From assembly GCF_009649785.1 (NCBI RefSeq), contig NZ_WJOK01000023.1, forward strand, positions 1 to 64,000: 64,000 bases of DNA, written 5' to 3'. The stretch's first letter is position 1, and each line of letters begins with the position of its first letter. Shown here one piece after another: positions 1-64,000 of the stretch. Both the position numbers and the translations under genes were made by a program. The stretch comes from Agrobacterium tumefaciens. GTDB lineage: Bacteria > Pseudomonadota > Alphaproteobacteria > Rhizobiales > Rhizobiaceae. A model generated the notes under the pieces. That model saw nothing but the letters and a program-made list of their open reading frames with translations. It made no database searches and was not told the origin of the DNA.

Positions 1-205
1 TTGTATATTAAACTATTAATTTGTTGTAATTTTACTACGTGATTTGATTGTATGCTTTGAGTTTATTTGGATTTTTTAGATTTAAATTGCGAATCTCCCG
101 AAGTTTCTGCCATTTGCTGGATCAGCGCAGAGAAGCGGGCGGCAGGGAAAAGACCAGTCCTCGGTTTTGCGCATTCGTTGAAAAATTTTTGACTGGAGAT
201 TAAAA
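1..205. other. AT-rich leader upstream of the porin
   Basis: No gene is supported here. The first 90 bases are strikingly AT-rich compared with the rest of the window. The only firm element is a GGAG motif at about 197-200, ending six bases before the porin ATG at 206, which fixes that start. A promoter must lie here, but no -35/-10 pair could be chosen with confidence. Confidence 0.5.
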
Positions 206-1360
206 ATGAACATCAAGAGCCTCCTCATCGGCTCCGCTGCCGCTCTCGCAGCAGTATCCGGCGCACAGGCCGCTGACGCTATCGTCGCTGCCGAACCCGA
301 GCCCATGGAATATGTTCGCGTCTGCGACGCCTTCGGTACCGGCTTCTTCTACATCCCCGGCACCGAAACTTGCCTGAAGTTCGACGGTTATGTCCGTTTT
401 CAGACCGACTTCGGTCGCGACAAGTCCGGTCGATCTGATTGGGACACCTTCACGCGCGCCCAGTTCAATATTGATACTCGCACCGACACCGAACTCGGCG
501 CTTTGCGTGGATATATTGGTTTCCAAGGTAACGCCGATAGGGGCGCTAACTCGGTCTCGTCGACTGATGGTTCGTCAGTTTTCGTAGATCAAGCGTTCAT
601 TGAGCTTGCTGGTATCAAAGTCGGTAAGTTCACTAGTTGGTGGGATGACGGTCTTTCTGGTGAGACAGACGTGCTCTCCACAAATGCGAAATTTAATTCC
701 GCTCGTTACATATATGATGCAGGCTCTTTCTGGGCCGGCGTTTCCGTAGATGAACTGGAAGGTACAAGAACCCAGTTCGGCCGTCTCACAGGAGGAAGGG
801 TAACAAGCGGGATAACCGGTAAGGTCTACAGTGTAAGAGCGAGGGAGAGCGACAATAACTTCGGTATTGCTGGAGGTCTGGGCGCGAAATTTGGAGCCGC
901 GACGCTTCAACTCATAGGCGGCTAAGATACCAAACTCGAAGAAGGTGCTCTTCGTCTGATCGCAACTGCTGATATCGGTCCTGGTAAACTGGGTCTTGCA
1001 GGCGTTTGGGCTTCCGGCGCGAATGCATACTACGCTGAGTCTGAATGGGCAGTAGCGGCGGAATATGCTATTGCAGCCTCTGAGAAACTTACAATTACGC
1101 CAAGCATTCAATATTCCGGCAACATGGCTAGAACGGGCACCGCTCTGACAGGTTATAGCACAGACGTGTCGGGTGGCGATTTGAATGAGTCCTACAAGGT
1201 TACGAATTCGTGGGGCAATGCTGACGAGTTGCGCGCTGGCGTGACTGTAGACTACAAGATCACGGACGGCTTCTCTGCGAAGGTGGGAGCAACTTATGTT
1301 GACCGCGATTTCGTCGCTGAACAATGGACAGGTCTCGTTCGACTTCAGCGCGGCTTCTAA
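206..1360 (+). pseudogene. RopA-type outer-membrane porin interrupted by an in-frame stop
   Basis: Rhizobial general porin of the Porin_2 (RopA/Omp2b) family, a 16-strand outer-membrane channel. Residues 1-22 are a classical signal peptide. The mature start has the family's acidic segment, two cysteines and a first beta-strand. Frame +2 runs 206-922, meets a TAA at 923-925, then continues in the same frame as obvious porin sequence to the stop at 1358-1360, ending in aromatic phenylalanine as outer-membrane barrels do. The total of 384 codons fits the family. The stop follows a Gly-Gly pair and precedes Asp-Thr, where family members, as I recall them, have tyrosine, so one TAC/TAT to TAA change explains it. 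There is no frameshift. The gene is either recently inactivated, read through at low level, or carries a sequencing error. Confidence 0.85.
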
Positions 1361-1399
1361 TAAATCAAAAAAAGCCTAAACCGGGTTAGATAACTCAGA

Positions 1400-1500
1400 T
1401 CCACCCCGCTCTCTAGCGGGTGAGTAACTAAATCCAGTCAAAGTTCCTGACATGAAAGTCAGGTTTGCTCCCCGGAACCCTCCAGGCCGGGGAGTTTTTG
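1400..1500 (+). terminator. Stacked hairpins ending in a rho-independent terminator
   Basis: Three consecutive hairpins follow the porin. One lies near 1402-1421 (CCGCT/AGCGG stem). The second is at 1447-1464 (CCTGAC/GTCAGG, loop ATGAAA). The third is a strong terminator with CTCCCCGG at 1468-1475, CCGGGGAG at 1487-1494 and a T run at 1495-1499. It ends porin transcription. The two upstream hairpins could also be part of a 3'UTR-derived small RNA, which is only a possibility. Confidence 0.75.
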
Positions 1501-1524
1501 TTTTGACGAAAGACCGAACGACTT

Positions 1525-1536
1525 TTTGTCAACAAT
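1525..1536 (+). promoter_or_regulatory. Possible outlying GntR operator (11/12 match)
   Basis: TTTGTCAACAAT differs by one base from the 12-bp word ATTGTCAACAAT found at the promoters of the catabolic island (sites near 3148, 4887 and 12370). It lies just 3' of the first amidohydrolase gene, at the outer border of the island. It may be a boundary operator or a chance match. Confidence 0.3.
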
Positions 1537-1597
1537 GTCATTGCTGGCAATTGAAAGCGCGTGACGCGTCGACCAGCTTCTAGGCCGCATTTCCGTA

Positions 1598-3085
1598 CTA
1601 CCGGCCAAGCACCGCGGCGGGTAGCTGGGGAGGGTGCACTGGCTCTTCGAAGGTTCGCAGCAAACGGCCCCAGCCCGGATCATGCATATGCGCTTCAAGA
1701 CCCGCGCGGGCGGCAAGTGCCAGTGCCTCTTCCTGTCCAAAGGAGAGAGACGCATCGACGTCGGTCGTCAGAACCCGGCTGTTTTCCATCAGCATCTTGC
1801 CATCGACGAAAACGGTGTCGACATCGCTTCCCAGAACCTGATGCACAAGACGGTGCACCGGCATCCACATCGGCATCAGATGTGGCTTGCGCATATCGAT
1901 GATGACGACATCGGCCTTCTTGCCAATTTCGAGCGAACCGATTTCATCTTCCATGCCGATGGCGTGGGCGGCGTCGATGGTGATCATTTCGAATATCTTG
2001 CCCGGCGGCAACAGGTAGCGATCGTGATTGTGCAGCAGGTGTTGCGTGAACTGCGCAAGTCGGGCGGTCTGGAGCATATCGAAGTGACGGCTGGGTGCTG
2101 CGCCATCGGTGGTGATGGCGACTCGAATCCCCTTGGACATCATTTCCATGATCGGCGTTGAGCGGCCCGGCGGGGCGTGGGTCACGCGCGTGCCGGTTTC
2201 CGCCAGAATGTCGATCTCTTCATGCGAGATGCCCCAGCAGTGCTGGAGGTGGATATCCGGGCCGAGAAGCGCATTTTCCTTATCCTGAAACGCCATGCGG
2301 ATTTGTCCCGCAAATGCATCCGAATGTAGCCTGACGCCCATTTTCCGGGCCGTCTCGCGTATTCTGCGTGCCTGCATGCGGTCGTTTTCCGTCAGTTTCA
2401 CCGCCTGGTCGGGGCTTGAAGCGTTGGAGGGTTCCACCGAGGGAACGATGGTAAAGGGTGTCAGAAAAACACTGATGCGTCCGTCTGCCGTTCCGTTCAG
2501 GGCGTCGATCGTGGCTTCGCTGCCTTCGATCATTTCCTCGAAGCTTACATTTCGGCGCTCCGGAGAACCGCTTTCCCATCGGGTCACCGGGTGCGGCCAG
2601 GGCAGGCCGGAAGGTCCAACGCAGATGATTTCACGAAGCCCGATCTCGTCATAAGCGCGGGCGTGGTTGATGGCAAAGACGGGGTCGTCGGCGCGTGGCA
2701 TCGAGGTGATGATGCTGGCACCTGTCGTCACGCCGGCGCGAAGCCGCTCGATGCCGGAGACTAGGCCGTCCGCATACCAGTAATCGCGTGTGACGTAGTG
2801 ATAGTAGGTCGGCGTCACGACCTTCATCCACATGGCGTTGGTGTCGGCCGCAATGCTGCGGATCAGCGCGTGCCCTGCATGGCCATGGGCGTCAATGAGG
2901 CCGGGGATGATGAGTTTTCCCCGGCAATCTATGATCTGCTTGTCGCTGTGACGTGGCGCCAGCTCCGCTGCTGTACCGATGTCGACAATACGGTCGCCCT
3001 GAATGGCAAGGCCACAATCCTCGATGATGCGTCTTTCACGATCCACCGTCACCATCGTGCCGTGCAGCAGCAGAAAATTCCCCAT
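1598..3085 (-). CDS. Amidohydrolase-superfamily deaminase/chlorohydrolase-like enzyme
   Basis: 495-aa cytoplasmic metal-dependent hydrolase of the amidohydrolase superfamily, closest in style to the SAH/guanine deaminase and TrzN/AtzA chlorohydrolase branch. It has the N-terminal beta-sandwich part (1-60) and then a TIM barrel. Metal ligands visible: H67-x-H69 after the PGLID motif, H254, H282 and D327 (TTDG motif). AGGGAGAGGA precedes the ATG at 3085. It is divergent from the ABC importer, sharing the promoter region and the operator at 3148-3171, so it is probably co-regulated by the GntR protein encoded at 11612-12289. The family acts on C-N bonds of rings such as purines, triazines and hydantoins. 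The substrate here cannot be read from sequence. Confidence 0.85.
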   Translation of the reverse strand: MGNFLLLHGTMVTVDRERRIIEDCGLAIQGDRIVDIGTAAELAPRHSDKQIIDCRGKLIIPGLIDAHGHAGHALIRSIAADTNAMWMKVVTPTYYHYVTRDYWYADGLVSGIERLRAGVTTGASIITSMPRADDPVFAINHARAYDEIGLREIICVGPSGLPWPHPVTRWESGSPERRNVSFEEMIEGSEATIDALNGTADGRISVFLTPFTIVPSVEPSNASSPDQAVKLTENDRMQARRIRETARKMGVRLHSDAFAGQIRMAFQDKENALLGPDIHLQHCWGISHEEIDILAETGTRVTHAPPGRSTPIMEMMSKGIRVAITTDGAAPSRHFDMLQTARLAQFTQHLLHNHDRYLLPPGKIFEMITIDAAHAIGMEDEIGSLEIGKKADVVIIDMRKPHLMPMWMPVHRLVHQVLGSDVDTVFVDGKMLMENSRVLTTDVDASLSFGQEEALALAARAGLEAHMHDPGWGRLLRTFEEPVHPPQLPAAVLGR

Positions 3086-3147
3086 TTCGTCCTCTCCCTC
3101 ATTGAAGTGCAGCTTGTATCCAGAACCTCGCGATTTTGGATACGATA

Positions 3148-3171
3148 ATTGTCAACAATATTATTGACAAT
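3148..3171. promoter_or_regulatory. GntR-type operator between divergent catabolic genes
   Basis: Contains ATTGTCAACAAT at 3148-3159 and a perfect 8-bp inverted repeat, ATTGTCAA (3148-3155) and TTGACAAT (3164-3171). It lies in the 168-bp region between the divergent amidohydrolase and binding-protein genes. The same word recurs at 4887 (reverse orientation) and 12370. The dyad fits a dimeric FCD-type GntR repressor, and the assignment to the regulator at 11612 is inferred from linkage. Confidence 0.65.
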
Positions 3172-3253
3172 ACGCCTGTGCGAAACAATACTCCGCCTTG
3201 TCCGGCCGGTAGGTCTGCCGGCTATCCAATGATTTATAAAAAGGGGGGATCAA

Positions 3254-4819
3254 ATGTCCCGAATTAGAAGTTTCGTTCTGGCCGCCATGGCCGCCGCCGC
3301 CATTGCCGTTCCCGCAAACGCAGAAACCTTGCGTTGGGGCGGCCGCGCGGATCTTTACTCGCTTGATCCGTATTCGGTGCCTTCCACCTCCAACCTTGCC
3401 TTCCTAAATCATATCTATGAAGGGTTGGTGCGTTACGGGCCGGACTTCAAGATTGAGCCGGCGCTTGCGACGGAGTGGAAACTTGTTGATGAAAAAACAT
3501 GGCGTTTCACCCTGCGCAAAGGTGTGAAGTTCCACGACGGTGCTGAGTTTACCGCTGACGATGTCGTTGCATCTTTCACGCGCGCTTCGGATGCCACCTC
3601 GCCATTGCGCGGCAATATTCCGGTTTTCGCCGGCGTGAAGAAGGTCGATGACTACACCGTCGATCTGAACGTCACCGCGCCCACCTCGCTTTTCCTCAAC
3701 GACATCACCAATATCTTCATCTTCAACGCCAGGTGGTTGAAAGATAACAACAGCGAAAAGCCGACCGACTTCGCTTCCAAGGTCGATGGCTACACGACGA
3801 TGCACACCAACGGCACCGGCCCGTTCAAGCTTGAGAGCCGCGTTCCCGATAGCAAAACGGTTCTTGTCGCCAACGATGCCTGGTGGGATCAGAAAAAACA
3901 CAATCTCGATCGCATCGAATTCGTGCCGATTGCCTCGGCCGCAACCCGCGTTGCAGCTTTGCTCTCCGGCGAAATCGACCTGATCGATTCCGCGCCGATC
4001 CAAGATCTGCCGCGTCTGGAATCCTCGCCCAACATCACGGTGAAGAAGCGCACCGAGCTGCGCACGCTGTTCATCGGCTTCAATCGCCGCGAAAAGCTGG
4101 AAGACGGCAAGCCTAACCCGTTCAACGATCTTCGCGTTCGCCAGGCATTCGAGGCGTCGATCGATCGTGATCTCATCAACAAGAAGGTCATGCGCGATCT
4201 TGCAAGACCGTCCGGCTCGCTTATTGCGCCTGAGATTGCGGGTTACGCCAAGTCGCTTGATACCTACCAGCCTGCCGATCCAGCAAAGGCGCAGAAGCTG
4301 CTTGCCGATGCAGGTATGAAGAACCTTGCATTCACCTATACCTGCATGAATGACGAAAGCATCAACGAGGAAGACATCTGCTCCGGCGTTGCCAACATGC
4401 TCAAGCGCGGCGGGTTCCAGCCGACAGTCGACATCGCCCCGCGTTCGGTACAGTCTCCCAAGCGCAATGGTGGCAAGGCCGATGTCTTCAACCTCAGCTG
4501 GGCGAACGAGCCCACGCTCGATGCCTTCTCGTTCCTGTCGCAGATCCTGTCGACCCGCAAGGGCGCGATGGGCGTATCCAACTATGGCGGCTGGTCTAAC
4601 CCCGAGATCGACAAGCTGGTGGATCAGGCAGCACACGAGCAGGACAATACCAAGCGTCTCGCGCTTGAAGAAGCTGCATTGAAAATCGCCAAGGACGAGA
4701 CGATGCTTGTTCCGCTGCACCAGCAGCCCATCGCCTGGGCCATGCTCGGAAAGGTCAAGAGCGTTGATTTCCGCGCCGACAACAAGCCGCGCCACTGGCT
4801 GACGCAGGTCGGCAAGTAA
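3254..4819 (+). CDS. ABC transporter periplasmic substrate-binding protein (DppA/OppA family)
   Basis: 521-aa SBP_bac_5 family binding protein. A Sec signal peptide covers residues 1-23 (cleavage after Ala-Asn-Ala). The body has the family's hallmarks: a LDP motif near residue 39, a conserved stretch with trp-arg-phe-thr-leu-arg, the NGTGPF motif near 195 and a C-terminal lobe. A GGGGGGAT ribosome site precedes ATG 3254. It captures the solute in the periplasm for the two permeases and two ATPases encoded downstream at 4991-6928 and 9613-11603. The family binds peptides but also opines, glutathione and nickel. The amidohydrolase neighbours suggest a nitrogen-rich or cyclic solute. Confidence 0.92.
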   Translation: MSRIRSFVLAAMAAAAIAVPANAETLRWGGRADLYSLDPYSVPSTSNLAFLNHIYEGLVRYGPDFKIEPALATEWKLVDEKTWRFTLRKGVKFHDGAEFTADDVVASFTRASDATSPLRGNIPVFAGVKKVDDYTVDLNVTAPTSLFLNDITNIFIFNARWLKDNNSEKPTDFASKVDGYTTMHTNGTGPFKLESRVPDSKTVLVANDAWWDQKKHNLDRIEFVPIASAATRVAALLSGEIDLIDSAPIQDLPRLESSPNITVKKRTELRTLFIGFNRREKLEDGKPNPFNDLRVRQAFEASIDRDLINKKVMRDLARPSGSLIAPEIAGYAKSLDTYQPADPAKAQKLLADAGMKNLAFTYTCMNDESINEEDICSGVANMLKRGGFQPTVDIAPRSVQSPKRNGGKADVFNLSWANEPTLDAFSFLSQILSTRKGAMGVSNYGGWSNPEIDKLVDQAAHEQDNTKRLALEEAALKIAKDETMLVPLHQQPIAWAMLGKVKSVDFRADNKPRHWLTQVGK

Positions 4820-4831
4820 TCCGGAATATCA

Positions 4832-4864
4832 GGGAGGCATTGGGCATTTCGCTGAACGCCTCCC
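4832..4864 (+). repeat. Intercistronic hairpin after the binding-protein gene
   Basis: Perfect 7-bp stem GGGAGGC (4832-4838) and GCCTCCC (4858-4864) without a T run. Such hairpins between a binding-protein gene and its permease genes usually protect the upstream mRNA or attenuate transcription, giving more binding protein than membrane components. Confidence 0.5.
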
Positions 4865-4886
4865 TGAATGCTCCGCTGCCGGTGCA

Positions 4887-4898
4887 ATTGTTGACAAT
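4887..4898 (-). promoter_or_regulatory. Second GntR operator, upstream of the permease genes
   Basis: ATTGTTGACAAT is the exact reverse complement of ATTGTCAACAAT seen at 3148 and 12370. It lies in the 171-bp gap between the binding-protein gene and the first permease, so the permease-amidohydrolase-ATPase block may have its own regulated promoter. Confidence 0.5.
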
Positions 4899-4990
4899 GT
4901 TTCGGGCGCATGCGGCCCGTACCCCGTCTCTTGCAAAAATGGGCAAACCTGCCTGCCTTTTGGCCACGGGTTTGCATCCGAGAGGTTACA

Positions 4991-5959
4991 ATGCTGGTTT
5001 TCATCATCAAGCGTATGGGAAATGCCATTCTGGTCATGCTTTCCGTCGCGCTTATTGCATTTCTCATTTTCAGGCTTGCCGGAGACCCCGTCGAGCTGAT
5101 GGTGGGGGAGCAGACATCGCAGGAAGATCGCGCCGCGTTGCGTGAGCGTCTTGGTCTTAACGACAGTCTGCCAACGCAATATCTGCGGTTTGTCAAAGAT
5201 GCCGCCAAGGGCAATTTCGGCGTTTCCTATCGCAACGGCCAGCAGGTGCTGCCGCTGATCGCGGAGCGGTTTCCAGCCACGCTGGAACTGGTTCTGGTGG
5301 CCACGATCATATCACTTGTCGTCGGCCTGCCGCTCGGGGTGCTGACGGCGATCAGGCGCGGAAAGTGGTATACGGAGGGCCTGCAATTCCTGTCGATTGT
5401 CGGCGTCTCGCTGCCAAGCTTCGTTGTCGGCATTCTGCTTATTCTCGTCTTTTCGGTCAGCCTCGGCTGGGCGCCGGCCTTTGGGCGCGGTGATGTCGTG
5501 CAGCTCGGCTGGTGGTCCACCGGCCTGCTCACCTCATCGGGGCGTGCCGCACTCATTCTGCCTGCCATCGCGCTCTCGCTTTACCAGATCACGCTCGTCA
5601 TGCGTCTGGTCCGCGCCGAGATGCTGGAGGTGCTGCGGTCCGATTTCGTGAAGTTCGCCCGTGCACGCGGCATTCCCCGCTGGCGCATTTATTTCCGCCA
5701 TGCGCTGCGCAACTGTCTTATGCCTGTTGTGACGCTGACGACGATGAACGTCGGTTCGCTCATCGCTTTTGCGCTCATCACGGAGACAGTGTTTCAGTGG
5801 CCGGGCATGGGCATGCTGTTCATACAGGCGGTGACGTTTCTCGATATCCCCGTCATGGCGGCCTATCTCTGCATCATTTCCTTCATCTTTGTTGTCCTCA
5901 ACACGTTCGTCGACATTGCATATGCGGTGATCGATCCGCGTCTGCGCACTGCGCGCTAA
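4991..5959 (+). CDS. ABC transporter permease, DppB type
   Basis: Inner-membrane permease of the BPD_transp_1 family, 322 aa, six predicted membrane spans. The first is at residues 10-30 and is followed by a long loop with the DPVELM and REXLGL-type motifs of DppB proteins. The EAA coupling loop falls in the C-terminal half (arginine-rich ARARGIPRWRIYFRH segment). An upstream ATG at 4910 is in frame, but the start at 4991 has a better ribosome site (AGAGGT) and matches the family N-terminus. Partner of the DppC-type permease at 5978. Confidence 0.9.
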   Translation: MLVFIIKRMGNAILVMLSVALIAFLIFRLAGDPVELMVGEQTSQEDRAALRERLGLNDSLPTQYLRFVKDAAKGNFGVSYRNGQQVLPLIAERFPATLELVLVATIISLVVGLPLGVLTAIRRGKWYTEGLQFLSIVGVSLPSFVVGILLILVFSVSLGWAPAFGRGDVVQLGWWSTGLLTSSGRAALILPAIALSLYQITLVMRLVRAEMLEVLRSDFVKFARARGIPRWRIYFRHALRNCLMPVVTLTTMNVGSLIAFALITETVFQWPGMGMLFIQAVTFLDIPVMAAYLCIISFIFVVLNTFVDIAYAVIDPRLRTAR

Positions 5960-5977
5960 CCGAAGGGAGCCGGTTTC

Positions 5978-6928
5978 ATGGCCACAGACCTTCCGCAAAC
6001 GGCAAAACCTGCCCGCCCGTCGCTCATCAAGCGCATACGCAACAGCGATCTCTACTGGTCGTTCAGCCACAGCAGATCGGCCAAGATCAGCGCGCTGATC
6101 CTTGCAGTCCTCATCCTCGCCGCCGTTTTCGCGCCCCTGATCGCACCGCAGAACCCTTATGACGGCGCTTCGCTCGACATGTGGAAGGCCGAACTGCCGC
6201 CGGTGTGGCAGGAGGGCGGCGAATGGCCCTTTCTGCTCGGCACGGATACGCAAGGGCGCGATATGCTCTCCGCTATCCTCTACGGCACGCGCATATCGAT
6301 CGTCATTGGTGTCGCCTCGGTGGCGCTTTCCCTGGTCATCGGCATGACTGCCGGGCTTGTGGCCGGTTATTTTGGCGGTTTTGCCGATAATCTCCTGATG
6401 CGCATCGGCGATATCACGCTCTCCATTCCGACAATTCTGGTGGCAATTCTCGTCTCCACGGTCGTCAGACAGATGCTTCCGGACAATCTTCGCGAGGTCG
6501 GCGCGTCTGCCGTGCTCATTCTCGCCATCGCGCTTTCCGCCTGGGTGCAATATGCGCGCACCGTGCGTGCCCAGGCGATTGTCGAAACCGGCAAGGACTA
6601 TGTGCAGGCGGCGAAGCTGATCGGCGTTCCCGCGCGCCGCATCATGGCAAACCATATTCTGCCCAATACGCTGACGCCGATCATGGTTGCCGCCACGCTG
6701 AACTTCGGCATGGCGATCCTGACCGAAGCGACGTTGTCTTTCCTCGGCATCGGCATGCCACCCAGCCAGCCGTCGCTCGGAACGCTGATCCGCATCGGCA
6801 ACCAGTTCCTGTTTTCCGGTTCCTGGTGGATCGTGTTGTTTCCCGTTTTCCAGCTCTGCCTGCTCGTCGTCACCGTCAACCTTCTGGGTGACTGGCTGCG
6901 CGATGCGCTCAATCCGAAACTGAGGTGA
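5978..6928 (+). CDS. ABC transporter permease, DppC type
   Basis: 316-aa inner-membrane permease of the DppC branch. It has the short cytoplasmic N-terminus, a first membrane span at about 40-62, the periplasmic loop with the LGTDTQGRD motif, and a C-terminal EAA loop (KLIGVPARRIMANHILPN region). The start lies 18 bases after the DppB-type stop, with AAGGGAGCC as ribosome site. Its stop overlaps the start region of the next amidohydrolase gene, so enzyme and transporter are made from one transcript. Confidence 0.92.
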   Translation: MATDLPQTAKPARPSLIKRIRNSDLYWSFSHSRSAKISALILAVLILAAVFAPLIAPQNPYDGASLDMWKAELPPVWQEGGEWPFLLGTDTQGRDMLSAILYGTRISIVIGVASVALSLVIGMTAGLVAGYFGGFADNLLMRIGDITLSIPTILVAILVSTVVRQMLPDNLREVGASAVLILAIALSAWVQYARTVRAQAIVETGKDYVQAAKLIGVPARRIMANHILPNTLTPIMVAATLNFGMAILTEATLSFLGIGMPPSQPSLGTLIRIGNQFLFSGSWWIVLFPVFQLCLLVVTVNLLGDWLRDALNPKLR

Positions 6929-6933
6929 GTTCC

Positions 6934-8127
6934 ATGTACGATCTTCTGCTCCGCAACGTCAGGCCCATGGCGGGCGACACCTGCGATATTCTGGTAAGAC
7001 AGGGAAAGATTGCCGGTTTTGGAAAATTCGAAGCCGAACCCGGCATGGCGGTCGAGGATGGCAACGGCGCAATCGTCGCGCCCGGTCTCATCGATGCACA
7101 CACCCATCTCGACAAGACGACATGGGGCATGCCCTGGCATGAGAACAACCGTGCCGCCATCCTGCGCGGACGGATCGATTTCGAGCGCGAGAACCGCACC
7201 CAGATCGGTATCGATCCGCACCGCCAGTCCATGCGCCACGCCATCGGCCTTGCTGCAAACGGCGGCACGCATATCCGCAGCCATGTGGATATCGATCCGA
7301 CCCACGGCCTGAAGCTTGTTGAAGGCATATGGGAAACACGTGAGAAGCTGAAAGGCATCATCGACATAGAGGTCGTTGCCTTCCCGCAGTCCGGCGTCAT
7401 GGTCATGCCCGGCACGGTGGAGCTGCTGGACGAGGCCTTGAAACAGGGTTGCGAAGTCCTTGGCGGCATCGATCCCTGCGGCATCGATCGCGATCCCAAA
7501 GGCCAGCTCGATATCCTCTTTCAACTCGCGGTCAGGCACGGCGTGCCGATCGACATTCATCTGCATGAGGCTGCCGATCTCGGCGCCTTCACGATGGAGC
7601 TGATCTTCGAGCGTATTCGTGCCAATGGCATGGAAGGCAAGGTCGCAATCAGCCACGCCTTTGCGCTGGGCATGAATGATTACATCAGGGTCGGCAAGCT
7701 GATCGATGAAATCGCCCGGCTCGATGTGGCGATCCTGACGACGGGCGCGCCCTCGGCAACCGTGCCGTCGATCATGCGGTTGAAGGAAGCCGGCGTTCGC
7801 GTTGGCGGCGGTTGTGATGGCATTCGCGATACCTGGGGACCTTGGGGCCAGCCGGATATGCTCGACCGGGCCAAGATCATCGGCATGAAGAACGGCTTGC
7901 GCTCGGATATCGAGCTTGCGCATGTCCTGCATGTCGTCTCGCAGGGCGGTGCCGATGTCATGGGCCTCAAGGATTACGGTCTTGAGGTTGGCTGCTCCGC
8001 CGATTTTACGCTGCTGACCGGCGAAACATTGGCCCATGCCGTTGTCGATGTCGCGCCGCGGCCCATGGTCGTAAAGGGCGGACGCGTGACCGCCAGAGGC
8101 GGCAAGGCGGTGGTGGAGGCGCCATGA
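6934..8127 (+). CDS. Cytosine-deaminase-like amidohydrolase
   Basis: 397-aa amidohydrolase of the CodA/AtzC-like branch (Amidohydro_3). Ligands seen: H56-x-H58 (LIDAHTHLDKT context), H209 and H211 followed by E212 in the HLHE motif, H241 in SHAFALG and D295 in the GCDGIRD motif. All are needed for CodA-type hydrolysis, so it should be active. ATG 6934 is preferred over GTG 6925 because GAGGTGA lies five bases before it. The gene sits inside the ABC operon. Likely reaction: hydrolytic deamination of, or amide cleavage in, a pyrimidine- or triazine-like ring. The exact substrate is unknown. Confidence 0.87.
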   Translation: MYDLLLRNVRPMAGDTCDILVRQGKIAGFGKFEAEPGMAVEDGNGAIVAPGLIDAHTHLDKTTWGMPWHENNRAAILRGRIDFERENRTQIGIDPHRQSMRHAIGLAANGGTHIRSHVDIDPTHGLKLVEGIWETREKLKGIIDIEVVAFPQSGVMVMPGTVELLDEALKQGCEVLGGIDPCGIDRDPKGQLDILFQLAVRHGVPIDIHLHEAADLGAFTMELIFERIRANGMEGKVAISHAFALGMNDYIRVGKLIDEIARLDVAILTTGAPSATVPSIMRLKEAGVRVGGGCDGIRDTWGPWGQPDMLDRAKIIGMKNGLRSDIELAHVLHVVSQGGADVMGLKDYGLEVGCSADFTLLTGETLAHAVVDVAPRPMVVKGGRVTARGGKAVVEAP

Positions 8128-9620
8128 TGAGCAATCCGCTACAGTCTATCGCTCTCGGTGAACGCCCCTCCGGTCGCACGCTGCTCACCGCAAGCTGGGT
8201 GGTCGGTCATAAGGACGGGTCTCACCGGCTGTTGAAAAACGGCGAAGTGGTTTTCGAGAACGGCGAAATCCTTTTTGTCGGCCATGGCTTTCCAGGCGAG
8301 GTCGCGCGCCGCGTCGATTTCGGCAATGCCCTGATCAGCCCCGGCCTGATCGACCTCGATGCGCTTTCCGATTTCGATACGACTATTTTGGGGATCGACA
8401 ATCATCCCGGCTGGGCGAAGGGCCGTGTCTGGCCGCGCTCTTATGTCGAGGCCGGTCCTTACGAGATGTATTCCGAGGAGGAGCTTGCCTTCCAGAAACG
8501 TTTCGCCTTTGGCCAGCTTCTCCTCAACGGCATCACCACGGCGGCACCCATTGCCTCGCTGTTTTATCGTGAATGGGGAGAAACGGTCGCTGAATTCGAG
8601 GCTGCGGCCGATGCTGCCGGCGAACTTGGTCTCCGGGTCTATCTCAGCCCCGCCTTCCGCTCCGGCGGCATGGTGCTGGAAGAGCCGGGACGCATGGTGC
8701 CCGTGTTCGATGAGGAGCGCGGTCTTCAGGGGCTGAAGGAAGCAGTGTCGTTCATCGAACGGCAGACCGGAAGACACGGCGACCTCGTCCGCGGCCTTCT
8801 GGCACCTGATAGGGTTGAAACATCGACGCTCACCCTGCTGGAAAGAACCGATGCGGCCGCCCGTGATCTCGGCTGCAAATTCCGGCTGCATATGGCGCAG
8901 GGCACCATGGAAGTTGACACGGTTCGCAAGCTGCATAGCTCAACCGCGCCGGTATGGCTCGCAAAAGCAGGCCTGCTGAGCGACCGCCTTATCGCGCCGC
9001 ATGCCACCAATGCGACGCAGGAAGATCTGGCGCTCTATGCGGAAAACGGCGTGTCGATCGTCCACTGTCCGCTGGTGTCGGCCAGAAGCGGCAGTACGCT
9101 GTCGTCCTTCTCCGCGTGCCGCCAGCTTGGAATAAACATTGCGATGGGCACCGATACGGCGCCCGCCGACATGCTGATGAACCTGCTTGTCGGTCTCATA
9201 ACCTGCCGCATCAATGACGGTGCTCCAGATAAGGTCCGCTCAGCCGATCTGTTCGACGCCGCCACACTCGGCGGCGCTCGGGCGCTGGGTCGCTCCGATC
9301 TCGGACATCTTTCCAAGGGTGCGCGCGCCGATATCGCGGTCTTCGATCTGGATGACACGGTCATGGCGCCGAGCCTCGATCCGATCACAACAATTGTCAC
9401 CGGCGGTTCAGGCAAAATCACGCGCGCCGTGTTTGTCGATGGTCGTCTCTCCATGCGGGAAAGACAGGTCGCGAACATCGACATGGCGAGCGCCCGCATT
9501 CAGGCGCAGGCACAGTTCGATGGGCTGATCGCGAAATATCCCGAGCGAAGCTGGGCCAATCCGCCCGTTTCGGAAATCTTCCCCCCGAGCTACCCGGTGG
9601 AGGTGAATACCAATGGATGA
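8124..9620 (+). CDS. Amidohydrolase-fold protein lacking the HxH metal motif
   Basis: 498-aa protein with an amidohydrolase-superfamily TIM barrel. The start overlaps the previous stop by four bases (ATGA). H256, H293, H314 and D344 (GTDTAPADM context) are retained, but the first-strand HxH that follows PGLID in active relatives reads D79-A80-L81 here. The protein therefore cannot form the usual binuclear metal site, although a single metal held by the three remaining ligands is possible. Overall resemblance is to the chlorohydrolase/SsnA branch. It may be a mononuclear enzyme, a partner of the adjacent CodA-like enzyme, or a decayed paralogue. Its position within the importer operon argues for a role in the same pathway. 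Confidence 0.8.
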   Translation: MMSNPLQSIALGERPSGRTLLTASWVVGHKDGSHRLLKNGEVVFENGEILFVGHGFPGEVARRVDFGNALISPGLIDLDALSDFDTTILGIDNHPGWAKGRVWPRSYVEAGPYEMYSEEELAFQKRFAFGQLLLNGITTAAPIASLFYREWGETVAEFEAAADAAGELGLRVYLSPAFRSGGMVLEEPGRMVPVFDEERGLQGLKEAVSFIERQTGRHGDLVRGLLAPDRVETSTLTLLERTDAAARDLGCKFRLHMAQGTMEVDTVRKLHSSTAPVWLAKAGLLSDRLIAPHATNATQEDLALYAENGVSIVHCPLVSARSGSTLSSFSACRQLGINIAMGTDTAPADMLMNLLVGLITCRINDGAPDKVRSADLFDAATLGGARALGRSDLGHLSKGARADIAVFDLDDTVMAPSLDPITTIVTGGSGKITRAVFVDGRLSMRERQVANIDMASARIQAQAQFDGLIAKYPERSWANPPVSEIFPPSYPVEVNTNG

Positions 9621-10596
9621 CATGAACCAGTCGGTTATCGATGTCCGCAATTTGAAAGTCGAGTTCCCTGGCCGCCGGGGAACGGTGACGGCACTTTCGG
9701 ATATCAGCCTTTCCATCCGCCCTGGCGAAATCCTCGGTGTGGTCGGGGAGTCCGGTGCCGGAAAATCCATGACCGGCCTTGCGATACAGGGCCTGCTCGA
9801 AAAACCGGGTCGCATCGCGGATGGCGAAATATGGCTTGGGTCGCGTCGTATCGATCAACTCGATGACAGGGCGATGGAAAGCATCCGTGGCCGGGAAATC
9901 GGCGCGATTTTTCAGGATCCGCTCACCTCGCTCAATCCGCTGTTCACGGTTGGCGCGCAGCTTGTGGAGACAATCCGCCAACATCTGCCGCTTTCGAAAA
10001 GGGATGCAAAGGCACGCGCAGTCCAGCTTTTGCGTGATGTCGGTATTCCATCTCCGGAAGAGCGCGTCGATCACCATCCGCATCAATTCTCCGGTGGTAT
10101 GCGCCAGCGCGTCGTCATAGCGCTCGCACTTGCGGCGTCGCCGAAACTGATCATCGCCGATGAACCGACGACGGCGCTTGACGTGTCGATCCAGGCGCAG
10201 ATCATCTCGCTGCTGCGCAAGCTCTGCAAGGAAAAGCAGACGGCTGTCATGCTGGTCACCCATGATATGGGCGTCATCGCCGAGGCAGCCGATCGCGTTG
10301 CCGTGCTTTATGCTGGCAGGTTGATAGAGGTGGGGCCGGTCGAACAGGTTCTCCATGCGCCGAGGCACCCCTATACGCAGGGCCTGATGGCCTCCATTCC
10401 TTCGCTCGGCGCGCGAGTGGAACGGCTCAACCAGATCGACGGTGCCATGCCGCGTCTCGACGCCATCCCGCCCGGATGCGCCTTCAATCCGCGCTGCGGG
10501 TTCTCAGGACCGCGCTGTCTTCGCGAGCGGCCGGAACTGGAAGCGGTGGGTGATGGCGCCAGCGCTTGCTGGATGAATGCAGGAGGTACAGCATGA
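9613..10596 (+). CDS. Peptide/opine-type ABC transporter ATPase, DppD type
   Basis: 327-aa ATP-binding subunit. Walker A GESGAGKS near residues 45-52, Q-loop, signature FSGGMRQR and Walker B IIADEPTTALD are all intact. The C-terminal oligopeptide-transporter domain carries the cysteine-rich PPGCAFNPRC motif that in this family can hold an iron-sulfur cluster. The start overlaps the preceding amidohydrolase gene by eight bases, with GGAGGTG as ribosome site. It energises uptake together with the DppF-type ATPase that follows. Confidence 0.93.
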   Translation: MDDMNQSVIDVRNLKVEFPGRRGTVTALSDISLSIRPGEILGVVGESGAGKSMTGLAIQGLLEKPGRIADGEIWLGSRRIDQLDDRAMESIRGREIGAIFQDPLTSLNPLFTVGAQLVETIRQHLPLSKRDAKARAVQLLRDVGIPSPEERVDHHPHQFSGGMRQRVVIALALAASPKLIIADEPTTALDVSIQAQIISLLRKLCKEKQTAVMLVTHDMGVIAEAADRVAVLYAGRLIEVGPVEQVLHAPRHPYTQGLMASIPSLGARVERLNQIDGAMPRLDAIPPGCAFNPRCGFSGPRCLRERPELEAVGDGASACWMNAGGTA

Positions 10597-11603
10597 ACAC
10601 GCCGGTTCAAAGAACACCCGCATTGACGGTCAAGGGCCTCACCAAGACCTTCGATGTCTCTGCCCCATGGCTCAACCGGATCATTGAGCGCAAGCCCCGG
10701 CAATTCGTCCAGGCCGTAAACGACATCGATTTTACGGTTCCGGCGGGCGGCTGTCTCAGCATCGTAGGGGAAAGCGGCTGCGGCAAGTCCACGGTTGCCC
10801 GTCTGGTGACCGGGCTGTTCCGGCCAAGCGCGGGTGATTTCCACTTCGCCAAGGGTCGCAAGGATACACCGCTTTCGGCGCAGATGATCTTTCAGGATCC
10901 CTATGCCTCGCTCAATCCGCGCTGGCGGGTGAAGAATATCATTGCCGAACCCATCCGCGAACTGAAACTTCGTGCGACCCGGGCCCAGACCATGGAACGG
11001 GTGGAGGAACTGTTGCTGACGGTTGGTCTGTCTGCTTCGGACGGCGAAAAGTTTCCGCATGAATTTTCAGGCGGCCAGCGTCAGCGCATCTCCATTGCCC
11101 GCGCTTTGGCAAGTGAGCCCGAGTTTCTGGTCTGTGACGAGCCTACATCGGCACTCGATGTATCGGTGCAGGCGCAGGTGCTGAACCTGATGCGACGCCT
11201 CCAGGACGAGTTGGGGCTGACCTATCTGTTCATCAGTCATGACATGAGCGTGGTTCGCCACATGTCGGATCGCATCGCGGTCATGTATCTTGGCCGCATC
11301 GTGGAGGAGGGCGACACGGAGGAGCTGTTCGCCCGCCCGCGTCACCCCTATACCCAGCTTCTGCTGCAGACCATTCCCAATATCGACGCGCCGCGCCGTG
11401 ACCGGGAACTGGTTGCCGGTGAAGTTCCAAGCCCGCTCAAACCGCCATCGGGATGCACGTTTCATCCGCGTTGCCCGCTTGCAACGGCGCGCTGTTCGGC
11501 GGAGGTGCCAAAGGTGCGCACGCTTGTCGGCGGCACACGTGTCGCCTGCCATCTGGTGTCGGACGAAGAAGAGCTGGTTGTGAAGGAAAGAGAACTCGTC
11601 TGA
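10593..11603 (+). CDS. Peptide/opine-type ABC transporter ATPase, DppF type
   Basis: 336-aa second ATPase of the importer. Walker A GESGCGKST, signature FSGGQRQR, Walker B LVCDEPTSALD and the C-terminal cysteine motif FHPRCPLA are present. An in-frame ATG at 10566 exists, but AGGAGG at 10581-10586 positions ATG 10593, which overlaps the DppD-type stop as ATGA. It completes the five-subunit set (binding protein, two permeases, two ATPases). The gene is convergent with the regulator that follows, with only eight bases between them. Confidence 0.93.
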   Translation: MNTPVQRTPALTVKGLTKTFDVSAPWLNRIIERKPRQFVQAVNDIDFTVPAGGCLSIVGESGCGKSTVARLVTGLFRPSAGDFHFAKGRKDTPLSAQMIFQDPYASLNPRWRVKNIIAEPIRELKLRATRAQTMERVEELLLTVGLSASDGEKFPHEFSGGQRQRISIARALASEPEFLVCDEPTSALDVSVQAQVLNLMRRLQDELGLTYLFISHDMSVVRHMSDRIAVMYLGRIVEEGDTEELFARPRHPYTQLLLQTIPNIDAPRRDRELVAGEVPSPLKPPSGCTFHPRCPLATARCSAEVPKVRTLVGGTRVACHLVSDEEELVVKERELV

Positions 11604-11611
11604 CCGTCGGG

Positions 11612-12289
11612 TCAGGCGAGTGCGGCGCGCAGATCGTGGGAAAGGTCGCGGATTTCGCTGAGATCGAGTTCCGCTTCCACGTGTTCCAGATGGTGGGTCA
11701 TCAGATGCGTGGCTTTCGCCGGGTCGTTATTGGCAATCGCATCGACGATTTCCGCATGCTCGTCCGGTCCGCAATTGAAGCGGTCGGTGTTGCGGTAAAC
11801 GGCGGTGATGAGAGAGGAACGCGAAATGAGGTCGCGCATGGTGGTGAACAGGAAATCGGAACCGGCCGTTTCCGCAAGCAGCAGATGGAACCCGCCGGAG
11901 AGCTTGATGATATCTGTGGTGATGTTGTGAGCATTGGCCACGCGCTCCTTGGCGACATGGTCGCGAAGCCGTTTCAGATCGGCCTTGGTGGCCGATTTGC
12001 ACAGACGTTCAACGACACATTGCTCCACGGTGCGACGCACGAAAAACACGTCTCTGGCTTCTTCGACCGATGGTTTCGAAACGAAGGCGCCGCGATTGGG
12101 AACGATGGTGACGAGACCGTCGCGCTCCAGAACGGACAGGGCCTGACGGATACGTGCACGGCTGACACTGAAAATTGTCGCCAGTTGTTCTTCCTTCAGC
12201 TGCACGCCGGGACGCAGCCGCCGCTCAGCGATGGATAGCCAGACTTTCTCGACAATTTGCTGTGTGGACTGGCCGTTCTGCTCGGTCAT
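11612..12289 (-). CDS. GntR-family transcriptional regulator, FCD subfamily
   Basis: 225-aa regulator with an N-terminal winged helix-turn-helix (about residues 10-75, with the RIRQALSVLERDGLV recognition region) and a C-terminal all-alpha FCD ligand domain with a likely metal site (histidines in the second half). GGAGAG precedes ATG 12289. It is divergent from the flavin-reductase-like gene at 12419, and the operator at 12370 lies between them, so it probably represses itself, that gene and the importer operon until an intermediate of the pathway binds the FCD domain. Confidence 0.9.
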   Translation of the reverse strand: MTEQNGQSTQQIVEKVWLSIAERRLRPGVQLKEEQLATIFSVSRARIRQALSVLERDGLVTIVPNRGAFVSKPSVEEARDVFFVRRTVEQCVVERLCKSATKADLKRLRDHVAKERVANAHNITTDIIKLSGGFHLLLAETAGSDFLFTTMRDLISRSSLITAVYRNTDRFNCGPDEHAEIVDAIANNDPAKATHLMTHHLEHVEAELDLSEIRDLSHDLRAALA

Positions 12290-12369
12290 TTTGTTCGCTC
12301 TCCATTAGGGTTAGAAAAGCGTGATGCCGCCGAAAAAGTCAACTGTTTCAACAGGGTTTTGGTTGCACA

Positions 12370-12400
12370 ATTGTCAACAATATGAAACAATATTGTATAC
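12370..12400. promoter_or_regulatory. Third GntR operator and probable promoter
   Basis: ATTGTCAACAAT at 12370-12381, identical to the site at 3148, is followed by a loose dyad of ACAAT/ATTGT elements to about 12396 and the AT-rich TATACT, a plausible -10 for the + strand gene at 12419. The overlap of operator and promoter is what a repressor would need. Confidence 0.6.
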
Positions 12401-12418
12401 TATAAACGGGACAACGTC

Positions 12419-13048
12419 ATGGAATTCGACTTCACCACGCTTGAGCCACAGAGCCGCTATCGGTTGCTGACGAATTTTATTGGTCCACGGCCGATAGCGC
12501 TTGTCACGACCCGCTCGGAAGCGGGCCACAACAATGCAGCGCCGATGAGCTTTTTCAACGTCTTTTCCCATGATCCGCCCATCGTTGTTCTCGGAATCCA
12601 GCCGCGTCTGAATGGCGAGGAGAAGGACACGATGGCCAATATTCGCCGCACCGGCGAGTTTGTCGTCAACATGGTCGATATGACTATATCCGAACATATG
12701 CTTGTCTGCGGCCTCGGTTTCGACAGCGAGGTCGATGAACTTTCCATGGCGCAGCTGACGCCGGCGCCCTGCAACAAGATCGATGCAAGCTTTGCAGCGG
12801 AATCGCCCTGCGCCTTCGAGTGCCGGGTGGAGCGTCTGATCGATTATCCGCGGCGGACGCTGGTGCTGGGGGAGGTCGTGCACATGCATGTCCACAGGGA
12901 CTGCCTCGACAAGGAGGGGCATTATGTCGATCCGGACCGATACCAGCCGATCGCACGCCTCCATGCCGACAATTACATTACCTCGGATCGCCAGTTCGTC
13001 TTGAAGGCGCCCCCCATTACCGACTTCATCAAGCCAGATGGCAAGTGA
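12419..13048 (+). CDS. Flavin reductase-like, FMN-binding split-barrel protein
   Basis: 209-aa member of the DIM6/NTAB flavin reductase-like family. The N-terminal half carries the FMN-binding signature (RPIALVTT, then NAAPMSFFNVFSHDPP and the threonine-rich loop). Members reduce FMN for a monooxygenase or bind FMN as oxidoreductases on their own. No monooxygenase partner is encoded in the window. It starts the rightward transcript of the GntR-controlled island and is followed 22 bases later by the racemase gene, so both likely act on intermediates of the same catabolic route. Confidence 0.85.
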   Translation: MEFDFTTLEPQSRYRLLTNFIGPRPIALVTTRSEAGHNNAAPMSFFNVFSHDPPIVVLGIQPRLNGEEKDTMANIRRTGEFVVNMVDMTISEHMLVCGLGFDSEVDELSMAQLTPAPCNKIDASFAAESPCAFECRVERLIDYPRRTLVLGEVVHMHVHRDCLDKEGHYVDPDRYQPIARLHADNYITSDRQFVLKAPPITDFIKPDGK

Positions 13049-13070
13049 CAGTCCCGAAAGGCTGACCTGA

Positions 13071-13787
13071 ATGCATATTCGTCTGATCAACCCGAACTCA
13101 ACCGCCTCGATGACGGCGCAGGCGCTCGAGAGCGCCTTGCGCGTCAGGCAGGCGGATACGAAGATTTCCGCTGCAAACCCTGTCGATACGCCGGTCAGTA
13201 TCGAAGGCGGGGCCGATGAGGCGCTGGCTGTTCCCGGCATGCTGGAGGAAATCCGCAAGGGCGAGCGGCTGGGCGTCGATGCCTATGTCATTGCCTGCTT
13301 TGATGATCCGGGCCTGCATGCGGCGCGCGAAGTCGCGCGTGGTCCCGTGATCGGCATCTGCCAGGCCGGCATTCAGGTGGCGATGACGATCAGCCGCCGC
13401 TTTTCCATCATCACAACGCTGCCGCGCTCCATCCCCATTATCGAAGATCTCGTCGATAGCTACGGTGCACAGCGGCATTGCCGTAGGGTTCGTGCCATCA
13501 ATCTGCCGGTGCTGGGTCTTGAAGAGGATCCGCTTGCAGCCGAGGCGATGTTGATCCGCGAAATCGAAGCGGCCAAGAAAGAAGATGCGGCAGAAGCCAT
13601 CATCCTCGGTTGCGCCGGCATGTCCGCACTGTGCGACAGGCTGCGCGAGGCAACCGGCGTCCCTGTCATCGATGGTGTCACGGCCGCCGTCAAGCTGGCC
13701 GAAGCCCTGGTGGGCGCGGGTTACGTGACATCCAAGGTCAATGCCTATGATTATCCGCGGGTGAAGGAAACCAAGCTCGTCGCCTGA
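13071..13787 (+). CDS. Asp/Glu/hydantoin racemase-family protein
   Basis: 238-aa cytosolic protein of the Asp_Glu_race family, closest in layout to hydantoin racemase. The N-terminal INPNST motif (residues 6-11) and the two catalytic cysteines, in the ACFDDPGL and LGCAGM contexts, are present, so proton-transfer racemisation is feasible. It is translated from the same message as the flavin-reductase-like gene. The combination with amidohydrolases supports breakdown of a chiral cyclic amide such as a hydantoin or related ring, but no hydantoinase of the dihydropyrimidinase type is in the window. Some members of the family are maleate isomerases or decarboxylases. Confidence 0.85.
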   Translation: MHIRLINPNSTASMTAQALESALRVRQADTKISAANPVDTPVSIEGGADEALAVPGMLEEIRKGERLGVDAYVIACFDDPGLHAAREVARGPVIGICQAGIQVAMTISRRFSIITTLPRSIPIIEDLVDSYGAQRHCRRVRAINLPVLGLEEDPLAAEAMLIREIEAAKKEDAAEAIILGCAGMSALCDRLREATGVPVIDGVTAAVKLAEALVGAGYVTSKVNAYDYPRVKETKLVA

Positions 13788-13902
13788 CCGGGAAACGCGG
13801 GTGCGGCAAAGCGCCTCCACGGCGTTTGCGACAAAGCTCGCCTCGCTCTAGTGTCTGCTTTCGCGCCGGTCCGCAGAATGGTCGCGCGGGATGGGAGGCA
13901 GG

Positions 13903-14838
13903 ATGATCGACAAGCTGGAGTTTTTCATTGCACTTGCGCGCGCGGAGCATTTCGGGCGGGCCGCGGAGGAGTGCGGCATCTCGCAGCCGACGCTGTCTGC
14001 GGCCATCCGGCAACTGGAAGATCAGCTCGGTGTCGTGCTCGTAGTGCGCGCGGCCCGATATCAGGGCCTGACGCCGGAGGGACAGCGGGTGCTCGAATGG
14101 GCAAGGCGCATCGTTGCCGATACACGCACGATGCGGGAGGAAATGCGCGCTGCGCGTAAAGGTCTCGCCGGCCATATCCGGCTGGCCGTCATCCCCACCG
14201 CTCTCGCCATGGTGCCCAGGCTCACCGAACCCTTTCAGGCGCGTCACCCGGCAGTCACGTTTTCCGTCACCTCCCGCACGTCGTTGCAGGTTCTCAGCCA
14301 GATCGAAAATCTCGAAATCGACGCGGGAATCACCTATCTCGACAACGAACCTCTGGGCCGGGTGACGACGGTTCCGCTTTACTCGGAGCGATATCACCTG
14401 ATTGCGGCTGCAGGCACGCCCCTTGCCGATCAAGAGAGCGTGACCTGGAAGCAGGTTTCGGGTCTTCGGCTTTGCCTATTGACTTCCGACATGCAAAACC
14501 GCCGCATTATCAACAAGCACATGGCCGAAGCGGGTGTTGAAGCGAAACCCACGCTCGAGTCCAATTCGATGATTGTACTGTTTTCCCATATCCGAACCGG
14601 ACAATGGGCTTCAATTATGCCGCGTAACATCGCGGAATCGTTTGGTTTTCCAAAACAGATTCGAATGATCCCGATTGTCGAGCCCGATGCCGAGCATCTT
14701 GTCGGCCTCATCGCCACCTATCGTGAACCCCATACGCCACTTGTTTCCGCACTGCTGCATGAGGCGCGATTGCGCGTCGCGGCCTCCGCTTTTGATAGAA
14801 ATTTCCTATCGACTGACGGAAAGACGATATTGACCTGA
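13903..14838 (+). CDS. LysR-family regulator, likely of formate dehydrogenase genes
   Basis: 311-aa LysR-type regulator. The helix-turn-helix occupies residues 1-60 (AAEECGISQPTLSAAIRQLE region), followed by the periplasmic-binding-like effector domain. GGGAGG at 13893-13898 sets ATG 13903 rather than the in-frame ATG at 13891. It is located immediately upstream of, and in the same direction as, fdsGBAD, as LysR genes are in several proteobacterial fds loci, so formate-responsive activation of that operon is the natural inference. No T-N11-A site in the 112-bp gap could be assigned. Confidence 0.88.
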   Translation: MIDKLEFFIALARAEHFGRAAEECGISQPTLSAAIRQLEDQLGVVLVVRAARYQGLTPEGQRVLEWARRIVADTRTMREEMRAARKGLAGHIRLAVIPTALAMVPRLTEPFQARHPAVTFSVTSRTSLQVLSQIENLEIDAGITYLDNEPLGRVTTVPLYSERYHLIAAAGTPLADQESVTWKQVSGLRLCLLTSDMQNRRIINKHMAEAGVEAKPTLESNSMIVLFSHIRTGQWASIMPRNIAESFGFPKQIRMIPIVEPDAEHLVGLIATYREPHTPLVSALLHEARLRVAASAFDRNFLSTDGKTILT

Positions 14839-14950
14839 TCTTGCTCCGCTCGCCATTCTTTCGCCATCAGGCAGCGCGGCGCGCCGGATAAGGATGTGGA
14901 GGTCCTCCGGTTCAAACGCCCGCCACCTGTCGGTTTGGGAGGACTGGCTC

Positions 14951-15430
14951 ATGAATATTCGTGCTGTCGCCGCAGATGAGGCGACGCGTGTGCAGGCTAT
15001 CATTGACGACTGTCTGCATATGGAAGGGCCAATGCTGCCCATCCTGCACAGGGTGCAGGAAGAATTCGGCTATGTGCCTGATAGCGTCAAACAGGTGATC
15101 GCCCTGGCCCTCAACGTATCGCGTGCCGAAGTGCATGGTGTTGTGAGCTTCTATCCCGATTTCCGCGACCATCCCGGCGGGCGCCATGTGCTGAAGCTCT
15201 GTCGGGCCGAGGCTTGCCAGTCGATGGGCTGCGAGTCTCTTGCCGACACCATCAAGGGGAGACTTGGTCTCGACTGGCACCAGACGGCAAAGGATGGCTC
15301 GGTCACACTCGAGCCGGTCTTCTGTCTCGGGCTCTGCGCCCAGGCACCCGCGCTGATGCTGGATGGCGAGGTTCATGCCAGAGTGGATGAGCACTGTCTT
15401 GGCGACATTCTGGCGGAGGTGCGTCGATGA
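14951..15430 (+). CDS. fdsG: NAD-dependent formate dehydrogenase gamma subunit
   Basis: 159-aa homologue of NuoE, the thioredoxin-like 2Fe-2S subunit of soluble formate dehydrogenase. Four cluster cysteines are present: C84, C89, C125 and C129. The N-terminal helical region (LPILHRVQEEFGYVP) is typical. The start at 14951 follows GGGAGGA. An upstream in-frame ATG at 14894 lacks a ribosome site. FdsG pairs with FdsB to pass electrons to NAD+. The stop overlaps the fdsB start (ATGA). Confidence 0.93.
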   Translation: MNIRAVAADEATRVQAIIDDCLHMEGPMLPILHRVQEEFGYVPDSVKQVIALALNVSRAEVHGVVSFYPDFRDHPGGRHVLKLCRAEACQSMGCESLADTIKGRLGLDWHQTAKDGSVTLEPVFCLGLCAQAPALMLDGEVHARVDEHCLGDILAEVRR

Positions 15431-16983
15431 GCGTGACCGTTTTCGTGCCTTGCGATTCCGCAGCACTCGCCGTTGGTGCCGACCGCGTTGCCGAAGCAAT
15501 CCAAGGTGAGGCCGCGGCCCGCAATCTTGACATTCGCCTTGTCCGCAACGGTTCGCGCGGCCTGCTCTGGCTTGAAGTGCTGGTAGAGGTCGACACCCAT
15601 CATGGCCGCGTTGCTTATGGTCCGGTCAAAGCTTCTGATGTTTCCGGGCTGTTCGATGCAGATTTTCTTCATGGCGGCGATCATGCGCTCTGTCTTGGGC
15701 TGACCGAAGAAATCCCTTTTCTGAAGAATCAGACGCGCCTGACGTTTGCGCGCTGCGGCGTGACCGATCCGCTTTCGCTGGAAGACTACCGTGCCAACAA
15801 GGGCATGAAGGGGCTGGAGAGAGCCGTCGCACTCACCCCCGCGGAGATCGTCAAACAGGTCACCGATAGCGGCCTTCGCGGACGGGGTGGCGCCGGCTTT
15901 CCGACCGGTATCAAGTGGAAAACCGTGGCGGATGCCACCGCCGATCAGAAATACATCGTCTGCAATGCGGATGAGGGCGACAGCGGCACCTTTGCCGACC
16001 GCATGATCATGGAAGGCGATCCCTTTGTCCTTATCGAGGGCATGGCCATTGCCGGCCTCGCGGTTGGTGCAACGAAGGGCTACATCTACACCCGCTCCGA
16101 ATATCCCCATGCCGTTAGGACAATGGAAAAAGCCATCGACATTGCCCGGCGAGAAGGGGTGATCGGCGCGTCTGTGCTCGGTTCGGGTCGCGCGTTCGAT
16201 CTCGAGGTGCGCATGGGCGCCGGAGCCTATGTATGCGGTGAGGAAACCTCGCTGCTCAACAGTCTCGAAGGCAAGCGCGGCACGGTGCGCGCCAAGCCGC
16301 CGCTTCCCGCCCTGCAGGGGCTGTTCGGCAAACCGACGGTAGTCAACAATGTCATTTCTCTCGCTTCGATCCCTGTGATCATGGATCGCGGCGCGGCGTT
16401 CTACCGGGATTTCGGCATTGGTCGTTCGCACGGCACAATCCCGATCCAGCTTGCCGGAAACATCAGACATGGCGGACTTTACGAGACCGCTTTCGGTCTG
16501 CCGCTCGGGCAATTGGTCAACGAAATCGGTGGCGGCACCATTACTGGCCGGCCGGTCAAGGCGGTTCAGGTCGGCGGCCCATTGGGCGCTTATTTCCCGG
16601 TGTCGCTGTTTGATACGCTGTTCGACTACGAGGCATTTACCGCCGCTGGCGGCCTGATCGGTCATGCCGGCATTGTCGTCTTTGACGACACCGCCGATAT
16701 GCTGCGCCAGGCGCGTTTTGCCCTGGAATTCTGTGCCGTCGAAAGTTGCGGAAAGTGTACGCCATGCCGGATCGGTTCGACACGCGGTGTCGAGACGGTG
16801 GACAAGATTTCCCTTGGAATAGAAGCAGAGCGAAATACGGCGCTGCTTGAGGATCTCTGCGAAACCATGAAGTTCGGTTCGCTCTGCGCGCTAGGCGGTT
16901 TCACGCCTTATCCCGTGATGAGCGCGCTCAGGCACTTCCCGCAGGATTTTGCACCCATCCCACGTGTCGAAGCGGCGGAGTAA
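15427..16983 (+). CDS. fdsB: NAD-dependent formate dehydrogenase beta subunit (diaphorase)
   Basis: 518-aa NuoF-like subunit. An N-terminal thioredoxin-like extension of about 110 residues precedes the FMN/NADH-binding core with GRGGAGFPTG at 152-161 and the GEETSLLNSLEG loop near 271-282. The 4Fe-4S cluster ligands are C441, C444, C447 and C487. It accepts electrons from FdsA and reduces NAD+. It is translationally coupled to fdsG and followed after four bases by fdsA. Confidence 0.94.
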   Translation: MSVTVFVPCDSAALAVGADRVAEAIQGEAAARNLDIRLVRNGSRGLLWLEVLVEVDTHHGRVAYGPVKASDVSGLFDADFLHGGDHALCLGLTEEIPFLKNQTRLTFARCGVTDPLSLEDYRANKGMKGLERAVALTPAEIVKQVTDSGLRGRGGAGFPTGIKWKTVADATADQKYIVCNADEGDSGTFADRMIMEGDPFVLIEGMAIAGLAVGATKGYIYTRSEYPHAVRTMEKAIDIARREGVIGASVLGSGRAFDLEVRMGAGAYVCGEETSLLNSLEGKRGTVRAKPPLPALQGLFGKPTVVNNVISLASIPVIMDRGAAFYRDFGIGRSHGTIPIQLAGNIRHGGLYETAFGLPLGQLVNEIGGGTITGRPVKAVQVGGPLGAYFPVSLFDTLFDYEAFTAAGGLIGHAGIVVFDDTADMLRQARFALEFCAVESCGKCTPCRIGSTRGVETVDKISLGIEAERNTALLEDLCETMKFGSLCALGGFTPYPVMSALRHFPQDFAPIPRVEAAE

Positions 16984-16987
16984 GACC

Positions 16988-19870
16988 ATGGCCCTTATAT
17001 CTGAAATCGACTACGGAACACCAAAATCCACCTCGACAGAGATGGTCACGCTAACGATAGACGGCCGCGAGATCACCGTGCCGGCGGGAACGTCAATCAT
17101 GCGTGCTTCGAGAGAAGCGGGCATCGATGTTCCCAAACTCTGCGCCACCGATATGGTCGATGCCTTCGGTTCCTGTCGCCTCTGTCTCATCGAGGTGGAG
17201 GGCCGCAATGGCACCCCCGCCTCCTGCACCACGCCAGTGGCGGCCGGTCTTGTCGTCCACACCCAGACGGAACGCCTGAAGCAGATCCGCAAGGGTGTGA
17301 TGGAGCTTTATATCTCCGACCACCCGCTCGACTGTCTCACCTGCGCCGCAAATGGCGACTGTGAATTGCAGGATATGGCCGGCGCCGTCGGCCTGCGTGA
17401 CGTGCGTTACGGCTATGATGGCGACAACCATGTGAAGGCCCGTGCCGGCGATGGCGACCTCAACGCCAACTGGATGCCCAAGGACGAGAGCAACCCGTAT
17501 TTCACCTACGATCCGTCGAAGTGCATCGTCTGTTCCCGCTGCGTGCGCGCCTGTGAGGAAGTGCAGGGAACGTTCGCGTTGACGATCGAAGGGCGCGGCT
17601 TCGAAAGCCGCGTTTCGCCCGGCGCGCACGAGGCATTTCTTGATTCCGAATGCGTTTCCTGCGGCGCCTGCGTGCAGGCCTGTCCGACGGCGACGCTGAC
17701 TGAAAAATCGGTGATCGCCATTGGCCAGCCGGAACATTCGCTGGTCACCACCTGCGCTTATTGCGGCGTCGGCTGTTCGTTCAAGGCGGAGATGCGCGGA
17801 GAGGAGCTGGTTCGCATGGTGCCGTGGAAGGACGGTCAGGCAAACCGTGGCCATTCCTGCGTCAAGGGTCGCTTTGCTTATGGGTATGCCAGCCACCGCG
17901 ACCGCATTCTCAACCCGATGGTCCGTGAAAAGATCAGCGACCCGTGGCGCGAAGTGACCTGGGACGAGGCATTTGCCCATGTCGCCTCCGAATTCCAGCG
18001 CATTCAGGGAGCCTATGGCCGCGAATCCATCGGCGGCATCACCTCTTCCCGCTGCACCAATGAAGAGACCTTTCTGGTCCAGAAGCTCATCCGCGCCGGT
18101 TTCGGCAACAACAATGTCGATACCTGCGCCCGCGTCTGTCATTCGCCGACGGGGTACGGGTTGGGGCAGGCGTTCGGCACCTCTGCCGGAACGCAGAATT
18201 TCGATTCCGTCGAACATTCGGATGTTGTCCTCGTCATCGGCGCCAACCCGACAGACGGGCACCCGGTGTTCGGCTCACGCCTGAAGAAGCGGCTGCGCCA
18301 GGGCGCAAAGCTGATCGTCATCGATCCGCGCCGCATCGATCTCGTTCGCACGCCGCATGTGGAGGCGTCGTTCCATTTGCCGCTGAAGCCTGGAACGAAC
18401 GTCGCCGTGCTGACAGCCCTTGCCCATGTCATCGTTACAGAAGGATTGTTCGACGAGGCCTTCATCCGCGAGCGTTGCGACTGGTCGGAATTTGAGGACT
18501 GGGCCGCGTTCGTGGCCGAACCGCAGCATGGCCCGGAGGAAACAGAAAGCTTTACCGGCGTTCCCGCCGAGGAGCTGCGCGGTGCCGCCAGGCTGTTTGC
18601 CAAGGGCGGCAATGGCGCAATCTATTACGGGCTTGGCGTTACCGAACACAGCCAGGGTTCCACGACCGTCATGGCGATTGCCAATCTTGCCATGGCGACC
18701 GGCAACATTGGTCGCCCTGGTGTCGGCGTCAATCCGTTGCGTGGCCAGAACAATGTGCAGGGTTCCTGCGACATGGGTTCCTTCCCGCATGAGCTCCCCG
18801 GCTATCGCCATATATCCGACGATGCCACCCGGGAAATATTCGAAAAGCTCTGGGGCGTTACCCTCAACAACGAGCCGGGGCTGCGCATCCCCAACATGCT
18901 GGATGCAGCCGTCGATGGCAGTTTCAAGGGCATCTACATTCAGGGCGAAGACATCCTCCAGTCGGACCCGGACACCAAGCATGTTTCAGCCGGTCTTGCC
19001 GCGATGGAATGTGTTGTCGTGCACGACCTGTTCCTGAACGAGACGGCGAACTACGCGCATGTCTTTCTGCCGGGTTCCACCTTCCTCGAAAAGGATGGCA
19101 CGTTCACTAATGCCGAACGCCGCATCAATCGTGTGCGCAAGGTCATGTCGCCGAAAAACGGCTATTCGGATTGGGAGGTCACCCAGAAGCTGGCTCAGGC
19201 CATGGGGCTGAACTGGAGCTATACGCACCCGTCGCAGATCATGGATGAAATCGCGGCGACGACGCCGAGCTTTGCCGGCGTTTCCTATGACTATCTGGAG
19301 AGCAGAGGCTCGGTGCAGTGGCCGTGTAACGAAAAATTCCCGGAAGGCTCGCCGATCATGCATGTGGACGGGTTCGTGCGCGGCAAGGGCAAGTTCATCC
19401 GCACCGAATATGTGGCGACGGACGAGCGTACCGGCCCGCGCTTTCCGCTGCTGCTCACCACCGGCCGTATCCTGTCGCAGTACAATGTCGGCGCGCAGAC
19501 ACGGCGCACCGAAAACGTCGTCTGGCATGAGGAGGATCGTCTCGAAATCCATCCGCATGATGCCGAACAGCGTGGCGTCAAGGATGGTGACTGGATCAAG
19601 CTTGCCAGCCGTTCGGGCGATACGACGCTACGGGCGCTAATCACCGATCGCGTTGCGCCGGGGGTGGTCTATACCACCTTCCACCATCCGGGCACGCAGG
19701 CAAACGTCATTACCACCGACTACTCCGACTGGGCGACGAACTGTCCGGAATACAAGGTCACTGCGGTTCAGGTCTCGCCCTCGAACGGGCCGACCGAATG
19801 GCAGGAAGGATATGACGCGCTCAGCCGCCGTTCGCGGCGGATCGCAGGCAAGCTCGAGGCGGCCGAATAA
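16988..19870 (+). CDS. fdsA: NAD-dependent formate dehydrogenase alpha subunit (molybdenum catalytic subunit)
   Basis: 960-aa molybdopterin enzyme that oxidises formate to CO2 in the cytoplasm. Cluster ligands in order: 2Fe-2S C52, C63, C66, C80; His-ligated 4Fe-4S H112, C116, C119, C125; two ferredoxin clusters with C179/182/185/189 and C222/225/228/232; proximal 4Fe-4S C256, C259, C263, C291. The molybdenum ligand is C384 in the ARVCH motif, the cysteine form rather than selenocysteine. The C-terminal molydopterin-dinucleotide-binding domain ends the protein. ATG 16988 follows GGAG and lies four bases after the fdsB stop. No signal peptide is seen. Confidence 0.95.
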   Translation: MALISEIDYGTPKSTSTEMVTLTIDGREITVPAGTSIMRASREAGIDVPKLCATDMVDAFGSCRLCLIEVEGRNGTPASCTTPVAAGLVVHTQTERLKQIRKGVMELYISDHPLDCLTCAANGDCELQDMAGAVGLRDVRYGYDGDNHVKARAGDGDLNANWMPKDESNPYFTYDPSKCIVCSRCVRACEEVQGTFALTIEGRGFESRVSPGAHEAFLDSECVSCGACVQACPTATLTEKSVIAIGQPEHSLVTTCAYCGVGCSFKAEMRGEELVRMVPWKDGQANRGHSCVKGRFAYGYASHRDRILNPMVREKISDPWREVTWDEAFAHVASEFQRIQGAYGRESIGGITSSRCTNEETFLVQKLIRAGFGNNNVDTCARVCHSPTGYGLGQAFGTSAGTQNFDSVEHSDVVLVIGANPTDGHPVFGSRLKKRLRQGAKLIVIDPRRIDLVRTPHVEASFHLPLKPGTNVAVLTALAHVIVTEGLFDEAFIRERCDWSEFEDWAAFVAEPQHGPEETESFTGVPAEELRGAARLFAKGGNGAIYYGLGVTEHSQGSTTVMAIANLAMATGNIGRPGVGVNPLRGQNNVQGSCDMGSFPHELPGYRHISDDATREIFEKLWGVTLNNEPGLRIPNMLDAAVDGSFKGIYIQGEDILQSDPDTKHVSAGLAAMECVVVHDLFLNETANYAHVFLPGSTFLEKDGTFTNAERRINRVRKVMSPKNGYSDWEVTQKLAQAMGLNWSYTHPSQIMDEIAATTPSFAGVSYDYLESRGSVQWPCNEKFPEGSPIMHVDGFVRGKGKFIRTEYVATDERTGPRFPLLLTTGRILSQYNVGAQTRRTENVVWHEEDRLEIHPHDAEQRGVKDGDWIKLASRSGDTTLRALITDRVAPGVVYTTFHHPGTQANVITTDYSDWATNCPEYKVTAVQVSPSNGPTEWQEGYDALSRRSRRIAGKLEAAE

Positions 19871-19941
19871 TCGGGGCCGGGGCAATCCCGGCCTTTTGAA
19901 AACGTGAACGTCGTCCGTCAGGCGGCGCGGGGAAAACAGCC

Positions 19942-20280
19942 ATGTTGCTTAATCACACCGACGAAAAACTGGTGAGAATGGCGAACCAGATCGCGACTTT
20001 TTTCCTTTCCCAGCCGGAGGATATCCGCGTTGAGGGGGTCGCCACGCACATTAACAAATTCTGGGAACCCCGTATGCGCAAACGGTTTTTCGAGATTGTT
20101 GATGCCGGTGCCGGGGAGTTTTTGCCGCTGGTGCTCGCAGCAGCGCTCAAGATCAAGAGGCCCGGGGTGTCCGCCGCCGATGCGGTCGGGCTTGGCAACG
20201 ATGCCACGGGAACGCCGGAGGGCAAGGGCGTTGCTGCGGGCGAGTCCTTGTCCGAACCGAGCATTCCCGAAACCACGTAA
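19942..20280 (+). CDS. fdsD: Formate dehydrogenase delta subunit
   Basis: 112-aa small helical FdsD protein, thought to help assembly or stability of the FdsABG complex. The conserved core (ANQIATFF...VATHINKFWEPRMR, residues 13-52) is followed by a leucine-rich segment and an extra Gly/Ala/Pro-rich tail of about 35 residues, so it is longer than the roughly 70-75 aa usual for the family. It lies 71 bases after fdsA. The fdhD sulfurtransferase gene that often sits between fdsA and fdsD is absent here. Confidence 0.88.
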   Translation: MLLNHTDEKLVRMANQIATFFLSQPEDIRVEGVATHINKFWEPRMRKRFFEIVDAGAGEFLPLVLAAALKIKRPGVSAADAVGLGNDATGTPEGKGVAAGESLSEPSIPETT

Positions 20281-20412
20281 AGCCAGGCGGTAACACGCCG
20301 CAAACAGGTATTGCCGGATGGGGGACATCCGGCGATCTCGGTAACGCCCGGTCGATGCGGCCAATGCGGGCGTATCATGGTTGTCCAGACATTCACGAGG
20401 GAGGTAGTGTCG

Positions 20413-22065
20413 ATGGCAGTAGCAGGCGTATCTGCGGGAGGGCCGGCGCAAGCCGGGGTTCTAGACCGCGAACGGATCATAGCAAAACCGGGCTTCAACC
20501 GCTGGCTGGTGCCGCCGGCGGCTCTGGCCATTCACTTGTGTATCGGCATGGCCTACGGCTTCAGCGTCTTCTGGCTGCCGCTGTCGAAGGCATTGCCGGC
20601 AACGGACCCCAGTTGCTCCAGCCTCACCCTTGTCGGGGCGCTGTTCACCACCGAGTGCAACTGGCGTGTGGCCGATCTTGGCTGGATCTATACGCTCTTC
20701 TTCGTCTTGCTCGGATGCTCGGCGGCGATCTGGGGCGGTTGGTTGGAAAGGGTCGGGCCGCGCAAGGCCGGCTTCGTTTCCGCCTGCTGCTGGTGCGGCG
20801 GCATTCTGGTTGCAGCGCTTGGCGTGATGACGCACCAGCTCTGGCTGATGTGGGTCGGGGCAGGTGTCATCGGCGGCGTTGGTCTTGGTCTCGGTTACAT
20901 CTCGCCGGTCTCGACATTGATCAAATGGTTTCCGGACCGGCGCGGCATGGCAACCGGCATGGCCATCATGGGCTTCGGCGGCGGTGCTATGATCGGCGCA
21001 CCGCTTGCCAATCTGCTCATGAATACCTTCAAGACGGATACTTCAGTCGGTGTCTGGCAAACGTTCGTCGTCATGGCATTGATCTATTTCGTCTTCATGA
21101 TGGCGGGTGCCTTCGGTTACCGCATTCCACCGGCGGGCTGGCGTCCGGAAGGCTGGACGGCCCCGGCGGCCAAAAGTGCCATGATCACCAATCGTCACGT
21201 TCATCTGCGTGATGCGCACAAGACGAAGCAGTTCTGGCTCATCTGGGCGGTTCTGTGCCTCAACGTGTCAGCGGGTATCGGCGTGATCGGCATGGCATCG
21301 CCAATGTTGCAGGAGATTTTCGCGGGTTCGTTGATCGGTCTGCCCGGCGTTGGTTTTGCGGACCTCAATATCGAGCAGAAAGCATCGATCGCCGCCATCG
21401 CGGCCGGGTTCACGGGCCTGCTGTCGCTGTTTAACATCGGTGGCCGCTTCTTCTGGGCTTCCATGTCCGACAAAATCGGCCGCAAGAACACTTACTTCTG
21501 CTTCTTCGTGCTTGGCATCATTCTTTATGCGCTGGCCCCGACGCTGGCAACGGTGGGTTCCAAGGCGTTCTTCGTTCTTGCCCTCGGCATCATCCTGTCG
21601 ATGTACGGCGGCGGCTTTGCAACCATTCCCGCCTATCTTGCCGACATCTTCGGCACGCAGTTCGTCGGCGCGATCCATGGCCGTCTGCTGACGGCATGGG
21701 CAACGGCCGGTATCGCCGGGCCTGTTGTCGTCAACTACATCCGCGAAGCGCAGATTGCGGCCGGTGTCGCGCCGGGTCCCGCACTCTATACCAGCACCAT
21801 GTACATCCTGGCGGGGATGCTCGCGATCGGCCTCATCGCCAACGCGTTTGTCCGGCCGTTGCCGGAGAAATGGTTCATGTCGGATGCGGAGGTTGCGACA
21901 CTTCAGGCCAAGACCGCCGCCGCCAATGCAGGGCCCACCGGTTCCTTCGGTATCGGCAGGGGTGGTTTGGACGCCAAGGCTGCACTGGCCTGGGCAGCCG
22001 TCGGCATACCACTTCTCTGGGGCGTGTGGGTCACGGTCAAAAGCAGCCTTGTGCTGTTTGGCTGA
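20413..22065 (+). CDS. Oxalate/formate antiporter-family MFS transporter
   Basis: 550-aa major facilitator of the OFA family, with about 12-13 membrane spans beginning near residue 36. The signature loops include RRGMATGMAIMGFGGGA and a central cytoplasmic loop before DKIGRKNTY. ATG 20413 follows GGGAGGTAG. Two upstream in-frame ATGs lack ribosome sites. It is the last gene of the formate dehydrogenase operon (133 bases after fdsD), so it probably moves formate or oxalate. A strong terminator follows. Confidence 0.9.
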   Translation: MAVAGVSAGGPAQAGVLDRERIIAKPGFNRWLVPPAALAIHLCIGMAYGFSVFWLPLSKALPATDPSCSSLTLVGALFTTECNWRVADLGWIYTLFFVLLGCSAAIWGGWLERVGPRKAGFVSACCWCGGILVAALGVMTHQLWLMWVGAGVIGGVGLGLGYISPVSTLIKWFPDRRGMATGMAIMGFGGGAMIGAPLANLLMNTFKTDTSVGVWQTFVVMALIYFVFMMAGAFGYRIPPAGWRPEGWTAPAAKSAMITNRHVHLRDAHKTKQFWLIWAVLCLNVSAGIGVIGMASPMLQEIFAGSLIGLPGVGFADLNIEQKASIAAIAAGFTGLLSLFNIGGRFFWASMSDKIGRKNTYFCFFVLGIILYALAPTLATVGSKAFFVLALGIILSMYGGGFATIPAYLADIFGTQFVGAIHGRLLTAWATAGIAGPVVVNYIREAQIAAGVAPGPALYTSTMYILAGMLAIGLIANAFVRPLPEKWFMSDAEVATLQAKTAAANAGPTGSFGIGRGGLDAKAALAWAAVGIPLLWGVWVTVKSSLVLFG

Positions 22066-22086
22066 TTGCGACAAGCATCAGATCGT

Positions 22087-22115
22087 CCGGGCAGCCCTGT
22101 GGCTGCCCGGATTTG
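22087..22115 (+). terminator. Rho-independent terminator of the fds-MFS operon
   Basis: Perfect 10-bp stem CCGGGCAGCC (22087-22096) and GGCTGCCCGG (22101-22110), loop CTGT, followed by ATTTGTTTT. It lies between the convergent MFS and acetyltransferase genes. Confidence 0.9.
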
Positions 22116-22118
22116 TTT

Positions 22119-22571
22119 TCAGGCCTTGAGTGACAGGCGGGCATTCTCGAAGGGCAGGCCGTCATCGTCAGTCGACCTGCGCGAGACTTCAAGGAAGCCG
22201 AGCGAACGGTAAAACCGCATCGCCTGCTCATTGGCGGTATAGACCTCAAGCGACAATTCACCCTTGAGATCAAGCGCGTGGGCGATGAGCCTGCGCCCGA
22301 TACCCTTGCCCTGTTGTGCCGGTGCGACGAACAGGCCTCCGATGAAACTGTCGAGCAGGCTGATGAAGCCGACAGGGTCACCGGCCTGCGCCGCGACGAA
22401 AGTCTCCGATAGCGGCAGATAGGTATCTTCGATCAGTCTTTGCTGCTCGCGCAAACGCTGCGTGCCGATAAAGGGATGTGCCAGCAGCGAGGCATCAAGC
22501 CAGATGCGTGACAGGATTTGCGTTTCCGCTGCCGCGTCAAACGGCCGGATGTCGATAGATTTGATATTCAT
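22119..22571 (-). CDS. GNAT-family acetyltransferase, YjaB-like
   Basis: 150-aa N-acetyltransferase with the acetyl-CoA-binding QGKGIGRRLI motif near residues 87-96 and the C-terminal AMRFYRSLGF motif followed by a D-rich loop, as in YjaB-type enzymes. The acceptor is unknown. The gene stands alone: convergent with the MFS gene, and its start is separated by about 170 bases from the end of the histidine kinase gene on the same strand. Confidence 0.85.
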   Translation of the reverse strand: MNIKSIDIRPFDAAAETQILSRIWLDASLLAHPFIGTQRLREQQRLIEDTYLPLSETFVAAQAGDPVGFISLLDSFIGGLFVAPAQQGKGIGRRLIAHALDLKGELSLEVYTANEQAMRFYRSLGFLEVSRRSTDDDGLPFENARLSLKA

Positions 22572-22741
22572 GGAAATTCCGCAGAATTAGACATGCCAAA
22601 GGGTCAGCTCCGTTTTCCGAGCCGGCTGAAACCGCGATGGGCGGTCAGATTTTCAACCTCTGTGCATAAATCTCCCTGCTTCGAAACCTGTATTTACCGC
22701 TGCTGCGCAGCAGGGTCAACAAAGGGAAAGGCGGGCTTTCC

Positions 22742-24100
22742 TCAAGATCCTGCCGGCAGGGTCAGCGAACAGGTAAGTCCGCCATTTTCGCCGCGCTCCA
22801 GCCTGATGCTGCCGCCATGAAGCTCGACAAGTTCCTTGACGATGGTAAGACCGAAGCCGTCACCCGGAACGGTCTCGTCCATGCGTCTGCCCGGCTGGAA
22901 AGCCTCGGAAATGCGGGCATCCTCGATGCCAGGTCCATTGTCCGAGATCACGATCCAGACGTCGCGTCCGGTCTTTTTCGCGGAAATACGAACCGCGCTT
23001 TTTGCCCATTTGAATGCGTTGTCGATGATATTGCCAACGATCTCGTCCAGATCCTCAGGTGTGATCTGCAATAGCAACTCGGGGTCCACATCGACCGTTG
23101 CGACAATCCCCCGGTCGGCATGAATACGCGACATGATATCAACGATATCGTTGATCCTCGGTTTGAGCGCGGTCACCGTGGCCGTGCCGCCTGCTGCGGT
23201 CTTGCGGGCTCTTGCCAGATGGTGGCGGATGCGCTGGTCGATCCTGTCCACAAGCGCACGCATTTCGCGATCCGGGTCGTTGGTTTCGTTGAGGGCAAGG
23301 TAGAGGCTTGTCACCGGGGTTTTCAGACCATGGGCGAGATTTGCAAAGTGCAGACGTGTTTCCGCAAGCCTCTCGCTATTCTGCTCCACGAGACGGTTGA
23401 TTTCGCCCGAGGCTGGACGCAGTTCCTCGACATCCGCCTCCGGCAACCTGTCGAGTGTGCCTGCCGAAATCGAGGAAATATCGGCGGTGAGTTGCCGCAG
23501 TGGTCGCAGACCATATCTGACCTGCAGGAAAATACCGCCGACGAGGCTCGCGCCCAAGAGGGTCATGGCAGGTATCAACCACAGAAGCGCGCTGCGGGCG
23601 GGTGCAACCAGCGCGAATTGCGGCGCAGTGACAGTGATTTCGACGAGGCGCTGTCCAACCATGGTTTGAATGGATCTGAGATAGATCTCCTCGCCGTGAA
23701 AATCGGCATTCGCGCCGGGACGAGGGCCGTGGCCCATCATTTTGCGCCATTCGAACGGGGAGGGCGGGTTGGTTATGGTTTGCCCCGCGAGCGACCGAGA
23801 GACGATCGCTACACCCTCGCCGGTGATCTGCCAGTACCAGCCGGAGCCGCGCCTGTCGAATGGCGGGCCGTCCAGCGCGGCGTTAAGTGTCACGCCGCCG
23901 CTTGCGCTGCCGGAGAGCGCGCTCCGCAATCCCTCTATCTGCGTGTCGAGCCGTTGGTCGATCTGTTCACGCACCACGGCGGCAACGATGAGATAGAGTA
24001 TGATGGAGGCGACGATCACGGTCGCGGTGACGAAAACTACGGAAAAAACCGTGAGGCGGCGCGAGATCGACGAACCCGGAATGGCCGAAAATTCCCTCAT
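22742..24100 (-). CDS. Sensor histidine kinase of an OmpR-type two-component system
   Basis: 452-aa membrane kinase: membrane spans at about 17-42 and 170-193 flanking a 125-residue periplasmic sensor, then HAMP (195-245), a dimerisation domain with phospho-acceptor H257 in LAHGLKTP, and an ATPase domain with an N-box (NIIDNAFKW), DNGPGI and GDGFGL. The LAHxLKTP form of the H-box and the layout recall PhoQ-type kinases. It is translated after, and overlaps by four bases, the response regulator gene. The signal is unknown. The periplasmic domain is not strongly acidic, unlike enteric PhoQ. Confidence 0.92.
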   Translation of the reverse strand: MREFSAIPGSSISRRLTVFSVVFVTATVIVASIILYLIVAAVVREQIDQRLDTQIEGLRSALSGSASGGVTLNAALDGPPFDRRGSGWYWQITGEGVAIVSRSLAGQTITNPPSPFEWRKMMGHGPRPGANADFHGEEIYLRSIQTMVGQRLVEITVTAPQFALVAPARSALLWLIPAMTLLGASLVGGIFLQVRYGLRPLRQLTADISSISAGTLDRLPEADVEELRPASGEINRLVEQNSERLAETRLHFANLAHGLKTPVTSLYLALNETNDPDREMRALVDRIDQRIRHHLARARKTAAGGTATVTALKPRINDIVDIMSRIHADRGIVATVDVDPELLLQITPEDLDEIVGNIIDNAFKWAKSAVRISAKKTGRDVWIVISDNGPGIEDARISEAFQPGRRMDETVPGDGFGLTIVKELVELHGGSIRLERGENGGLTCSLTLPAGS

Positions 24101-24759
24101 GGCTCTGCCTTCAGCATGTAACCGCGCCCGCGAACGGTCTCTATATGCCCGGCACCGATCTTGCGCCGCAGGCGGGCAATGATCACTTCGATGGAATTGG
24201 AATCCACTTCCGCATCGCCCTCATAGACCCGTTCGATGAGTTCGCGGCGGTCGACCACCACTTCCTTGCGCAGGATGAGGCAGGAGAGGACCCGCCACTC
24301 CAGCGCGGTCAGCTTCAACGGCAAGCCGTCCTGTTCGAAGGTTCCGAGCTGCGCATCGAAGATGAGCGAACCGCAGGTGATGGCGGAGGCGGCGTGGCCG
24401 GTGGCGCGGCGAACGAGTGCACGCAGCCGCAGCACCAGTTCTTCTACCTTGAACGGCTTGGTGAGAAAATCGTCTGCTCCAGCTTTGAAACTCGCCACCT
24501 TGTCCGGCCATCCGTCACGCGCGGTCAAAACGAGTACGGGCAGGTTCCGCTGCGCCGACCGCCATGATTTCAGAACCGATACGCCATCGATTTTCGGTAA
24601 TCCCAGATCGAGAACGGCCACGTCGTAAAGTTCGGTAAGCCCGGCATGTTCGGCATCCTCGCCATTCTGCGCGATGTCGACGACAAAATTTTCCGCCCGC
24701 AGGCTGGCTGCGATGCGCCGGGAAAGATCGGTATCGTCTTCAACGAGAAGTATGCGCAT
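24097..24759 (-). CDS. OmpR/PhoP-family response regulator
   Basis: 220-aa response regulator: receiver domain (1-115) with acidic pocket E7-D8-D9, phospho-acceptor D51, threonine in VLTARD and lysine in FLTKPF, then a winged-helix DNA-binding domain ending in VRGRGYML. First gene of the two-gene operon with the kinase. It is divergent from the YgiW-like gene at 24895, with an 8-bp inverted repeat between them that is a good candidate binding site. Confidence 0.93.
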   Translation of the reverse strand: MRILLVEDDTDLSRRIAASLRAENFVVDIAQNGEDAEHAGLTELYDVAVLDLGLPKIDGVSVLKSWRSAQRNLPVLVLTARDGWPDKVASFKAGADDFLTKPFKVEELVLRLRALVRRATGHAASAITCGSLIFDAQLGTFEQDGLPLKLTALEWRVLSCLILRKEVVVDRRELIERVYEGDAEVDSNSIEVIIARLRRKIGAGHIETVRGRGYMLKAEP

Positions 24760-24819
24760 GGTCCTGCCGTTTCGGTTTCGTGGGCGGTGTTTTAACTAGG
24801 CCCGGAAGGCTTAACTCAA

Positions 24820-24839
24820 CCTGAACCACAAGGTTCAGG
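24820..24839. promoter_or_regulatory. Inverted repeat in the divergent two-component/YgiW-like promoter
   Basis: Perfect 8-bp arms CCTGAACC (24820-24827) and GGTTCAGG (24832-24839) separated by ACAA. The CTTAACTCAACCTGAACC context also has short direct repeats ending in AACC. It lies midway between the divergent response regulator and the YgiW-like gene, and probably is the site of the regulator or a weak hairpin in the leader. Confidence 0.5.
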
Positions 24840-24894
24840 CTGCTGGTGGTGCCTGGCAGGTAAAAAGGCCCTGTCAATCAAACAGGAGACCATC

Positions 24895-25443
24895 ATGTCC
24901 CACTCTGAAGAGATTAACGAAATCGCAGCACCGAAGGCCACTTCTGACACTCCCGTGCCGCCGCACCGGAAACATCGCCGTAAAACCGCCGCGTTCGCCT
25001 TTGCGGCCGTCGCCATGCTGGCCGTTGGAGCCGCTGCCGGAGCCGGTGCGGTGAAGCTGACACGCCCGACACCCGAGATGGCGCCGATGACACCCGTTGC
25101 CATTTCCACCGTCAAGGAAGGAAATCTCGTGACCCTGAAGGGCAAGGTCGCCGAGATTTTCGGCAACAAGTTCATCGTTCAGGATGATAGCGGCCGCGCA
25201 CTCATCGATACCGGCCCCGAGGGCGATAATGGGAAGGTCGTGACTGTCGATGAAGCGGTCAGCGTTCAGGGCCGTTTCGACAGGGGTGTCCTGCGGGCAA
25301 GCTATGTCGTCCGTCAGGATGGCACTATCGAGGCACTTGGACCGGCAGGCCGTCCGCCGCATCATGGTCCTAAAGAGGATATGATGCGCGGGCCAAAAGG
25401 CGACGGCCCGATGGGCGAGATGATGCCTCACCCCAAACCCTGA
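24895..25443 (+). CDS. Membrane-anchored or exported OB-fold (YgiW/BOF-like) protein
   Basis: 182-aa protein. Residues 1-38 are a cytoplasmic, basic N-terminus, 39-60 an Ala-rich membrane span, and about 75-145 a bacterial OB-fold like that of YgiW/YdeI proteins, with the pattern VTLKGKV...FIVQDDSGRALID. The C-terminus is rich in Pro, Gly, Met and His, which could bind metal. In enterics such proteins are induced by two-component systems under envelope stress, and the divergent two-component genes fit that pattern. The ATG follows CAGGAG. Confidence 0.75.
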   Translation: MSHSEEINEIAAPKATSDTPVPPHRKHRRKTAAFAFAAVAMLAVGAAAGAGAVKLTRPTPEMAPMTPVAISTVKEGNLVTLKGKVAEIFGNKFIVQDDSGRALIDTGPEGDNGKVVTVDEAVSVQGRFDRGVLRASYVVRQDGTIEALGPAGRPPHHGPKEDMMRGPKGDGPMGEMMPHPKP

Positions 25444-25468
25444 TATTGGGGCCTGATCTGCGCCAGAC

Positions 25469-25520
25469 GGCGCGGGCTCGAAGACGATAACCGTCCCGAG
25501 CCCGCGCCGCCGGTTTTTTT
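25469..25520 (+). terminator. Rho-independent terminator
   Basis: Perfect 12-bp stem GGCGCGGGCTCG (25469-25480) and CGAGCCCGCGCC (25497-25508), then GCCGG and seven T at 25514-25520. It ends the YgiW-like gene and separates it from the convergent DUF992 gene. Confidence 0.88.
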
Positions 25521-25525
25521 AAGGT

Positions 25526-26032
25526 TTAGCCCGCACGCTTCAACTGCAGACGCGAGACACCCGCAGCGATGTTAACGCCGGTGCCGACTTCGGCGCTGAG
25601 CGGCTGAAGCGCGAAGTTCTTGGCATTGCCGCCGATCAGTGCATTGGCGCCCAAGCCCACGCCGACCGATGCGGCAGCGGAGGCACCAACATAGTTGCCG
25701 CTCAACGCACCGTCACCCACGCGGCTGGCTGCGGTGTTCAGCACGATCCAGCTCATATAGGTCTTGCCGGTTACGCCGATGTCGAGACCGAGCTTGCCGA
25801 TCGTGCCGGTATAACGCTCGGTCTTGCCGGAGCGCTGGCGAAACTCGCAGGCCACGCTCTTGCTGGAGCCGACCACAAGGCCGACGCCGCCGGCAATTTC
25901 GCACGACAGGGTGCCGACGCGTTCCTTCTGCGCGGTTTCCATGGGGCGCTTTGCATTGTGCTTCGTTTCGGCTGAAGCAATCGGGGCAAGGGCCAGGGTT
26001 GCAATCGCGGTTGCGAGAACGAATGTCTTCAT
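25526..26032 (-). CDS. Exported DUF992 protein
   Basis: 168-aa protein with a signal peptide (residues 1-21, cut after Ala-Ser-Ala) and the DUF992 domain: GTLSCEIAGGVGLVVGSSK at the start and a glycine-rich, barrel-like remainder with a single conserved pair of cysteines (in LSCEI and ACEFRQR). The function is unknown; the family is frequent in Rhizobiales. Its ATG overlaps the stop of the BON gene by four bases, making it the third gene of a small stress operon. Confidence 0.85.
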   Translation of the reverse strand: MKTFVLATAIATLALAPIASAETKHNAKRPMETAQKERVGTLSCEIAGGVGLVVGSSKSVACEFRQRSGKTERYTGTIGKLGLDIGVTGKTYMSWIVLNTAASRVGDGALSGNYVGASAAASVGVGLGANALIGGNAKNFALQPLSAEVGTGVNIAAGVSRLQLKRAG

Positions 26033-26352
26033 TGTTTTTCACTCCTGTTGTTATTCGCTAGATGGATGCGCCGGGACGGCGTCTCCAGATAGGTGCAAGG
26101 CCGCTGCCGTATCGCCAGGTCGGCGATGATGGGCCGCGACGCGAAACATTCTGCGATGATGACCGCATGTTCGAAGGCAGAGAGTGTTTCCACCTCTCCG
26201 GAGAGCACAATACGGCCCTCCACGGAGGTGACGGAGATCGAGCTTTTTTCCTGCCCGTCCGCATAGGCGATCACGGCTTGCAACGCGGCGCACAGGCTGA
26301 TCTCCTGGGGATCGCAGCTTGACACCTGGTTTGCATCGCACGAGAGCATCAT
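26029..26352 (-). CDS. Small BON-domain-like protein
   Basis: 107-aa protein with no signal peptide. Residues 20-75 resemble a BON domain (ISVTSVEGRIVLSGEVETLSAF: the glycine-bearing strand typical of BON), a fold implicated in membrane or phospholipid binding and in osmotic stress proteins. GGAGG stands seven bases before ATG 26352, although the reading frame is open further upstream. It lies 31 bases after the CsbD-like gene and is coupled to DUF992. Confidence 0.65.
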   Translation of the reverse strand: MMLSCDANQVSSCDPQEISLCAALQAVIAYADGQEKSSISVTSVEGRIVLSGEVETLSAFEHAVIIAECFASRPIIADLAIRQRPCTYLETPSRRIHLANNNRSEKQ

Positions 26353-26383
26353 CGTGAAACCTCCTGCCTTGAACATAGATGGT

Positions 26384-26563
26384 TCACTTGAGAACTTTGT
26401 TGACGGCGTCCTTTGCCTGTCCGAGCTTCTCCTGCGCCTGGCCAGCCAGTTTCTCGGCCTTGCCTTCTGCCTGAAGCTTGTCGTTGCCAGTGATCTTGCC
26501 GGCTGCTTCCTTGATTGTGCCCTTGGCTTGACGGGCGATACCTTCGATACGGTTATTGTCCAT
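26384..26563 (-). CDS. CsbD-family general stress protein
   Basis: 59-aa, highly charged, helical protein. The sequence MDNNRIEGIARQAKG at its start and the repeated GK-A-EKL/GQA pattern are diagnostic of CsbD, a small cytoplasmic stress protein of unknown mechanism that is induced by general stress sigma factors. GGAAGGAG precedes the start. It is first in the operon CsbD-BON-DUF992 and has a general-stress-like promoter 40-64 bases upstream. Confidence 0.9.
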   Translation of the reverse strand: MDNNRIEGIARQAKGTIKEAAGKITGNDKLQAEGKAEKLAGQAQEKLGQAKDAVNKVLK

Positions 26564-26602
26564 GACGAACTCCTTCCATCGTTAGAGGGTGCCGCTGTTG
26601 GT

Positions 26603-26627
26603 AACGGCATGATGGTAAGGTAGTTCG
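26603..26627 (-). promoter_or_regulatory. Candidate general-stress (EcfG/RpoE2-type) promoter of the CsbD operon
   Basis: On the minus strand CGAAC (26627-26623), 16 bases, CGTT (26606-26603), one mismatch from the alphaproteobacterial EcfG consensus GGAAC-N16/17-CGTT. The position, about 40 bases before the CsbD start, suits a promoter, and CsbD genes are typical members of this regulon. Confidence 0.55.
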
Positions 26628-26703
26628 GGAAAATCACAGTTTGCAGAGCAATAGCTACTAGTTGAACTGGTACAAACTGACCTATTTTCGCGTTCGGCTG
26701 CGG

Positions 26704-28182
26704 TTATTTTTCCCTATGGCCGGTAAAACCGCGCTCGCGTGCCCAGATCACGGCGGCGGTGCGGCGGTTGACGCCGATCTTGCCGTAGAGTGAGGCGATA
26801 TGGTTGCGGATCGTATGCTTGGACAGGTTCAGCCTGTCGCTCATTTCCTTGTCGCTGCATCCATCGCAGATCAGTGACAGGATTTGCTCCTCGCGCTCTG
26901 TGAGATCCTTGAGGGAGGCTGAAGACGTTGTGCCGCGGGAGTTCTGACGCAGCCCCGCCAGCCGCTCGACAACCGTCCGGCTGAACCAGGATGTATCGGT
27001 CATGACGCTTTCGATCGCTTCAATCAGTTCGTTCTCGGTTCTACGCCGCTCAGTCACGTCCTGTATCGCCCAGATGACGCAGAGCTGATCGTTGATCTCG
27101 GCGCGTTCGGCGGAAACGATGCATTCTGCCAAACCGCCACCGGAAAGATTCATGCGCATGTTCTCATCGCGGATGGGAATGTTGTCCTTCAGCCGCCTTT
27201 CGAGATCGCGGCGCGCGCCCGCGTCCTCCCACAGCCGCAATTCGCTGGCCGTCTTGCCCACGACTTCGGCCTCGTTGCGTCCGCACAGGACCAGAAACGC
27301 GTCATTGACTTCCATCAGAACGAAGTCGTTCAGCCTCGAAATCGCTGCCGGGACAGGCGACAGGCGAAAGGATTTGAAGAAGCGCTCCTCGCTCTGTCGC
27401 AGAGCGTTCTGGGCTTTGCGGCGGCCGTCCAGATCGGCGAAGGTGAACAGCATGCACGGTTCTTCGGCAACGGCGATCGTTTCGCCGGCCACGATGACCA
27501 GCCTGTCGCCGCCGGGGATGGGAATGAGCGCCTCGCGCTGACGGATGAGCCGGCCATCCTCCAGCTTTTTCAGGGCGTCCTCGCCTGTATCGCACTCGGA
27601 AAACAGTCCGAGTTCCTCGACACTGATGCCGATGATCTCTTCACGGCTGAACCCGGTCATCTCAAGGAAACCCTGATTGACGCGGATGAAACGCTTGTCC
27701 TCCAGCCGGCATATCAGTCCCGGCGCCGGATTTGCATTGAAGGCGCTCTCGAAGCGCGCCTCCGCCTCAAAACGCGGCGTTTCGTCCCGGATGATCAGGA
27801 CCAGAACATCGGGTTTTGCGCCAGCATCTTCAAGAACGAGGCCACGCACCGTGTGGACCCAGCACTCCGCTTCATCGCCGCTTGGCGATATCTCTACCGT
27901 CACATCTTCGAAGGTCTCGCCCGCCAGAAGCCGTTCAAGCGGATATTGTCCCTCGTCGAGCAGGTGGTTGTTGCGGTATCGAAGCGTGAAATTTCGCCGA
28001 TAGGCAGCGGCATCCTCCCCAAGCTCAGGCATCGCTTCTATACGGTGCATCTGAAGGGCGGCCTTGTTGGCCCAGGCTATCGTTCCGTCGTTTTCGAGCA
28101 GGATCAACCCGTCGCTGAGGCCAGCTATGAGGTTTTGCAACACGAGCCGGTTGATCTTGGGAATGTTTACGCTGTCGTCCAT
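26704..28182 (-). CDS. Multi-PAS LuxR-type transcriptional regulator
   Basis: 492-aa cytoplasmic regulator: three PAS-like domains (about 12-130, 145-255 and 268-375), a short linker helix and a C-terminal LuxR/GerE helix-turn-helix (425-485) with the LTEREEQILSLICDG and SKHTIRNHIASLYGKIGV motifs. It lacks a receiver domain, so it probably senses a small ligand, redox state or light through PAS. No co-transcribed kinase. The gene ends 77 bases before the candidate CsbD promoter and may control the neighbouring stress genes. Confidence 0.87.
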   Translation of the reverse strand: MDDSVNIPKINRLVLQNLIAGLSDGLILLENDGTIAWANKAALQMHRIEAMPELGEDAAAYRRNFTLRYRNNHLLDEGQYPLERLLAGETFEDVTVEISPSGDEAECWVHTVRGLVLEDAGAKPDVLVLIIRDETPRFEAEARFESAFNANPAPGLICRLEDKRFIRVNQGFLEMTGFSREEIIGISVEELGLFSECDTGEDALKKLEDGRLIRQREALIPIPGGDRLVIVAGETIAVAEEPCMLFTFADLDGRRKAQNALRQSEERFFKSFRLSPVPAAISRLNDFVLMEVNDAFLVLCGRNEAEVVGKTASELRLWEDAGARRDLERRLKDNIPIRDENMRMNLSGGGLAECIVSAERAEINDQLCVIWAIQDVTERRRTENELIEAIESVMTDTSWFSRTVVERLAGLRQNSRGTTSSASLKDLTEREEQILSLICDGCSDKEMSDRLNLSKHTIRNHIASLYGKIGVNRRTAAVIWARERGFTGHREK

Positions 28183-28358
28183 GTTGCCCCCGGTATTTCA
28201 ATGCTTTGTGCCCGCTATAACGCGCGGTTCCGCCAAGCGTTGCAGGGCAGGCGTGTCGCATGGCCTTCGCGCATGGTTTGCGATGCCGGTTGCTTGCTCT
28301 CAGGTCCATTTGAGCTACTATGCGCTGATGGCGGGGAGGCCATTCTACAGGAGGGTTC

Positions 28359-29348
28359 ATGAATTACCGGTCTTTGAAACGGCGTATGGTGTTGAAACTT
28401 GCGGCTACGGCTGCTTCTTTTTGCATGATGGGACTGACGGCGAGCGCGCAGGGTTTTCCTGATCGAACGATTACGCTGGTCGTTCCCTTCGCGGCAGGTG
28501 GCTCAACCGACGTGGTTGCGCGCGTCATCGCACAGAAAATGGGTGATGAGCTTGGTCACCAGATCGTCGTTGAAAATGTTGCCGGTGCTGGCGGTAATCT
28601 CGGTGCCGACCGTGTCGCACGCGCAGAGCCTGACGGTTACACGATCCTCATGGGCACCGTTGCGACCCATGCCTTGAACCCGCTCATTCTCAAGACAAAA
28701 CCTTACGATCCGCAAAAGGATTTTGCCCCGGTCTCGCTTCTGGTCGTGGTTCCCAATGTGCTTGTTGTCAATCCGAAGCTGAACGTCAACAGCGTCGCGG
28801 AATTGATCGCGCTTCTGAAAGCCGAACCCGACAAATATGCCTATGCCTCTTCCGGCAATGGCACGCCGCTGCATCTTTCAGGGGAATTGTTCAAGAGCAT
28901 GACCGGTGTGAGCATGCAGCACGTTCCCTATAAAGGTGCCGGCCCCGCGCTCAACGATCTTCTCGGCAACCAGATTTCGATCATGTTCGACAATCTGCCG
29001 TCGTCGTCCGGCCACATCAAATCCGGCACATTGCGGGCGCTTGGCGTAACGACTGCCGAGCGGGCGTCATCATTCCCGGATCTGCCGACCATTGCCGAAA
29101 CCGTACCCGGTTATGAAACCTACACGTGGAACGCGCTGTTTGCGCCTGCCGGCACACCGGCCGATGTGGTGGACACACTGAATGCGGCGGCCAAGAAAGC
29201 GCTTGCCGATCCTGGTGTGGCGGCCCGCATGGCCGAATTCAGCGCCAAGATCGTCGGTTCTTCGCCCGATGAGCTGAAAAGCCACGTTGCGGCCGAAATC
29301 GCCAAATGGGAACCGGTCGTCAAGAACGCAAACGTCCAGATGGATTGA
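28359..29348 (+). CDS. Tripartite tricarboxylate transporter (TctC/Bug) binding protein
   Basis: 329-aa periplasmic binding protein of the Bug family. Signal peptide residues 1-30; then FPDRTITLVVPFAAGGSTDVVARV, the family's first ligand loop, and the ASSGNGTPLHLSGELF and VPYKGAGPALNDLL motifs. It captures carboxylates or similar solutes for TctA/TctB permeases, but neither permease gene is in the window, so it is an orphan and could serve a distant transporter or a sensing role. AGGAGGG precedes the ATG. Confidence 0.9.
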   Translation: MNYRSLKRRMVLKLAATAASFCMMGLTASAQGFPDRTITLVVPFAAGGSTDVVARVIAQKMGDELGHQIVVENVAGAGGNLGADRVARAEPDGYTILMGTVATHALNPLILKTKPYDPQKDFAPVSLLVVVPNVLVVNPKLNVNSVAELIALLKAEPDKYAYASSGNGTPLHLSGELFKSMTGVSMQHVPYKGAGPALNDLLGNQISIMFDNLPSSSGHIKSGTLRALGVTTAERASSFPDLPTIAETVPGYETYTWNALFAPAGTPADVVDTLNAAAKKALADPGVAARMAEFSAKIVGSSPDELKSHVAAEIAKWEPVVKNANVQMD

Positions 29349-29799
29349 CCAGATATGTTCTCGCCGCGCACCGGAGCCTGGGTGCGGCGGGAAGCGCCAC
29401 CACGCAAAAAAAAACGTGGCCGAAGCTTTCATTGGCATCGGCCACGTTCGTTTCCGTCACACCAGCTGATGTGTCGTTTTCGCATCACTTGCCATAAGGT
29501 TGCAATTACCCGGTTGGCAACGGCGAACAGCTCAGGTACAAATTTCTCACCGCGTCAGATCGAACATAGGGAGGCGTTGCATGACATCATCATTCATCAA
29601 GTTCCTCCCGCGTGGAATGAACCGACACTAGGTCATTTCCATTCGTGGCCCGCCCCGAGCGCGCCCCACATGCGGTTTTGTTTTCCTTCATAGCCCGATT
29701 GATCTGACGGGATCATTTTTTGTTTTCCGCCCGGGCTGTGCCATCCAACTTCCGTTTTTGAGGACCGGTTGCCGAACGCATGGCGCCGTGCTGGTTAAA
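29349..29799. other. Gene-poor leader region with hairpins and a tiny ORF
   Basis: No substantial gene. An 11-bp stem AACGTGGCCGA (29413-29423) / TCGGCCACGTT (29438-29448) has its run of nine A on the left side, so as a terminator it works on the minus strand. A 16-codon ORF at 29581-29631 begins behind AGGGAGG and may encode a leader peptide. It is followed by two weak GC stems each trailed by a T-rich run (TTTTGTTTT near 29675 and ATTTTTTG near 29716). Confidence 0.4.
29581..29631 (+). CDS. Possible 16-aa leader peptide
   Basis: ATG to TAG of 17 codons preceded by a near-perfect ribosome site AGGGAGG at 29567-29573 with eight-base spacing. The peptide (MTSSFIKFLPRGMNRH) is basic and resembles nothing I know. 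Because hairpins with T runs follow, it could be part of an attenuation device for the ABC exporter gene. Ribosome-site strength is the only direct evidence. Confidence 0.3.
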   Translation: MTSSFIKFLPRGMNRH

Positions 29800-31590
29800 A
29801 TGTCTCGCAAGAAGCTCGATTTCCGCGCCGATGCCTATCGCCATGTGCTCGGCTTTGTTTTCCACCATTGGACCCACCGGCGGGCATTGGTGGGCTTTAT
29901 TGTTGTGCTGGTGATTGCCAGCACGCTGGCCGAAGTCATGGTGCCGGTTTTCTCCGGCCAGATCGTCGATGCCATTGCCGGGGGCAACGGGGCTGACCGG
30001 GCGCTGCGCGCCTTTGTCGTCGTCGTGGCGCTGGGCTTGACCAGCGTAGTCCTGCGCTGGTTCGTGTTTAACGGCATCATCAGGCTGACGCTGAAAACCA
30101 TGGCGGATGTGGCGAATAACGGTTTCTACCGGGTGCAGCGGTTCTCAACCGACTGGCACGCCAACAGCTTTGCCGGTTCCACGGTTCGCAAGATCACGCG
30201 TGGCATGTGGGCGCTTGATTCACTCAATGACGTGCTTCTTATCGCCCTGTTGCCCTCCATCGTCATGCTGGTGGGCGCCACCGTCGTGCTGGGTAGTTAC
30301 TGGCCGATCATGGGCTTGATCGTGGGCACGGGGTCGCTGATCTATGTCGGCGTCACCGTGTTGCTCTCCATGGGCTTCGTATCGCCGGCGGCAAGACTTG
30401 CAAACGCCTGGGATACCAAGCTTGGTGGCGCGCTGGCAGATGCCGTCAGCTGCAATTCGGTGGTCAAGGCTTTTGGCGCCGAGACCCGCGAAGAGGCGCG
30501 GTTGCGCCATGTGCTGGCCAAATGGGGCAACCGTACGCGAAGGACATGGAAACGCGGCACGCTGAACGGCACGATCCAGGGCTTCATGATGGTGTCCATG
30601 CAGGCCGGTATTCTGGGAACAGGCCTTGTCATGTGGCAGCAGGGACTGGCGACGCCGGGCGACATCACCTTCGTGCTGGCGATGTTCTTCGTCCTGCAGG
30701 GCTATCTGCGTGATGTCGGTCAACACATCCGTAATCTGCAACGTGCCGTCAACGACATGGAAGAGTTGGTGTTGCTCGACAAGATGCCTTTGGGTGTCGA
30801 AGACAGGCCGGATGCCAGGCCGATCAGGATAGAGAAGGGCGAAATCGTTTTTGACAACGTCACTTTTCAATACGGCGCGCATCCCAGCCCGCTCTATCAG
30901 GACTTTTCAGTCACCATCAGGTCGGGTGAGCGTGTGGGGCTGGTCGGGCATTCGGGGTCGGGAAAGACGACATTCGTCAAGCTTATCCAGCGGCTTTACG
31001 ACGTGAATTCCGGCTCGATCCGCATTGACGGCCAGGACATAGCCAAGGCAAAGCAGGCAGACCTGCGCAGCCAGATCGCCATCGTGCAGCAGGAACCCAT
31101 CCTGTTCCACCGCACGCTGGCGGAAAACATCGCCTATGGCCGGCCGAGCGCCTCGCGGCGTGAGATCGAGCAGGCGGCGAGGCAGGCAAGCGCCCATGAC
31201 TTCATCATGTCCCTTCCCAAGGGCTATGAGACGATGGTGGGTGAGCGCGGCGTTAAATTGTCTGGCGGGGAGCGGCAGCGTGTCGCCATTGCCCGTGCCT
31301 TCCTCGCGGATGCACCGGTGCTGATTCTGGACGAGGCGACATCGAGCCTCGACAGCGAAAGCGAAGTGCAGATCCAGGAGGCCATGGAGCGCCTGATGGA
31401 TGGCCGCACCACGCTGGTCATTGCGCACCGGCTTTCCACCGTGCGGGCGCTTGACCGTCTGCTGGTGTTCGACAAGGGCAAGATTGTCGAAGAGGGCGAC
31501 CACCAGGCGCTGATCCGTCTGAACGACGGCATCTATCGCCGGCTGTTCGAGCGGCAGGCGCTGGAACTGACCAAGGGTCTGGTGGCTTAA
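29800..31590 (+). CDS. ABC exporter, fused membrane and ATPase domains
   Basis: 596-aa half-transporter: type-I exporter membrane domain with six spans (about residues 25-300) and a C-terminal ATPase with Walker A GHSGSGKTT, signature LSGGERQRVAIARAF, Walker B VLILDEATSSLDSE and the H-loop IAHRLST. It works as a homodimer or heterodimer. The substrate (drug, lipid or peptide) is not predictable. ATG 29800 is chosen; TTG 29758 and GTG 29788 are in frame but no start has a strong ribosome site. Single-gene unit with its own terminator. Confidence 0.9.
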   Translation: MSRKKLDFRADAYRHVLGFVFHHWTHRRALVGFIVVLVIASTLAEVMVPVFSGQIVDAIAGGNGADRALRAFVVVVALGLTSVVLRWFVFNGIIRLTLKTMADVANNGFYRVQRFSTDWHANSFAGSTVRKITRGMWALDSLNDVLLIALLPSIVMLVGATVVLGSYWPIMGLIVGTGSLIYVGVTVLLSMGFVSPAARLANAWDTKLGGALADAVSCNSVVKAFGAETREEARLRHVLAKWGNRTRRTWKRGTLNGTIQGFMMVSMQAGILGTGLVMWQQGLATPGDITFVLAMFFVLQGYLRDVGQHIRNLQRAVNDMEELVLLDKMPLGVEDRPDARPIRIEKGEIVFDNVTFQYGAHPSPLYQDFSVTIRSGERVGLVGHSGSGKTTFVKLIQRLYDVNSGSIRIDGQDIAKAKQADLRSQIAIVQQEPILFHRTLAENIAYGRPSASRREIEQAARQASAHDFIMSLPKGYETMVGERGVKLSGGERQRVAIARAFLADAPVLILDEATSSLDSESEVQIQEAMERLMDGRTTLVIAHRLSTVRALDRLLVFDKGKIVEEGDHQALIRLNDGIYRRLFERQALELTKGLVA

Positions 31591-31596
31591 AAATGA

Positions 31597-31627
31597 AACG
31601 CCGGGGCAATGCTCCGGCGTTTTCTTT
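31597..31627 (+). terminator. Rho-independent terminator of the ABC exporter gene
   Basis: 8-bp stem AACGCCGG (31597-31604) / CCGGCGTT (31614-31621) with a nine-base loop, followed by TTCTTTT, starting seven bases after the stop codon. Confidence 0.85.
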
Positions 31628-31706
31628 TACGCGGCCTCCCAACAAATGCTCACGGTCGAACACTTAGCTAATCGACGAAGTTTCCCTTGCGTTAGAGCCG
31701 TACTAC

Positions 31707-32063
31707 ATGATAGTTAGCAATATGACTAAGCATTCGCCCGAACTATCGCTGATCTTTCAGGCTCTGGCCGATCCGACACGCAGGTCTATTCTAACGAAGC
31801 TCGCGCAAGGGCCTGCCCGCGTCATGGAATTGTCCGCTCCCACGGGGCTGCGCTTGCCGACCGTGATGCGGCATCTGTCGGTACTGGAGGAGGCGGGGCT
31901 TATCCGCACCTCAAAGGATGGGCGGGTGCGCACCTGCGCTATCGTGCCCGAGGCTCTGGAGCCGGTGCGGACATGGCTTGATGAACAGCGGGCCATTTGG
32001 GAGAGCCGGCTCGACCGGTTGGAGGCATTTGCAATGCAGGCTGCGAAGGAGCGCACGGAATGA
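31707..32063 (+). CDS. ArsR-family winged-helix regulator
   Basis: 118-aa ArsR-type repressor with the ADPTRRSIL helix and recognition region LPTVMRHLSVLEEAGLI. It lacks the metal-binding cysteine motif of ArsR/SmtB, so it probably senses something other than a heavy metal, like the ArsR proteins paired with AHSA1 proteins. ATG 31707 or 31722 could be the start; no clear ribosome site, so possibly leaderless. The stop overlaps the ATG of the AHSA1 gene (ATGA). Confidence 0.88.
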   Translation: MIVSNMTKHSPELSLIFQALADPTRRSILTKLAQGPARVMELSAPTGLRLPTVMRHLSVLEEAGLIRTSKDGRVRTCAIVPEALEPVRTWLDEQRAIWESRLDRLEAFAMQAAKERTE

Positions 32064-32983
32064 TGTCGAAACTCAATCAGGACGGCACCCGTGCTGAACC
32101 CCATCTTGGCGATGGCCGCTTTGCAACACTGAGCTTCGAAAGGGTGGTCGCTGTTCCATTGTCGGTCCTCTGGCAAGTGTGGACGTCGCCTGCCGCGCGG
32201 GCTGTCTGGGCAGCGCCCACGCCCGCCGTGACCGTGGAGTTTCTGGAAGCCGATACCAGAGTTGGCGGACGCGAAGTTTCGCTCTGCAAGGTCGATGGGC
32301 AGCCTGATATTCGCTGCGAATGCGGGTGGCTGGAATTGCAGCCAGCCTTGCGCAGCGTCAATTACGAGGTGGTGTCGTCCGGCGACGTGACGCAGTCTGC
32401 GGCGCTGGTGATCGCTGATTTTTCGGCGACGGAGCAGGGCAGTCGCGTTGTCGTAACCGTGCAGCTTTCCTCATTGGCTGCGGATATGCAGGCGGGTTAC
32501 CGGCAGGGCTTCGGTGCCGGTCTTAACAATCTGACCGAGGTGGCCAGACGAACAATGGTGCTGGAGCGAACGATAAGGGCGCCGCGCAACATCGTCTGGA
32601 AGGCCTGGATGAATTCCGAGACGCTGCCGCAATGGTGGGGACCGGAAGGGTTTTCGTGTCGCACGAAGAGGATCGATCTGCGAACCGGCGGCGAGTGGGT
32701 GTTCGACATGATCGCACCTGACGGCACTGTCTTCCCGAACCATCATCGATATATCGAGGTCAGGCCTGAGGAGAGGATCGGCTACACGCTGCTCTGGGGC
32801 GAAAACGGGCCGAAACATGCCGACGCCTGGGCTTCGTTCGAGGATCAGGACGGCGCGACGAAGGTCGTGCTCGGCATGGTGTTCAGCACGGAAGCCGAGT
32901 TCCAGGACGCGAAGGGTTTTGGGGCTATCGAACTGGGTCAGCAGACGCTCGGCAAACTGGAACGCCTTGTTTTCGCATCGTAA
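32060..32983 (+). CDS. Tandem SRPBCC (AHSA1-like) domain protein
   Basis: 307-aa protein made of two START-like SRPBCC domains, about 20-150 and 170-305. The second has the classic AHSA1 features (ERTIRAPRNIVWKAWMNSETLPQWWGPEGF, then TGGEWVFDM). The first is a more diverged copy with WTSPAARAVW in the equivalent place. These folds bind hydrophobic ligands. It is translationally coupled to ArsR, a common pairing where the AHSA1 protein may bind the compound that the regulator senses. Its function is unknown. Confidence 0.87.
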   Translation: MMSKLNQDGTRAEPHLGDGRFATLSFERVVAVPLSVLWQVWTSPAARAVWAAPTPAVTVEFLEADTRVGGREVSLCKVDGQPDIRCECGWLELQPALRSVNYEVVSSGDVTQSAALVIADFSATEQGSRVVVTVQLSSLAADMQAGYRQGFGAGLNNLTEVARRTMVLERTIRAPRNIVWKAWMNSETLPQWWGPEGFSCRTKRIDLRTGGEWVFDMIAPDGTVFPNHHRYIEVRPEERIGYTLLWGENGPKHADAWASFEDQDGATKVVLGMVFSTEAEFQDAKGFGAIELGQQTLGKLERLVFAS

Positions 32984-33054
32984 TCGCACCGGGAATGAAC
33001 TTCAACAGGAGCGTGATGCCCTCTCGGGGTAACTGGATTATCGGCCCCGCGTTC

Positions 33055-33092
33055 CTGCCGTCACGGTGATTTTCAGATTGCGTTGACGGCAG
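33055..33092. repeat. Inverted repeat between AHSA1 and EAL genes
   Basis: Perfect 9-bp arms CTGCCGTCA (33055-33063) and TGACGGCAG (33084-33092), spacer 20 bases, no T run. It could be an operator for the EAL gene or a weak transcription stop. Confidence 0.35.
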
Positions 33093-33191
33093 AAATCATA
33101 ATTTGCATCACCCGATTTTCACCGTTCCGCACACAGCAAAAATTAAGGAGATTGCGACACTGATGTCTCGACTACCTTTTGGAGAGTGATG

Positions 33192-34787
33192 ATGCAGTCA
33201 CGACGTTGGCGTGTGATAGCCGCGGGGATATTTCTGGCCATAGTTGGCGCCGCGCTGCCCATTGCCGCCATGGCCTGGACGTCCTGGCGTGTCGCCATTC
33301 AAAAAGAACTCTTCATTCTCGACCTCGTCGCCGAAAGATCGCTTGTTCGTGCCGGAAATACATTCAGGCAAGCGCAAGGGGCATTGGAAGCAATTGAAAC
33401 CGCGCACCCTCCCGCATGTTCGGATCAGCATATTGCACAAATGCGGATGGTGACGATCAACGTCCCCTCAATCGAGGAGATTGGCTATTTCGAAAACGGC
33501 TTCATCAAATGCACTTCCTGGGGCCGCGCCGCTGGCGACGTAGCCAAATCCCATGTCGACTACGTCACACCGGACGGTCTTGAAGTGACGTTGCGTATCC
33601 AACCCGGCATCAGCCACGGCGACCAGATGACGAGCCTGCATCTCGGCCACCACAACGCGCTCGTCGCACCTTCGAGATTTGCTGATATTGTGCTGCGGGA
33701 CGGGATGTCTCTCGCGATCCTCAACGATAAAGCTGCGGTCATCAGCACGCAGAACCTTCCCGATACAGGGGTTCTGGCCACGTTGCCGACAAAAGAGGGG
33801 CAGGGCACGACGGACGCATGGCTTTATTCGGTGGTGAAGGAGAACGCGCTGACGGCGGTGGTTCTCGAGCCAAGGGCGGCGTTGCGAACAAGGCTGGTGC
33901 GGGAGTTGACTATCCTTTTGCCCATCGGCGCATTCATTGCGCTCTTTATCGTCGGCATCGTCATCTGGATGTCGCGCAAGCGGTTGTCGCCGGAAACGGA
34001 ACTGGAAATCGCAGTCCAGAACCGTGAATTCATCGTCCACTATCAACCGATCATCGAACTCAAGACCAATATATGCGTGGGCGCCGAAGCGCTTGTCCGC
34101 TGGCGGCGGCCTGATGGCACGCTGGTGAGGCCAGACCTCTTCATTCCGCTGGCGGAAGAAACAGGGGTGATAGAGCCCATCACCGATCAGGTCGTTGAAG
34201 CCATTATTGCAGATCTTGGTACCATGCTCGTTGGGGATCGCAGCGCACATATCGCCATCAATCTCTGCGCCGAAGATGTAAAATCAGGCCGGATACTAGA
34301 CTTCATCGATCAACGCCTTGTCCGCGCGGATATACGCAAGGAGCAGATATGGCTTGAAGCGACCGAGCGCGGTTTAATCGACATTGACGCGGCGCGCGTG
34401 ACGCTGGACAGAGCACGCAAGGCCGGGCATTCCGTGGCAATTGACGATTTCGGAACCGGCTATTCCAGCCTTCAGTATTTGCAGGGACTGCCGTTGGACG
34501 CCCTGAAAATCGACAAGTCCTTCGTTGATACGATCGGCAGGAACACGGCAACCAGCACCGTGACACTCCATATTATCGAGATGGCGCGTGAGCTTGGACT
34601 GTTTTCGGTTGCGGAAGGTATCGAGAGGCCGGAGCAGGCGGCCTATCTGCGGGAACATGGTGTGGATTTTGGTCAGGGCTGGCTGTTTTCCAAGCCGCTT
34701 CCAGCCGAGGAATTCATCGCCTTTCACCGTCGGAACAAGTCGACATACGGCTCCGCTCCCGAGGTCATTCAGGTCGCGTCGGTCTAG
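33192..34787 (+). CDS. CSS-motif EAL cyclic-di-GMP phosphodiesterase
   Basis: About 531 aa. Membrane span at 8-30, periplasmic CSS-type sensor domain (35-235) with a cysteine in PPACSDQH and a second in KCTSWG (CTS where the family usually has CSS), second span about 240-262, then an EAL domain. Catalytic residues are complete: EAL motif in GAEALVRW, N of INLCAED, E of LEATER, the DDFGTGYSSL pair, K of LKIDKSF and E of AEGIERPEQ. It should hydrolyse c-di-GMP under control of periplasmic disulfide redox state, as for the E. coli Pde CSS proteins. GGAGAG precedes a cluster of starts at 33186-33192. Confidence 0.9.
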   Translation: MQSRRWRVIAAGIFLAIVGAALPIAAMAWTSWRVAIQKELFILDLVAERSLVRAGNTFRQAQGALEAIETAHPPACSDQHIAQMRMVTINVPSIEEIGYFENGFIKCTSWGRAAGDVAKSHVDYVTPDGLEVTLRIQPGISHGDQMTSLHLGHHNALVAPSRFADIVLRDGMSLAILNDKAAVISTQNLPDTGVLATLPTKEGQGTTDAWLYSVVKENALTAVVLEPRAALRTRLVRELTILLPIGAFIALFIVGIVIWMSRKRLSPETELEIAVQNREFIVHYQPIIELKTNICVGAEALVRWRRPDGTLVRPDLFIPLAEETGVIEPITDQVVEAIIADLGTMLVGDRSAHIAINLCAEDVKSGRILDFIDQRLVRADIRKEQIWLEATERGLIDIDAARVTLDRARKAGHSVAIDDFGTGYSSLQYLQGLPLDALKIDKSFVDTIGRNTATSTVTLHIIEMARELGLFSVAEGIERPEQAAYLREHGVDFGQGWLFSKPLPAEEFIAFHRRNKSTYGSAPEVIQVASV

Positions 34788-34824
34788 GTTGAGCGAGACC
34801 TGAGCGTCTTGACGCTGCCCGTCG

Positions 34825-35634
34825 CTATCCGGCCAGTTCTTCCGTAATGACTTCGAACCGCTTCAGGATAGCCGGCCCGAAGGCGGTGGACAGGGCGACG
34901 TCCGTCGCATCTCGTCCTGTCGCCATCAAGATGCGTCCGATGCGGGGCCTGTTGTGACGGGCATCGACCGTATACCAGCGGCCGCTGAGATAGACTTCGA
35001 ACCAGGCGCTGAAATCCATCGGATTGGGGTCCTTCGGCACGCCGATATCACCGAGATAGCCGGTGCAATAGCGAGCGGGGATATTCATGCAACGGCAGAG
35101 GGTGATCGCAAGATGTGCGAAATCGCGGCAAACCCCGGTCCGGTCGATGAAGCCGCCATATGCGGTCCTGAGCGGATCGGCTTTCTCGTAGTTGAAGACA
35201 ATATGGGAATGCACAAAATCAAGGATCGCCTGCACACGGGGCCAGCCGAGCGGTGTTGCCGAGAAGTTTTTCCAGGCGAAGTCCGCCAGGCGGTCGGTAT
35301 CGCAGTAACGGCTGCCTAGCAGGAACACTAGAACATCGTCTGGTAAATCCTTGATATCGTGCTGGAAAGCGTTTTCAGGAACCGGATCTGGCAGGCCGCC
35401 GTCGTATATGTCAAACCGCGTCGAGATCGTCGTCACGCCTGGCGGTGCGGTTATGCGGCTGCAGGCGTTTCCGAAGATATCCATATAACCCCAGGCCTCG
35501 ATCGGCCTGTCGAAGGTCAGCACCTGTTCGGTGAGCAGATCCGCGCGCCGGCTGGGGTGGAGATTGAGAACAAGCAGCATTGCCGTCTCATTCTCGCATT
35601 CATAAGCAATATCGAACCCGGCGCGAATCTTCAT
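34825..35634 (-). CDS. Transglutaminase-like cysteine-protease-fold protein
   Basis: 269-aa cytoplasmic protein: N-terminal beta domain of the bacterial transglutaminase type (1-100), then the core with catalytic Cys in TGVCRDFAHL. The position of the usual catalytic His before Ala-Trp is serine (DFSAWFEVY), while the Asp of YTVDARH is kept and followed by a His. Several rhizobial relatives, as I recall, share this arrangement, so it is a subfamily feature rather than a mutation, and activity is uncertain. AAGGATG lies before the start. Single gene convergent with the EAL gene. Confidence 0.82.
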   Translation of the reverse strand: MKIRAGFDIAYECENETAMLLVLNLHPSRRADLLTEQVLTFDRPIEAWGYMDIFGNACSRITAPPGVTTISTRFDIYDGGLPDPVPENAFQHDIKDLPDDVLVFLLGSRYCDTDRLADFAWKNFSATPLGWPRVQAILDFVHSHIVFNYEKADPLRTAYGGFIDRTGVCRDFAHLAITLCRCMNIPARYCTGYLGDIGVPKDPNPMDFSAWFEVYLSGRWYTVDARHNRPRIGRILMATGRDATDVALSTAFGPAILKRFEVITEELAG

Positions 35635-35751
35635 TCAGTACATCCTTTATGAGCCATCTTGATGTTGTTCACGCTGAAACGCTTTCACGCCCTCGGGCGG
35701 GCGATCGTGCGTCATCAAGGCGCGGCATTGTAGCCGCGCCCGCCTGTGATT

Positions 35752-37896
35752 TCACTTTACTGGCGGTGAAGCCTTGCCGAGTTTTACGGAAGGTTCCCGT
35801 CCCCAGACACGCAGATTGCCAAGGTTCGACACGAAGCCAGCGAGGCCTTCCTCACCTGGGAGGATAATCGTGCCCTCGTCAAGATCGCCTGCGATACCGG
35901 CCTTTTCCAGCAATGGCAGCGCCGACTGGTCGTAACCTATGAACTTGCAGTGCTGGAAAGCATCGGCCACGAAGTCACGCGCCGTCGCCTCGTTGACCAG
36001 ATCGTCTATCCCCTCGGCAGAAGTCAACAGTGCAACCGCATCGAAGAGAACCGATGGCCCGCCGTCGATCATGTGATGGGCCGCAATCCAGCTCCCGTCT
36101 GAGGCGGTGACGCCACCGACCTTCGGGGCTATCAATTCGCAGACGGCTTTTTCCTTGGTAATCGCCGACATCAGGCCGTTCAGCAATTTGGCGTCGACAC
36201 CATCGGTGACGAGTATACCAAGCTTGCGGCCTTCGAAGCGTTTCGGACCACGCTCGACGATGCTGAGCGCCGGCGAGGGTTCCAGATCCTGACGTGTCGG
36301 CATGGCGGCATCCGCCGGCTTCGGCATGGACTTGAAACCTAGCTTCTGCGCGACGGTGTTTGCCAGCGTCTCGTCGATGTTCATGAGATGCGACACCATG
36401 CGTTCGCGGATCACGGCTGTTTCCACCTTGCTCAGTTCAAATGTCAGGGCTGCCGCGATGTGACGCTGTTCTGGCGGGGTCTGGCTGATGTAGAATTGCC
36501 GTGCCTGGCTGTAGTGGTCGGCAAAGCTCTCGGGGCGCAGCCGCGCCTTGATCCCCTGTTCTTCTGCCGGAAAATGACGATACCCCCGGCTCGGCGACTC
36601 TCTCGGGCCTTCACCGAACGAGTTCGGCTGGTAATTCACCCTGCCAACAGGATTGCGCATGGCCATGTGGCCATCCTGCTGGAAATGCGCGAAGGGACAC
36701 TTCGGTGCATTGATCGGCAGGTGGGTGAAGTTTGGCCCGCCAAGGCGTTTCAGCTGGGTGTCGAGATAGGAAAAGTTGCGACCCTGCAACAGCGGATCAT
36801 TGCTGAAGTCGATACCCGGCGGCACGTTCTGCGTCATGAACGCAACCTGCTCGGTCTCGGCAAAGAAGTTGTCAGGCATACGGTCGAGCACCAGTCGTCC
36901 GACCGGCTGCGGCTTCAGGATTTCCTCGGGGATGATCTTTGTCGGATCGAGCACGTCGAAATCGAAGCTGTCGGCAAACTCCTGATCGAAGAGCTGCACC
37001 TGCAATTCCCATTCCGGGAAATTGCCGGACTGGATCGCTTGCCACAGATCGCGGCGATGGAAATCGGGATCGGCGCCATTGATCTTGACCGCCTCGTTCC
37101 AGGCGACCGATTGAAGCCCGAGCTTCGGCTTCCAGTGGAACTTGACGAAGGTCGATTGATCCTTTGCGTTCACAAGACGGAAGGTATGAACGCCGAAACC
37201 CTCCATGAAGCGGAAAGACCGCGGTATCGTACGATCCGACATGGCCCACATGACCATGTGCATGCTTTCCGGCGTCAGGCTGATGAAGTCCCAGAAATTG
37301 TCATGGGCCGTCTGCGCCTGCGGGAAAGCCCGGTCAGGTTCCTGCTTGGCGGCGTGGATCAGGTCGGGAAACTTGATGGCGTCCTGAATGAAGAAGACAG
37401 GAATATTATTGCCGACGAGATCCCAGTTGCCTTCCTGTGTATAGAGCTTCACTGCGAAACCGCGCACGTCGCGCGCAAGGTCGGCTGAGCCCTTGTTGCC
37501 CGCAACCGTCGAGAAACGGACGAAGGCTGGTGTCTTTTCGCCGGCGCGCTGCAGGAAATCCGCCTTTGTGTATGCGGAGAAGGACTCGTAGGTCTCGAAG
37601 AAGCCATGCGCGCCGTAACCGCGAGCATGCACGACGCGCTCGGGAATGCGCTCATGGTCGAAATGGAAGATCTTTTCGCGGAAATGGAAATCATCAACGA
37701 CGAGCGGACCGCGCGGCCCGACCCTTAGAGAATTCTGGTCGTCCGCGACCGGCCCCCCTTGAGCGGTCGTCAGCACCGGCGCGTCGTTTTCCGCCGTCTG
37801 ATGCAGCTCGCCGCCAGCACCGCGCTCCAGCTTCTGGTCATGGATCGTTACGGTTTCGGTCTTGTCGCTTGGTGATGTGGAGGTGGTCTTGGCCAT
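35752..37896 (-). CDS. katE: Large-subunit monofunctional catalase (HPII type)
   Basis: 714-aa clade-2 catalase that converts hydrogen peroxide to water and oxygen. The distal heme His is H90 in [12 protein letters not shown]; the conserved Asn lies in [17 protein letters not shown], and the heme-ligating Tyr in [10 protein letters not shown]. After the core comes the flavodoxin/DJ-1-like C-terminal domain (about 565-714) that only large catalases carry. AGGAGCC lies before the ATG. It sits beside other stress genes, and the region upstream contains the YciF remnant with its stress-type promoters, which may also read into katE. Confidence 0.93.
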
Positions 37897-37940
37897 GGTG
37901 TGGCTCCTGAAATTTGAAGGGGCCTATTCGACCCGGAAAT

Positions 37941-37964
37941 GAAAAAGCCGCCCTAAAAGGCGGC
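37941..37964 (-). terminator. Minus-strand terminator at the YciF remnant
   Basis: Stem GCCGCC (37947-37952) / GGCGGC (37959-37964) with the run of A at 37942-37946 giving a U tract on the minus strand. The stop codon of the YciF remnant lies in its loop. Confidence 0.75.
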
Positions 37965-38084
37965 CTGAGCTTGGAAGGGTCCCCGCACGGTCTTTGGCAG
38001 AGCCTTCAGCACTTGTTGTTCGGCGAGACAGATGTCCTTGAGCGTATCGAGGAACAGGTCATGCAATGTAGTTTCCGCAGGCAT
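37953..38084 (-). pseudogene. Truncated YciF/YciE (DUF892) stress-protein gene
   Basis: Only 43 codons remain. The first 33 residues (MPAETTLHDLFLDTLKDI, then a LAEQQVLKALPK stretch) are the conserved N-terminal helix of DUF892 ferritin-like proteins, normally about 160-170 aa; the sequence then diverges and ends at a stop inside the terminator stem. The pattern suggests an internal deletion that joined the 5' end to the terminator. Two general-stress-like promoters still precede it. Confidence 0.75.
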
Positions 38085-38121
38085 GTGGGAATCCGATCAA
38101 CTTTGAATGATGTACTTGGAC

Positions 38122-38146
38122 AACCCCTGAGTGGAGACGATGTTCC
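38122..38146 (-). promoter_or_regulatory. General-stress-type promoter of the YciF remnant (proximal)
   Basis: Minus strand GGAAC (38146-38142), 16 bases, GGTT (38125-38122), fitting GGAAC-N18-TT of alphaproteobacterial EcfG sigma factors. It lies 38 bases before the remnant ATG. Confidence 0.55.
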
Positions 38147-38202
38147 TGCTCCCGGAAAAGAATTCACATTCCGGTCCGCGGTGGCATCACAGCGATGCCA
38201 GT

Positions 38203-38227
38203 AACCGGTTGAATAGGCGGACGTTCC
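38203..38227 (-). promoter_or_regulatory. General-stress-type promoter of the YciF remnant (distal)
   Basis: Minus strand GGAAC (38227-38223), 16 bases, GGTT (38206-38203). The spacing and -10 bases are identical to the proximal site 81 bases away, so the pair may be a tandem promoter. Confidence 0.5.
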
Positions 38228-38305
38228 TCATCCGGCAGAGATAGTTCTGTGGCGTTTCGACGATGATGGAACGGCAAGGCCTGCAAATTCTATTTTCAGA
38301 TTGGC

Positions 38306-38331
38306 GGAACCATGAGGCCCGACATGTTGTT
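38306..38331 (+). promoter_or_regulatory. General-stress-type promoter of the 38374 gene
   Basis: Plus strand GGAAC (38306-38310), 17 bases, TGTT (38328-38331), a match to GGAAC-N19-TT. It lies 42 bases before the ATG at 38374, in a suitable place for the two-gene stress operon. Confidence 0.55.
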
Positions 38332-38373
38332 TCCCTGTCGAGCCTGCACTGAAGGCTACAACGAGGAAAAATC

Positions 38374-38691
38374 ATGAAAAAGCTTCTTTTAGCCGCCGCG
38401 CTTCTCGGCGCGTCGACCCTTGGCGCCTTCGCTCAGACGTCCACCGCTCCAGCCACCGATGGCAGCAAGCCTGCCGTCGCTACGCCAGACACCAAGAATG
38501 CGACTGCGCCTGTGGAAGGCGCAAACAGCTTTACCGAGGAACAGGTGAATAAACGCCTTATGGACGCCGGATATGCCGAAGTGACCGGTCTTACGCTCGA
38601 CGACAAGGGCGTGTGGCAGGCCAAGGCCTCGAAGGACGGCAAGTCTGTAAACGTGGCGCTCGACTATCAGGGCAATATTGTCGCCAACTAA
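38374..38691 (+). CDS. Small exported PepSY-like protein
   Basis: 105-aa protein. Signal peptide residues 1-20 (cut after Ala-Phe-Ala), a Thr/Ala/Pro-rich linker, then a compact domain (52-105) with NSFTEEQVNKRLMDAGYAEVTGLTLDDKGVWQAKA, the alpha-beta pattern of PepSY-like domains. Probably periplasmic. GAGGAAAA precedes the start. Followed after 21 bases by the general-stress 17M-like gene, likely on the same transcript. Confidence 0.75.
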   Translation: MKKLLLAAALLGASTLGAFAQTSTAPATDGSKPAVATPDTKNATAPVEGANSFTEEQVNKRLMDAGYAEVTGLTLDDKGVWQAKASKDGKSVNVALDYQGNIVAN

Positions 38692-38712
38692 TTCAATCTT
38701 TGGGAGAATCCT

Positions 38713-39306
38713 ATGAAGACCGTTACCGGACTTTTCGACGACTACTCCGATGCCAGCGCCGCCGTTACTGCGCTGGAACAGCGTGGCGTGCCATCTAAAG
38801 ATATCAGCATTGTTTCCAACAATGCAGACGAACGCCATGGCAATGACACAAAAGCTGCTGAAGGCGCAGGCACGGGTGCCGGCATCGGCGCTGCCGTCGG
38901 TGGTGTCGGTGGCCTGTTGACAGGCCTTGGCATCATGGCAATTCCCGGCGTCGGACCGGTGGTTGCGGCAGGCTGGCTTGCCGCGACGGCGGCAGGCGCT
39001 GTTGCCGGTGCCGTTGCAGGCGGTGCCGCCGGCGGCCTTATCGGCGCGCTGACGGACGCAGGCGTTTCCGAAGACCACGCCCATGTTTACGCAGAAGGCG
39101 TTCGCCGGGGTGGTACGCTCGTGACCGCGAAGGTCGAGGACAGCCTTTACACGGACGCCGAAGAAGTCCTGCGCCAATCCAACTGGGTTGATCCGGACAA
39201 GCGGCGCGCGGCCTATGCCGAAGACGGTTGGTCACGGTTTGACGACACGCTCGATCCTTATGAGCCCACTGAAATCGAACAGGAACGTCTGCGTTACAGA
39301 CGCTAA
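38713..39306 (+). CDS. General stress protein 17M-like, glycine-zipper protein
   Basis: 197-aa protein. Residues 1-40 match the general stress protein 17M fold (TGLFDDYSDASAAVTALEQRGV), the centre (55-115) is a Gly/Ala-rich zipper that can insert in membranes, and the C-terminus repeats a 17M-like half (VRRGGTLVTAKVED) and an acidic tail. Cellular role unknown; homologues are induced by osmotic and general stress. GGGAGAA ribosome site. Confidence 0.82.
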   Translation: MKTVTGLFDDYSDASAAVTALEQRGVPSKDISIVSNNADERHGNDTKAAEGAGTGAGIGAAVGGVGGLLTGLGIMAIPGVGPVVAAGWLAATAAGAVAGAVAGGAAGGLIGALTDAGVSEDHAHVYAEGVRRGGTLVTAKVEDSLYTDAEEVLRQSNWVDPDKRRAAYAEDGWSRFDDTLDPYEPTEIEQERLRYRR

Positions 39307-39319
39307 GCGTTGGAAACAG

Positions 39320-39350
39320 GGAAGGTCGGCATGTGCCGGCCTTCTCTTTG
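39320..39350 (+). terminator. Terminator of the stress operon
   Basis: Stem GAAGGTCGGC (39321-39330) / GCCGGCCTTC (39335-39344), one mismatch, loop ATGT, followed by TCTTTG. Confidence 0.75.
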
Positions 39351-39365
39351 ATAGCCTCGGGGCAG

Positions 39366-40088
39366 GTGAAAGTGCCGGTCATTGCAACAGCTGGATGGTC
39401 GATCCCCAAGACCGTGGCGCACCGTTTTCCCGAAACGGGAAGTGGGCTTAGCCGATATGCTGCCGTATTCAACGGCGTCGAGATCAACTCCACCTTTTAT
39501 CGGCACCACCGGCCGACGACGTTCGAGCGTTGGACAAACTCGGTGCCCGATAATTTCCGCTTCGCCGTGAAGCTGCCGCGCGAGATTACGCATGAGCGCC
39601 GGTTGCGGGAAATCGGACAAGTCTTCAAGGCATTTGTTGGAGAACTTGCGGCGCTGGATGGCAAGCTTGGACCCTTATTGTGCCAGTTGCCACCCAATCT
39701 CGCATTTGATGTCTCCGACGCGGAGGCCGCGTTTGATACTATGCGTCAGACCTTTCCCGGCATGCTCGTACTCGAACCGCGTCACACAAGTTGGGCTACG
39801 CATTCAGCGCAAGAGGTTTTGCAACGCTATGCCATTGATCGTGTGCTGGCCGATCCTGCACCGGTCTGGCCGGCCAGTGATTTCTCCGAGCCGCCCAAAT
39901 ATGTCCGGCTGCACGGCGCTCCCCGGATTTATTATTCCGAATACAGCGCCGCCGAAATCCTCTCGTTTAGAAAAAGCCTTTCCGCCGAATCCTGGTGCGT
40001 TTTCGACAATACCGCCTCCGGTGCCGCAATAAAGAACGCGCTGGCAATGCTCGACGATTGCGCAACCACTAAACGGTGCGCAGACTGA
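39366..40088 (+). CDS. DUF72-family TIM-barrel protein
   Basis: 240 aa if started at GTG 39366. DUF72 proteins (YecE-like) have a TIM-barrel; the N-terminal ATAGWSIP, EINSTFYR and FRFAVKLPREITHERRL motifs and the aromatic YVRLHG segment are present. Function unknown, suspected nucleic-acid or endonuclease-like role. An upstream in-frame GTG at 39333 lies inside the preceding terminator and is rejected as start. Alone on the plus strand, convergent with the anti-sigma gene. Confidence 0.85.
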   Translation: MKVPVIATAGWSIPKTVAHRFPETGSGLSRYAAVFNGVEINSTFYRHHRPTTFERWTNSVPDNFRFAVKLPREITHERRLREIGQVFKAFVGELAALDGKLGPLLCQLPPNLAFDVSDAEAAFDTMRQTFPGMLVLEPRHTSWATHSAQEVLQRYAIDRVLADPAPVWPASDFSEPPKYVRLHGAPRIYYSEYSAAEILSFRKSLSAESWCVFDNTASGAAIKNALAMLDDCATTKRCAD

Positions 40089-40133
40089 AATCATGTTTCA
40101 GCAGTTGGCAAAAGCGCATGAAGGCGTGACGCC

Positions 40134-40847
40134 TTAAAGTTGCCTTCGTGCGGTGCCGATCGCGATAACAGGGCCGGTTGCCTGACCAGTTGGTGATCCA
40201 CCGAAGGGTTCGACGCTGATCGCGAAGGTCGTGCCTTCCGAAATGTTGTTACGCATATCCGCCGGGATAATGAGATCGCCATTCGTTCCGGGCTGGAAGA
40301 CACCGAGCGAGCGGGTCTTGCCGCCATCCATCACAAGCCACAGTTCCAGTGATTTCTCATCGGCCTTGCCGGTCGCAACCGGTATAATGTGCATCCTGCC
40401 GGTCTCTGCATCATAGGATGCAAGCAGGTTGACCTGACTGTCCGTTGTCGAAAGTTCTGCTACCAGCGGAGCTGTGCCCTGCCATTTTTCGGGAAATGCG
40501 GCGTAAACGATCGCTGCCACGGCAGCCGCGCTCGTGGCGACAGATATCCATCGCCAGAAGGATGCGGAACTCCACAGGCTGCCATTGGCGTTGCTGGTCT
40601 TGCTGCCGAACAGGCGTTCTTCAATGCGGGCGAGAATGGCCGCACTCGGCGCCTGTTCTTCGTAATCCACGTTGAAGTCTGAAAATTCGCTTTCCCAACG
40701 GTGGACCAGCTGCGCGAAGACCCTGTCGTCCTGCATGCGCCGCTCGACCTCACGACGCTTTTCAAACGGCAGCACGCCGAGCACATATTCGCCAGCGAGG
40801 ATTTCGTCGCGCGAATGCATGCCCTCGCTGTTTTCGCTCGTTGTCAT
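40134..40847 (-). CDS. Anti-sigma factor, RskA (anti-sigma-K) family
   Basis: 237-aa membrane protein: cytoplasmic N-terminal helix bundle (about 10-60, with AGEYVLGVLPFEKRREVERRMQ) that clamps the sigma factor, one membrane span at about 95-118, and a periplasmic RskA beta domain ending with the SVEPFGGSPTG motif typical of the family. No zinc-binding HxxxCxxC motif, so it is not a ChrR-type sensor. ATG 40847 overlaps the sigma-factor stop by four bases, so both are made in step. Signal release probably involves proteolysis of the periplasmic domain. Confidence 0.9.
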   Translation of the reverse strand: MTTSENSEGMHSRDEILAGEYVLGVLPFEKRREVERRMQDDRVFAQLVHRWESEFSDFNVDYEEQAPSAAILARIEERLFGSKTSNANGSLWSSASFWRWISVATSAAAVAAIVYAAFPEKWQGTAPLVAELSTTDSQVNLLASYDAETGRMHIIPVATGKADEKSLELWLVMDGGKTRSLGVFQPGTNGDLIIPADMRNNISEGTTFAISVEPFGGSPTGQATGPVIAIGTARRQL

Positions 40848-41386
40848 CGCTGCATGCACTCTCTGAGTTTGAGAAGGCTTCGCCGCAACCAGGTTCTGAC
40901 CGTGTTGAGTGGCACCCGCAATTCCTTGGCGAGTTCGATATAGCTCAGCCCTTCGATATAGGCCCGACGCACCGCCTGGGCATGAACGGTTTCAAGTTCC
41001 TGCATGCAATTGTCGATCCTGCGACCCTCATCGGCCAGAACGACCTGCTGCTCCGGATTGCGGATGCTGTCATCGGCAAGGTCATAGGCTTCGTCAATGT
41101 CGTCGCCCACGGGTTTGCGCGCCCTGATCGTATCGATCGCATGGTTGCGGGCGATTGCGGCGAGCCACGTAGACGGTGTGCCGGCGCTTGCTGCAAATGT
41201 GAGGGCTCGTTGCCAGATCTTGATATAGACTTCCTGAAGCGCTTCTTCGGCTTCGGTCCTGTCACGCAGGATTTTCAGGCAGATGGCATAAAGCTTCGGG
41301 CTGGTGGCTTGATAGAGGGAAACGAATGCCGAGCGATCGCCCATGCCGACGCGGTTTATGAGCGTTGCTATCTCTGTACCCTGCAT
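40844..41386 (-). CDS. ECF sigma factor (SigK/RpoE-like)
   Basis: 180-aa extracytoplasmic-function sigma factor with region 2 (ATSPKLYAICLKILRDRTEAEEALQEVYIKIWQ, residues 25-60) and region 4 (GLSYIELAKELRVPLNTVRTWL, about 148-175); no region 3. ATG 41386 has AAGGGA upstream, and the frame is open far upstream without a better start. It is paired with an RskA-type anti-sigma. The repeated promoter word GAAAC-N17-CGTA ahead of the lipid operons and the lipocalin operon is the best candidate for its target. Confidence 0.92.
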   Translation of the reverse strand: MQGTEIATLINRVGMGDRSAFVSLYQATSPKLYAICLKILRDRTEAEEALQEVYIKIWQRALTFAASAGTPSTWLAAIARNHAIDTIRARKPVGDDIDEAYDLADDSIRNPEQQVVLADEGRRIDNCMQELETVHAQAVRRAYIEGLSYIELAKELRVPLNTVRTWLRRSLLKLRECMQR

Positions 41387-41468
41387 TCGAACATCCCTTC
41401 TTGCGCCTCCTATATAGGGTTGTCCTTTGTGGGAAGGCAAGGCATGCGCGAAATGAAGTTCACGTCTT

Positions 41469-41489
41469 CCCGGCCAAAAATTGGCCGGG
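41469..41489 (-). terminator. Hairpin between the lipid operon and the sigma-factor gene
   Basis: Perfect 9-bp stem CCCGGCCAA (41469-41477) / TTGGCCGGG (41481-41489), loop AAA, 28 bases after the DUF2177 stop on the minus strand. There is no U tract, so it may only reduce read-through into the sigma gene. Confidence 0.55.
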
Positions 41490-41517
41490 TGGAAGCAGGC
41501 GGCAGGGATGGTCGCTG

Positions 41518-41949
41518 TCATAACACACCTGCCGGATTTTGCAGTGGACCGACCAGCCGTACGGTGACGAGGTAACCGATGATGGCAGCGGCTGCGGACA
41601 CGAAAGTGCCCCACAGAAGATCTGCGATGGTCAATGTCGTGGACCAGCTTTTCAACGTTGCCTGATTGGTGAGATCATATGTGGCATAGGCCATGAAGCC
41701 GACGGCTGCACCATAAACCAACGCGGTCGTCCACTGGCCTGATATGAGGGCCGGACGAACCGCAAGAAAGGTCAGTCCTGCCGCGTAGATGAGATAAAAG
41801 ATGATCGCCGGGGCCAGCCGGAAGTTCTCAGCCAGAAGATCGCCGATCGCCGGGCGATAAAGCCGCGACGCCATGGTGCTTAGCCAGATGAAGTCGATCA
41901 CCAGAAAGGCGATGAGGGTGAAGAAGTAGGCTGAGATATAGGTCTTCAT
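41518..41949 (-). CDS. DUF2177 inner-membrane protein
   Basis: 143-aa protein with four membrane spans (about 5-27, 45-67, 73-95 and 105-130). The DUF2177 signatures IDFIWLSTMASRLYRP and AYATYDLTNQATL are clear. Function unknown; the family recurs beside Cfa-type methyltransferase and DUF1365 genes in light- or singlet-oxygen-response loci. Start at 41949 follows AAGGACAAACCG, which gives the short cytoplasmic N-terminus expected. Confidence 0.88.
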   Translation of the reverse strand: MKTYISAYFFTLIAFLVIDFIWLSTMASRLYRPAIGDLLAENFRLAPAIIFYLIYAAGLTFLAVRPALISGQWTTALVYGAAVGFMAYATYDLTNQATLKSWSTTLTIADLLWGTFVSAAAAIIGYLVTVRLVGPLQNPAGVL

Positions 41950-41969
41950 CGGTTTGTCCTTTCCAGAGT

Positions 41970-42347
41970 CTAGTTGATGCGGGCCCAGGTAATGCCCTTG
42001 CACAGGAGACCAGCGACGATGCAGCCCTTGGTGGTCATGCTGTTGCCATCAACCGTGACTGTTATCTTGTAGGATTTGTCGCGTTGCGGATCGAAGGCGG
42101 TGCCCGAATAGACGCCTGTTTCATCTGGCTTTATGGTCATGATCAGCCGGTCACCGGTCTTTTCCTTGGGCGTGCCCGGTTTGATCCAGGTATTGGTGGC
42201 GCATATATTGTCGCCGCAGGGTGCGATCAGCACTTTCGCGTTGCCGTCGCCGCGCGCCCAGTTTCCGTCGATGTCGGCTGCTCCGGCACCAGAGGCCGCA
42301 AGCATCGGACCCAGGACAGATGCGATTATCAAGGGATTGATTTTCAT
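41970..42347 (-). CDS. Exported DUF2147-like protein
   Basis: 125-aa protein with a signal peptide (1-23, cut after Gly-Ala-Gly-Ala), then the DUF2147 lipocalin-like core: DIDGNWARGDGNAKVLIAPC, ICATNTWIKPG, and paired cysteines (CGDNIC and CIVAGLLC) that could form two disulfides. Function unknown; relatives are periplasmic. It lies 20 bases before DUF2177 and 28 bases after the Cfa-type gene, so it belongs to the same ECF-driven operon. Confidence 0.82.
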   Translation of the reverse strand: MKINPLIIASVLGPMLAASGAGAADIDGNWARGDGNAKVLIAPCGDNICATNTWIKPGTPKEKTGDRLIMTIKPDETGVYSGTAFDPQRDKSYKITVTVDGNSMTTKGCIVAGLLCKGITWARIN

Positions 42348-42375
42348 CGTCTTTCTCCGCAGTTGTTGCCCCGCC

Positions 42376-43608
42376 TTATTTGTGCTCGATCGTGTAGAAG
42401 CCAACATTGATGGTGCCCTCGGTAAAGCCGGCTTCGCAGTAGCAAAGGTAATAATCCCAGAGCCGCCTGAAGCGGTCATCGAAACCCAGCAGCGAGATTG
42501 TCTGCCAGCGCGCATGGAAACGCTGCCGCCATTCCGCCAGCGTGCGGGCATAGGATTGGCCGAAAAGCTCGGTATCGGTGAGGCTGAGGCCGGCTCTGCC
42601 GATTGCTCTTTCAAGGGCTTCGTCAGATGGCAGGAAGCCGCCCGGAAAGATGTATTTCTGGATGAAGTCAGCGTTTCGCCGGTAATTATCGAACCGGGCA
42701 GGTTCAATGGAGATGATTTGCAGCACCGCGCGCCCGCCGGGTTTCAGGCAGCGTTTCAGTGTTTCGAAATAGCTCGGCCAATAGGCCTCACCGACCGCTT
42801 CGAACATCTCCACGGAAACGATGCGGTCGAACTTGCCTTCGACATCGCGGTAGTCCTCGAGCCTGAGATCGATATGCTCAGCCTTGTCGGTTTTCTCCGC
42901 TGCCGCCTTTGCCCAATTCAACTGAGATGGCGAAAGGGTGAGGCCGGTAACGTTGGCATCCGCCTGGGTCGCGAGGTGGATTGCAAGCGCGCCCCAGCCG
43001 CAGCCAATCTCCAATACGCTCTCACCGCCGTTCAATTGCAGTTTGTCGACGATGCGGTTGAGTTTTTTGAGTTGGGCCGCCTCAAGCGTTGGCGTCGTAT
43101 CGTCGAAAATCGCCGACGAATAGAGCATCGAGGAATCGAGCCATTGCCGGTAGAATTCGTTGCCGAGATCGTAATGGGCCTCGATGTTACGGCGGCTGCC
43201 GCGCTTTGTATTGGCGTTCAGCCGGTGGCCAAGGCGATTGATGAGGCGCATGGGCAGGCTACCGCGCGTCGATCCCCCGAAAGCGTCGTTGTTCTGTGCC
43301 GCAAAACGGATCAGGGCGGTCAGATCCGGTGTGGACCAGTCGTCTTCGATGTAACCCTCGGCAAAACCGATGTCGCCATTGAGGATGAGCCGACGTAGCG
43401 CGCGCCAGCGATGGAGAACAAGCGTCGCCTCGGTGCCCTCATGTTCCCCGGATTTCTCAATCACGCCGCCACCGGGAAGCATGACGCGCAGTCTGCCTTT
43501 GGAGACGTTGTTCAAGAGCTTGGCCATGAGCCAGCCTTCGGGACCGGTGCGTTGCCGCATCTGCGTGTTTTCCAGCGATAGTTCGTTGAGATTGTCAAAC
43601 GGGGTCAT
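42376..43608 (-). CDS. Cfa-family SAM-dependent fatty-acid methyltransferase (copy 1)
   Basis: 410-aa enzyme of the cyclopropane/unsaturated-fatty-acid methyltransferase family. An N-terminal lipid-binding domain (1-130) precedes the SAM domain with motif I VLEIGCGWGALAIHLA near residue 200 and the YRDVEGKFDRIVSVEMFEAVGEAYW and PGGRAVLQIISI segments. It transfers a methyl to double bonds of membrane phospholipid acyl chains, giving cyclopropane, methylated or furan-precursor chains. It overlaps DUF1365 by 14 bases. Distinct from the second Cfa-type enzyme at 46761 in length and sequence. Confidence 0.9.
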   Translation of the reverse strand: MTPFDNLNELSLENTQMRQRTGPEGWLMAKLLNNVSKGRLRVMLPGGGVIEKSGEHEGTEATLVLHRWRALRRLILNGDIGFAEGYIEDDWSTPDLTALIRFAAQNNDAFGGSTRGSLPMRLINRLGHRLNANTKRGSRRNIEAHYDLGNEFYRQWLDSSMLYSSAIFDDTTPTLEAAQLKKLNRIVDKLQLNGGESVLEIGCGWGALAIHLATQADANVTGLTLSPSQLNWAKAAAEKTDKAEHIDLRLEDYRDVEGKFDRIVSVEMFEAVGEAYWPSYFETLKRCLKPGGRAVLQIISIEPARFDNYRRNADFIQKYIFPGGFLPSDEALERAIGRAGLSLTDTELFGQSYARTLAEWRQRFHARWQTISLLGFDDRFRRLWDYYLCYCEAGFTEGTINVGFYTIEHK

Positions 43609-44413
43609 GAAGTTTGGCCTCGATTTGCGATGGTGATGGGTGAATGAAGGAGACAGGGGCAGACGGTGGACGCGGTCGTTTTCTCAACCGCACACCCTTG
43701 AGCCATATTTTAAGTGCTTCCCAATGGATGCCGGCAACAACCTTGAGGGTAAGAAAGGGGATGGTGACAAACGCCTTCAGCAGCGCGCCATCGGTCAGCT
43801 CGACGCGCCGCGCCAGATGCCTTGCAGTCAGGACTGGCCCCTCGTCGTCAAATGTATCGATAACGATCTTCAGCTTGTCGCCGGGTGGAATGACCCGGAA
43901 TACATAACGGAGATCCATGTCCATGAAGGGCGAGACATAGAAGGCCTTGTCGCAGCGCTGGACGATCTCGGCCGCACCTTCGGTCTCCACCGGGATAAGG
44001 TAGGAATGCCGCTCGCCGAACGTGTTGTCGACTTCCCAGAGAATGGCTTTGAGAGACCCGTTCCGGCCGTGGCAGAAAAACACGCTGAGTGGATTGAAGG
44101 CCCAGCCAAGGATGCGCGGCATGGTGAGCAGACGGATCGGACCACCATCGACGGTCATGCCTGCGGCCGTCATGGCGTTTTCGATCTGGTTGCGCAATTC
44201 CATCTTGCTCCCGTCGCCGCGGTCCCGGCGGTGAAAGGAAAACAGGTTGAAACGATCCACGGAGAACAGCCGCAGCTTACGGTCAAGCGCATCAAGTTCA
44301 TCAAGGTCGAGAAGCAGCGAGTAAATGCGATAGGCGAGCCGGTGCGCTTTCGGCTTGAAGCGCGCATGCATGACATGTCCGGGAAAAAGGGCGGAGGAGA
44401 AATGAGACGTCAT
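43595..44413 (-). CDS. DUF1365 protein
   Basis: 272-aa protein of the DUF1365 family, with SALFPGHVMHARFKPKAHRLAYRIYSLLLDLDEL at the start, the LLTMPRILGWAFNPLSVFFC motif in the centre, and FYVSPFMDMDLRYVFRV. Function not established; nearly always encoded between a flavin amine-oxidase-like protein and a Cfa-type methyltransferase, as here, with overlaps on both sides. In Rhodobacter such genes belong to the singlet-oxygen regulon. Confidence 0.9.
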   Translation of the reverse strand: MTSHFSSALFPGHVMHARFKPKAHRLAYRIYSLLLDLDELDALDRKLRLFSVDRFNLFSFHRRDRGDGSKMELRNQIENAMTAAGMTVDGGPIRLLTMPRILGWAFNPLSVFFCHGRNGSLKAILWEVDNTFGERHSYLIPVETEGAAEIVQRCDKAFYVSPFMDMDLRYVFRVIPPGDKLKIVIDTFDDEGPVLTARHLARRVELTDGALLKAFVTIPFLTLKVVAGIHWEALKIWLKGVRLRKRPRPPSAPVSFIHPSPSQIEAKLHDPV

Positions 44414-45783
44414 GGGATCGCCTCAACGAGTTTGATCGTTCTTTTCCGCGAAGCCAAATTCAGACGGACGATCCGGCCGCTATCATCGGTAACCTTCCAG
44501 GGCCTCGACAGGCCGCCCAGATCCTCAGCGACGGCAAGCCCTGCCTGAATGCCGTCTTCATGAAAACCCGAGCCAAAATAGGCGCCGCAGAACCAGGTGT
44601 TTCTCAAACCCTGCAAGGCCCAAAGTTCCTGCCTCATCTGCTCGGTGCCGGCATCGAAAACAGGATGGTGGTAGGTTTCCTCGGTGATGATTTTTCCCTT
44701 TTCCGGTTCGCGCGTCGGGTTCAGCGTTACGAAGGTGTCAGGGATTTCGCCCAGAGGCTGAAGCTTGTTCATCCAGTAGGTGATGCTCGGCTGCCCCGTT
44801 TCAATGCGTGTATCGGCCACATAGTTCCAGCTTGACCAGGCGGCGCGCCTGCGGGGCATGAAACTGCTGTCCGTGTGCAGTACCGCCCTGTTTTTCGTAT
44901 AGCCAAACGCGCCGAGAATGCGCCGTTCGGCTTGCGTCGCGTCCGTCAGCATCTCCAGCGCCTGATCTGCGTGTGTGGCAATCACCACATCGTCGAAACG
45001 TTCGAATTCGCCGTTAGTGTTGGCGATCTCGACCCCGTCCGCCAGGCGGTGGATGCGTGTCACGGGTGTCGAGAGCCGAATGCGATCGACGAATGGCGCA
45101 GTGAGGCGTTTCACATACTCCCGACTGCCGCCGACAACGGTGCGCCAGACGGGCCGGTTGCGCAGCAACAGCAGGCCATGATTGCTGCAGAACTTCACGA
45201 AATGAGCTGCCGGGTAACGGCCGACTTCCATGGCCGGGGTAGACCATATGGCTGCTGCCATCGGGTAAAGATGATCGTTGCGAAAGGCGTCGCCATAGTT
45301 GTTTTGCGAAAGATACTCATCGAGCGACATATCGCCCATCATCGGCAGATCGCGTGGGGCATTGCGATAAAAGCGCAAGAGGTCGGCAAGCATTGCCCAG
45401 AAGCGCGGTCTGACGGCATTTCTCTTCTGCGCCAAAAGGCCAAAGCCCGAGCCGCCGGAATATTCGAAACCGCCATCATCCAGCGAAACGGCAAAGGACA
45501 TGTTGGAGGCTGCGGTCGTCACTCCCAGCGTTTTGAAAAGTGCCGTCAGATTGGGATACGTCACCTCATTATAGACGATGAAACCCGTATCGACAGACAC
45601 CGCCTCCTGTTCAGTTTTGAACGTCACGGTGTTGCTGTGGCCGCCGACGCGGTCCGCAGCCTCGAAAACCGTGACATCATGCCGTTTCGACAAAAGCCAG
45701 GCCGCAGACAGACCGGAAATGCCTGTTCCGATCACGGCGATGTTTCGCCGGCTGTCTTTTCTTTTGGCTTCGGTATCGAACAT
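44410..45783 (-). CDS. FAD-dependent amine-oxidase-like oxidoreductase
   Basis: 457-aa flavoprotein. The ADP-binding dinucleotide fold IAVIGTGISGLSAAWLLSKRHDVTVFEA is at residues 15-42; FAD-binding continues with ADRVGGHSNTV, and the C-terminal FAD motif GSGFHEDGIQAGLAVAEDL near 420. It resembles the flavoprotein that works with Cfa-type methyltransferases in making branched or furan fatty acids, so desaturation of a methylated acyl chain is a reasonable guess. First gene of the leftward ECF operon, with GAGGAACC as ribosome site. Confidence 0.88.
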   Translation of the reverse strand: MFDTEAKRKDSRRNIAVIGTGISGLSAAWLLSKRHDVTVFEAADRVGGHSNTVTFKTEQEAVSVDTGFIVYNEVTYPNLTALFKTLGVTTAASNMSFAVSLDDGGFEYSGGSGFGLLAQKRNAVRPRFWAMLADLLRFYRNAPRDLPMMGDMSLDEYLSQNNYGDAFRNDHLYPMAAAIWSTPAMEVGRYPAAHFVKFCSNHGLLLLRNRPVWRTVVGGSREYVKRLTAPFVDRIRLSTPVTRIHRLADGVEIANTNGEFERFDDVVIATHADQALEMLTDATQAERRILGAFGYTKNRAVLHTDSSFMPRRRAAWSSWNYVADTRIETGQPSITYWMNKLQPLGEIPDTFVTLNPTREPEKGKIITEETYHHPVFDAGTEQMRQELWALQGLRNTWFCGAYFGSGFHEDGIQAGLAVAEDLGGLSRPWKVTDDSGRIVRLNLASRKRTIKLVEAIP

Positions 45784-45831
45784 GGTTCCTCGCTATTGCA
45801 TTCACAATTCAGTTTTACGGCCTGCGACAGA

Positions 45832-45857
45832 TACGAAGGAGCGGATCGATAAGTTTC
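45832..45857 (-). promoter_or_regulatory. ECF promoter of the leftward lipid operon
   Basis: Minus strand GAAAC (45857-45853), 17 bases, CGTA (45835-45832), lying 48 bases before the oxidoreductase ATG. Same spacing and bases as the promoters at 45896 and 54647. Presumed target of the ECF sigma factor encoded at 40844-41386. Confidence 0.75.
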
Positions 45858-45895
45858 AGCGGCGCGCAAATTTTTCAGAATTTTGTCAGGCGCTT

Positions 45896-45921
45896 GAAAC
45901 TCTTTTGCCGTCTCGCCCGTA
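45896..45921 (+). promoter_or_regulatory. ECF promoter of the rightward lipid operon
   Basis: Plus strand GAAAC (45896-45900), 17 bases, CGTA (45918-45921), 48 bases before ATG 45970. Mirrors the promoter at 45832-45857 in the same divergent region. Confidence 0.75.
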
Positions 45922-45969
45922 GTTGACACTGAAAACTTGGTCTGAAGTCCTTCGAATACAGTGAGCGGA

Positions 45970-46764
45970 ATGGTGATGATGTCTGTTGTGGTGGCCCTTG
46001 CCGTGCTGATGTCGCTTCTGATGGCGGCAGCCTGGGCGTTGCAGCGTTACACAGGATCGAGTGGCTGGATCGACACCGTCTGGTCTGCGAGTGTCGGGCT
46101 CGGCGGCGTGGTTGCCGTCTTGTTTTCCGATGGAGATCTCTGGCGCCGGGGAGCGGTTCTATTTCTTGTACTGGTGTGGTCGCTTCGGCTCGCGGGACAC
46201 ATCGGCATGCGGACGAGGGGAGGTGGCGAAGATCCACGTTACGCGAAGCTTATAGAAGAATGGGGCAGCAATGCCTCGTTGCGGCTTTTCGCCTTTCTCC
46301 AGATTCAGGCCGTTGCCGCCTTTGTGCTTGTTCTCGCCGTCTATCTTGCCGCCAGCAATCCTCTGCCATTTCCAAGCATTATCGATATGATAGCGTTGAT
46401 CATCGCGGCTGGTGCGCTTGTCGGAGAAGCGACCTCCGATGCACAGCTTTCACAGTTCAGAAAAACCCCGGAGGCCAAAACCGGCGTCTGCGAGACTGGT
46501 CTGTGGCGTTACTCGCGTCATCCCAACTACTTTTTCGAGTGGCTTTTCTGGTGCGGCTTTCCGTTGTTGGCCATCCATGCGCAGCCGTGGTCATGGCTGT
46601 CGCTTGCTGCGCCAGCCATGATGTACTGGCTCCTCGTCCACGTCTCCGGCATTCCCCCGCTCGAAGAACACATGCTGAAATCACGCGGAGAGAAATTCCG
46701 CGCCCTGCAAAACCGCGTCAACGCCTTCTTTCCGGGGCCACGCAAGAATGAGGACACGCCATGA
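45970..46764 (+). CDS. DUF1295 integral membrane protein
   Basis: 264-aa membrane protein with about seven spans. The C-terminal motif GLWRYSRHPNYFFEWLFWCGF and the downstream EEHMLKSRGEKFRAL place it in DUF1295, which is distantly related to steroid 5-alpha-reductase and isoprenylcysteine methyltransferase membrane enzymes that bind NADPH or SAM. Likely acts on lipids with its coupled Cfa-type partner; the stop overlaps that gene's start (ATGA). GTG 45961 is an alternative start. Confidence 0.9.
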   Translation: MVMMSVVVALAVLMSLLMAAAWALQRYTGSSGWIDTVWSASVGLGGVVAVLFSDGDLWRRGAVLFLVLVWSLRLAGHIGMRTRGGGEDPRYAKLIEEWGSNASLRLFAFLQIQAVAAFVLVLAVYLAASNPLPFPSIIDMIALIIAAGALVGEATSDAQLSQFRKTPEAKTGVCETGLWRYSRHPNYFFEWLFWCGFPLLAIHAQPWSWLSLAAPAMMYWLLVHVSGIPPLEEHMLKSRGEKFRALQNRVNAFFPGPRKNEDTP

Positions 46765-47786
46765 ACATGCTCGCATTCGCCATCAATGCTGCCGAACGCG
46801 CACCGCTGAGTGACAATATGACGCTTGCCGGCATCGACATGCTCTGCGCACGCACTAAACGGCGACTTGCCGGCGTTCCGGCGGCGGAAGAAAACGCTTT
46901 TGTGACTGATATGGCGAAATTTCCCGTCGCCACACACACCGACGAGGCGAACAGGCAGCACTACGAGGTGCCGGCTGAATTCTTTGCAATCGCCCTTGGC
47001 GCGCAAAGAAAATATTCCTGCTGCTTTTATCCCAATGCTCAGACAACGCTGGATGAGGCTGAAACATTGGCGCTGGAAGAGACTGTTTCCCATGCCCGAT
47101 TGCAGGACGGGATGAATATTCTCGAACTCGGCTGTGGCTGGGGTTCGCTCTCCCTTTATATGGCCGGCCGGTTTCCCAATGCGCGGATTACGTCCGTTTC
47201 AAATTCGGCTTCGCAGCGCGAATATATAATCGAACGTGCAAATGAGCGTGGGCTGTCGAACCTCTCGGTGGTGACGGCCGACATGAATGATTTCACTACT
47301 GACGAGCGTTTCGACCGTGTCGTATCGGTGGAAATGTTCGAGCACATGTCGAACTGGCAGGCATTGTTCGAGCGCGTCCGCTCGTGGCTGACGCCCGAGG
47401 GCAAGTTTTTCCTCCACGTCTTCAATCACCGGGATCGATCCTATCGTTTCGATCATGGCAACCGGGCAGACTGGATCGCGCAGCATTTCTTCACCGGCGG
47501 CATCATGCCTGCCTTCGATCTTCCTCACCGTTTCCCGGCGCTTTTCACCGTGGAACAGGAGTGGCGCTGGTCGGGATCGCATTATCGCCGAACGGCCCTC
47601 GACTGGCTTGGAAATTTCGACCGGGAGATCGACCGTATCCGACCGATTCTGCAGCGGGTCTATGGCAACGATGCGCGCTTGTGGGAACGTCGTTGGAGAC
47701 TGTTCTTCCTCGCGACGGCAGGTCTTTTCGGGCACGAAGACGGTAAGGTCTGGGGCGTTGGACACTACCTCATGGCGCGCGTCTAG
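46761..47786 (+). CDS. Cfa-family SAM-dependent methyltransferase (copy 2)
   Basis: 341-aa methyltransferase. Motif I is NILELGCGWGSLSLYMAGRFP near residue 120, followed by SNSASQREYI and DRVVSVEMFEHMSNW. It lacks most of the N-terminal lipid domain of the 410-aa copy on the other strand and has an EVPAEFFAIALGAQRKYSCCFY segment typical of the Cfa core. It is translationally coupled to DUF1295. Two different Cfa-type enzymes under one promoter type suggest successive or alternative lipid methylations. Confidence 0.9.
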   Translation: MNMLAFAINAAERAPLSDNMTLAGIDMLCARTKRRLAGVPAAEENAFVTDMAKFPVATHTDEANRQHYEVPAEFFAIALGAQRKYSCCFYPNAQTTLDEAETLALEETVSHARLQDGMNILELGCGWGSLSLYMAGRFPNARITSVSNSASQREYIIERANERGLSNLSVVTADMNDFTTDERFDRVVSVEMFEHMSNWQALFERVRSWLTPEGKFFLHVFNHRDRSYRFDHGNRADWIAQHFFTGGIMPAFDLPHRFPALFTVEQEWRWSGSHYRRTALDWLGNFDREIDRIRPILQRVYGNDARLWERRWRLFFLATAGLFGHEDGKVWGVGHYLMARV

Positions 47787-48074
47787 ATCGCTGCAAATAC
47801 GCGCATGCGAACCCAATCCGGCGCCGCTTCGCCCTTCGTCGCGATGCGGCGAAGGTGTGTCGTCGGTTGGCGCAGGCCGCTGAGGCCGGCGAAGCGGGAA
47901 AAATGGATATGCGATTGATTGTGCATGATTTGATCGTGCAAAATTTGTGTATTTCATTCCTGTTTGCTTAACCCCGTTTTTTGAAATCTGCGAAGTTCGG
48001 CGACCTCGTCTAGCTTCCGTTCGGCTTTTGCATCAAGGAGCGGGCTCGCCCCGTAGTCAAAGCCAAGGGTCAGC

Positions 48075-49400
48075 ATGCCTTTTCAGAAAACAAAAGACCG
48101 AGAGGAATATTCGCAGCATCTTCTTCTCCTGTGTCGAGTTGCAGCCTGGATGGGCGTGGCGCTGGCGACTGGCTGGTTCGTGTTTTTCATTCTCACGGAA
48201 AGATGGGGCATTGCGCTCAGCCTACTCATTCTAGGGGTTGCGATCGTGCCGTGCTGGCTGACTTGCCTGATGGGCCACTTTTCCCTCGGACTCATTCTGG
48301 CTCAGAGCGCCTGTATCCTGTTCGTCTGCTGGTATTCCGTCGCTATCGATGTCTCCGACGATACCGTACCGAGGACGACGCATCTCTACCTGCTCGTCAT
48401 AATCTTCGTCGGCTACATGAATTTTCAACGCCAGCGTTCCGCCGCCCAGTTTCTGGTCATCGCGGCAAGTCTCGTGGCCTTTGTTTATTTCTGCGCGTCG
48501 GCCGCGCGGTTTTCGTTCAGTACTCCCATGCCGCAGGATGTGCGCAGCATCAGCGCCTGGTTCAACAGTGTTTTCGCAGCGTTGATGCTGTGTGGCGGTG
48601 TCGCCGCCATGCAGGCGCAGTTTCGCAGTCATACGAAAAAAGCCCTGGAACTTCGCTCCGCGCTTTCGAATGGCCAGTTTGAACTTTTCTACCAAGCGCA
48701 GGTTCGCGCGGATGGCACGCTGCTTGGCGCAGAGGCGCTGTTGCGGTGGAACCACCCGAAACGGGGATACATCCCGCCAGCCGATTTCATCGCGCTTGCG
48801 CAGCAAACCGGTTTCATGCCGACAATCGGCGCTTGGGTCATTGCGGAAGCCTGCAAGACACTTGCGAGATGGCAGGAGAACCCGGCAACCCAGAATCTCA
48901 CCTTGTCGATCAACATCACTGCCGATCATTTCGTCGACGCGGGATTTTCCGGGCAGCTTCTTGATGCCGCCTCGTCTCAGGGCATCAAGCCACAGCTTCT
49001 AAAGCTGGAGCTGACCGAGAGCGTTTTCCTATTCGACATAGAAGCAGCGATCGCGAAAATGAAGCTCCTTGATCGTTCCGGCTTCACGATTTCACTCGAC
49101 GATTTCGGCACTGGCTACTCTTCACTAAGCTACCTGCGGCAATTGCCGCTCAAACAGATCAAGATTGATCGCAGCTTCGTGACGGGGGTGACCGAAAGCG
49201 GGCGTATGGCGACAATCACGCGAAACATCGTCCAGATGGGGCACGACCTTTCGCTGGAAGTTCTGGCCGAAGGCGTGGAGACCGAGGCGGAGCTGCGGAT
49301 GATGCTGTCCTACGGCTGCCGATTGTTTCAGGGCTATCTTTTTGCGAGGCCGACGAGCCTCGTCGAATTCGAGCAATATGCCGCCCGTCCATCGTCCTGA
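48075..49400 (+). CDS. Membrane-bound EAL phosphodiesterase
   Basis: 441-aa protein: an N-terminal integral sensor of about six spans (residues 15-175, MASE-like, not assignable to a named family) and a C-terminal EAL domain (about 195-435). The catalytic set is complete: GAEALLRW, N of INITADHF, E of LELTESV, DDFGTGYSSLSYL, K of QIKIDRSF and E of AEGVETEAE, so c-di-GMP hydrolysis is expected. No GGDEF domain. AAGGGT before the start. Could couple membrane state to motility, curli or exopolysaccharide. Confidence 0.9.
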   Translation: MPFQKTKDREEYSQHLLLLCRVAAWMGVALATGWFVFFILTERWGIALSLLILGVAIVPCWLTCLMGHFSLGLILAQSACILFVCWYSVAIDVSDDTVPRTTHLYLLVIIFVGYMNFQRQRSAAQFLVIAASLVAFVYFCASAARFSFSTPMPQDVRSISAWFNSVFAALMLCGGVAAMQAQFRSHTKKALELRSALSNGQFELFYQAQVRADGTLLGAEALLRWNHPKRGYIPPADFIALAQQTGFMPTIGAWVIAEACKTLARWQENPATQNLTLSINITADHFVDAGFSGQLLDAASSQGIKPQLLKLELTESVFLFDIEAAIAKMKLLDRSGFTISLDDFGTGYSSLSYLRQLPLKQIKIDRSFVTGVTESGRMATITRNIVQMGHDLSLEVLAEGVETEAELRMMLSYGCRLFQGYLFARPTSLVEFEQYAARPSS

Positions 49401-49550
49401 CCGGACGTTTTGCGACAGGCTGAGGCATCCGGATCGAATTCAGTGGCGTGCCTGCCGGCAGATCCGGGCGTTGAACAATGTACCATTCTTCGGGTAGAGC
49501 TATCTTGCCCGTCAGGATCGCAACCGATCCGCATCATTTCGTTGGTTCGC

Positions 49551-50546
49551 ATGATCCCAGTAGCACTACCCTCCGTCGAAACGCTGCTTTTGCTTGCCTT
49601 CCTTCTTGCCACGACACTGGTCTGGGGTATCTGGACAGTGGTGTTGGTTGCACGATACGCAGGAGGCCGCTGGGCGCGCCCGATGATGCTGCCCTATGGT
49701 CTGGCGACCGCCATTGCAATTTTTACACTTTGGCAGTTCGGTAATTTCTATCTCCAGATGCGTGCCTACGACAGGGAAATGGCGTCTAGCTATCGCCCGG
49801 AGCTTGGGGAGCCGGTGCGCCTTGGCCAGATCGACATGCCCAAAGGCACGAAACTTGAACTGGCCGTGGCCGATACCAGGGAATCATTCAACCGCGCGGT
49901 CTTCCCCCATCCCGTGTGGGTCGCGAATGTCGATGCCGTCGAGATCGCCCGCTACATCGCGATAAAAACCAACGGAAATTATGAGACCGTCGGCTTTGTT
50001 CCAGAGACGATGCGGGTGACGGGCACAGGCGTGACCCTGCAGAGCGGCTGGCGCTGCGATGCGGCACAACCGGTTGAGTTCGACCTGAAGGCTGACGGGG
50101 ATGTATCCGCTTTCAGCCGATGTGTCCTTGCCGACGGGAATATCGTCGACGGCATTGTCTTGCAGAAGGGCACGTTTCTGCGTGCCTCCACCGGCAATGT
50201 CTATACCGACGGTTTCATCGATTCCGACAGGTGGGTTCTCGACACGCCCACGGGCCAGGCTATCCGCATTGATGATTTCGCTCTTGAGGATGTCACGCTC
50301 GCCCTTGATGGCGAAAGAAAACTCTATGAAATCCGAAGCGCGGTTTTGTCGAAGGAAGCAACGGCGGGCGCGCTCCACTTCGCAGCCGGCAGTGGAATTC
50401 GCCTCAATCCCCGGCACTTCCGGACTGATTATCCCGGTGCATGGTTGATAACACCATCTCCTGCGTCCACCGGTTCTGAACCGGTGTCGCATCGGTCAAG
50501 CGTGCTGAACAGAGGCGGAAAGCTTCTGGCCACCCTTTCCGACTAG
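49551..50546 (+). CDS. Membrane protein of unknown function
   Basis: 331 aa from ATG 49551. Two membrane spans at about 8-35 and 46-68, then a large, mostly beta, probably periplasmic domain with no motif that I recognise (KGTKLELAVADTRESFNRAVFPHPV is near its start; two cysteines in WRCDAAQ and SRCVLADG could form a disulfide). The long in-frame region upstream to 49410 has no ribosome site. It is not similar to any family I can name. It lies between the EAL gene and an acetyltransferase. Confidence 0.6.
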   Translation: MIPVALPSVETLLLLAFLLATTLVWGIWTVVLVARYAGGRWARPMMLPYGLATAIAIFTLWQFGNFYLQMRAYDREMASSYRPELGEPVRLGQIDMPKGTKLELAVADTRESFNRAVFPHPVWVANVDAVEIARYIAIKTNGNYETVGFVPETMRVTGTGVTLQSGWRCDAAQPVEFDLKADGDVSAFSRCVLADGNIVDGIVLQKGTFLRASTGNVYTDGFIDSDRWVLDTPTGQAIRIDDFALEDVTLALDGERKLYEIRSAVLSKEATAGALHFAAGSGIRLNPRHFRTDYPGAWLITPSPASTGSEPVSHRSSVLNRGGKLLATLSD

Positions 50547-50648
50547 CGCATTGGTGGACCAGATACTCTGAACGACCTCGATGGAGGTCTCTCTTGCGAT
50601 CAGGTGCCCGCGACCCCAGATATCGCGCATTATTGAAAGTGCGCATAA

Positions 50649-51209
50649 ATGAACCCTGAGAACTACCTACCGATAAAGACCGACCGGCTGATCCTTCGTA
50701 AATTCCAGGCCGCTGATCTCGCATCATACGCCGATTACCACACGCGCGATGACGTCTACCGTTTCCTCTATGCCGCACCGCCTTCGGATGATGCGGTGAA
50801 AACGCAATTCGCAGCGCTGCTCGAGGCTCCGTTCGAAGAGGACGGCGATACGTTGCGACTTGCCGTTACGCGCAGTGACGATGACACGTTGATCGGCGAA
50901 GTCCTGCTTAAAATTGCGAGCAAGGCAGCTTTGCAGGCGGAAGTCGGTTATGTCTTCAATCCTGATTTCTCAGGTAAGGGATATGCGACGGAAGCCGTCC
51001 GGGCCATGATAAGCCTCGGCTTCGAGACGCTCGGATATCACCGGATTTTCGCGCGGCTGGATGCCCTGAACCACGGATCGATCGGTGTTGTTGAACGCCT
51101 TGGCCTGCGGAAAGAAGCGCATTTGATCGAGAATGACCGGTTTGGCGGCACCTGGGGGGATGAATTCATCTATGCCACCCTGAAGAGGGAGTGGGCGTCT
51201 AGCCCATGA
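50649..51209 (+). CDS. RimJ/RimL-type GNAT acetyltransferase
   Basis: 186-aa N-acetyltransferase with the family N-terminus ETDRLILRKF-like TDRLILRKFQAADL, acetyl-CoA loop NPDFSGKGYATEAVRAMI near residues 103-120 and the C-terminal NHGSIGVVERLGLRKEAHL motif. Targets of the branch are ribosomal protein N-termini or small amines; not predictable here. Ends 44 bases before the photolyase gene and may be co-transcribed with it. Confidence 0.87.
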   Translation: MNPENYLPIKTDRLILRKFQAADLASYADYHTRDDVYRFLYAAPPSDDAVKTQFAALLEAPFEEDGDTLRLAVTRSDDDTLIGEVLLKIASKAALQAEVGYVFNPDFSGKGYATEAVRAMISLGFETLGYHRIFARLDALNHGSIGVVERLGLRKEAHLIENDRFGGTWGDEFIYATLKREWASSP

Positions 51210-51253
51210 TCTTGCGCAGGTGATGATTATGTCGGGTTTGAAGGAAATTGTCG

Positions 51254-52777
51254 GTGTCTCAACTGGTCTTGATCCTCGGCGATCAATTATCTTTCTCCCT
51301 ATCTTCGCTGGATGGTGTCGACAAGACGCGCGACACGATCCTGCTTTGCGAGGTAATGGCGGAGGCTACCTATGTCGGCCATCACAAAAAGAAGATCGCC
51401 TTCATCTTTTCCGCCATGCGCCACTTCGCCGAGGAACTGCGTGGCGAAGGATACCGGGTTCGCTACACGCGGATTGATGATCGCGACAATGCGGGCTCCT
51501 TCTCCGGCGAGGTGCAGCGGGCGTTAAACGACCTGACCCCTTCCAGGATTTGCGTCACCGAGGCTGGAGAATGGCGCGTCAAGTCAGAGATCGAGCGCTT
51601 CGCCAGTGCCTTCAACATCGAGGTCGATATCCGCCCTGATCGGCGCTTTCTTGCCACCCACGAGGAGTTCGAGCGCTGGGCGGCCGGGCGCAAAAGCCTG
51701 ACGATGGAATATTTCTACCGGGAAATGCGTCGCAAGACTGGCCTGTTGATGAATGGCGAAGAGCCGGTCGGTGGACGCTGGAATTTTGACTCGGAAAACC
51801 GCAGCCCCGCCAAGCCGGACCTGCTGAGGCCAAGACACCCTGTCTTCGCACCGGACAGGATAACAAGGGATGTCATCGACACCGTCGAGCGGCTGTTTCC
51901 CGACAATTTCGGCAAGCTTGAGAACTTTGGTTTCGCCGTCACCCGCGCCGATGCCGAGCGGGCGCTCAGTGCCTTCATAAACGATTTCCTGATGAATTTC
52001 GGCGCCACGCAAGATGCCATGCTGCAGGATGACCCGTATCTCAACCACTCGCTTCTGTCTTTTTACATCAATTGCGGGCTGCTGGACGCGCTGGAGGTCT
52101 GCAGGGCGGCGGAGCGCGCCTACTACGAGGGCGCGGCACCGCTCAATGCCGTCGAGGGTTTCATTCGCCAGATCATCGGCTGGCGGGAATATATGCGTGG
52201 CATCTACTGGTTTGCGGGGCCGGACTATGTCGACAGCAATTTCTTCCAAAACGACAGGCCGCTGCCGGGCTTTTACTGGACGGGCAAAACCCACATGAAC
52301 TGCATGGCGACCGTAATTACGGAAACCATCGAAAATGCCTATGCTCACCATATCCAGCGCCTGATGATCACGGGAAATTTTGCCCTTCTCGCCGGCATTG
52401 ATCCGAAGGCCGTTCATCAATGGTATCTGGAGGTCTATGCGGATGCCTATGAATGGGTTGAGCTGCCGAATGTGATCGGCATGAGCCAGTTCGCCGATGG
52501 CGGCTTTCTCGGGACAAAGCCCTATGCCGCAAGTGGCAACTACATCAATCGCATGTCGGACTATTGCAGTAGTTGCCGCTATGATCCCAAGGAGCGTCTC
52601 GGTGACAAGGCCTGTCCATTCAACGCGCTATACTGGGATTTTCTGGCCCGCAACCGTGAAAGGCTGAAATCCAACCATCGGCTGGCGCAGCCCTATGCCA
52701 CATGGTACCGGATGAGCGAAGACGTCCGCCATGATATCAGGGCAAAGGCGGCTCTGTTTTTGAACCGCCTGAGCTAA
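51254..52777 (+). CDS. phrB: Iron-sulfur bacterial (6-4) photolyase / cryptochrome PhrB
   Basis: 507 aa from GTG 51254 (AAGGAA seven bases upstream). Member of the FeS-BCP family that repairs (6-4) photoproducts with blue light using FAD, with DMRL as antenna and a 4Fe-4S cluster. The cluster cysteines fall at C350, C438, C441 and C454, and the adjoining histidines H365-H366 are present, the same numbering as I recall for Agrobacterium fabrum PhrB. Residues 1-130 form the antenna domain and 220-500 the helical FAD domain. It strongly suggests the genus. Functionally fits the light/singlet-oxygen regulon on both sides, although no ECF promoter word was found before it. Confidence 0.96.
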   Translation: MSQLVLILGDQLSFSLSSLDGVDKTRDTILLCEVMAEATYVGHHKKKIAFIFSAMRHFAEELRGEGYRVRYTRIDDRDNAGSFSGEVQRALNDLTPSRICVTEAGEWRVKSEIERFASAFNIEVDIRPDRRFLATHEEFERWAAGRKSLTMEYFYREMRRKTGLLMNGEEPVGGRWNFDSENRSPAKPDLLRPRHPVFAPDRITRDVIDTVERLFPDNFGKLENFGFAVTRADAERALSAFINDFLMNFGATQDAMLQDDPYLNHSLLSFYINCGLLDALEVCRAAERAYYEGAAPLNAVEGFIRQIIGWREYMRGIYWFAGPDYVDSNFFQNDRPLPGFYWTGKTHMNCMATVITETIENAYAHHIQRLMITGNFALLAGIDPKAVHQWYLEVYADAYEWVELPNVIGMSQFADGGFLGTKPYAASGNYINRMSDYCSSCRYDPKERLGDKACPFNALYWDFLARNRERLKSNHRLAQPYATWYRMSEDVRHDIRAKAALFLNRLS

Positions 52778-52841
52778 CGCGGCCCTTTCTCTGCTTTTGC
52801 CGACGGCGGGATACGCGATCAGAGCTGTCCCTGCGAATGTC

Positions 52842-52941
52842 TCAGTCATGACGCGGCTCGTAAACCCAGCTCCGCGTGGTGCCGACAGCGCCGCCGATCC
52901 ATGCCGCAATGGTGCCAATGATAAGAGCGACGAAGGCGAGC
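52842..52941 (-). pseudogene. Decayed C-terminal fragment of a small membrane protein
   Basis: On the minus strand about 33 codons read as a hydrophobic helix with GxxxA-type pattern (ALIIGTIAAWIGGAVG) and a polar end, stopping at 52842. An in-frame stop lies just before it, and no start codon fits. The layout resembles the last span of PhnA-like or similar small membrane proteins. Evidence is limited to composition and the helix pattern. Confidence 0.3.
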
Positions 52942-52995
52942 TATCGGAAACGACGTGAAGCCTGCCGCGTTTCTCAGCTTACTTTAAACTATCAG

Positions 52996-53409
52996 TTACC
53001 AGCCGTAGCTGAATGTCAGGCCGCTGCCGTTGTCTCCGTTCTGCTCCACGTTGGTTTCGGTGTTCCGCCCATACTGGAAAATGCCATAGGCATTGTTATT
53101 GCCGTTTTGCTGCAGCGTTGCGGAATGGCCGTTGCCCCGCTGCCGGATAAAGCCGAGATTGCCGCGACCGTTCTGGGCGATGCCTGCCGCATTTCCCCGG
53201 CCCAATTGCCGGATGTCTGCGTCTTTCAGATCGCGATAAAGCGAGTAGGCGCGCAGACCGGTTGAGAACAGATCCCCATCCCCGGAATTGCCGGGCGCGA
53301 GGTCAAAGGAAATGCGGCCACCGGCATGGGCGGGAGCCGTAAATCCGAGCGGCGCAAGGCCTCCGACAAGCAGAGTAACGGTGAGAAGTTTCAACACGTT
53401 GCGGGTCAT
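52996..53409 (-). CDS. Curlin-repeat protein (CsgB/CsgA-like)
   Basis: 137-aa exported amyloid subunit. Signal peptide 1-29, then a 40-residue linker and about four curlin repeats of the pattern Q-x-G-x-x-N-x-A-x-I-x-Q (DIRQLGRGNAAGIAQNGRGN, then two to three more), ending in a tyrosine/tryptophan. By its fewer repeats and longer linker it may be the nucleator (CsgB-like), but that is a guess. GGAGATCAGA precedes ATG 53409. It forms, with the other two, a leftward curli set. Confidence 0.82.
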   Translation of the reverse strand: MTRNVLKLLTVTLLVGGLAPLGFTAPAHAGGRISFDLAPGNSGDGDLFSTGLRAYSLYRDLKDADIRQLGRGNAAGIAQNGRGNLGFIRQRGNGHSATLQQNGNNNAYGIFQYGRNTETNVEQNGDNGSGLTFSYGW

Positions 53410-53577
53410 TCTGATCTCCATTCTGTCAGTGCCTTTGCCGATGATCCACTCTCGCATCCTGCAACTGAACCCGAACGGAATTGCCCATTCACATGTCGTT
53501 CAGTCGCTGCACGAGGATCAAAGAAAAGGGCGCTCAACTGGCGCCCTCTCTGGTGGAAATGTATAGTTGAAGTCAGC

Positions 53578-53976
53578 CTAGTCGCCGCCAACCTGCTTCG
53601 TGCAGCTGAAGCGCCTGCCATCGATTTCGAGATCCAGCACTGCCTTGTACTGCGCTCCCTTCGCGCCAAGCGTTACCGAACTCAGAAGTTGCGAACGCCC
53701 GGCAGCGGCATCAAAGCCGCCGCCCTGGTTGATGACGGAACTCCCGCTGCCTCCTGAATTTTCGACGTGAAAGGCATAGGTACCTCCAGCACCGGTGTTG
53801 CCCTTTGCGAAGGCCTCCAGCCTGACCATGCCCGCCTGTGGTGTTGCCTTGATCTCGCAAAGCTTGCCTTCGCTCAGGTCATTTGCGGTCGACATGGCTG
53901 CAATGGCGCCGAAGGGAAGCAGTGCAACGGCAAGGATAGCCGCCAGGCGGCGTGGATGTGTGACGCTATGGGGCAT
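53578..53976 (-). CDS. csgH: Curli assembly inhibitor/chaperone CsgH-like protein
   Basis: 132-aa exported protein. Signal peptide residues 1-27; mature part with the CsgH pattern LCEIKATPQAGMVRLEAFA..GTYAFHVENSGGSGSSVINQGGGFD and a single C-terminal cysteine paired with the N-terminal one (LCEI and SCTKQV). In alphaproteobacteria CsgH is a periplasmic beta-sandwich that blocks premature amyloid formation by CsgA. Its place between two curlin genes supports the call. AAGGAGAC before the start. Confidence 0.85.
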   Translation of the reverse strand: MPHSVTHPRRLAAILAVALLPFGAIAAMSTANDLSEGKLCEIKATPQAGMVRLEAFAKGNTGAGGTYAFHVENSGGSGSSVINQGGGFDAAAGRSQLLSSVTLGAKGAQYKAVLDLEIDGRRFSCTKQVGGD

Positions 53977-54041
53977 GGCTAGTCTCCTTGATGATCTGTT
54001 GACTTGATCTCGACCAGTTGCACGTCAAGGCCTGTGGCGGC

Positions 54042-54479
54042 TTAAGGGCAGGCCTGCACGAAGGCCGCGACATTGTCATTACCGCCCTGGTTCACATTGG
54101 CGCTGCAGCCACGGCCAACCTGAACACCAGCCGCGATGTTGCCGTTGCCGTCCTGGGTCAGGATGGTGGTGTGGTTGGAGCCGAACTGGCCGATGCCCGC
54201 CACGTTGCGGCTGCCGTTCTGATAGGTGGAGCCGTAATTGTCATGCCCCTCCTGACCGACAGCCGAAAGGTTGTGACGACCATATTGATGGCCGACGATC
54301 CGGTTATAGCCGCCGTTCTGGTAGGTGCGGATCCGGTTGCCATAACCTTCCTGTGCACCACCGGCAGAGTTCGACCAGCCATATTGTTCGATGCGCACAT
54401 CGTTGGCCATGACGGGGGCCGTGGCGGTGAAGCCAACGAGAGCGGAGAGTGCAATTGCAACGAAAGACGTACGGATCAT
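54042..54479 (-). CDS. csgA: Curlin-repeat major subunit (CsgA-like)
   Basis: 145-aa exported amyloid subunit. Signal peptide 1-24 (cut after Val-Met-Ala), then five to six curlin repeats (QYGWSNSAGGAQEGYGN, TYQNGGYNRIVGHQYGRHN, and so on) with the regularly spaced Gln, Gly and Asn of CsgA. A cysteine pair at the very end is unusual for CsgA. GAGGAGACAGTC precedes ATG 54479. Likely the first gene of a csgA-csgH-csgB transcript; the csgG/csgE/csgF export genes are not in the window. Confidence 0.87.
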   Translation of the reverse strand: MIRTSFVAIALSALVGFTATAPVMANDVRIEQYGWSNSAGGAQEGYGNRIRTYQNGGYNRIVGHQYGRHNLSAVGQEGHDNYGSTYQNGSRNVAGIGQFGSNHTTILTQDGNGNIAAGVQVGRGCSANVNQGGNDNVAAFVQACP

Positions 54480-54646
54480 GACTGTCTCCTCAGGCGGATA
54501 AGACCGCGGTTGAACGTCTTTGTTGTAGACGGTCCCGTTGGAACGGAAGCTGAAGAGATTATTCAGTCGTGGTTCATTGGCGGGGTATGGTCCCAGCGTC
54601 GCAACAATGGTGACGAACATGATGACTAAAGTTTTCTTGGCATGAT

Positions 54647-54672
54647 GAAACCAAATTGGCTCGCCTTTCGTA
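54647..54672 (+). promoter_or_regulatory. ECF promoter of the membrane protein-lipocalin-SDR operon
   Basis: Plus strand GAAAC (54647-54651), 17 bases, CGTA (54669-54672), exactly the word and spacing of the two promoters at 45832-45921. It lies 52 bases before ATG 54725, which supports that start and places this operon in the same regulon. Confidence 0.7.
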
Positions 54673-54724
54673 CATGGCTTGCGCCTTCAATGTTCAGGCG
54701 GAAAGGGAGACGAATCTGGGTCCG

Positions 54725-55288
54725 ATGGAGCTTCAAAGCCGCGCTAGCCAGCCCGCAAATGCAGGGTCTGCTGCAAGAGATGATCTGACACGAGCAACCA
54801 TAACCGTTGCCTGGGTCATCATCCTCAACAAGCCATTTTATCCGCTTTACGTGTGGTATCTGGTCGATGACGGAGCCATGGCATCGCTTGTCACCCTATT
54901 GTCGGTGCCATTCTTTCTCGCGATACCATTCCTGGCGAAAAAATCCCCGTTGGCCGCGCGCCTCGCTCTCCCTTTGGTGGGAACAATCGACACGCTGTTT
55001 GAAACCAAAATATTCGGCCATGCTTCTGGCACCGAATTTTTCTTCGCAGCCTGCATCATGCTTGCAGCCATGTCGTTCCGCGCAGACGAGAAGCTCTGGC
55101 AATATGCGACGGCAATCCTCGTCTTCATCGCTTTCTTTTTCTCGCGGACGTTTCTGGGCGCGCCGCTGCAATCCTGGTCGGCAGATGATCTTGCAACGCT
55201 TCTCAATCTGAATGCGTTCTCTGCCGCCAGCCTCATGGTCTTTATCGCCCTTAGATATGCCGGCATTTCACGGCGAACCGAAATCTGA
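54725..55288 (+). CDS. Polytopic membrane protein of unknown function
   Basis: 187-aa inner-membrane protein with about five to six spans (first near 28-47). It has no signal peptide; the polar N-terminus of about 20 residues faces the cytoplasm. No family recognised, although small membrane proteins of this kind occur beside lipocalin genes in light/singlet-oxygen loci. Start chosen from the ECF promoter upstream rather than the in-frame codon at 54656. Followed after 31 bases by the lipocalin gene. Confidence 0.65.
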   Translation: MELQSRASQPANAGSAARDDLTRATITVAWVIILNKPFYPLYVWYLVDDGAMASLVTLLSVPFFLAIPFLAKKSPLAARLALPLVGTIDTLFETKIFGHASGTEFFFAACIMLAAMSFRADEKLWQYATAILVFIAFFFSRTFLGAPLQSWSADDLATLLNLNAFSAASLMVFIALRYAGISRRTEI

Positions 55289-55319
55289 ACAAGAGCCGTG
55301 CCATCGACAGGAGGAGTTT

Positions 55320-55850
55320 ATGCTTAGACAATGTAACCGCGTGATTGGCGCCCTGACATTTTCGCTGTTTCTGTTTGCCGGTTCTGCGGTTTCCGCAGCC
55401 CCCAAACCGGTTGCCGTGGGTCTCGATCATTACCGCGGTACCTGGCTTGAAATCGGCCGTACACCCATGTTGCTTACAGACGGATGTGTTGCAGGATATT
55501 CCACCTATCGGCAGGGAGCATCGACAGATGAAGTGCTGATAGAAGATGGCTGTCGAGCAGGAAATCCGAATGGTCGCCTCAAGACGGTGAACGGCGTCGG
55601 CAAGATCGAGGATTTCGGATCAACCAATGCGAAGATGCGCGTTCGCTACCCTCTTTTCATCACATTCAATTATTGGGTTTTCTACAAATCGCCTGATAAG
55701 TCCTGGTTCATCAGCGCCAACCCGTCGACCGGCGATGTGTGGATCTACGCCCGCAACATCCCGTCCAAAACGAAGCTCAATAAAATGATCATGAAAGCAC
55801 GTGAGCTTGGCTACGACGTCAGCAAGCTCGAGTTTCCGGTCCAGAAATAA
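55320..55850 (+). CDS. Bacterial lipocalin (Blc-like)
   Basis: 176-aa exported lipocalin. Signal peptide 1-25 (no lipobox), then the lipocalin GxW motif in YRGTWLEIGRTP near residue 40, the CVAGYSTYR and VRYPLFITFNYWVFY strands, and a C-terminal region with the family's YDVSKLEF motif. It probably binds fatty acids or lysophospholipids in the periplasm, fitting the lipid-modification genes that share its promoter type. AGGAGGAG precedes the ATG. Confidence 0.87.
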   Translation: MLRQCNRVIGALTFSLFLFAGSAVSAAPKPVAVGLDHYRGTWLEIGRTPMLLTDGCVAGYSTYRQGASTDEVLIEDGCRAGNPNGRLKTVNGVGKIEDFGSTNAKMRVRYPLFITFNYWVFYKSPDKSWFISANPSTGDVWIYARNIPSKTKLNKMIMKARELGYDVSKLEFPVQK

Positions 55851-55869
55851 CAGCTGATGGAGCGCATGG

Positions 55870-56571
55870 ATGATGCAGTCGCTTGAAAATGGCTACAGGG
55901 CGATCGTCTTGGGCGCATCCGGCGGCATTGGTGGAGCCCTGTTGTCGTACTTCGAGGCCGACCCTCGTTGCGCGTTCGCCTTGCCGCTCTCGCGAAGCGT
56001 CGATGGTCTCGACATAACGAACGAAACCAGAGTGCGCGAAGTTGCCGCCCGTCTGGAGGCTCAGCGCGGCTCCTTCGACCTGATATTCAATGCAACCGGT
56101 GCCTTGACGGTCGATGGTGCCGGTCCCGAAAAGTCGATAAGGGCGATCGACGAAGTTCACATGACGAGGCAGTTTGCGGTCAATGCCGTAGGCCCCGCTT
56201 TGCTGCTCAAGTATTTCACCCCGCTTCTGCGCAGAGACAGGCGAACCATTTTCGCCTCCCTGTCCGCGCGTGTTGGCTCGATTGGCGACAACAGATTGGG
56301 CGGATGGATCTCCTACAGGGCGTCCAAGGCCGCTCACAATCAGATCATCCGAACCGCAGCCATCGAAATCGCCCGCACAAACCCACAGGCCATCATCGTG
56401 GCGCTTCATCCCGGAACAGTCGAAACAGAGCTGTCCCAGCAATTTTCGAAGGGCAAAGACTTGTTCACCCCGCAGCAGTCTGCCGCGCGACTGATGGAAA
56501 CAATCAATGATCTCACACCGGCACAAACAGGGCAGTTTTTTGCCTATGACGGTTCAAGGATCGAATGGTGA
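55870..56571 (+). CDS. Short-chain dehydrogenase/reductase
   Basis: 233-aa NAD(P)-dependent SDR. The nucleotide motif is at the start (VLGASGGIGGALLSYF, residues 13-28), the NATGALT motif near 75, and the catalytic YRASK (Tyr-Lys) near 157. It lacks the C-terminal extension of larger SDRs; C-factor-like small SDRs of this length occur in light-inducible operons with lipocalin and photolyase genes. Last gene of the ECF operon, 19 bases after the lipocalin stop. Confidence 0.88.
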   Translation: MMQSLENGYRAIVLGASGGIGGALLSYFEADPRCAFALPLSRSVDGLDITNETRVREVAARLEAQRGSFDLIFNATGALTVDGAGPEKSIRAIDEVHMTRQFAVNAVGPALLLKYFTPLLRRDRRTIFASLSARVGSIGDNRLGGWISYRASKAAHNQIIRTAAIEIARTNPQAIIVALHPGTVETELSQQFSKGKDLFTPQQSAARLMETINDLTPAQTGQFFAYDGSRIEW

Positions 56572-56884
56572 GTGCCGGCATTCGTTGACGCCGGCGAATT
56601 TGAAGTGAGCGAATGATGGGGCATCATACCGCTGAAACTCTTTCCTGGTTGTCTCGTGATTTGCTCACTCCCATAACGGAGTGTCCGGCTGAGGAGGCGC
56701 GCAATTAGCGTCGTGGCTATTGAACAAGAGTAATTTACGATGCAAAGGCGCCCTTGTTGGAACGACCAAATAAGGTTTTGTTGAAAAGAATTGCGACGCT
56801 CGCAATCCCGAATCGACCTTGCCCCTACAGCTGCTACGACCTTGATTCTCAACTGCTCTTAGGCAACATATCAAGCCGGCCTAC
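56572..56884. other. Intergenic region between SDR and citrate-synthase-like genes
   Basis: No gene found. A GCCGGC (56574-56579) / GCCGGC (56590-56595) hairpin lies right after the SDR stop and may end that transcript; there is no T run. The rest, which is notably poorer in GC, shows nothing I can name. The genes on both sides converge here. Confidence 0.4.
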
Positions 56885-58066
56885 CTAATGCCCCAAGTAC
56901 CGGGCTCGAGGTCTTATTAGCTTGCCATCGAGCTTTTGCTCCAGAGCATGCGCGACCCAGCCCACAGTTCGAGCAATCGCGAAAAGGGCCAGAGCTGAAC
57001 CGCGGGGAAGATTTAAGCTACGGCGCAGGCTGACAAGAGCGACATCACAGGTCGGTAATTGTCCGGCGGTCTCGTTCATGACTTGCAACAGTTCGTCCCG
57101 CAGTGTTCTAGGCGGCAGATGTGGAAGCAAACCGCTCGCTCTTGGATCCCCTTCCGGATAAAGCGGATGGTGAAAGCCAGGAATTGTTTCACCTCGCCGG
57201 AGACGTTGATCGATCACTCGCTCAGCATCCCCATACTGCTCCAGCTCATCGAAAAGCAATTCGACAAGGCTGGTCATTCCACCGTGCAAGGGCCCACTCA
57301 GGGCGGATAGTCCGGCGTTCAGACAAGCACCGAGGGACGCGCCTGTGGACGCAACGACGCGTACGGCAAATGTCGAGGCATTGAGTTCATGGTCGGCCTG
57401 CAGAACAAGGGCGCGACGGATAAGATCCGCGCCGAGACTGTCTGCCTGCCAGGCATCGGCAAGAAACAGGTGAACTGGCTGCTTGTCCGGCTGACGTGAG
57501 GCGCAGGCGGCAGCTGTGGCTCGCAACATGTTAGCGGCACCAGGCCATAGACGACGATTGTCGCGCTGCCAGGCGGTGAGGCGGCCAGCTTCAACCAAAG
57601 GAAGGAGCGTCTGACAGCGCTCCGTCAGCGGCAGCTCCCGGGCGTGGTCGAGGACAGCGTGTGGCCATGGCGCTGGAGCGGCCTTTATGTCAGCGAAAGG
57701 ATCATTGTCGCCGCAATCCCAGAGTAGTCGCGCAATATCCTCGAGACATGCATCGTGTGAAAGTGTTAGGGCGTCTCGGCCACGATAGCGCAACTGGCCT
57801 TCGGCGATCTCGGTAATTGAGGATTCCAGCACTGGCAGTCCCCAGTCCAGTGCGGTCGCCGCCACCTGTTTCGGGCGCCGACCAACGGCCTTTCTTTTTT
57901 TCAACACTTCAATGTCATGTGCGCTGTAGAGTCTGCGGCGGGGGTCATCCGGCGAGCCGCTGGTACGGATCAGTCCACGGCTCACATACGCATAAAGTGT
58001 TGCCCGGCTTATGCCCAATTCGGACGCGGCGTGAGCGGCTGTCATGAATTTGTCAGAATGGTGCAT
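56885..58066 (-). CDS. Citrate-synthase-family protein with N-terminal helix-turn-helix
   Basis: 393 aa from ATG 58066. Residues 8-60 form a MerR/AlpA-like helix-turn-helix (TAAHAASELGISRATLYAYVSRGLIRTSG), followed by the citrate-synthase fold with substrate His motifs in GPLHGG and GFHHPLYPEGDPR and the catalytic Asp position in CDVAL. Such fusions are rare outside alphaproteobacteria and could be an enzyme that controls transcription, or a regulator that uses the fold as an acyl-CoA sensor. It is divergent from the second citrate-synthase-like gene across 94 bases that hold a perfect 6-bp dyad. Confidence 0.87.
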   Translation of the reverse strand: MHHSDKFMTAAHAASELGISRATLYAYVSRGLIRTSGSPDDPRRRLYSAHDIEVLKKRKAVGRRPKQVAATALDWGLPVLESSITEIAEGQLRYRGRDALTLSHDACLEDIARLLWDCGDNDPFADIKAAPAPWPHAVLDHARELPLTERCQTLLPLVEAGRLTAWQRDNRRLWPGAANMLRATAAACASRQPDKQPVHLFLADAWQADSLGADLIRRALVLQADHELNASTFAVRVVASTGASLGACLNAGLSALSGPLHGGMTSLVELLFDELEQYGDAERVIDQRLRRGETIPGFHHPLYPEGDPRASGLLPHLPPRTLRDELLQVMNETAGQLPTCDVALVSLRRSLNLPRGSALALFAIARTVGWVAHALEQKLDGKLIRPRARYLGH

Positions 58067-58078
58067 GGCGTTCTCATA

Positions 58079-58095
58079 TTGATTATATGAATCAA
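58079..58095. promoter_or_regulatory. Dyad in the divergent citrate-synthase-like promoter
   Basis: TTGATT (58079-58084), ATATG, AATCAA (58090-58095), a perfect 6-bp inverted repeat in an AT-rich stretch between the divergent genes. A likely binding site for the helix-turn-helix protein encoded at its left. Confidence 0.55.
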
Positions 58096-58160
58096 GATTG
58101 ACGATATATATGTGGTGCAGCATCTTCAAGGCCATTCGCGTTGAACTGAGGAGAATGACA

Positions 58161-59261
58161 GTGTCTGCAATACCCGCTTTCGTTGGCCGCATTCCGGCTT
58201 CCGGCCTTGATGAAGTCGTCGCCGCCGAAACAATCCTCAGTCACGTGGATGGACAGGCGGGTGAACTGATCATTCGCGGGCATCACTTGGCTGAACTGGC
58301 TGACTGGTCTTTCGAGCAGATGCTGGAACTCCTCTGGGACGGGCAGACCCCGGAGGTGATGACTATGCAAAGCATTCGAGTTAAACTGGGAGTGGCACGG
58401 CAGCGCGCGTTCGACCTCATGCAGCCCTTGCTTCCCGTCCTGCCCAATCTTTCCTCTGTCGAGGCGTTGCGCCTTCTGTTGTCTTCTTTGCCAGACGAGG
58501 AAAGCACTCCGCATCACGTGATGGCTGTTGCGGCCGTTCCGGTCTTTGCCGCGGCCATCGTCCGAAGCAGGCGGGGTCTTGTCGCGATTGCGCCCGATGC
58601 CATGCTCTCCTTTTCAGCCGACTTTCTGTACATGATATCCGGTGCTCAGGCGTCGCCAGATAAGGTGAGGGCGCTTGATGCATACCTGACCACGGTTGCC
58701 GATCATGGATTGAATGCTTCAACCTTCAGCGCGCGGGTTATTGCCTCGACGGGGGCGGGGCTTTTTTCATCTGTGGTTGGGGGGCTTTGCGCCTTGAAGG
58801 GGCCTCTCCACGGCGGGGCGCCGGGTCCAGTGCTCGATATGCTTGACGCGATTGGATCAGAGGCAAACATAAGTCCATGGCTGCGAGCTGCACTGACCCG
58901 GGGCGAGCGATTGATGGGTTTCGGCCACCGGATCTACCGCGTGCGAGATCCGCGTGCAGACGTGTTGAAGGGGGCTGTGGCGGCTCTCGCGGACGGCTCC
59001 GATCGTATTTCCTTTGCGGCTAAGGTGGAGGAGGAGGCGCTTACGCTTCTAAAGGAAAAGAAGCCCCTGCGCCCACTGCAGACAAATGTAGAATTCTATA
59101 CGGCGCTTGTACTGGAGGCCGTTGGTTTCCCCCGCGACAGTTTTACGAATGTCTTTGCAGCAGGACGAATGGCGGGCTGGACAGCCCACGTGCTGGAACA
59201 GGAGCGCACCGGACGGCTCATCCGGCCACAATCCCGCTACATCGGCCCTCAACCGAGATGA
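58161..59261 (+). CDS. Citrate-synthase-family protein (two-gene system partner)
   Basis: 366 aa from GTG 58161, chosen because GAGGAG lies seven bases before it (ATG 58155 is the alternative). Short, bacterial citrate-synthase-like fold with the His motifs in GPLHGG and GFGHRIYRVRDPRAD; at the position of the catalytic Asp (NVDFY in active enzymes) it has Glu (NVEFY). The enzyme may be impaired, or act on another acyl-CoA, such as a methylcitrate-type or citramalate-type reaction. Co-occurs with the helix-turn-helix version in other rhizobia, as far as I recall. Confidence 0.85.
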   Translation: MSAIPAFVGRIPASGLDEVVAAETILSHVDGQAGELIIRGHHLAELADWSFEQMLELLWDGQTPEVMTMQSIRVKLGVARQRAFDLMQPLLPVLPNLSSVEALRLLLSSLPDEESTPHHVMAVAAVPVFAAAIVRSRRGLVAIAPDAMLSFSADFLYMISGAQASPDKVRALDAYLTTVADHGLNASTFSARVIASTGAGLFSSVVGGLCALKGPLHGGAPGPVLDMLDAIGSEANISPWLRAALTRGERLMGFGHRIYRVRDPRADVLKGAVAALADGSDRISFAAKVEEEALTLLKEKKPLRPLQTNVEFYTALVLEAVGFPRDSFTNVFAAGRMAGWTAHVLEQERTGRLIRPQSRYIGPQPR

Positions 59262-59709
59262 GATCATTGTGTCGGTGTGATGCGTGTAAACACTAATACA
59301 AACGTCGCCGATTGGCAGTTTGAGTCCATAATGTCATCGAAATTGCGTCGGCCCACCCTTACCAAGCAGATTGAATGCCAGACGTTTGGTTTGTCGTTTC
59401 ACTGAGCGATCTCTGGCGCTCCTGCCAGATCGCATCGGCGACAATTCTGCTTATGTCTCTCTCGCCACGGCACAGGTGCTTAGACGTGATGACCCAAGCC
59501 ATCATTTTTACGTCTTCCGGATAATCGCTCTGATCAACTGGCATTGCACTAGGTCCATTTCTCTTGGGTTGACTAAGCAAAAGTTGCATTGCGCAGACCT
59601 GTTGTCACCTAGGCTCAAGGTGCAGTTCCAAAATGTAGAGACGCCCGACGCTTGAAAGCGCCGGAGCCTCCAGTTTCGGCCTGCTTCAGGATGCGCATAC
59701 GAGGTTGCC
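59262..59709. other. Gene-poor, lower-GC region
   Basis: No convincing gene. A minus-strand open frame at 59359-59589 (its second half reads MAWVITSKHLCRGERDISRIVADAIWQERQ) has some protein-like character, and the segment from about 59505 might be a real small gene, but there is no strong ribosome site and no family match. Codon use here and to the right is less GC-rich than in the first 59 kb. Confidence 0.35.
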
Positions 59710-60069
59710 TTACTCTCGCTGACGATCGACGAAAAGCATTTTTCCAAAATCGCTCAAAATCGATTGCCTCAGCGCATTTCTTATGTCCTGTTCGAATTCG
59801 TCGGGTGATCCTTGTTGAGTACTTACGTAACTGAGTCCTGATGTAGAGGCTGCATGGATGAAGCTGCTGAACGCGACTTCATCATTCACCAAGCCTTTAA
59901 GCGCTTTCGTGCAGGATACTACGGCCTCTTTGTACGATTTATCGCGAGAGCCTGGCCACTGATCAAGGAGATAGGATGCCGCACCACGTGTCGATGAGAT
60001 GCGGGTGTATATCCGCTTCTGGCCGCCAAGCTCGATCTTAACCGTACTGTACCACCTTCCAGGTTCCAT
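59710..60069 (-). CDS. DUF982 protein
   Basis: 119-aa protein with a DUF982 domain: WYSTVKIELGGQKR, then TRGAASYLLDQWPGSRDKSYKEAVVSCTKALKGLVNDEVAFSSFIHAA. This family is frequent in rhizobia, often in many copies near mobile or symbiotic DNA; its function is unknown. ATG 60069 gives the family start; a longer frame from 60090 exists. A C-terminal tail of about 40 residues beyond the domain is not conserved in my memory. Orphan gene in low-GC DNA. Confidence 0.8.
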   Translation of the reverse strand: MEPGRWYSTVKIELGGQKRIYTRISSTRGAASYLLDQWPGSRDKSYKEAVVSCTKALKGLVNDEVAFSSFIHAASTSGLSYVSTQQGSPDEFEQDIRNALRQSILSDFGKMLFVDRQRE

Positions 60070-60660
60070 CTGCGATCTCCAAGCGAACAAAGATTATATT
60101 ACTTTGTTGTCCTTGCGCGAGGCTTGTTCAAATCGGCTGAACATAATGGATCAGGAAATATTACCCGTCGCGATTATTCTTATGTTTGATTGCAGTGGTG
60201 GCCCCGCCTTACCTACCACATATAATTGCGATGCCGAGCGAGGTGCTGCTTGAGCAGGTTAGGGGCAAAACTTGCGTTGCGAGTTGAGGCCGCAAGGGCT
60301 TGCTCCCAAAACGCAGTGAGCGATGAGGGCAACGGAGTGATTCATATGGGACTTTTAAAAATAATCACTTGGATGGATTCGTCAGAAGCTGCCAGTGCGC
60401 GAAATCAGCCTATGACCGCATTGTCGCGCAACACGATTGCGAAGTGGCTGAGAGTTGGCGCGAGCGAACCGAAGTTCACGGCAACAGCGCGTTTGAGGTG
60501 AGGGGGTGCGCCAACTACATCAATCCTGCGGATATGATCCCGAATACAGTGAAGTGGTCAAGCAGTCGCTGTCTGCAATAAAATCGTCTGTGATCATAAA
60601 GCACACCAAAGCTCTATATTGGATAATTACTATCTACTGCTCACACACTCAAGCGATCGT
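60070..60660. other. Non-coding, degenerate region, possible transposase remnant
   Basis: 591 bases with no intact gene. One frame (about 60412-60485) reads LSRNTIAKWLRVGASEPKF, close to the helix-turn-helix segment of IS21-type IstA transposases as I recall it. No terminal repeats or flanking duplication were found, and the frame is closed shortly after. The rest is low-GC and shows no structure I can name. Confidence 0.4.
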
Positions 60661-61542
60661 CTATCGGAGATTTTCCGTTGGCGAGGCCGCCAGGTTTTTA
60701 AGATAATGACCGTACGAGCTCTTTCCGAGCTTTACCGAGAGTTCGTGAAGTTGCCCGTTGTCGATGAACCCCATTCGAAGTGCCACTTCTTCGGGTGAAG
60801 CGATCTTGAATCCTTGCCGTTTCTCCAGTGTGCTGACGAAGTTGGCCGCTTCTAGCAGGCTATCCGGTGTTCCGGTGTCGAGCCACGCATAGCCACGCCC
60901 CATCAATTCCACAGAAAGTTCGCCTCTTTCAAGATATATGCGGTTGATGTCGGTGATCTCTAATTCACCGCGCTGCGAAGGCTTTAGGTTAGCGGCCATG
61001 TCGACAACCTGTTCATCATAAAAATATAGACCTGTAACGGCCCAGTTGCTTGCAGGAGAAACGGGCTTCTCCTCAATTGAGAGAGCTTTCATCGACGCAT
61101 CGAATTCCACCACACCGTAGCGTTCTGGATCTGTTACGTGATAGGCAAAGACACGGGCGCCTTTGTTCTTATCTTTGGGTTGCATTAATTCGGCCAGCCC
61201 GTGGCCATAATAGATATTGTCTCCCAAGATTAGAGCCGATGGGTTCTTGCCCACAAAATCAGCGCCAATGATATATGCTTGCGCCAAGCCATCGGGGCTC
61301 GGCTGAACGGCGTATTTAAGGGAAATTCCCCATTGGCTTCCATCACCCAGCAACCGCTTAAAAGCTTCATTATCGTGTGGAGTAGTGATAATCAGAATTT
61401 CACGAATTCCGGCCAACATCAGCGTTGTGAGTGGGTAGTAAATCATCGGTTTGTCGTAAACCGGCATCAACTGCTTGGAGACAGCCATTGTTATTGGAAA
61501 TAGCCGCGAGCCAGAGCCTCCCGCCAAAATGATTCCCTTCAT
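60661..61542 (-). CDS. rfbA: Glucose-1-phosphate thymidylyltransferase
   Basis: 293-aa RmlA, the first enzyme of dTDP-L-rhamnose synthesis, joining glucose-1-phosphate with dTTP. The nucleotide-binding [16 protein letters not shown] is at the start, with [16 protein letters not shown] and the VSAPSGNWAV-like [14 protein letters not shown] segment. AAAGGA precedes ATG 61542 (an upstream in-frame start at 61569 lacks one). Last gene of the rfbCBDA run, 46 bases after rfbD. Confidence 0.95.
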
Positions 61543-61588
61543 GGGTTTTCCTTTAATAGGTTTCGACAATTCATTTCATTCATTTTGT

Positions 61589-62503
61589 CTAAAGTGTTTG
61601 CTGTGCACCACCATGCGATTGATCTAATGCCAGCAATCGCCGCGCTACGGCTCGGGCAGATATTTCCCACTGAGGAAGTTTTATTCCGTAAACATCAGAC
61701 AACTTGTCTCCCGACAGGCGTGAGTTGAACGGCCTTTTTGCGGACGTGGGATATTCCCTTGTTGTGATGCGGTTCACTGCAACCTTTTTGCCGGTTTTTT
61801 CCGCAAATGTATCAAAGATCACTTCTGCAAAGTCAGCCCACGACGCCTCACCACCTCCCGTTAGATGGAAAATTCCCCTCAATCGCTGGTCTGTGTCTCT
61901 CATTAGTTGTTCAGATGCATACAGAATGGCATCCGCAATATCGAGTGCGCTTGTTGGGGTACCGTATTGGTCAGATACCACGTTGACGACGTCGCGTGTT
62001 TCCGCCAGCCGCAGCATGGTCTTGAGGAAATTCTGACCGAACGGTGAGTAAACCCAAGCTGTCCGCAGGATGGCGTGATCTGGGTTGGCTTCACTAATCC
62101 CAATTTCGCCATCAAGTTTAGACCTACCGTAGACTGATATCGGATCGGCTGCATCGGTCTCAAAATACGGGCCGTCTTTATCGCCGGAAAAAACATAGTC
62201 TGTAGAAATATGGATGATCGGTATTCCCGCTAGCTTAGCAACTTCTGCCAAGGCGCGAGGACCGCGTCCGTTGATAGCAAAGGCGCTATCTTCGTCGCTC
62301 TCGGCTTTGTCCACTGCAGTATAAGCCGCAGCAGAAACTATGACATCAGGTGTCATTCTGAAAATGGCCTCTTTGAACCCTGCTGGCTCAAGAAGATCAA
62401 ATTCAGGGCGGCCAAGTTTTATGACCTCAACATTTCTATTGCACGCTCTTTCGACGAGTGATGACACGACTTGACCGTGCTTGCCGGTGACTGCGATACG
62501 CAT
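61589..62503 (-). CDS. rfbD: dTDP-4-dehydrorhamnose reductase
   Basis: 304-aa RmlD, an NAD(P)H-dependent SDR that finishes dTDP-L-rhamnose. The nucleotide motif GKHGQVV is at residues 7-13, the catalytic YGRSKLDGE (Tyr-Lys) near 130, and STDYVFSGDKDGPY precedes it as in other RmlD proteins. Only three bases separate it from rfbB, consistent with one transcript. Confidence 0.94.
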   Translation of the reverse strand: MRIAVTGKHGQVVSSLVERACNRNVEVIKLGRPEFDLLEPAGFKEAIFRMTPDVIVSAAAYTAVDKAESDEDSAFAINGRGPRALAEVAKLAGIPIIHISTDYVFSGDKDGPYFETDAADPISVYGRSKLDGEIGISEANPDHAILRTAWVYSPFGQNFLKTMLRLAETRDVVNVVSDQYGTPTSALDIADAILYASEQLMRDTDQRLRGIFHLTGGGEASWADFAEVIFDTFAEKTGKKVAVNRITTREYPTSAKRPFNSRLSGDKLSDVYGIKLPQWEISARAVARRLLALDQSHGGAQQTL

Positions 62504-62506
62504 AGC

Positions 62507-63562
62507 CTACACCTTCTTCAATATGCCAAGTCTTTCACCTGAATATACTTCTTGCCGCAGAGGCTTCCACCACCATTCGTTCTCGATATACCAGCGCACG
62601 GTCCGCGCAATACCACTATCAAAATTCTCTTGAGCTTTCCAACCGAGTTCCGTCTCAAGCTTCATCGCGTCGATAGCATATCGAGCATCGTGGCCCGGTC
62701 GGTCGGTGACGTAGGTGACGAGTTCCGCGTGGGGACGTTGGGATGGACGGAGTTCGTCCATAAGTTCACAGACACGCTTAACTACTTCAATGTTACGGCG
62801 TTCGTTGCGACCGCCGACATTATATTTTTCGCCGATGCGACCGCGTGAAGCAATGAGGTCGAGCGCCCTTGCGTGATCATCAACATATAGCCAGTCACGA
62901 ATATTTATACCGTTACCGTAGACCGGTAAGGGTTTGCCTTCCATTGCATTCAAGATGGTTAGTGGGATGAGCTTTTCCGGGAAGTGATAGGGGCCATAGT
63001 TGTTGGAACAATTTGATATGATGACAGGTAGGCCGTATGTGCGGTACCACGCAATCGCGAGATGATCACTTGCGGCTTTTGATGCGGAATAGGGAGACGA
63101 AGGGTCGTAGGGTGTCGTTTCTTCAAAAAGACCATCGCCGCCCAGCGAGCCATATACCTCGTCGGTCGATACATGGAGAAAGCGGAAACCATCTTTCTTG
63201 GGGCCAGGAAGGCCATTCCAATATTGGCGAGCCGCTTCAAGGAGTGAAAACGTACCGATAATATTTGTTTGCACGAAATCACCTGCACCGGCGATTGAGC
63301 GATCTACGTGGCTTTCGGCTGCAAGATGCATGATCCGATCAGGTTTGAACGATTCCATTGCCTCCGACATTTTTTGCTGGTCGCAAATGTCTGCCTTTAA
63401 AAACTGATGGTTGGATGCCCCTTCAACTTCTTTCAGGGAGGCCAGGTTGCCTGCGTATGTCAGCTTATCGATCGTTAGGACTTCAGAGCCGACATTATTC
63501 ACGAGATGCCGAACGACTGCGGAACCGATAAAGCCTGCGCCGCCAGTGACAATTATTCGCAT
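62507..63562 (-). CDS. rfbB: dTDP-glucose 4,6-dehydratase
   Basis: 351-aa RmlB. Nucleotide motif [15 protein letters not shown], catalytic region [10 protein letters not shown] (Thr-Asp-Glu) and [12 protein letters not shown] (Tyr-Lys) near 160, and the [18 protein letters not shown] motif are all present. GGAG lies before ATG 63562. Converts dTDP-glucose to the 4-keto-6-deoxy sugar for RmlC. Confidence 0.95.
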
Positions 63563-63582
63563 TGATTACTCCGTACAGAATA

Positions 63583-64000
63583 CTAGAAGTATGTAGGAAG
63601 GTCGAAAAGTTTTGGTTGCGCACGGTCTTTGTCAGATAAAACGACATTGTCCAGTTTTATTGGCCAGTCGATACCAATATCCCGATCATTCCATAGTAGC
63701 CCGCGGTCGTGCTCGGCGCTGTAAGGAGCGGTGACCTTGTAGGAAAGGACGGTATCCGGCGCGAGCGTAGCGAATCCGTGCGCGAAACCTGCCGGTATCC
63801 ATAGCTGATCGCCATTTTCTTTCGAGAGTTCAAGGCCATACCATTGACCGAAGGTGGGCGATCGTTCGCGGATGTCGACCGCTACGTCAAACACTTTTCC
63901 TGCAATGCAACGAACCAGCTTTCCCTGAGCAAAAGGGTGTAATTGAAAATGCAGGCCACGTACGGTGCCTACGGTGGCTGAAAGTGACTCATTTTCTTGT
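63583..64000 (-). CDS. rfbC: dTDP-4-dehydrorhamnose 3,5-epimerase (partial)
   Basis: C-terminal 138 codons of RmlC; the first 40 or so residues lie beyond the right edge. The double-stranded beta-helix (cupin) core is clear: VRGLHFQ with the catalytic His, KVFDVAVDIR, the LWIPAGFAHGF strand, and the conserved GIDWPI near the end. Upstream frame continues to the window edge without a stop. It is 20 bases before rfbB in the same direction. Confidence 0.93.
   Translation of the reverse strand, partial: QENESLSATVGTVRGLHFQLHPFAQGKLVRCIAGKVFDVAVDIRERSPTFGQWYGLELSKENGDQLWIPAGFAHGFATLAPDTVLSYKVTAPYSAEHDRGLLWNDRDIGIDWPIKLDNVVLSDKDRAQPKLFDLPTYF

Follow-up and report, generated by a model that had tools for sequence, protein, structure and literature searches.

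A candidate SigK-RskA regulon of furan-lipid genes in Agrobacterium tumefaciens and a candidate promoter word inside sigK of its relatives

Three candidate promoters and the genes behind them

Which regulator reads the GAAAC-N17-CGTA word that precedes three operons of an Agrobacterium tumefaciens locus, and what might these operons make? The window, that is, the whole 64,000-nt stretch of DNA analysed, holds three exact matches to this word (shuffled windows: mean of 0.22, with 0 of 100 reaching 3). They form SigK-type candidate promoters of a furan-lipid/sigK operon (45832..45857, minus strand), of a DUF1295-Cfa operon (45896..45921, plus strand) and of a membrane protein-lipocalin-SDR operon (54647..54672, plus strand). 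The -10 word lies 48 nt from the start of the FAD oxidoreductase gene, 48 nt from that of DUF1295 if translation begins at ATG 45970, and 52 nt from that of the membrane protein gene (ATG 54725). The initial annotation, which had placed three sites about 48-52 bases ahead of starts and had seen no other site preceding a gene, is accurate on both counts for the window. When a CGTC ending is allowed, one extra window match appears at 63096, and four matches are reached in 3 of 100 shuffles.

The genome-wide search proposed with that annotation gives a divided answer. The bare word is not rare, with 27 exact matches in the 5.67 Mb genome and 46 for a reversed control, but, according to a simple codon-bias gene caller that puts 22 of the copies inside predicted genes and 5 in intergenic DNA, the three window sites are the only ones directly ahead of a same-strand gene. 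The genome-wide density predicts 0.042 sites in 8.8 kb, so that P(≥3) is 1.2e-5 for a stretch that was itself picked for holding the sites. With TGAAACT-N16-CGT[AC], a refined form defined only after the sites of relatives were known, the genome has 6 matches versus 0 for the reversed control: two window sites, the promoter region of a fasciclin gene and three positions within a coding sequence or at its start. Having GAAACC, the third window site falls outside this form.

The gene names given earlier are borne out by Pfam matches. The minus-strand operon consists of an FAD-dependent oxidoreductase (44410..45783; PF01593/PF13450), a DUF1365 protein (43595..44413; PF07103, 272 bits), a Cfa/CMAS methyltransferase (42376..43608; PF02353, 284 bits), a DUF2147 protein (41970..42353; PF09917) and a DUF2177 membrane protein (41518..41955; PF09945), the last two with predicted starts, followed by an ECF sigma factor (40844..41386) and an RskA-type anti-sigma factor (40134..40859). 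On the plus strand, a DUF1295 membrane protein (45961..46764; PF06966; ATG 45970 being the alternative start) is followed by a second Cfa-type methyltransferase (46761..47786; PF02353). Further along the same strand lie a membrane protein that weakly resembles MASE7 (54725..55288; PF20967, 26.9 bits) and adjoins DUF1295-Cfa in relatives, a lipocalin (55212..55850; PF08212) and a short-chain dehydrogenase, or SDR (55870..56571; PF00106). The FAD enzyme, DUF1365 and Cfa represent, all three together, the families of UfaD, UfaO and UfaM, described as the furan fatty acid enzymes of Rhodobacter sphaeroides, where UfaO is DUF1365 (PMC7380195). The UfaD-, UfaO- and UfaM-like assignments are made by family and gene order and suggest that the Agrobacterium cluster probably makes protective furan fatty acids.

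Comparison with related Agrobacterium genomes, also proposed earlier, shows both divergent sites kept in 18/18 operon-type relatives. Over 19 loci, spacer identity is 0.76 for the minus-strand and 0.80 for the plus-strand site; the results here are presence in all 19 and these spacer values, the motif identity of 1.00 over the same loci being a product of the search pattern. In other bacteria with the cluster, both sites are found in 6 of 7 further loci, the remaining one (L161) having one of the two. A scan of spacings in 80 named loci, which takes in intragenic sites, yields 122 matches for N17 and 1-17 for any of the other spacings between 10 and 24. The third promoter is explained by five loci of other bacteria, because there the lipocalin and membrane genes belong to the DUF1295-Cfa operon. 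Where the membrane-lipocalin unit is detached, the motif is kept in all six such genomes of the genus, that of the window included; the lipocalins of G014, G023, G024 and G035 have no exact motif, and 13 of 39 Agrobacterium genomes have no lipocalin match. In four further loci (L345-L348), which do not figure among the SigK matches listed at E 1e-35, GAAACC-N17, weighed as a possible SigK site, precedes DUF1295 in 4/4 and the FAD enzyme in L348, with other promoter-like words near these sites.

A photolyase of the DPRP family is positioned between the operons, as the initial annotation had it, but its proposed membership of the regulon finds no support. No exact motif lies upstream of the gene, and a photolyase stands beside the lipocalin in 0/10 stretches from other species (L241-L250), the neighbourhood being common only to a same-species locus (L058).

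Kinship of the regulator to mycobacterial SigK-RskA

Judged by sequence, the window regulator is a SigK-RskA pair, probably of the ECF18/19 group. Among solved structures, the sigma factor best matches M. tuberculosis SigK (4nqw; E 6.5e-28), followed by RpoE of R. sphaeroides (E 1.9e-18). Its residues C127 and C177 align with the SigK cysteines and are 50 apart, like residues 133 and 183 of the M. tuberculosis protein, a pair described as important there (PMC7509140). The adjacent anti-sigma factor belongs to the RskA type (PF10099, 77.6 bits, cut-off 29.4) and has one hydrophobic stretch; the initial annotation had noted the missing zinc motif, and the protein contains no cysteine at all. Searched against PDB sequences up to E 10, RskA finds no match. 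A second SigK-like sigma factor, 34% identical and with its own anti-sigma factor, is encoded elsewhere in the genome (G000:C20:55706). Other families considered were S. meliloti ECF26 (RpoE1/3/4/6), rejected because its promoters are reported as GGAAT-like (PMC6180224), and Bradyrhizobium EcfQ/EcfF (PMC3420878) and Brucella ECF16 (PMC8315932), both rejected as different groups.

M. tuberculosis SigK-RskA is the closest known system, sharing the best solved match, both cysteines, the RskA partner and fasciclin targets (mpt70/mpt83). There, Rv0446c-Rv0449c presumably encode DUF1295, Cfa, DUF1365 and the FAD enzyme, and we take the mycobacterial SigK promoter word to differ from GAAAC-N17-CGTA. 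The Agrobacterium set differs in being split into three operons, in its additional DUF2147, DUF2177, lipocalin and SDR genes and in its alphaproteobacterial host. A further likeness is autoregulation, mycobacterial sigK being described as transcribed under its own control from the promoter of the upstream gene Rv0449c (PMC7509140). The initial annotation had overlooked this system.

Fasciclin (MPT70/83-like) genes behind a SigK-type site are also found in relatives. In 15 loci inspected, the motif downstream of rskA is followed by a fasciclin gene at least 9 times; the sites after rskA in L224 and L161 precede no such gene. Of 28 fasciclin genes in the genus, at least 22 are preceded by GAAAC-N17-CGT[AC] (16 CGTA, 6 CGTC). 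The fasciclin promoter candidate of the window's own genome ends in CGTC and lies away from sigK. MPT70/83-like fasciclin genes of M. kansasii are reported to be light-induced, with possible SigK-RskA control suggested by the authors (PMC9861118). A SigK/RskA-like pair is likewise described in Rhodobacter capsulatus (rcc00699-rcc00698), where it is induced by photooxidative stress; this pair differs in lying near the photosynthesis cluster, and the source lists no RSP_1090/1091 homologues for the species (PMC7074977).

A probable regulator swap and the proposed regulon

The same enzyme families form the R. sphaeroides RpoE-ChrR furan fatty acid regulon (PMC7380195); control there runs through ChrR, whereas the Agrobacterium locus has SigK and a cysteine-free RskA. 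Across 39 Agrobacterium genomes, the gene set is linked to RskA in 19, to ChrR in 16 (within 3 kb) and to both in none. In a tree of the FAD enzyme, the RskA-linked sequences form one group, apart from all ChrR-linked ones, and the nearest relatives have the same gene order, two of four ending in an ECF-ChrR pair. As reconstructed, the tree requires a single regulator swap between ChrR and RskA, the direction probably being towards RskA. The split and the one-change tree favour the earlier suggestion that an RskA-type anti-sigma factor took the place of ChrR, and one genus offers a natural comparison of the same gene set linked to either regulator. With this finding, a common crop-associated genus joins the bacteria in which furan-lipid genes are linked to SigK-RskA; among the papers listed from the open-licence PMC literature, none joins DUF1365 with RskA.

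We consider it very probable that the locus is a SigK-RskA regulon reading GAAAC-N17-CGT[A/C]. Promoter use, product and signal, which we infer, would be as follows. A membrane-bound, cysteine-free RskA would hold the SigK-like ECF sigma factor until an extracytoplasmic signal frees it and the gene set is switched on. SigK would drive operon 1 (ufaD-ufaO-ufaM-DUF2147-DUF2177-sigK-rskA) and, since sigK-rskA lie within it, sigma and anti-sigma would be autoactivated together; it would also drive DUF1295-cfa (operon 2), membrane protein-lipocalin-SDR (operon 3) and probably also a fasciclin gene at another place in the genome. Membrane furan fatty acids and envelope lipid handling that counter oxidative damage would be the likely output. 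The earlier picture of a small three-promoter ECF regulon with RskA in place of ChrR is thereby retained, without its photolyase. Light or singlet oxygen is a candidate signal; that of SigK-RskA in mycobacteria has been called obscure (PMC9861118), and it becomes testable here in a fast-growing relative.

Two other assignments of the sites have to be weighed. They could be promoters of the second SigK-like ECF factor, which lies beside a DUF4394-like gene (G000:C20): this paralogue, 34% identical and with an anti-sigma factor of its own, could share promoters, and in a C58-like genome (L291) a fasciclin gene lies near the second pair. However, no GAAAC-N16-18-CGT[AC] is found ahead of the paralogue in the four loci examined (L289, L291, L294 and L295), whereas in 137 of 142 distinct loci window-type sigK either directly follows the furan operon or a copy of the word, or contains the word itself, which makes this assignment improbable. 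Less probable still is an ordinary light or singlet-oxygen regulon of the ECF11-ChrR style with the RskA pair as a bystander. It would fit the ChrR linkage seen in the genus and, at up to 8 kb, in 73 of the 149 genomes listed for the order, but it is largely refuted because ChrR (TIGR02451, zinc/cupin) has no match in the window's own genome. Moreover, TGATCC-N16-CGTA, the promoter word observed in ChrR relatives, is absent from the window, where one mismatch yields 2 matches against 3.2 expected.

A candidate promoter word within sigK of relatives

Of 109 distinct sigK genes that lack an external SigK site, 104 carry GAAAC-N17-CGT within the coding sequence; of 33 that have one, 32 are free of the intragenic word. 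The three wobble bases of the intragenic site are the least changed among 173 codons, Trp excepted, and the site is under DNA-level constraint in the sigK of relatives. The corresponding position of the window gene (41272..41299, minus strand) is degenerate (CCG AAG CTT ... AAA ATC). On the tree, external and intragenic sites contrast in two independent pairs on well-supported branches (five on all), too few to judge whether the two kinds of site are independent. Inspection by eye reveals no conserved in-frame start for internal ribosome binding after the site.

Most likely, the intragenic word transcribes rskA, which would supply extra anti-sigma factor and hence negative feedback. A known example is PrshA of C. 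glutamicum, a sigma-dependent promoter inside sigH that is reported to make the anti-sigma factor only (PMC3489674); a promoter of this kind is predicted in the sigK relatives and absent from the window. Another reading, that the word is a binding or pause site at which SigK-RNA polymerase stands in the way of sigK transcription (roadblock autorepression), would fit the near exclusion between intragenic and external sites, and S. coelicolor sigma-E, an ECF sigma factor, is reported as a direct repressor (PMC10771440). We hold it to be unlikely, as the intragenic site has a full -35 and -10 at exact spacing and PrshA is a proven case of a sigma gene that contains the promoter of its anti-sigma factor.

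On balance we lean towards a self-promoter in the sigK of Hyphomicrobiales, and patchily beyond, that would provide extra anti-sigma factor at the cost of codon freedom and would have been lost behind the autoactivated furan-lipid operon, negative feedback being exchanged for sigma/anti-sigma co-activation at the change from ChrR to SigK. The intragenic site would predict that one regulator exists in two forms with opposite feedback. Among the papers listed from the open-licence PMC literature, none treats an intragenic SigK promoter. PrshA belongs to another ECF group and was shown in one species; the sigK site differs from it in synonymous-level conservation across an order and in that it hardly ever occurs together with an external SigK site. 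Here the synonymous bases of about a hundred loci make selection on a promoter word within coding sequence visible.

Promoter words and the operons behind them

As the initial annotation had claimed, the window holds exactly three exact copies of GAAAC-N17-CGTA, at 45832-45857 (minus strand), 45896-45921 (plus) and 54647-54672 (plus). Their distances to the operons behind them are 48 nt (FAD-oxidoreductase), 48 nt (DUF1295-Cfa, start taken as ATG 45970) and 52 nt (membrane protein-lipocalin-SDR). The bare word is common, since the genome carries 27 copies versus 46 of the reversed control word. A simple codon-bias gene caller places 22 of the 27 inside predicted coding sequence and five outside, and only the three window sites directly ahead of a same-strand gene. 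Random genome-wide occurrence, which the annotation had named as a refutation, is what the bare word shows; it is no longer seen once a promoter position is required.

All 39 genomes of the genus contain a sigma relative of some degree, and the 33 places besides our own with at least 54% sigma identity were all retrieved and examined. The comparison with related Agrobacterium that had been proposed bears the arrangement out: 18 of these loci show the complete operon with both divergent sites, and the remaining 15 stretches carry sigK-rskA without it. Over 19 loci, window included, the spacers of the two divergent sites are 0.76 and 0.80 identical; the nine motif bases agree in 19/19, a result that, being fixed by the search pattern, means that no locus fails. 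In a wider sample (80 named loci retained out of 358), the cluster is found outside Agrobacterium in seven loci (L161, L163, L167, L168, L169, L171 and L172), with both divergent sites in six and one in L161. Membrane protein and lipocalin genes lie downstream of DUF1295-Cfa, co-directionally, in L161, L163, L167, L171 and L172, so that the window's third operon looks like a segment split off from the second. The detached membrane-lipocalin unit has the motif ahead in all six genomes of the genus having it (own and same species counted), and the exact motif is absent at four other lipocalin loci (G014, G023, G024 and G035), at which that membrane gene finds no match.

PMC7380195 shows methylated furan fatty acids to be made by UfaM (a methylase), UfaD (an NAD/FAD-domain desaturase) and UfaO (DUF1365). 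The window contains genes of the UfaD, UfaO and UfaM families, in the order D-O-M, and from family and gene order their product and substrate would be those of the Ufa pathway.

Several neighbours were also observed. In the interval from photolyase to third promoter (52996-54620), the opposite strand carries curlin-repeat genes and a CsgH gene. Two adjacent divergent genes at 56885-59261 resemble citrate synthases by eye, and the start of one of them looks MerR-like. In L182 (Allorhizobium borbori), a photolyase-SDR pair lies ~2.6 kb past rskA, so that photolyase may be tied to SigK in this one species.

The SigK-RskA pair and fasciclin genes

Among solved structures, the sigma factor (40844..41386, minus strand) matches M. 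tuberculosis SigK best (E 6.5e-28), with R. sphaeroides RpoE behind (1.9e-18), and its C127 and C177 align with the SigK cysteines. Its anti-sigma partner (40134..40859, minus strand) is an RskA_C protein with zero cysteines and one hydrophobic stretch. In standalone loci, rskA is often followed by a gene for a secreted fasciclin with the same word ahead (at least nine of 15 loci inspected); the post-rskA sites of L224 and L161 are not ahead of a fasciclin gene. This arrangement resembles the mpt83-sigK-rskA cassette described in PMC7509140, where M. tuberculosis sigK is autoregulated via the Rv0449c promoter. At least 22 of the genus's 28 fasciclin genes carry GAAAC-N17-CGT[AC] upstream. Our genome's fasciclin gene lies on a different contig, preceded by GAAAC-N17-CGTC, and is likely a fourth regulon member.

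By eye, the gene behind the post-rskA motif of L224 (9308 onward) resembles methionine sulfoxide reductase. A second SigK-like ECF gene with an RskA-like anti-sigma (by eye) is seen in our genome at L289 5000-7239 (G000:C20), with no GAAAC-N17-CGT[AC] at its start; its neighbour we take to be a DUF4394-like gene. Near such a second locus in a ChrR-type Agrobacterium (L295 789-3166) lie DUF1295-Cfa-membrane protein genes (by eye).

RskA-linked and ChrR-linked gene sets

Four of the 39 genus genomes have no DUF1365. The other 35 carry it either within the RskA operon (19) or as a form 44-50% identical (16). ChrR above the cut-off is found in precisely the 16 genomes with the second form, 2.8-2.9 kb from DUF1365 on the same contig in 16/16, and sub-cut-off partial matches occur in eight further genomes. 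In ten ChrR-type loci examined, FAD-DUF1365-Cfa is divergent from ECF-ChrR-DUF2177, with TGATCC-N16-CGTA ahead of the ECF gene in nine. In the order sample (397 genomes), at least 149 besides our own have DUF1365 among the matches listed. Of these 149, at least 83 also appear among the listed ChrR matches (at least 73 with ChrR within 8 kb) and 37 among the listed SigK matches, none of them with SigK within 20 kb of DUF1365.

A tree of 53 FAD enzymes (quick method, midpoint root) shows one label change between regulators: a well-supported branch separates 24 RskA-linked enzymes from 27 ChrR-linked ones (ChrR match at E 1e-5 in the stretch, weak in L362 and L364) and two of unknown linkage. Rooted at its midpoint, the tree nests the RskA group within ChrR-linked rows. 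The Agrobacterium ChrR-type genes form a separate lineage, so the genus has two gene sets rather than one rewired in place. The closest DUF1365 relatives among the matches listed in the order sample, L345-L348, match the window in gene order over the sequence retrieved, with an ECF-ChrR pair at the gene-set end in L346 (one extra gene intervening) and L347; L345 is truncated by its contig end and L348 has no visible pair. GAAACC-N17-CGT[AC] and GAACC-N16-CGTA-like words were observed before the furan operon genes of L345-L348, despite an ECF-ChrR pair with a TGATCC promoter in L346 and L347. SigK-RskA, furan fatty acids and ChrR regulons are each already known; a literature search of open-licence papers found no report of their combination in Agrobacterium.

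A promoter word inside sigK

GAAAC-N17-CGT lies within sigK codons 30-38 in 105 of 142 loci distinct by codons (154 sampled). Thirty-three loci have an external SigK site, defined as furan genes immediately ahead of sigK or GAAAC-N17-CGT[AC] no more than 600 nt away. L201 is the sole locus with both kinds of site; both are missing in L226, L230, L305, L342 and L204 (one base off). In sigma genes belonging to the furan-operon type, different codons stand at this position. On the tree, intragenic presence changes six times and the external site five times, and the exclusion is not statistically secured because only two independent pairs fall on well-supported branches. The intragenic site is found in 38 of 40 order-sample loci (chosen from 111 among the matches listed, mostly outside the own family, 41-62% identity) and in 8/29 class-sample loci, one of the eight, L377, being the L344 genome again; it is therefore patchy beyond the order. 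No report of an order-wide intragenic sigK site was found in open-licence papers.

Constraint was measured in 109 loci without an external site, picked regardless of the intragenic one to avoid circularity, by counting third-base changes on a tree built excluding codons 29-41. Across all 173 codons such changes have a median of 29. Three Trp codons aside, the fewest occur at codons 31 (1), 38 (2) and 30 (4), whose third bases are exactly the motif's wobble bases; codons 51 and 163 follow with 8 each. At codon 30 the first two bases changed 14 times versus 4 at the third. From the codon usage of these genes, given Lys and Arg, the motif is expected in ~0.013 of genes; it is observed in 104/109.

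The simplest role of this site would be to drive an rskA transcript, because it matches the sigma factor's own word, orientation and spacing and sits co-directionally upstream of rskA. It resembles the proven PrshA inside sigH of C. glutamicum, which its authors read as keeping the anti-sigma in excess (PMC3489674). The site may instead act as a roadblock (PMC10771440).

In the window, the open sigK frame was also seen to continue 5′ of its ATG through 41386-41518, between DUF2177 and sigK, and this extension (query residues 1-57) is alike across several Agrobacterium species.
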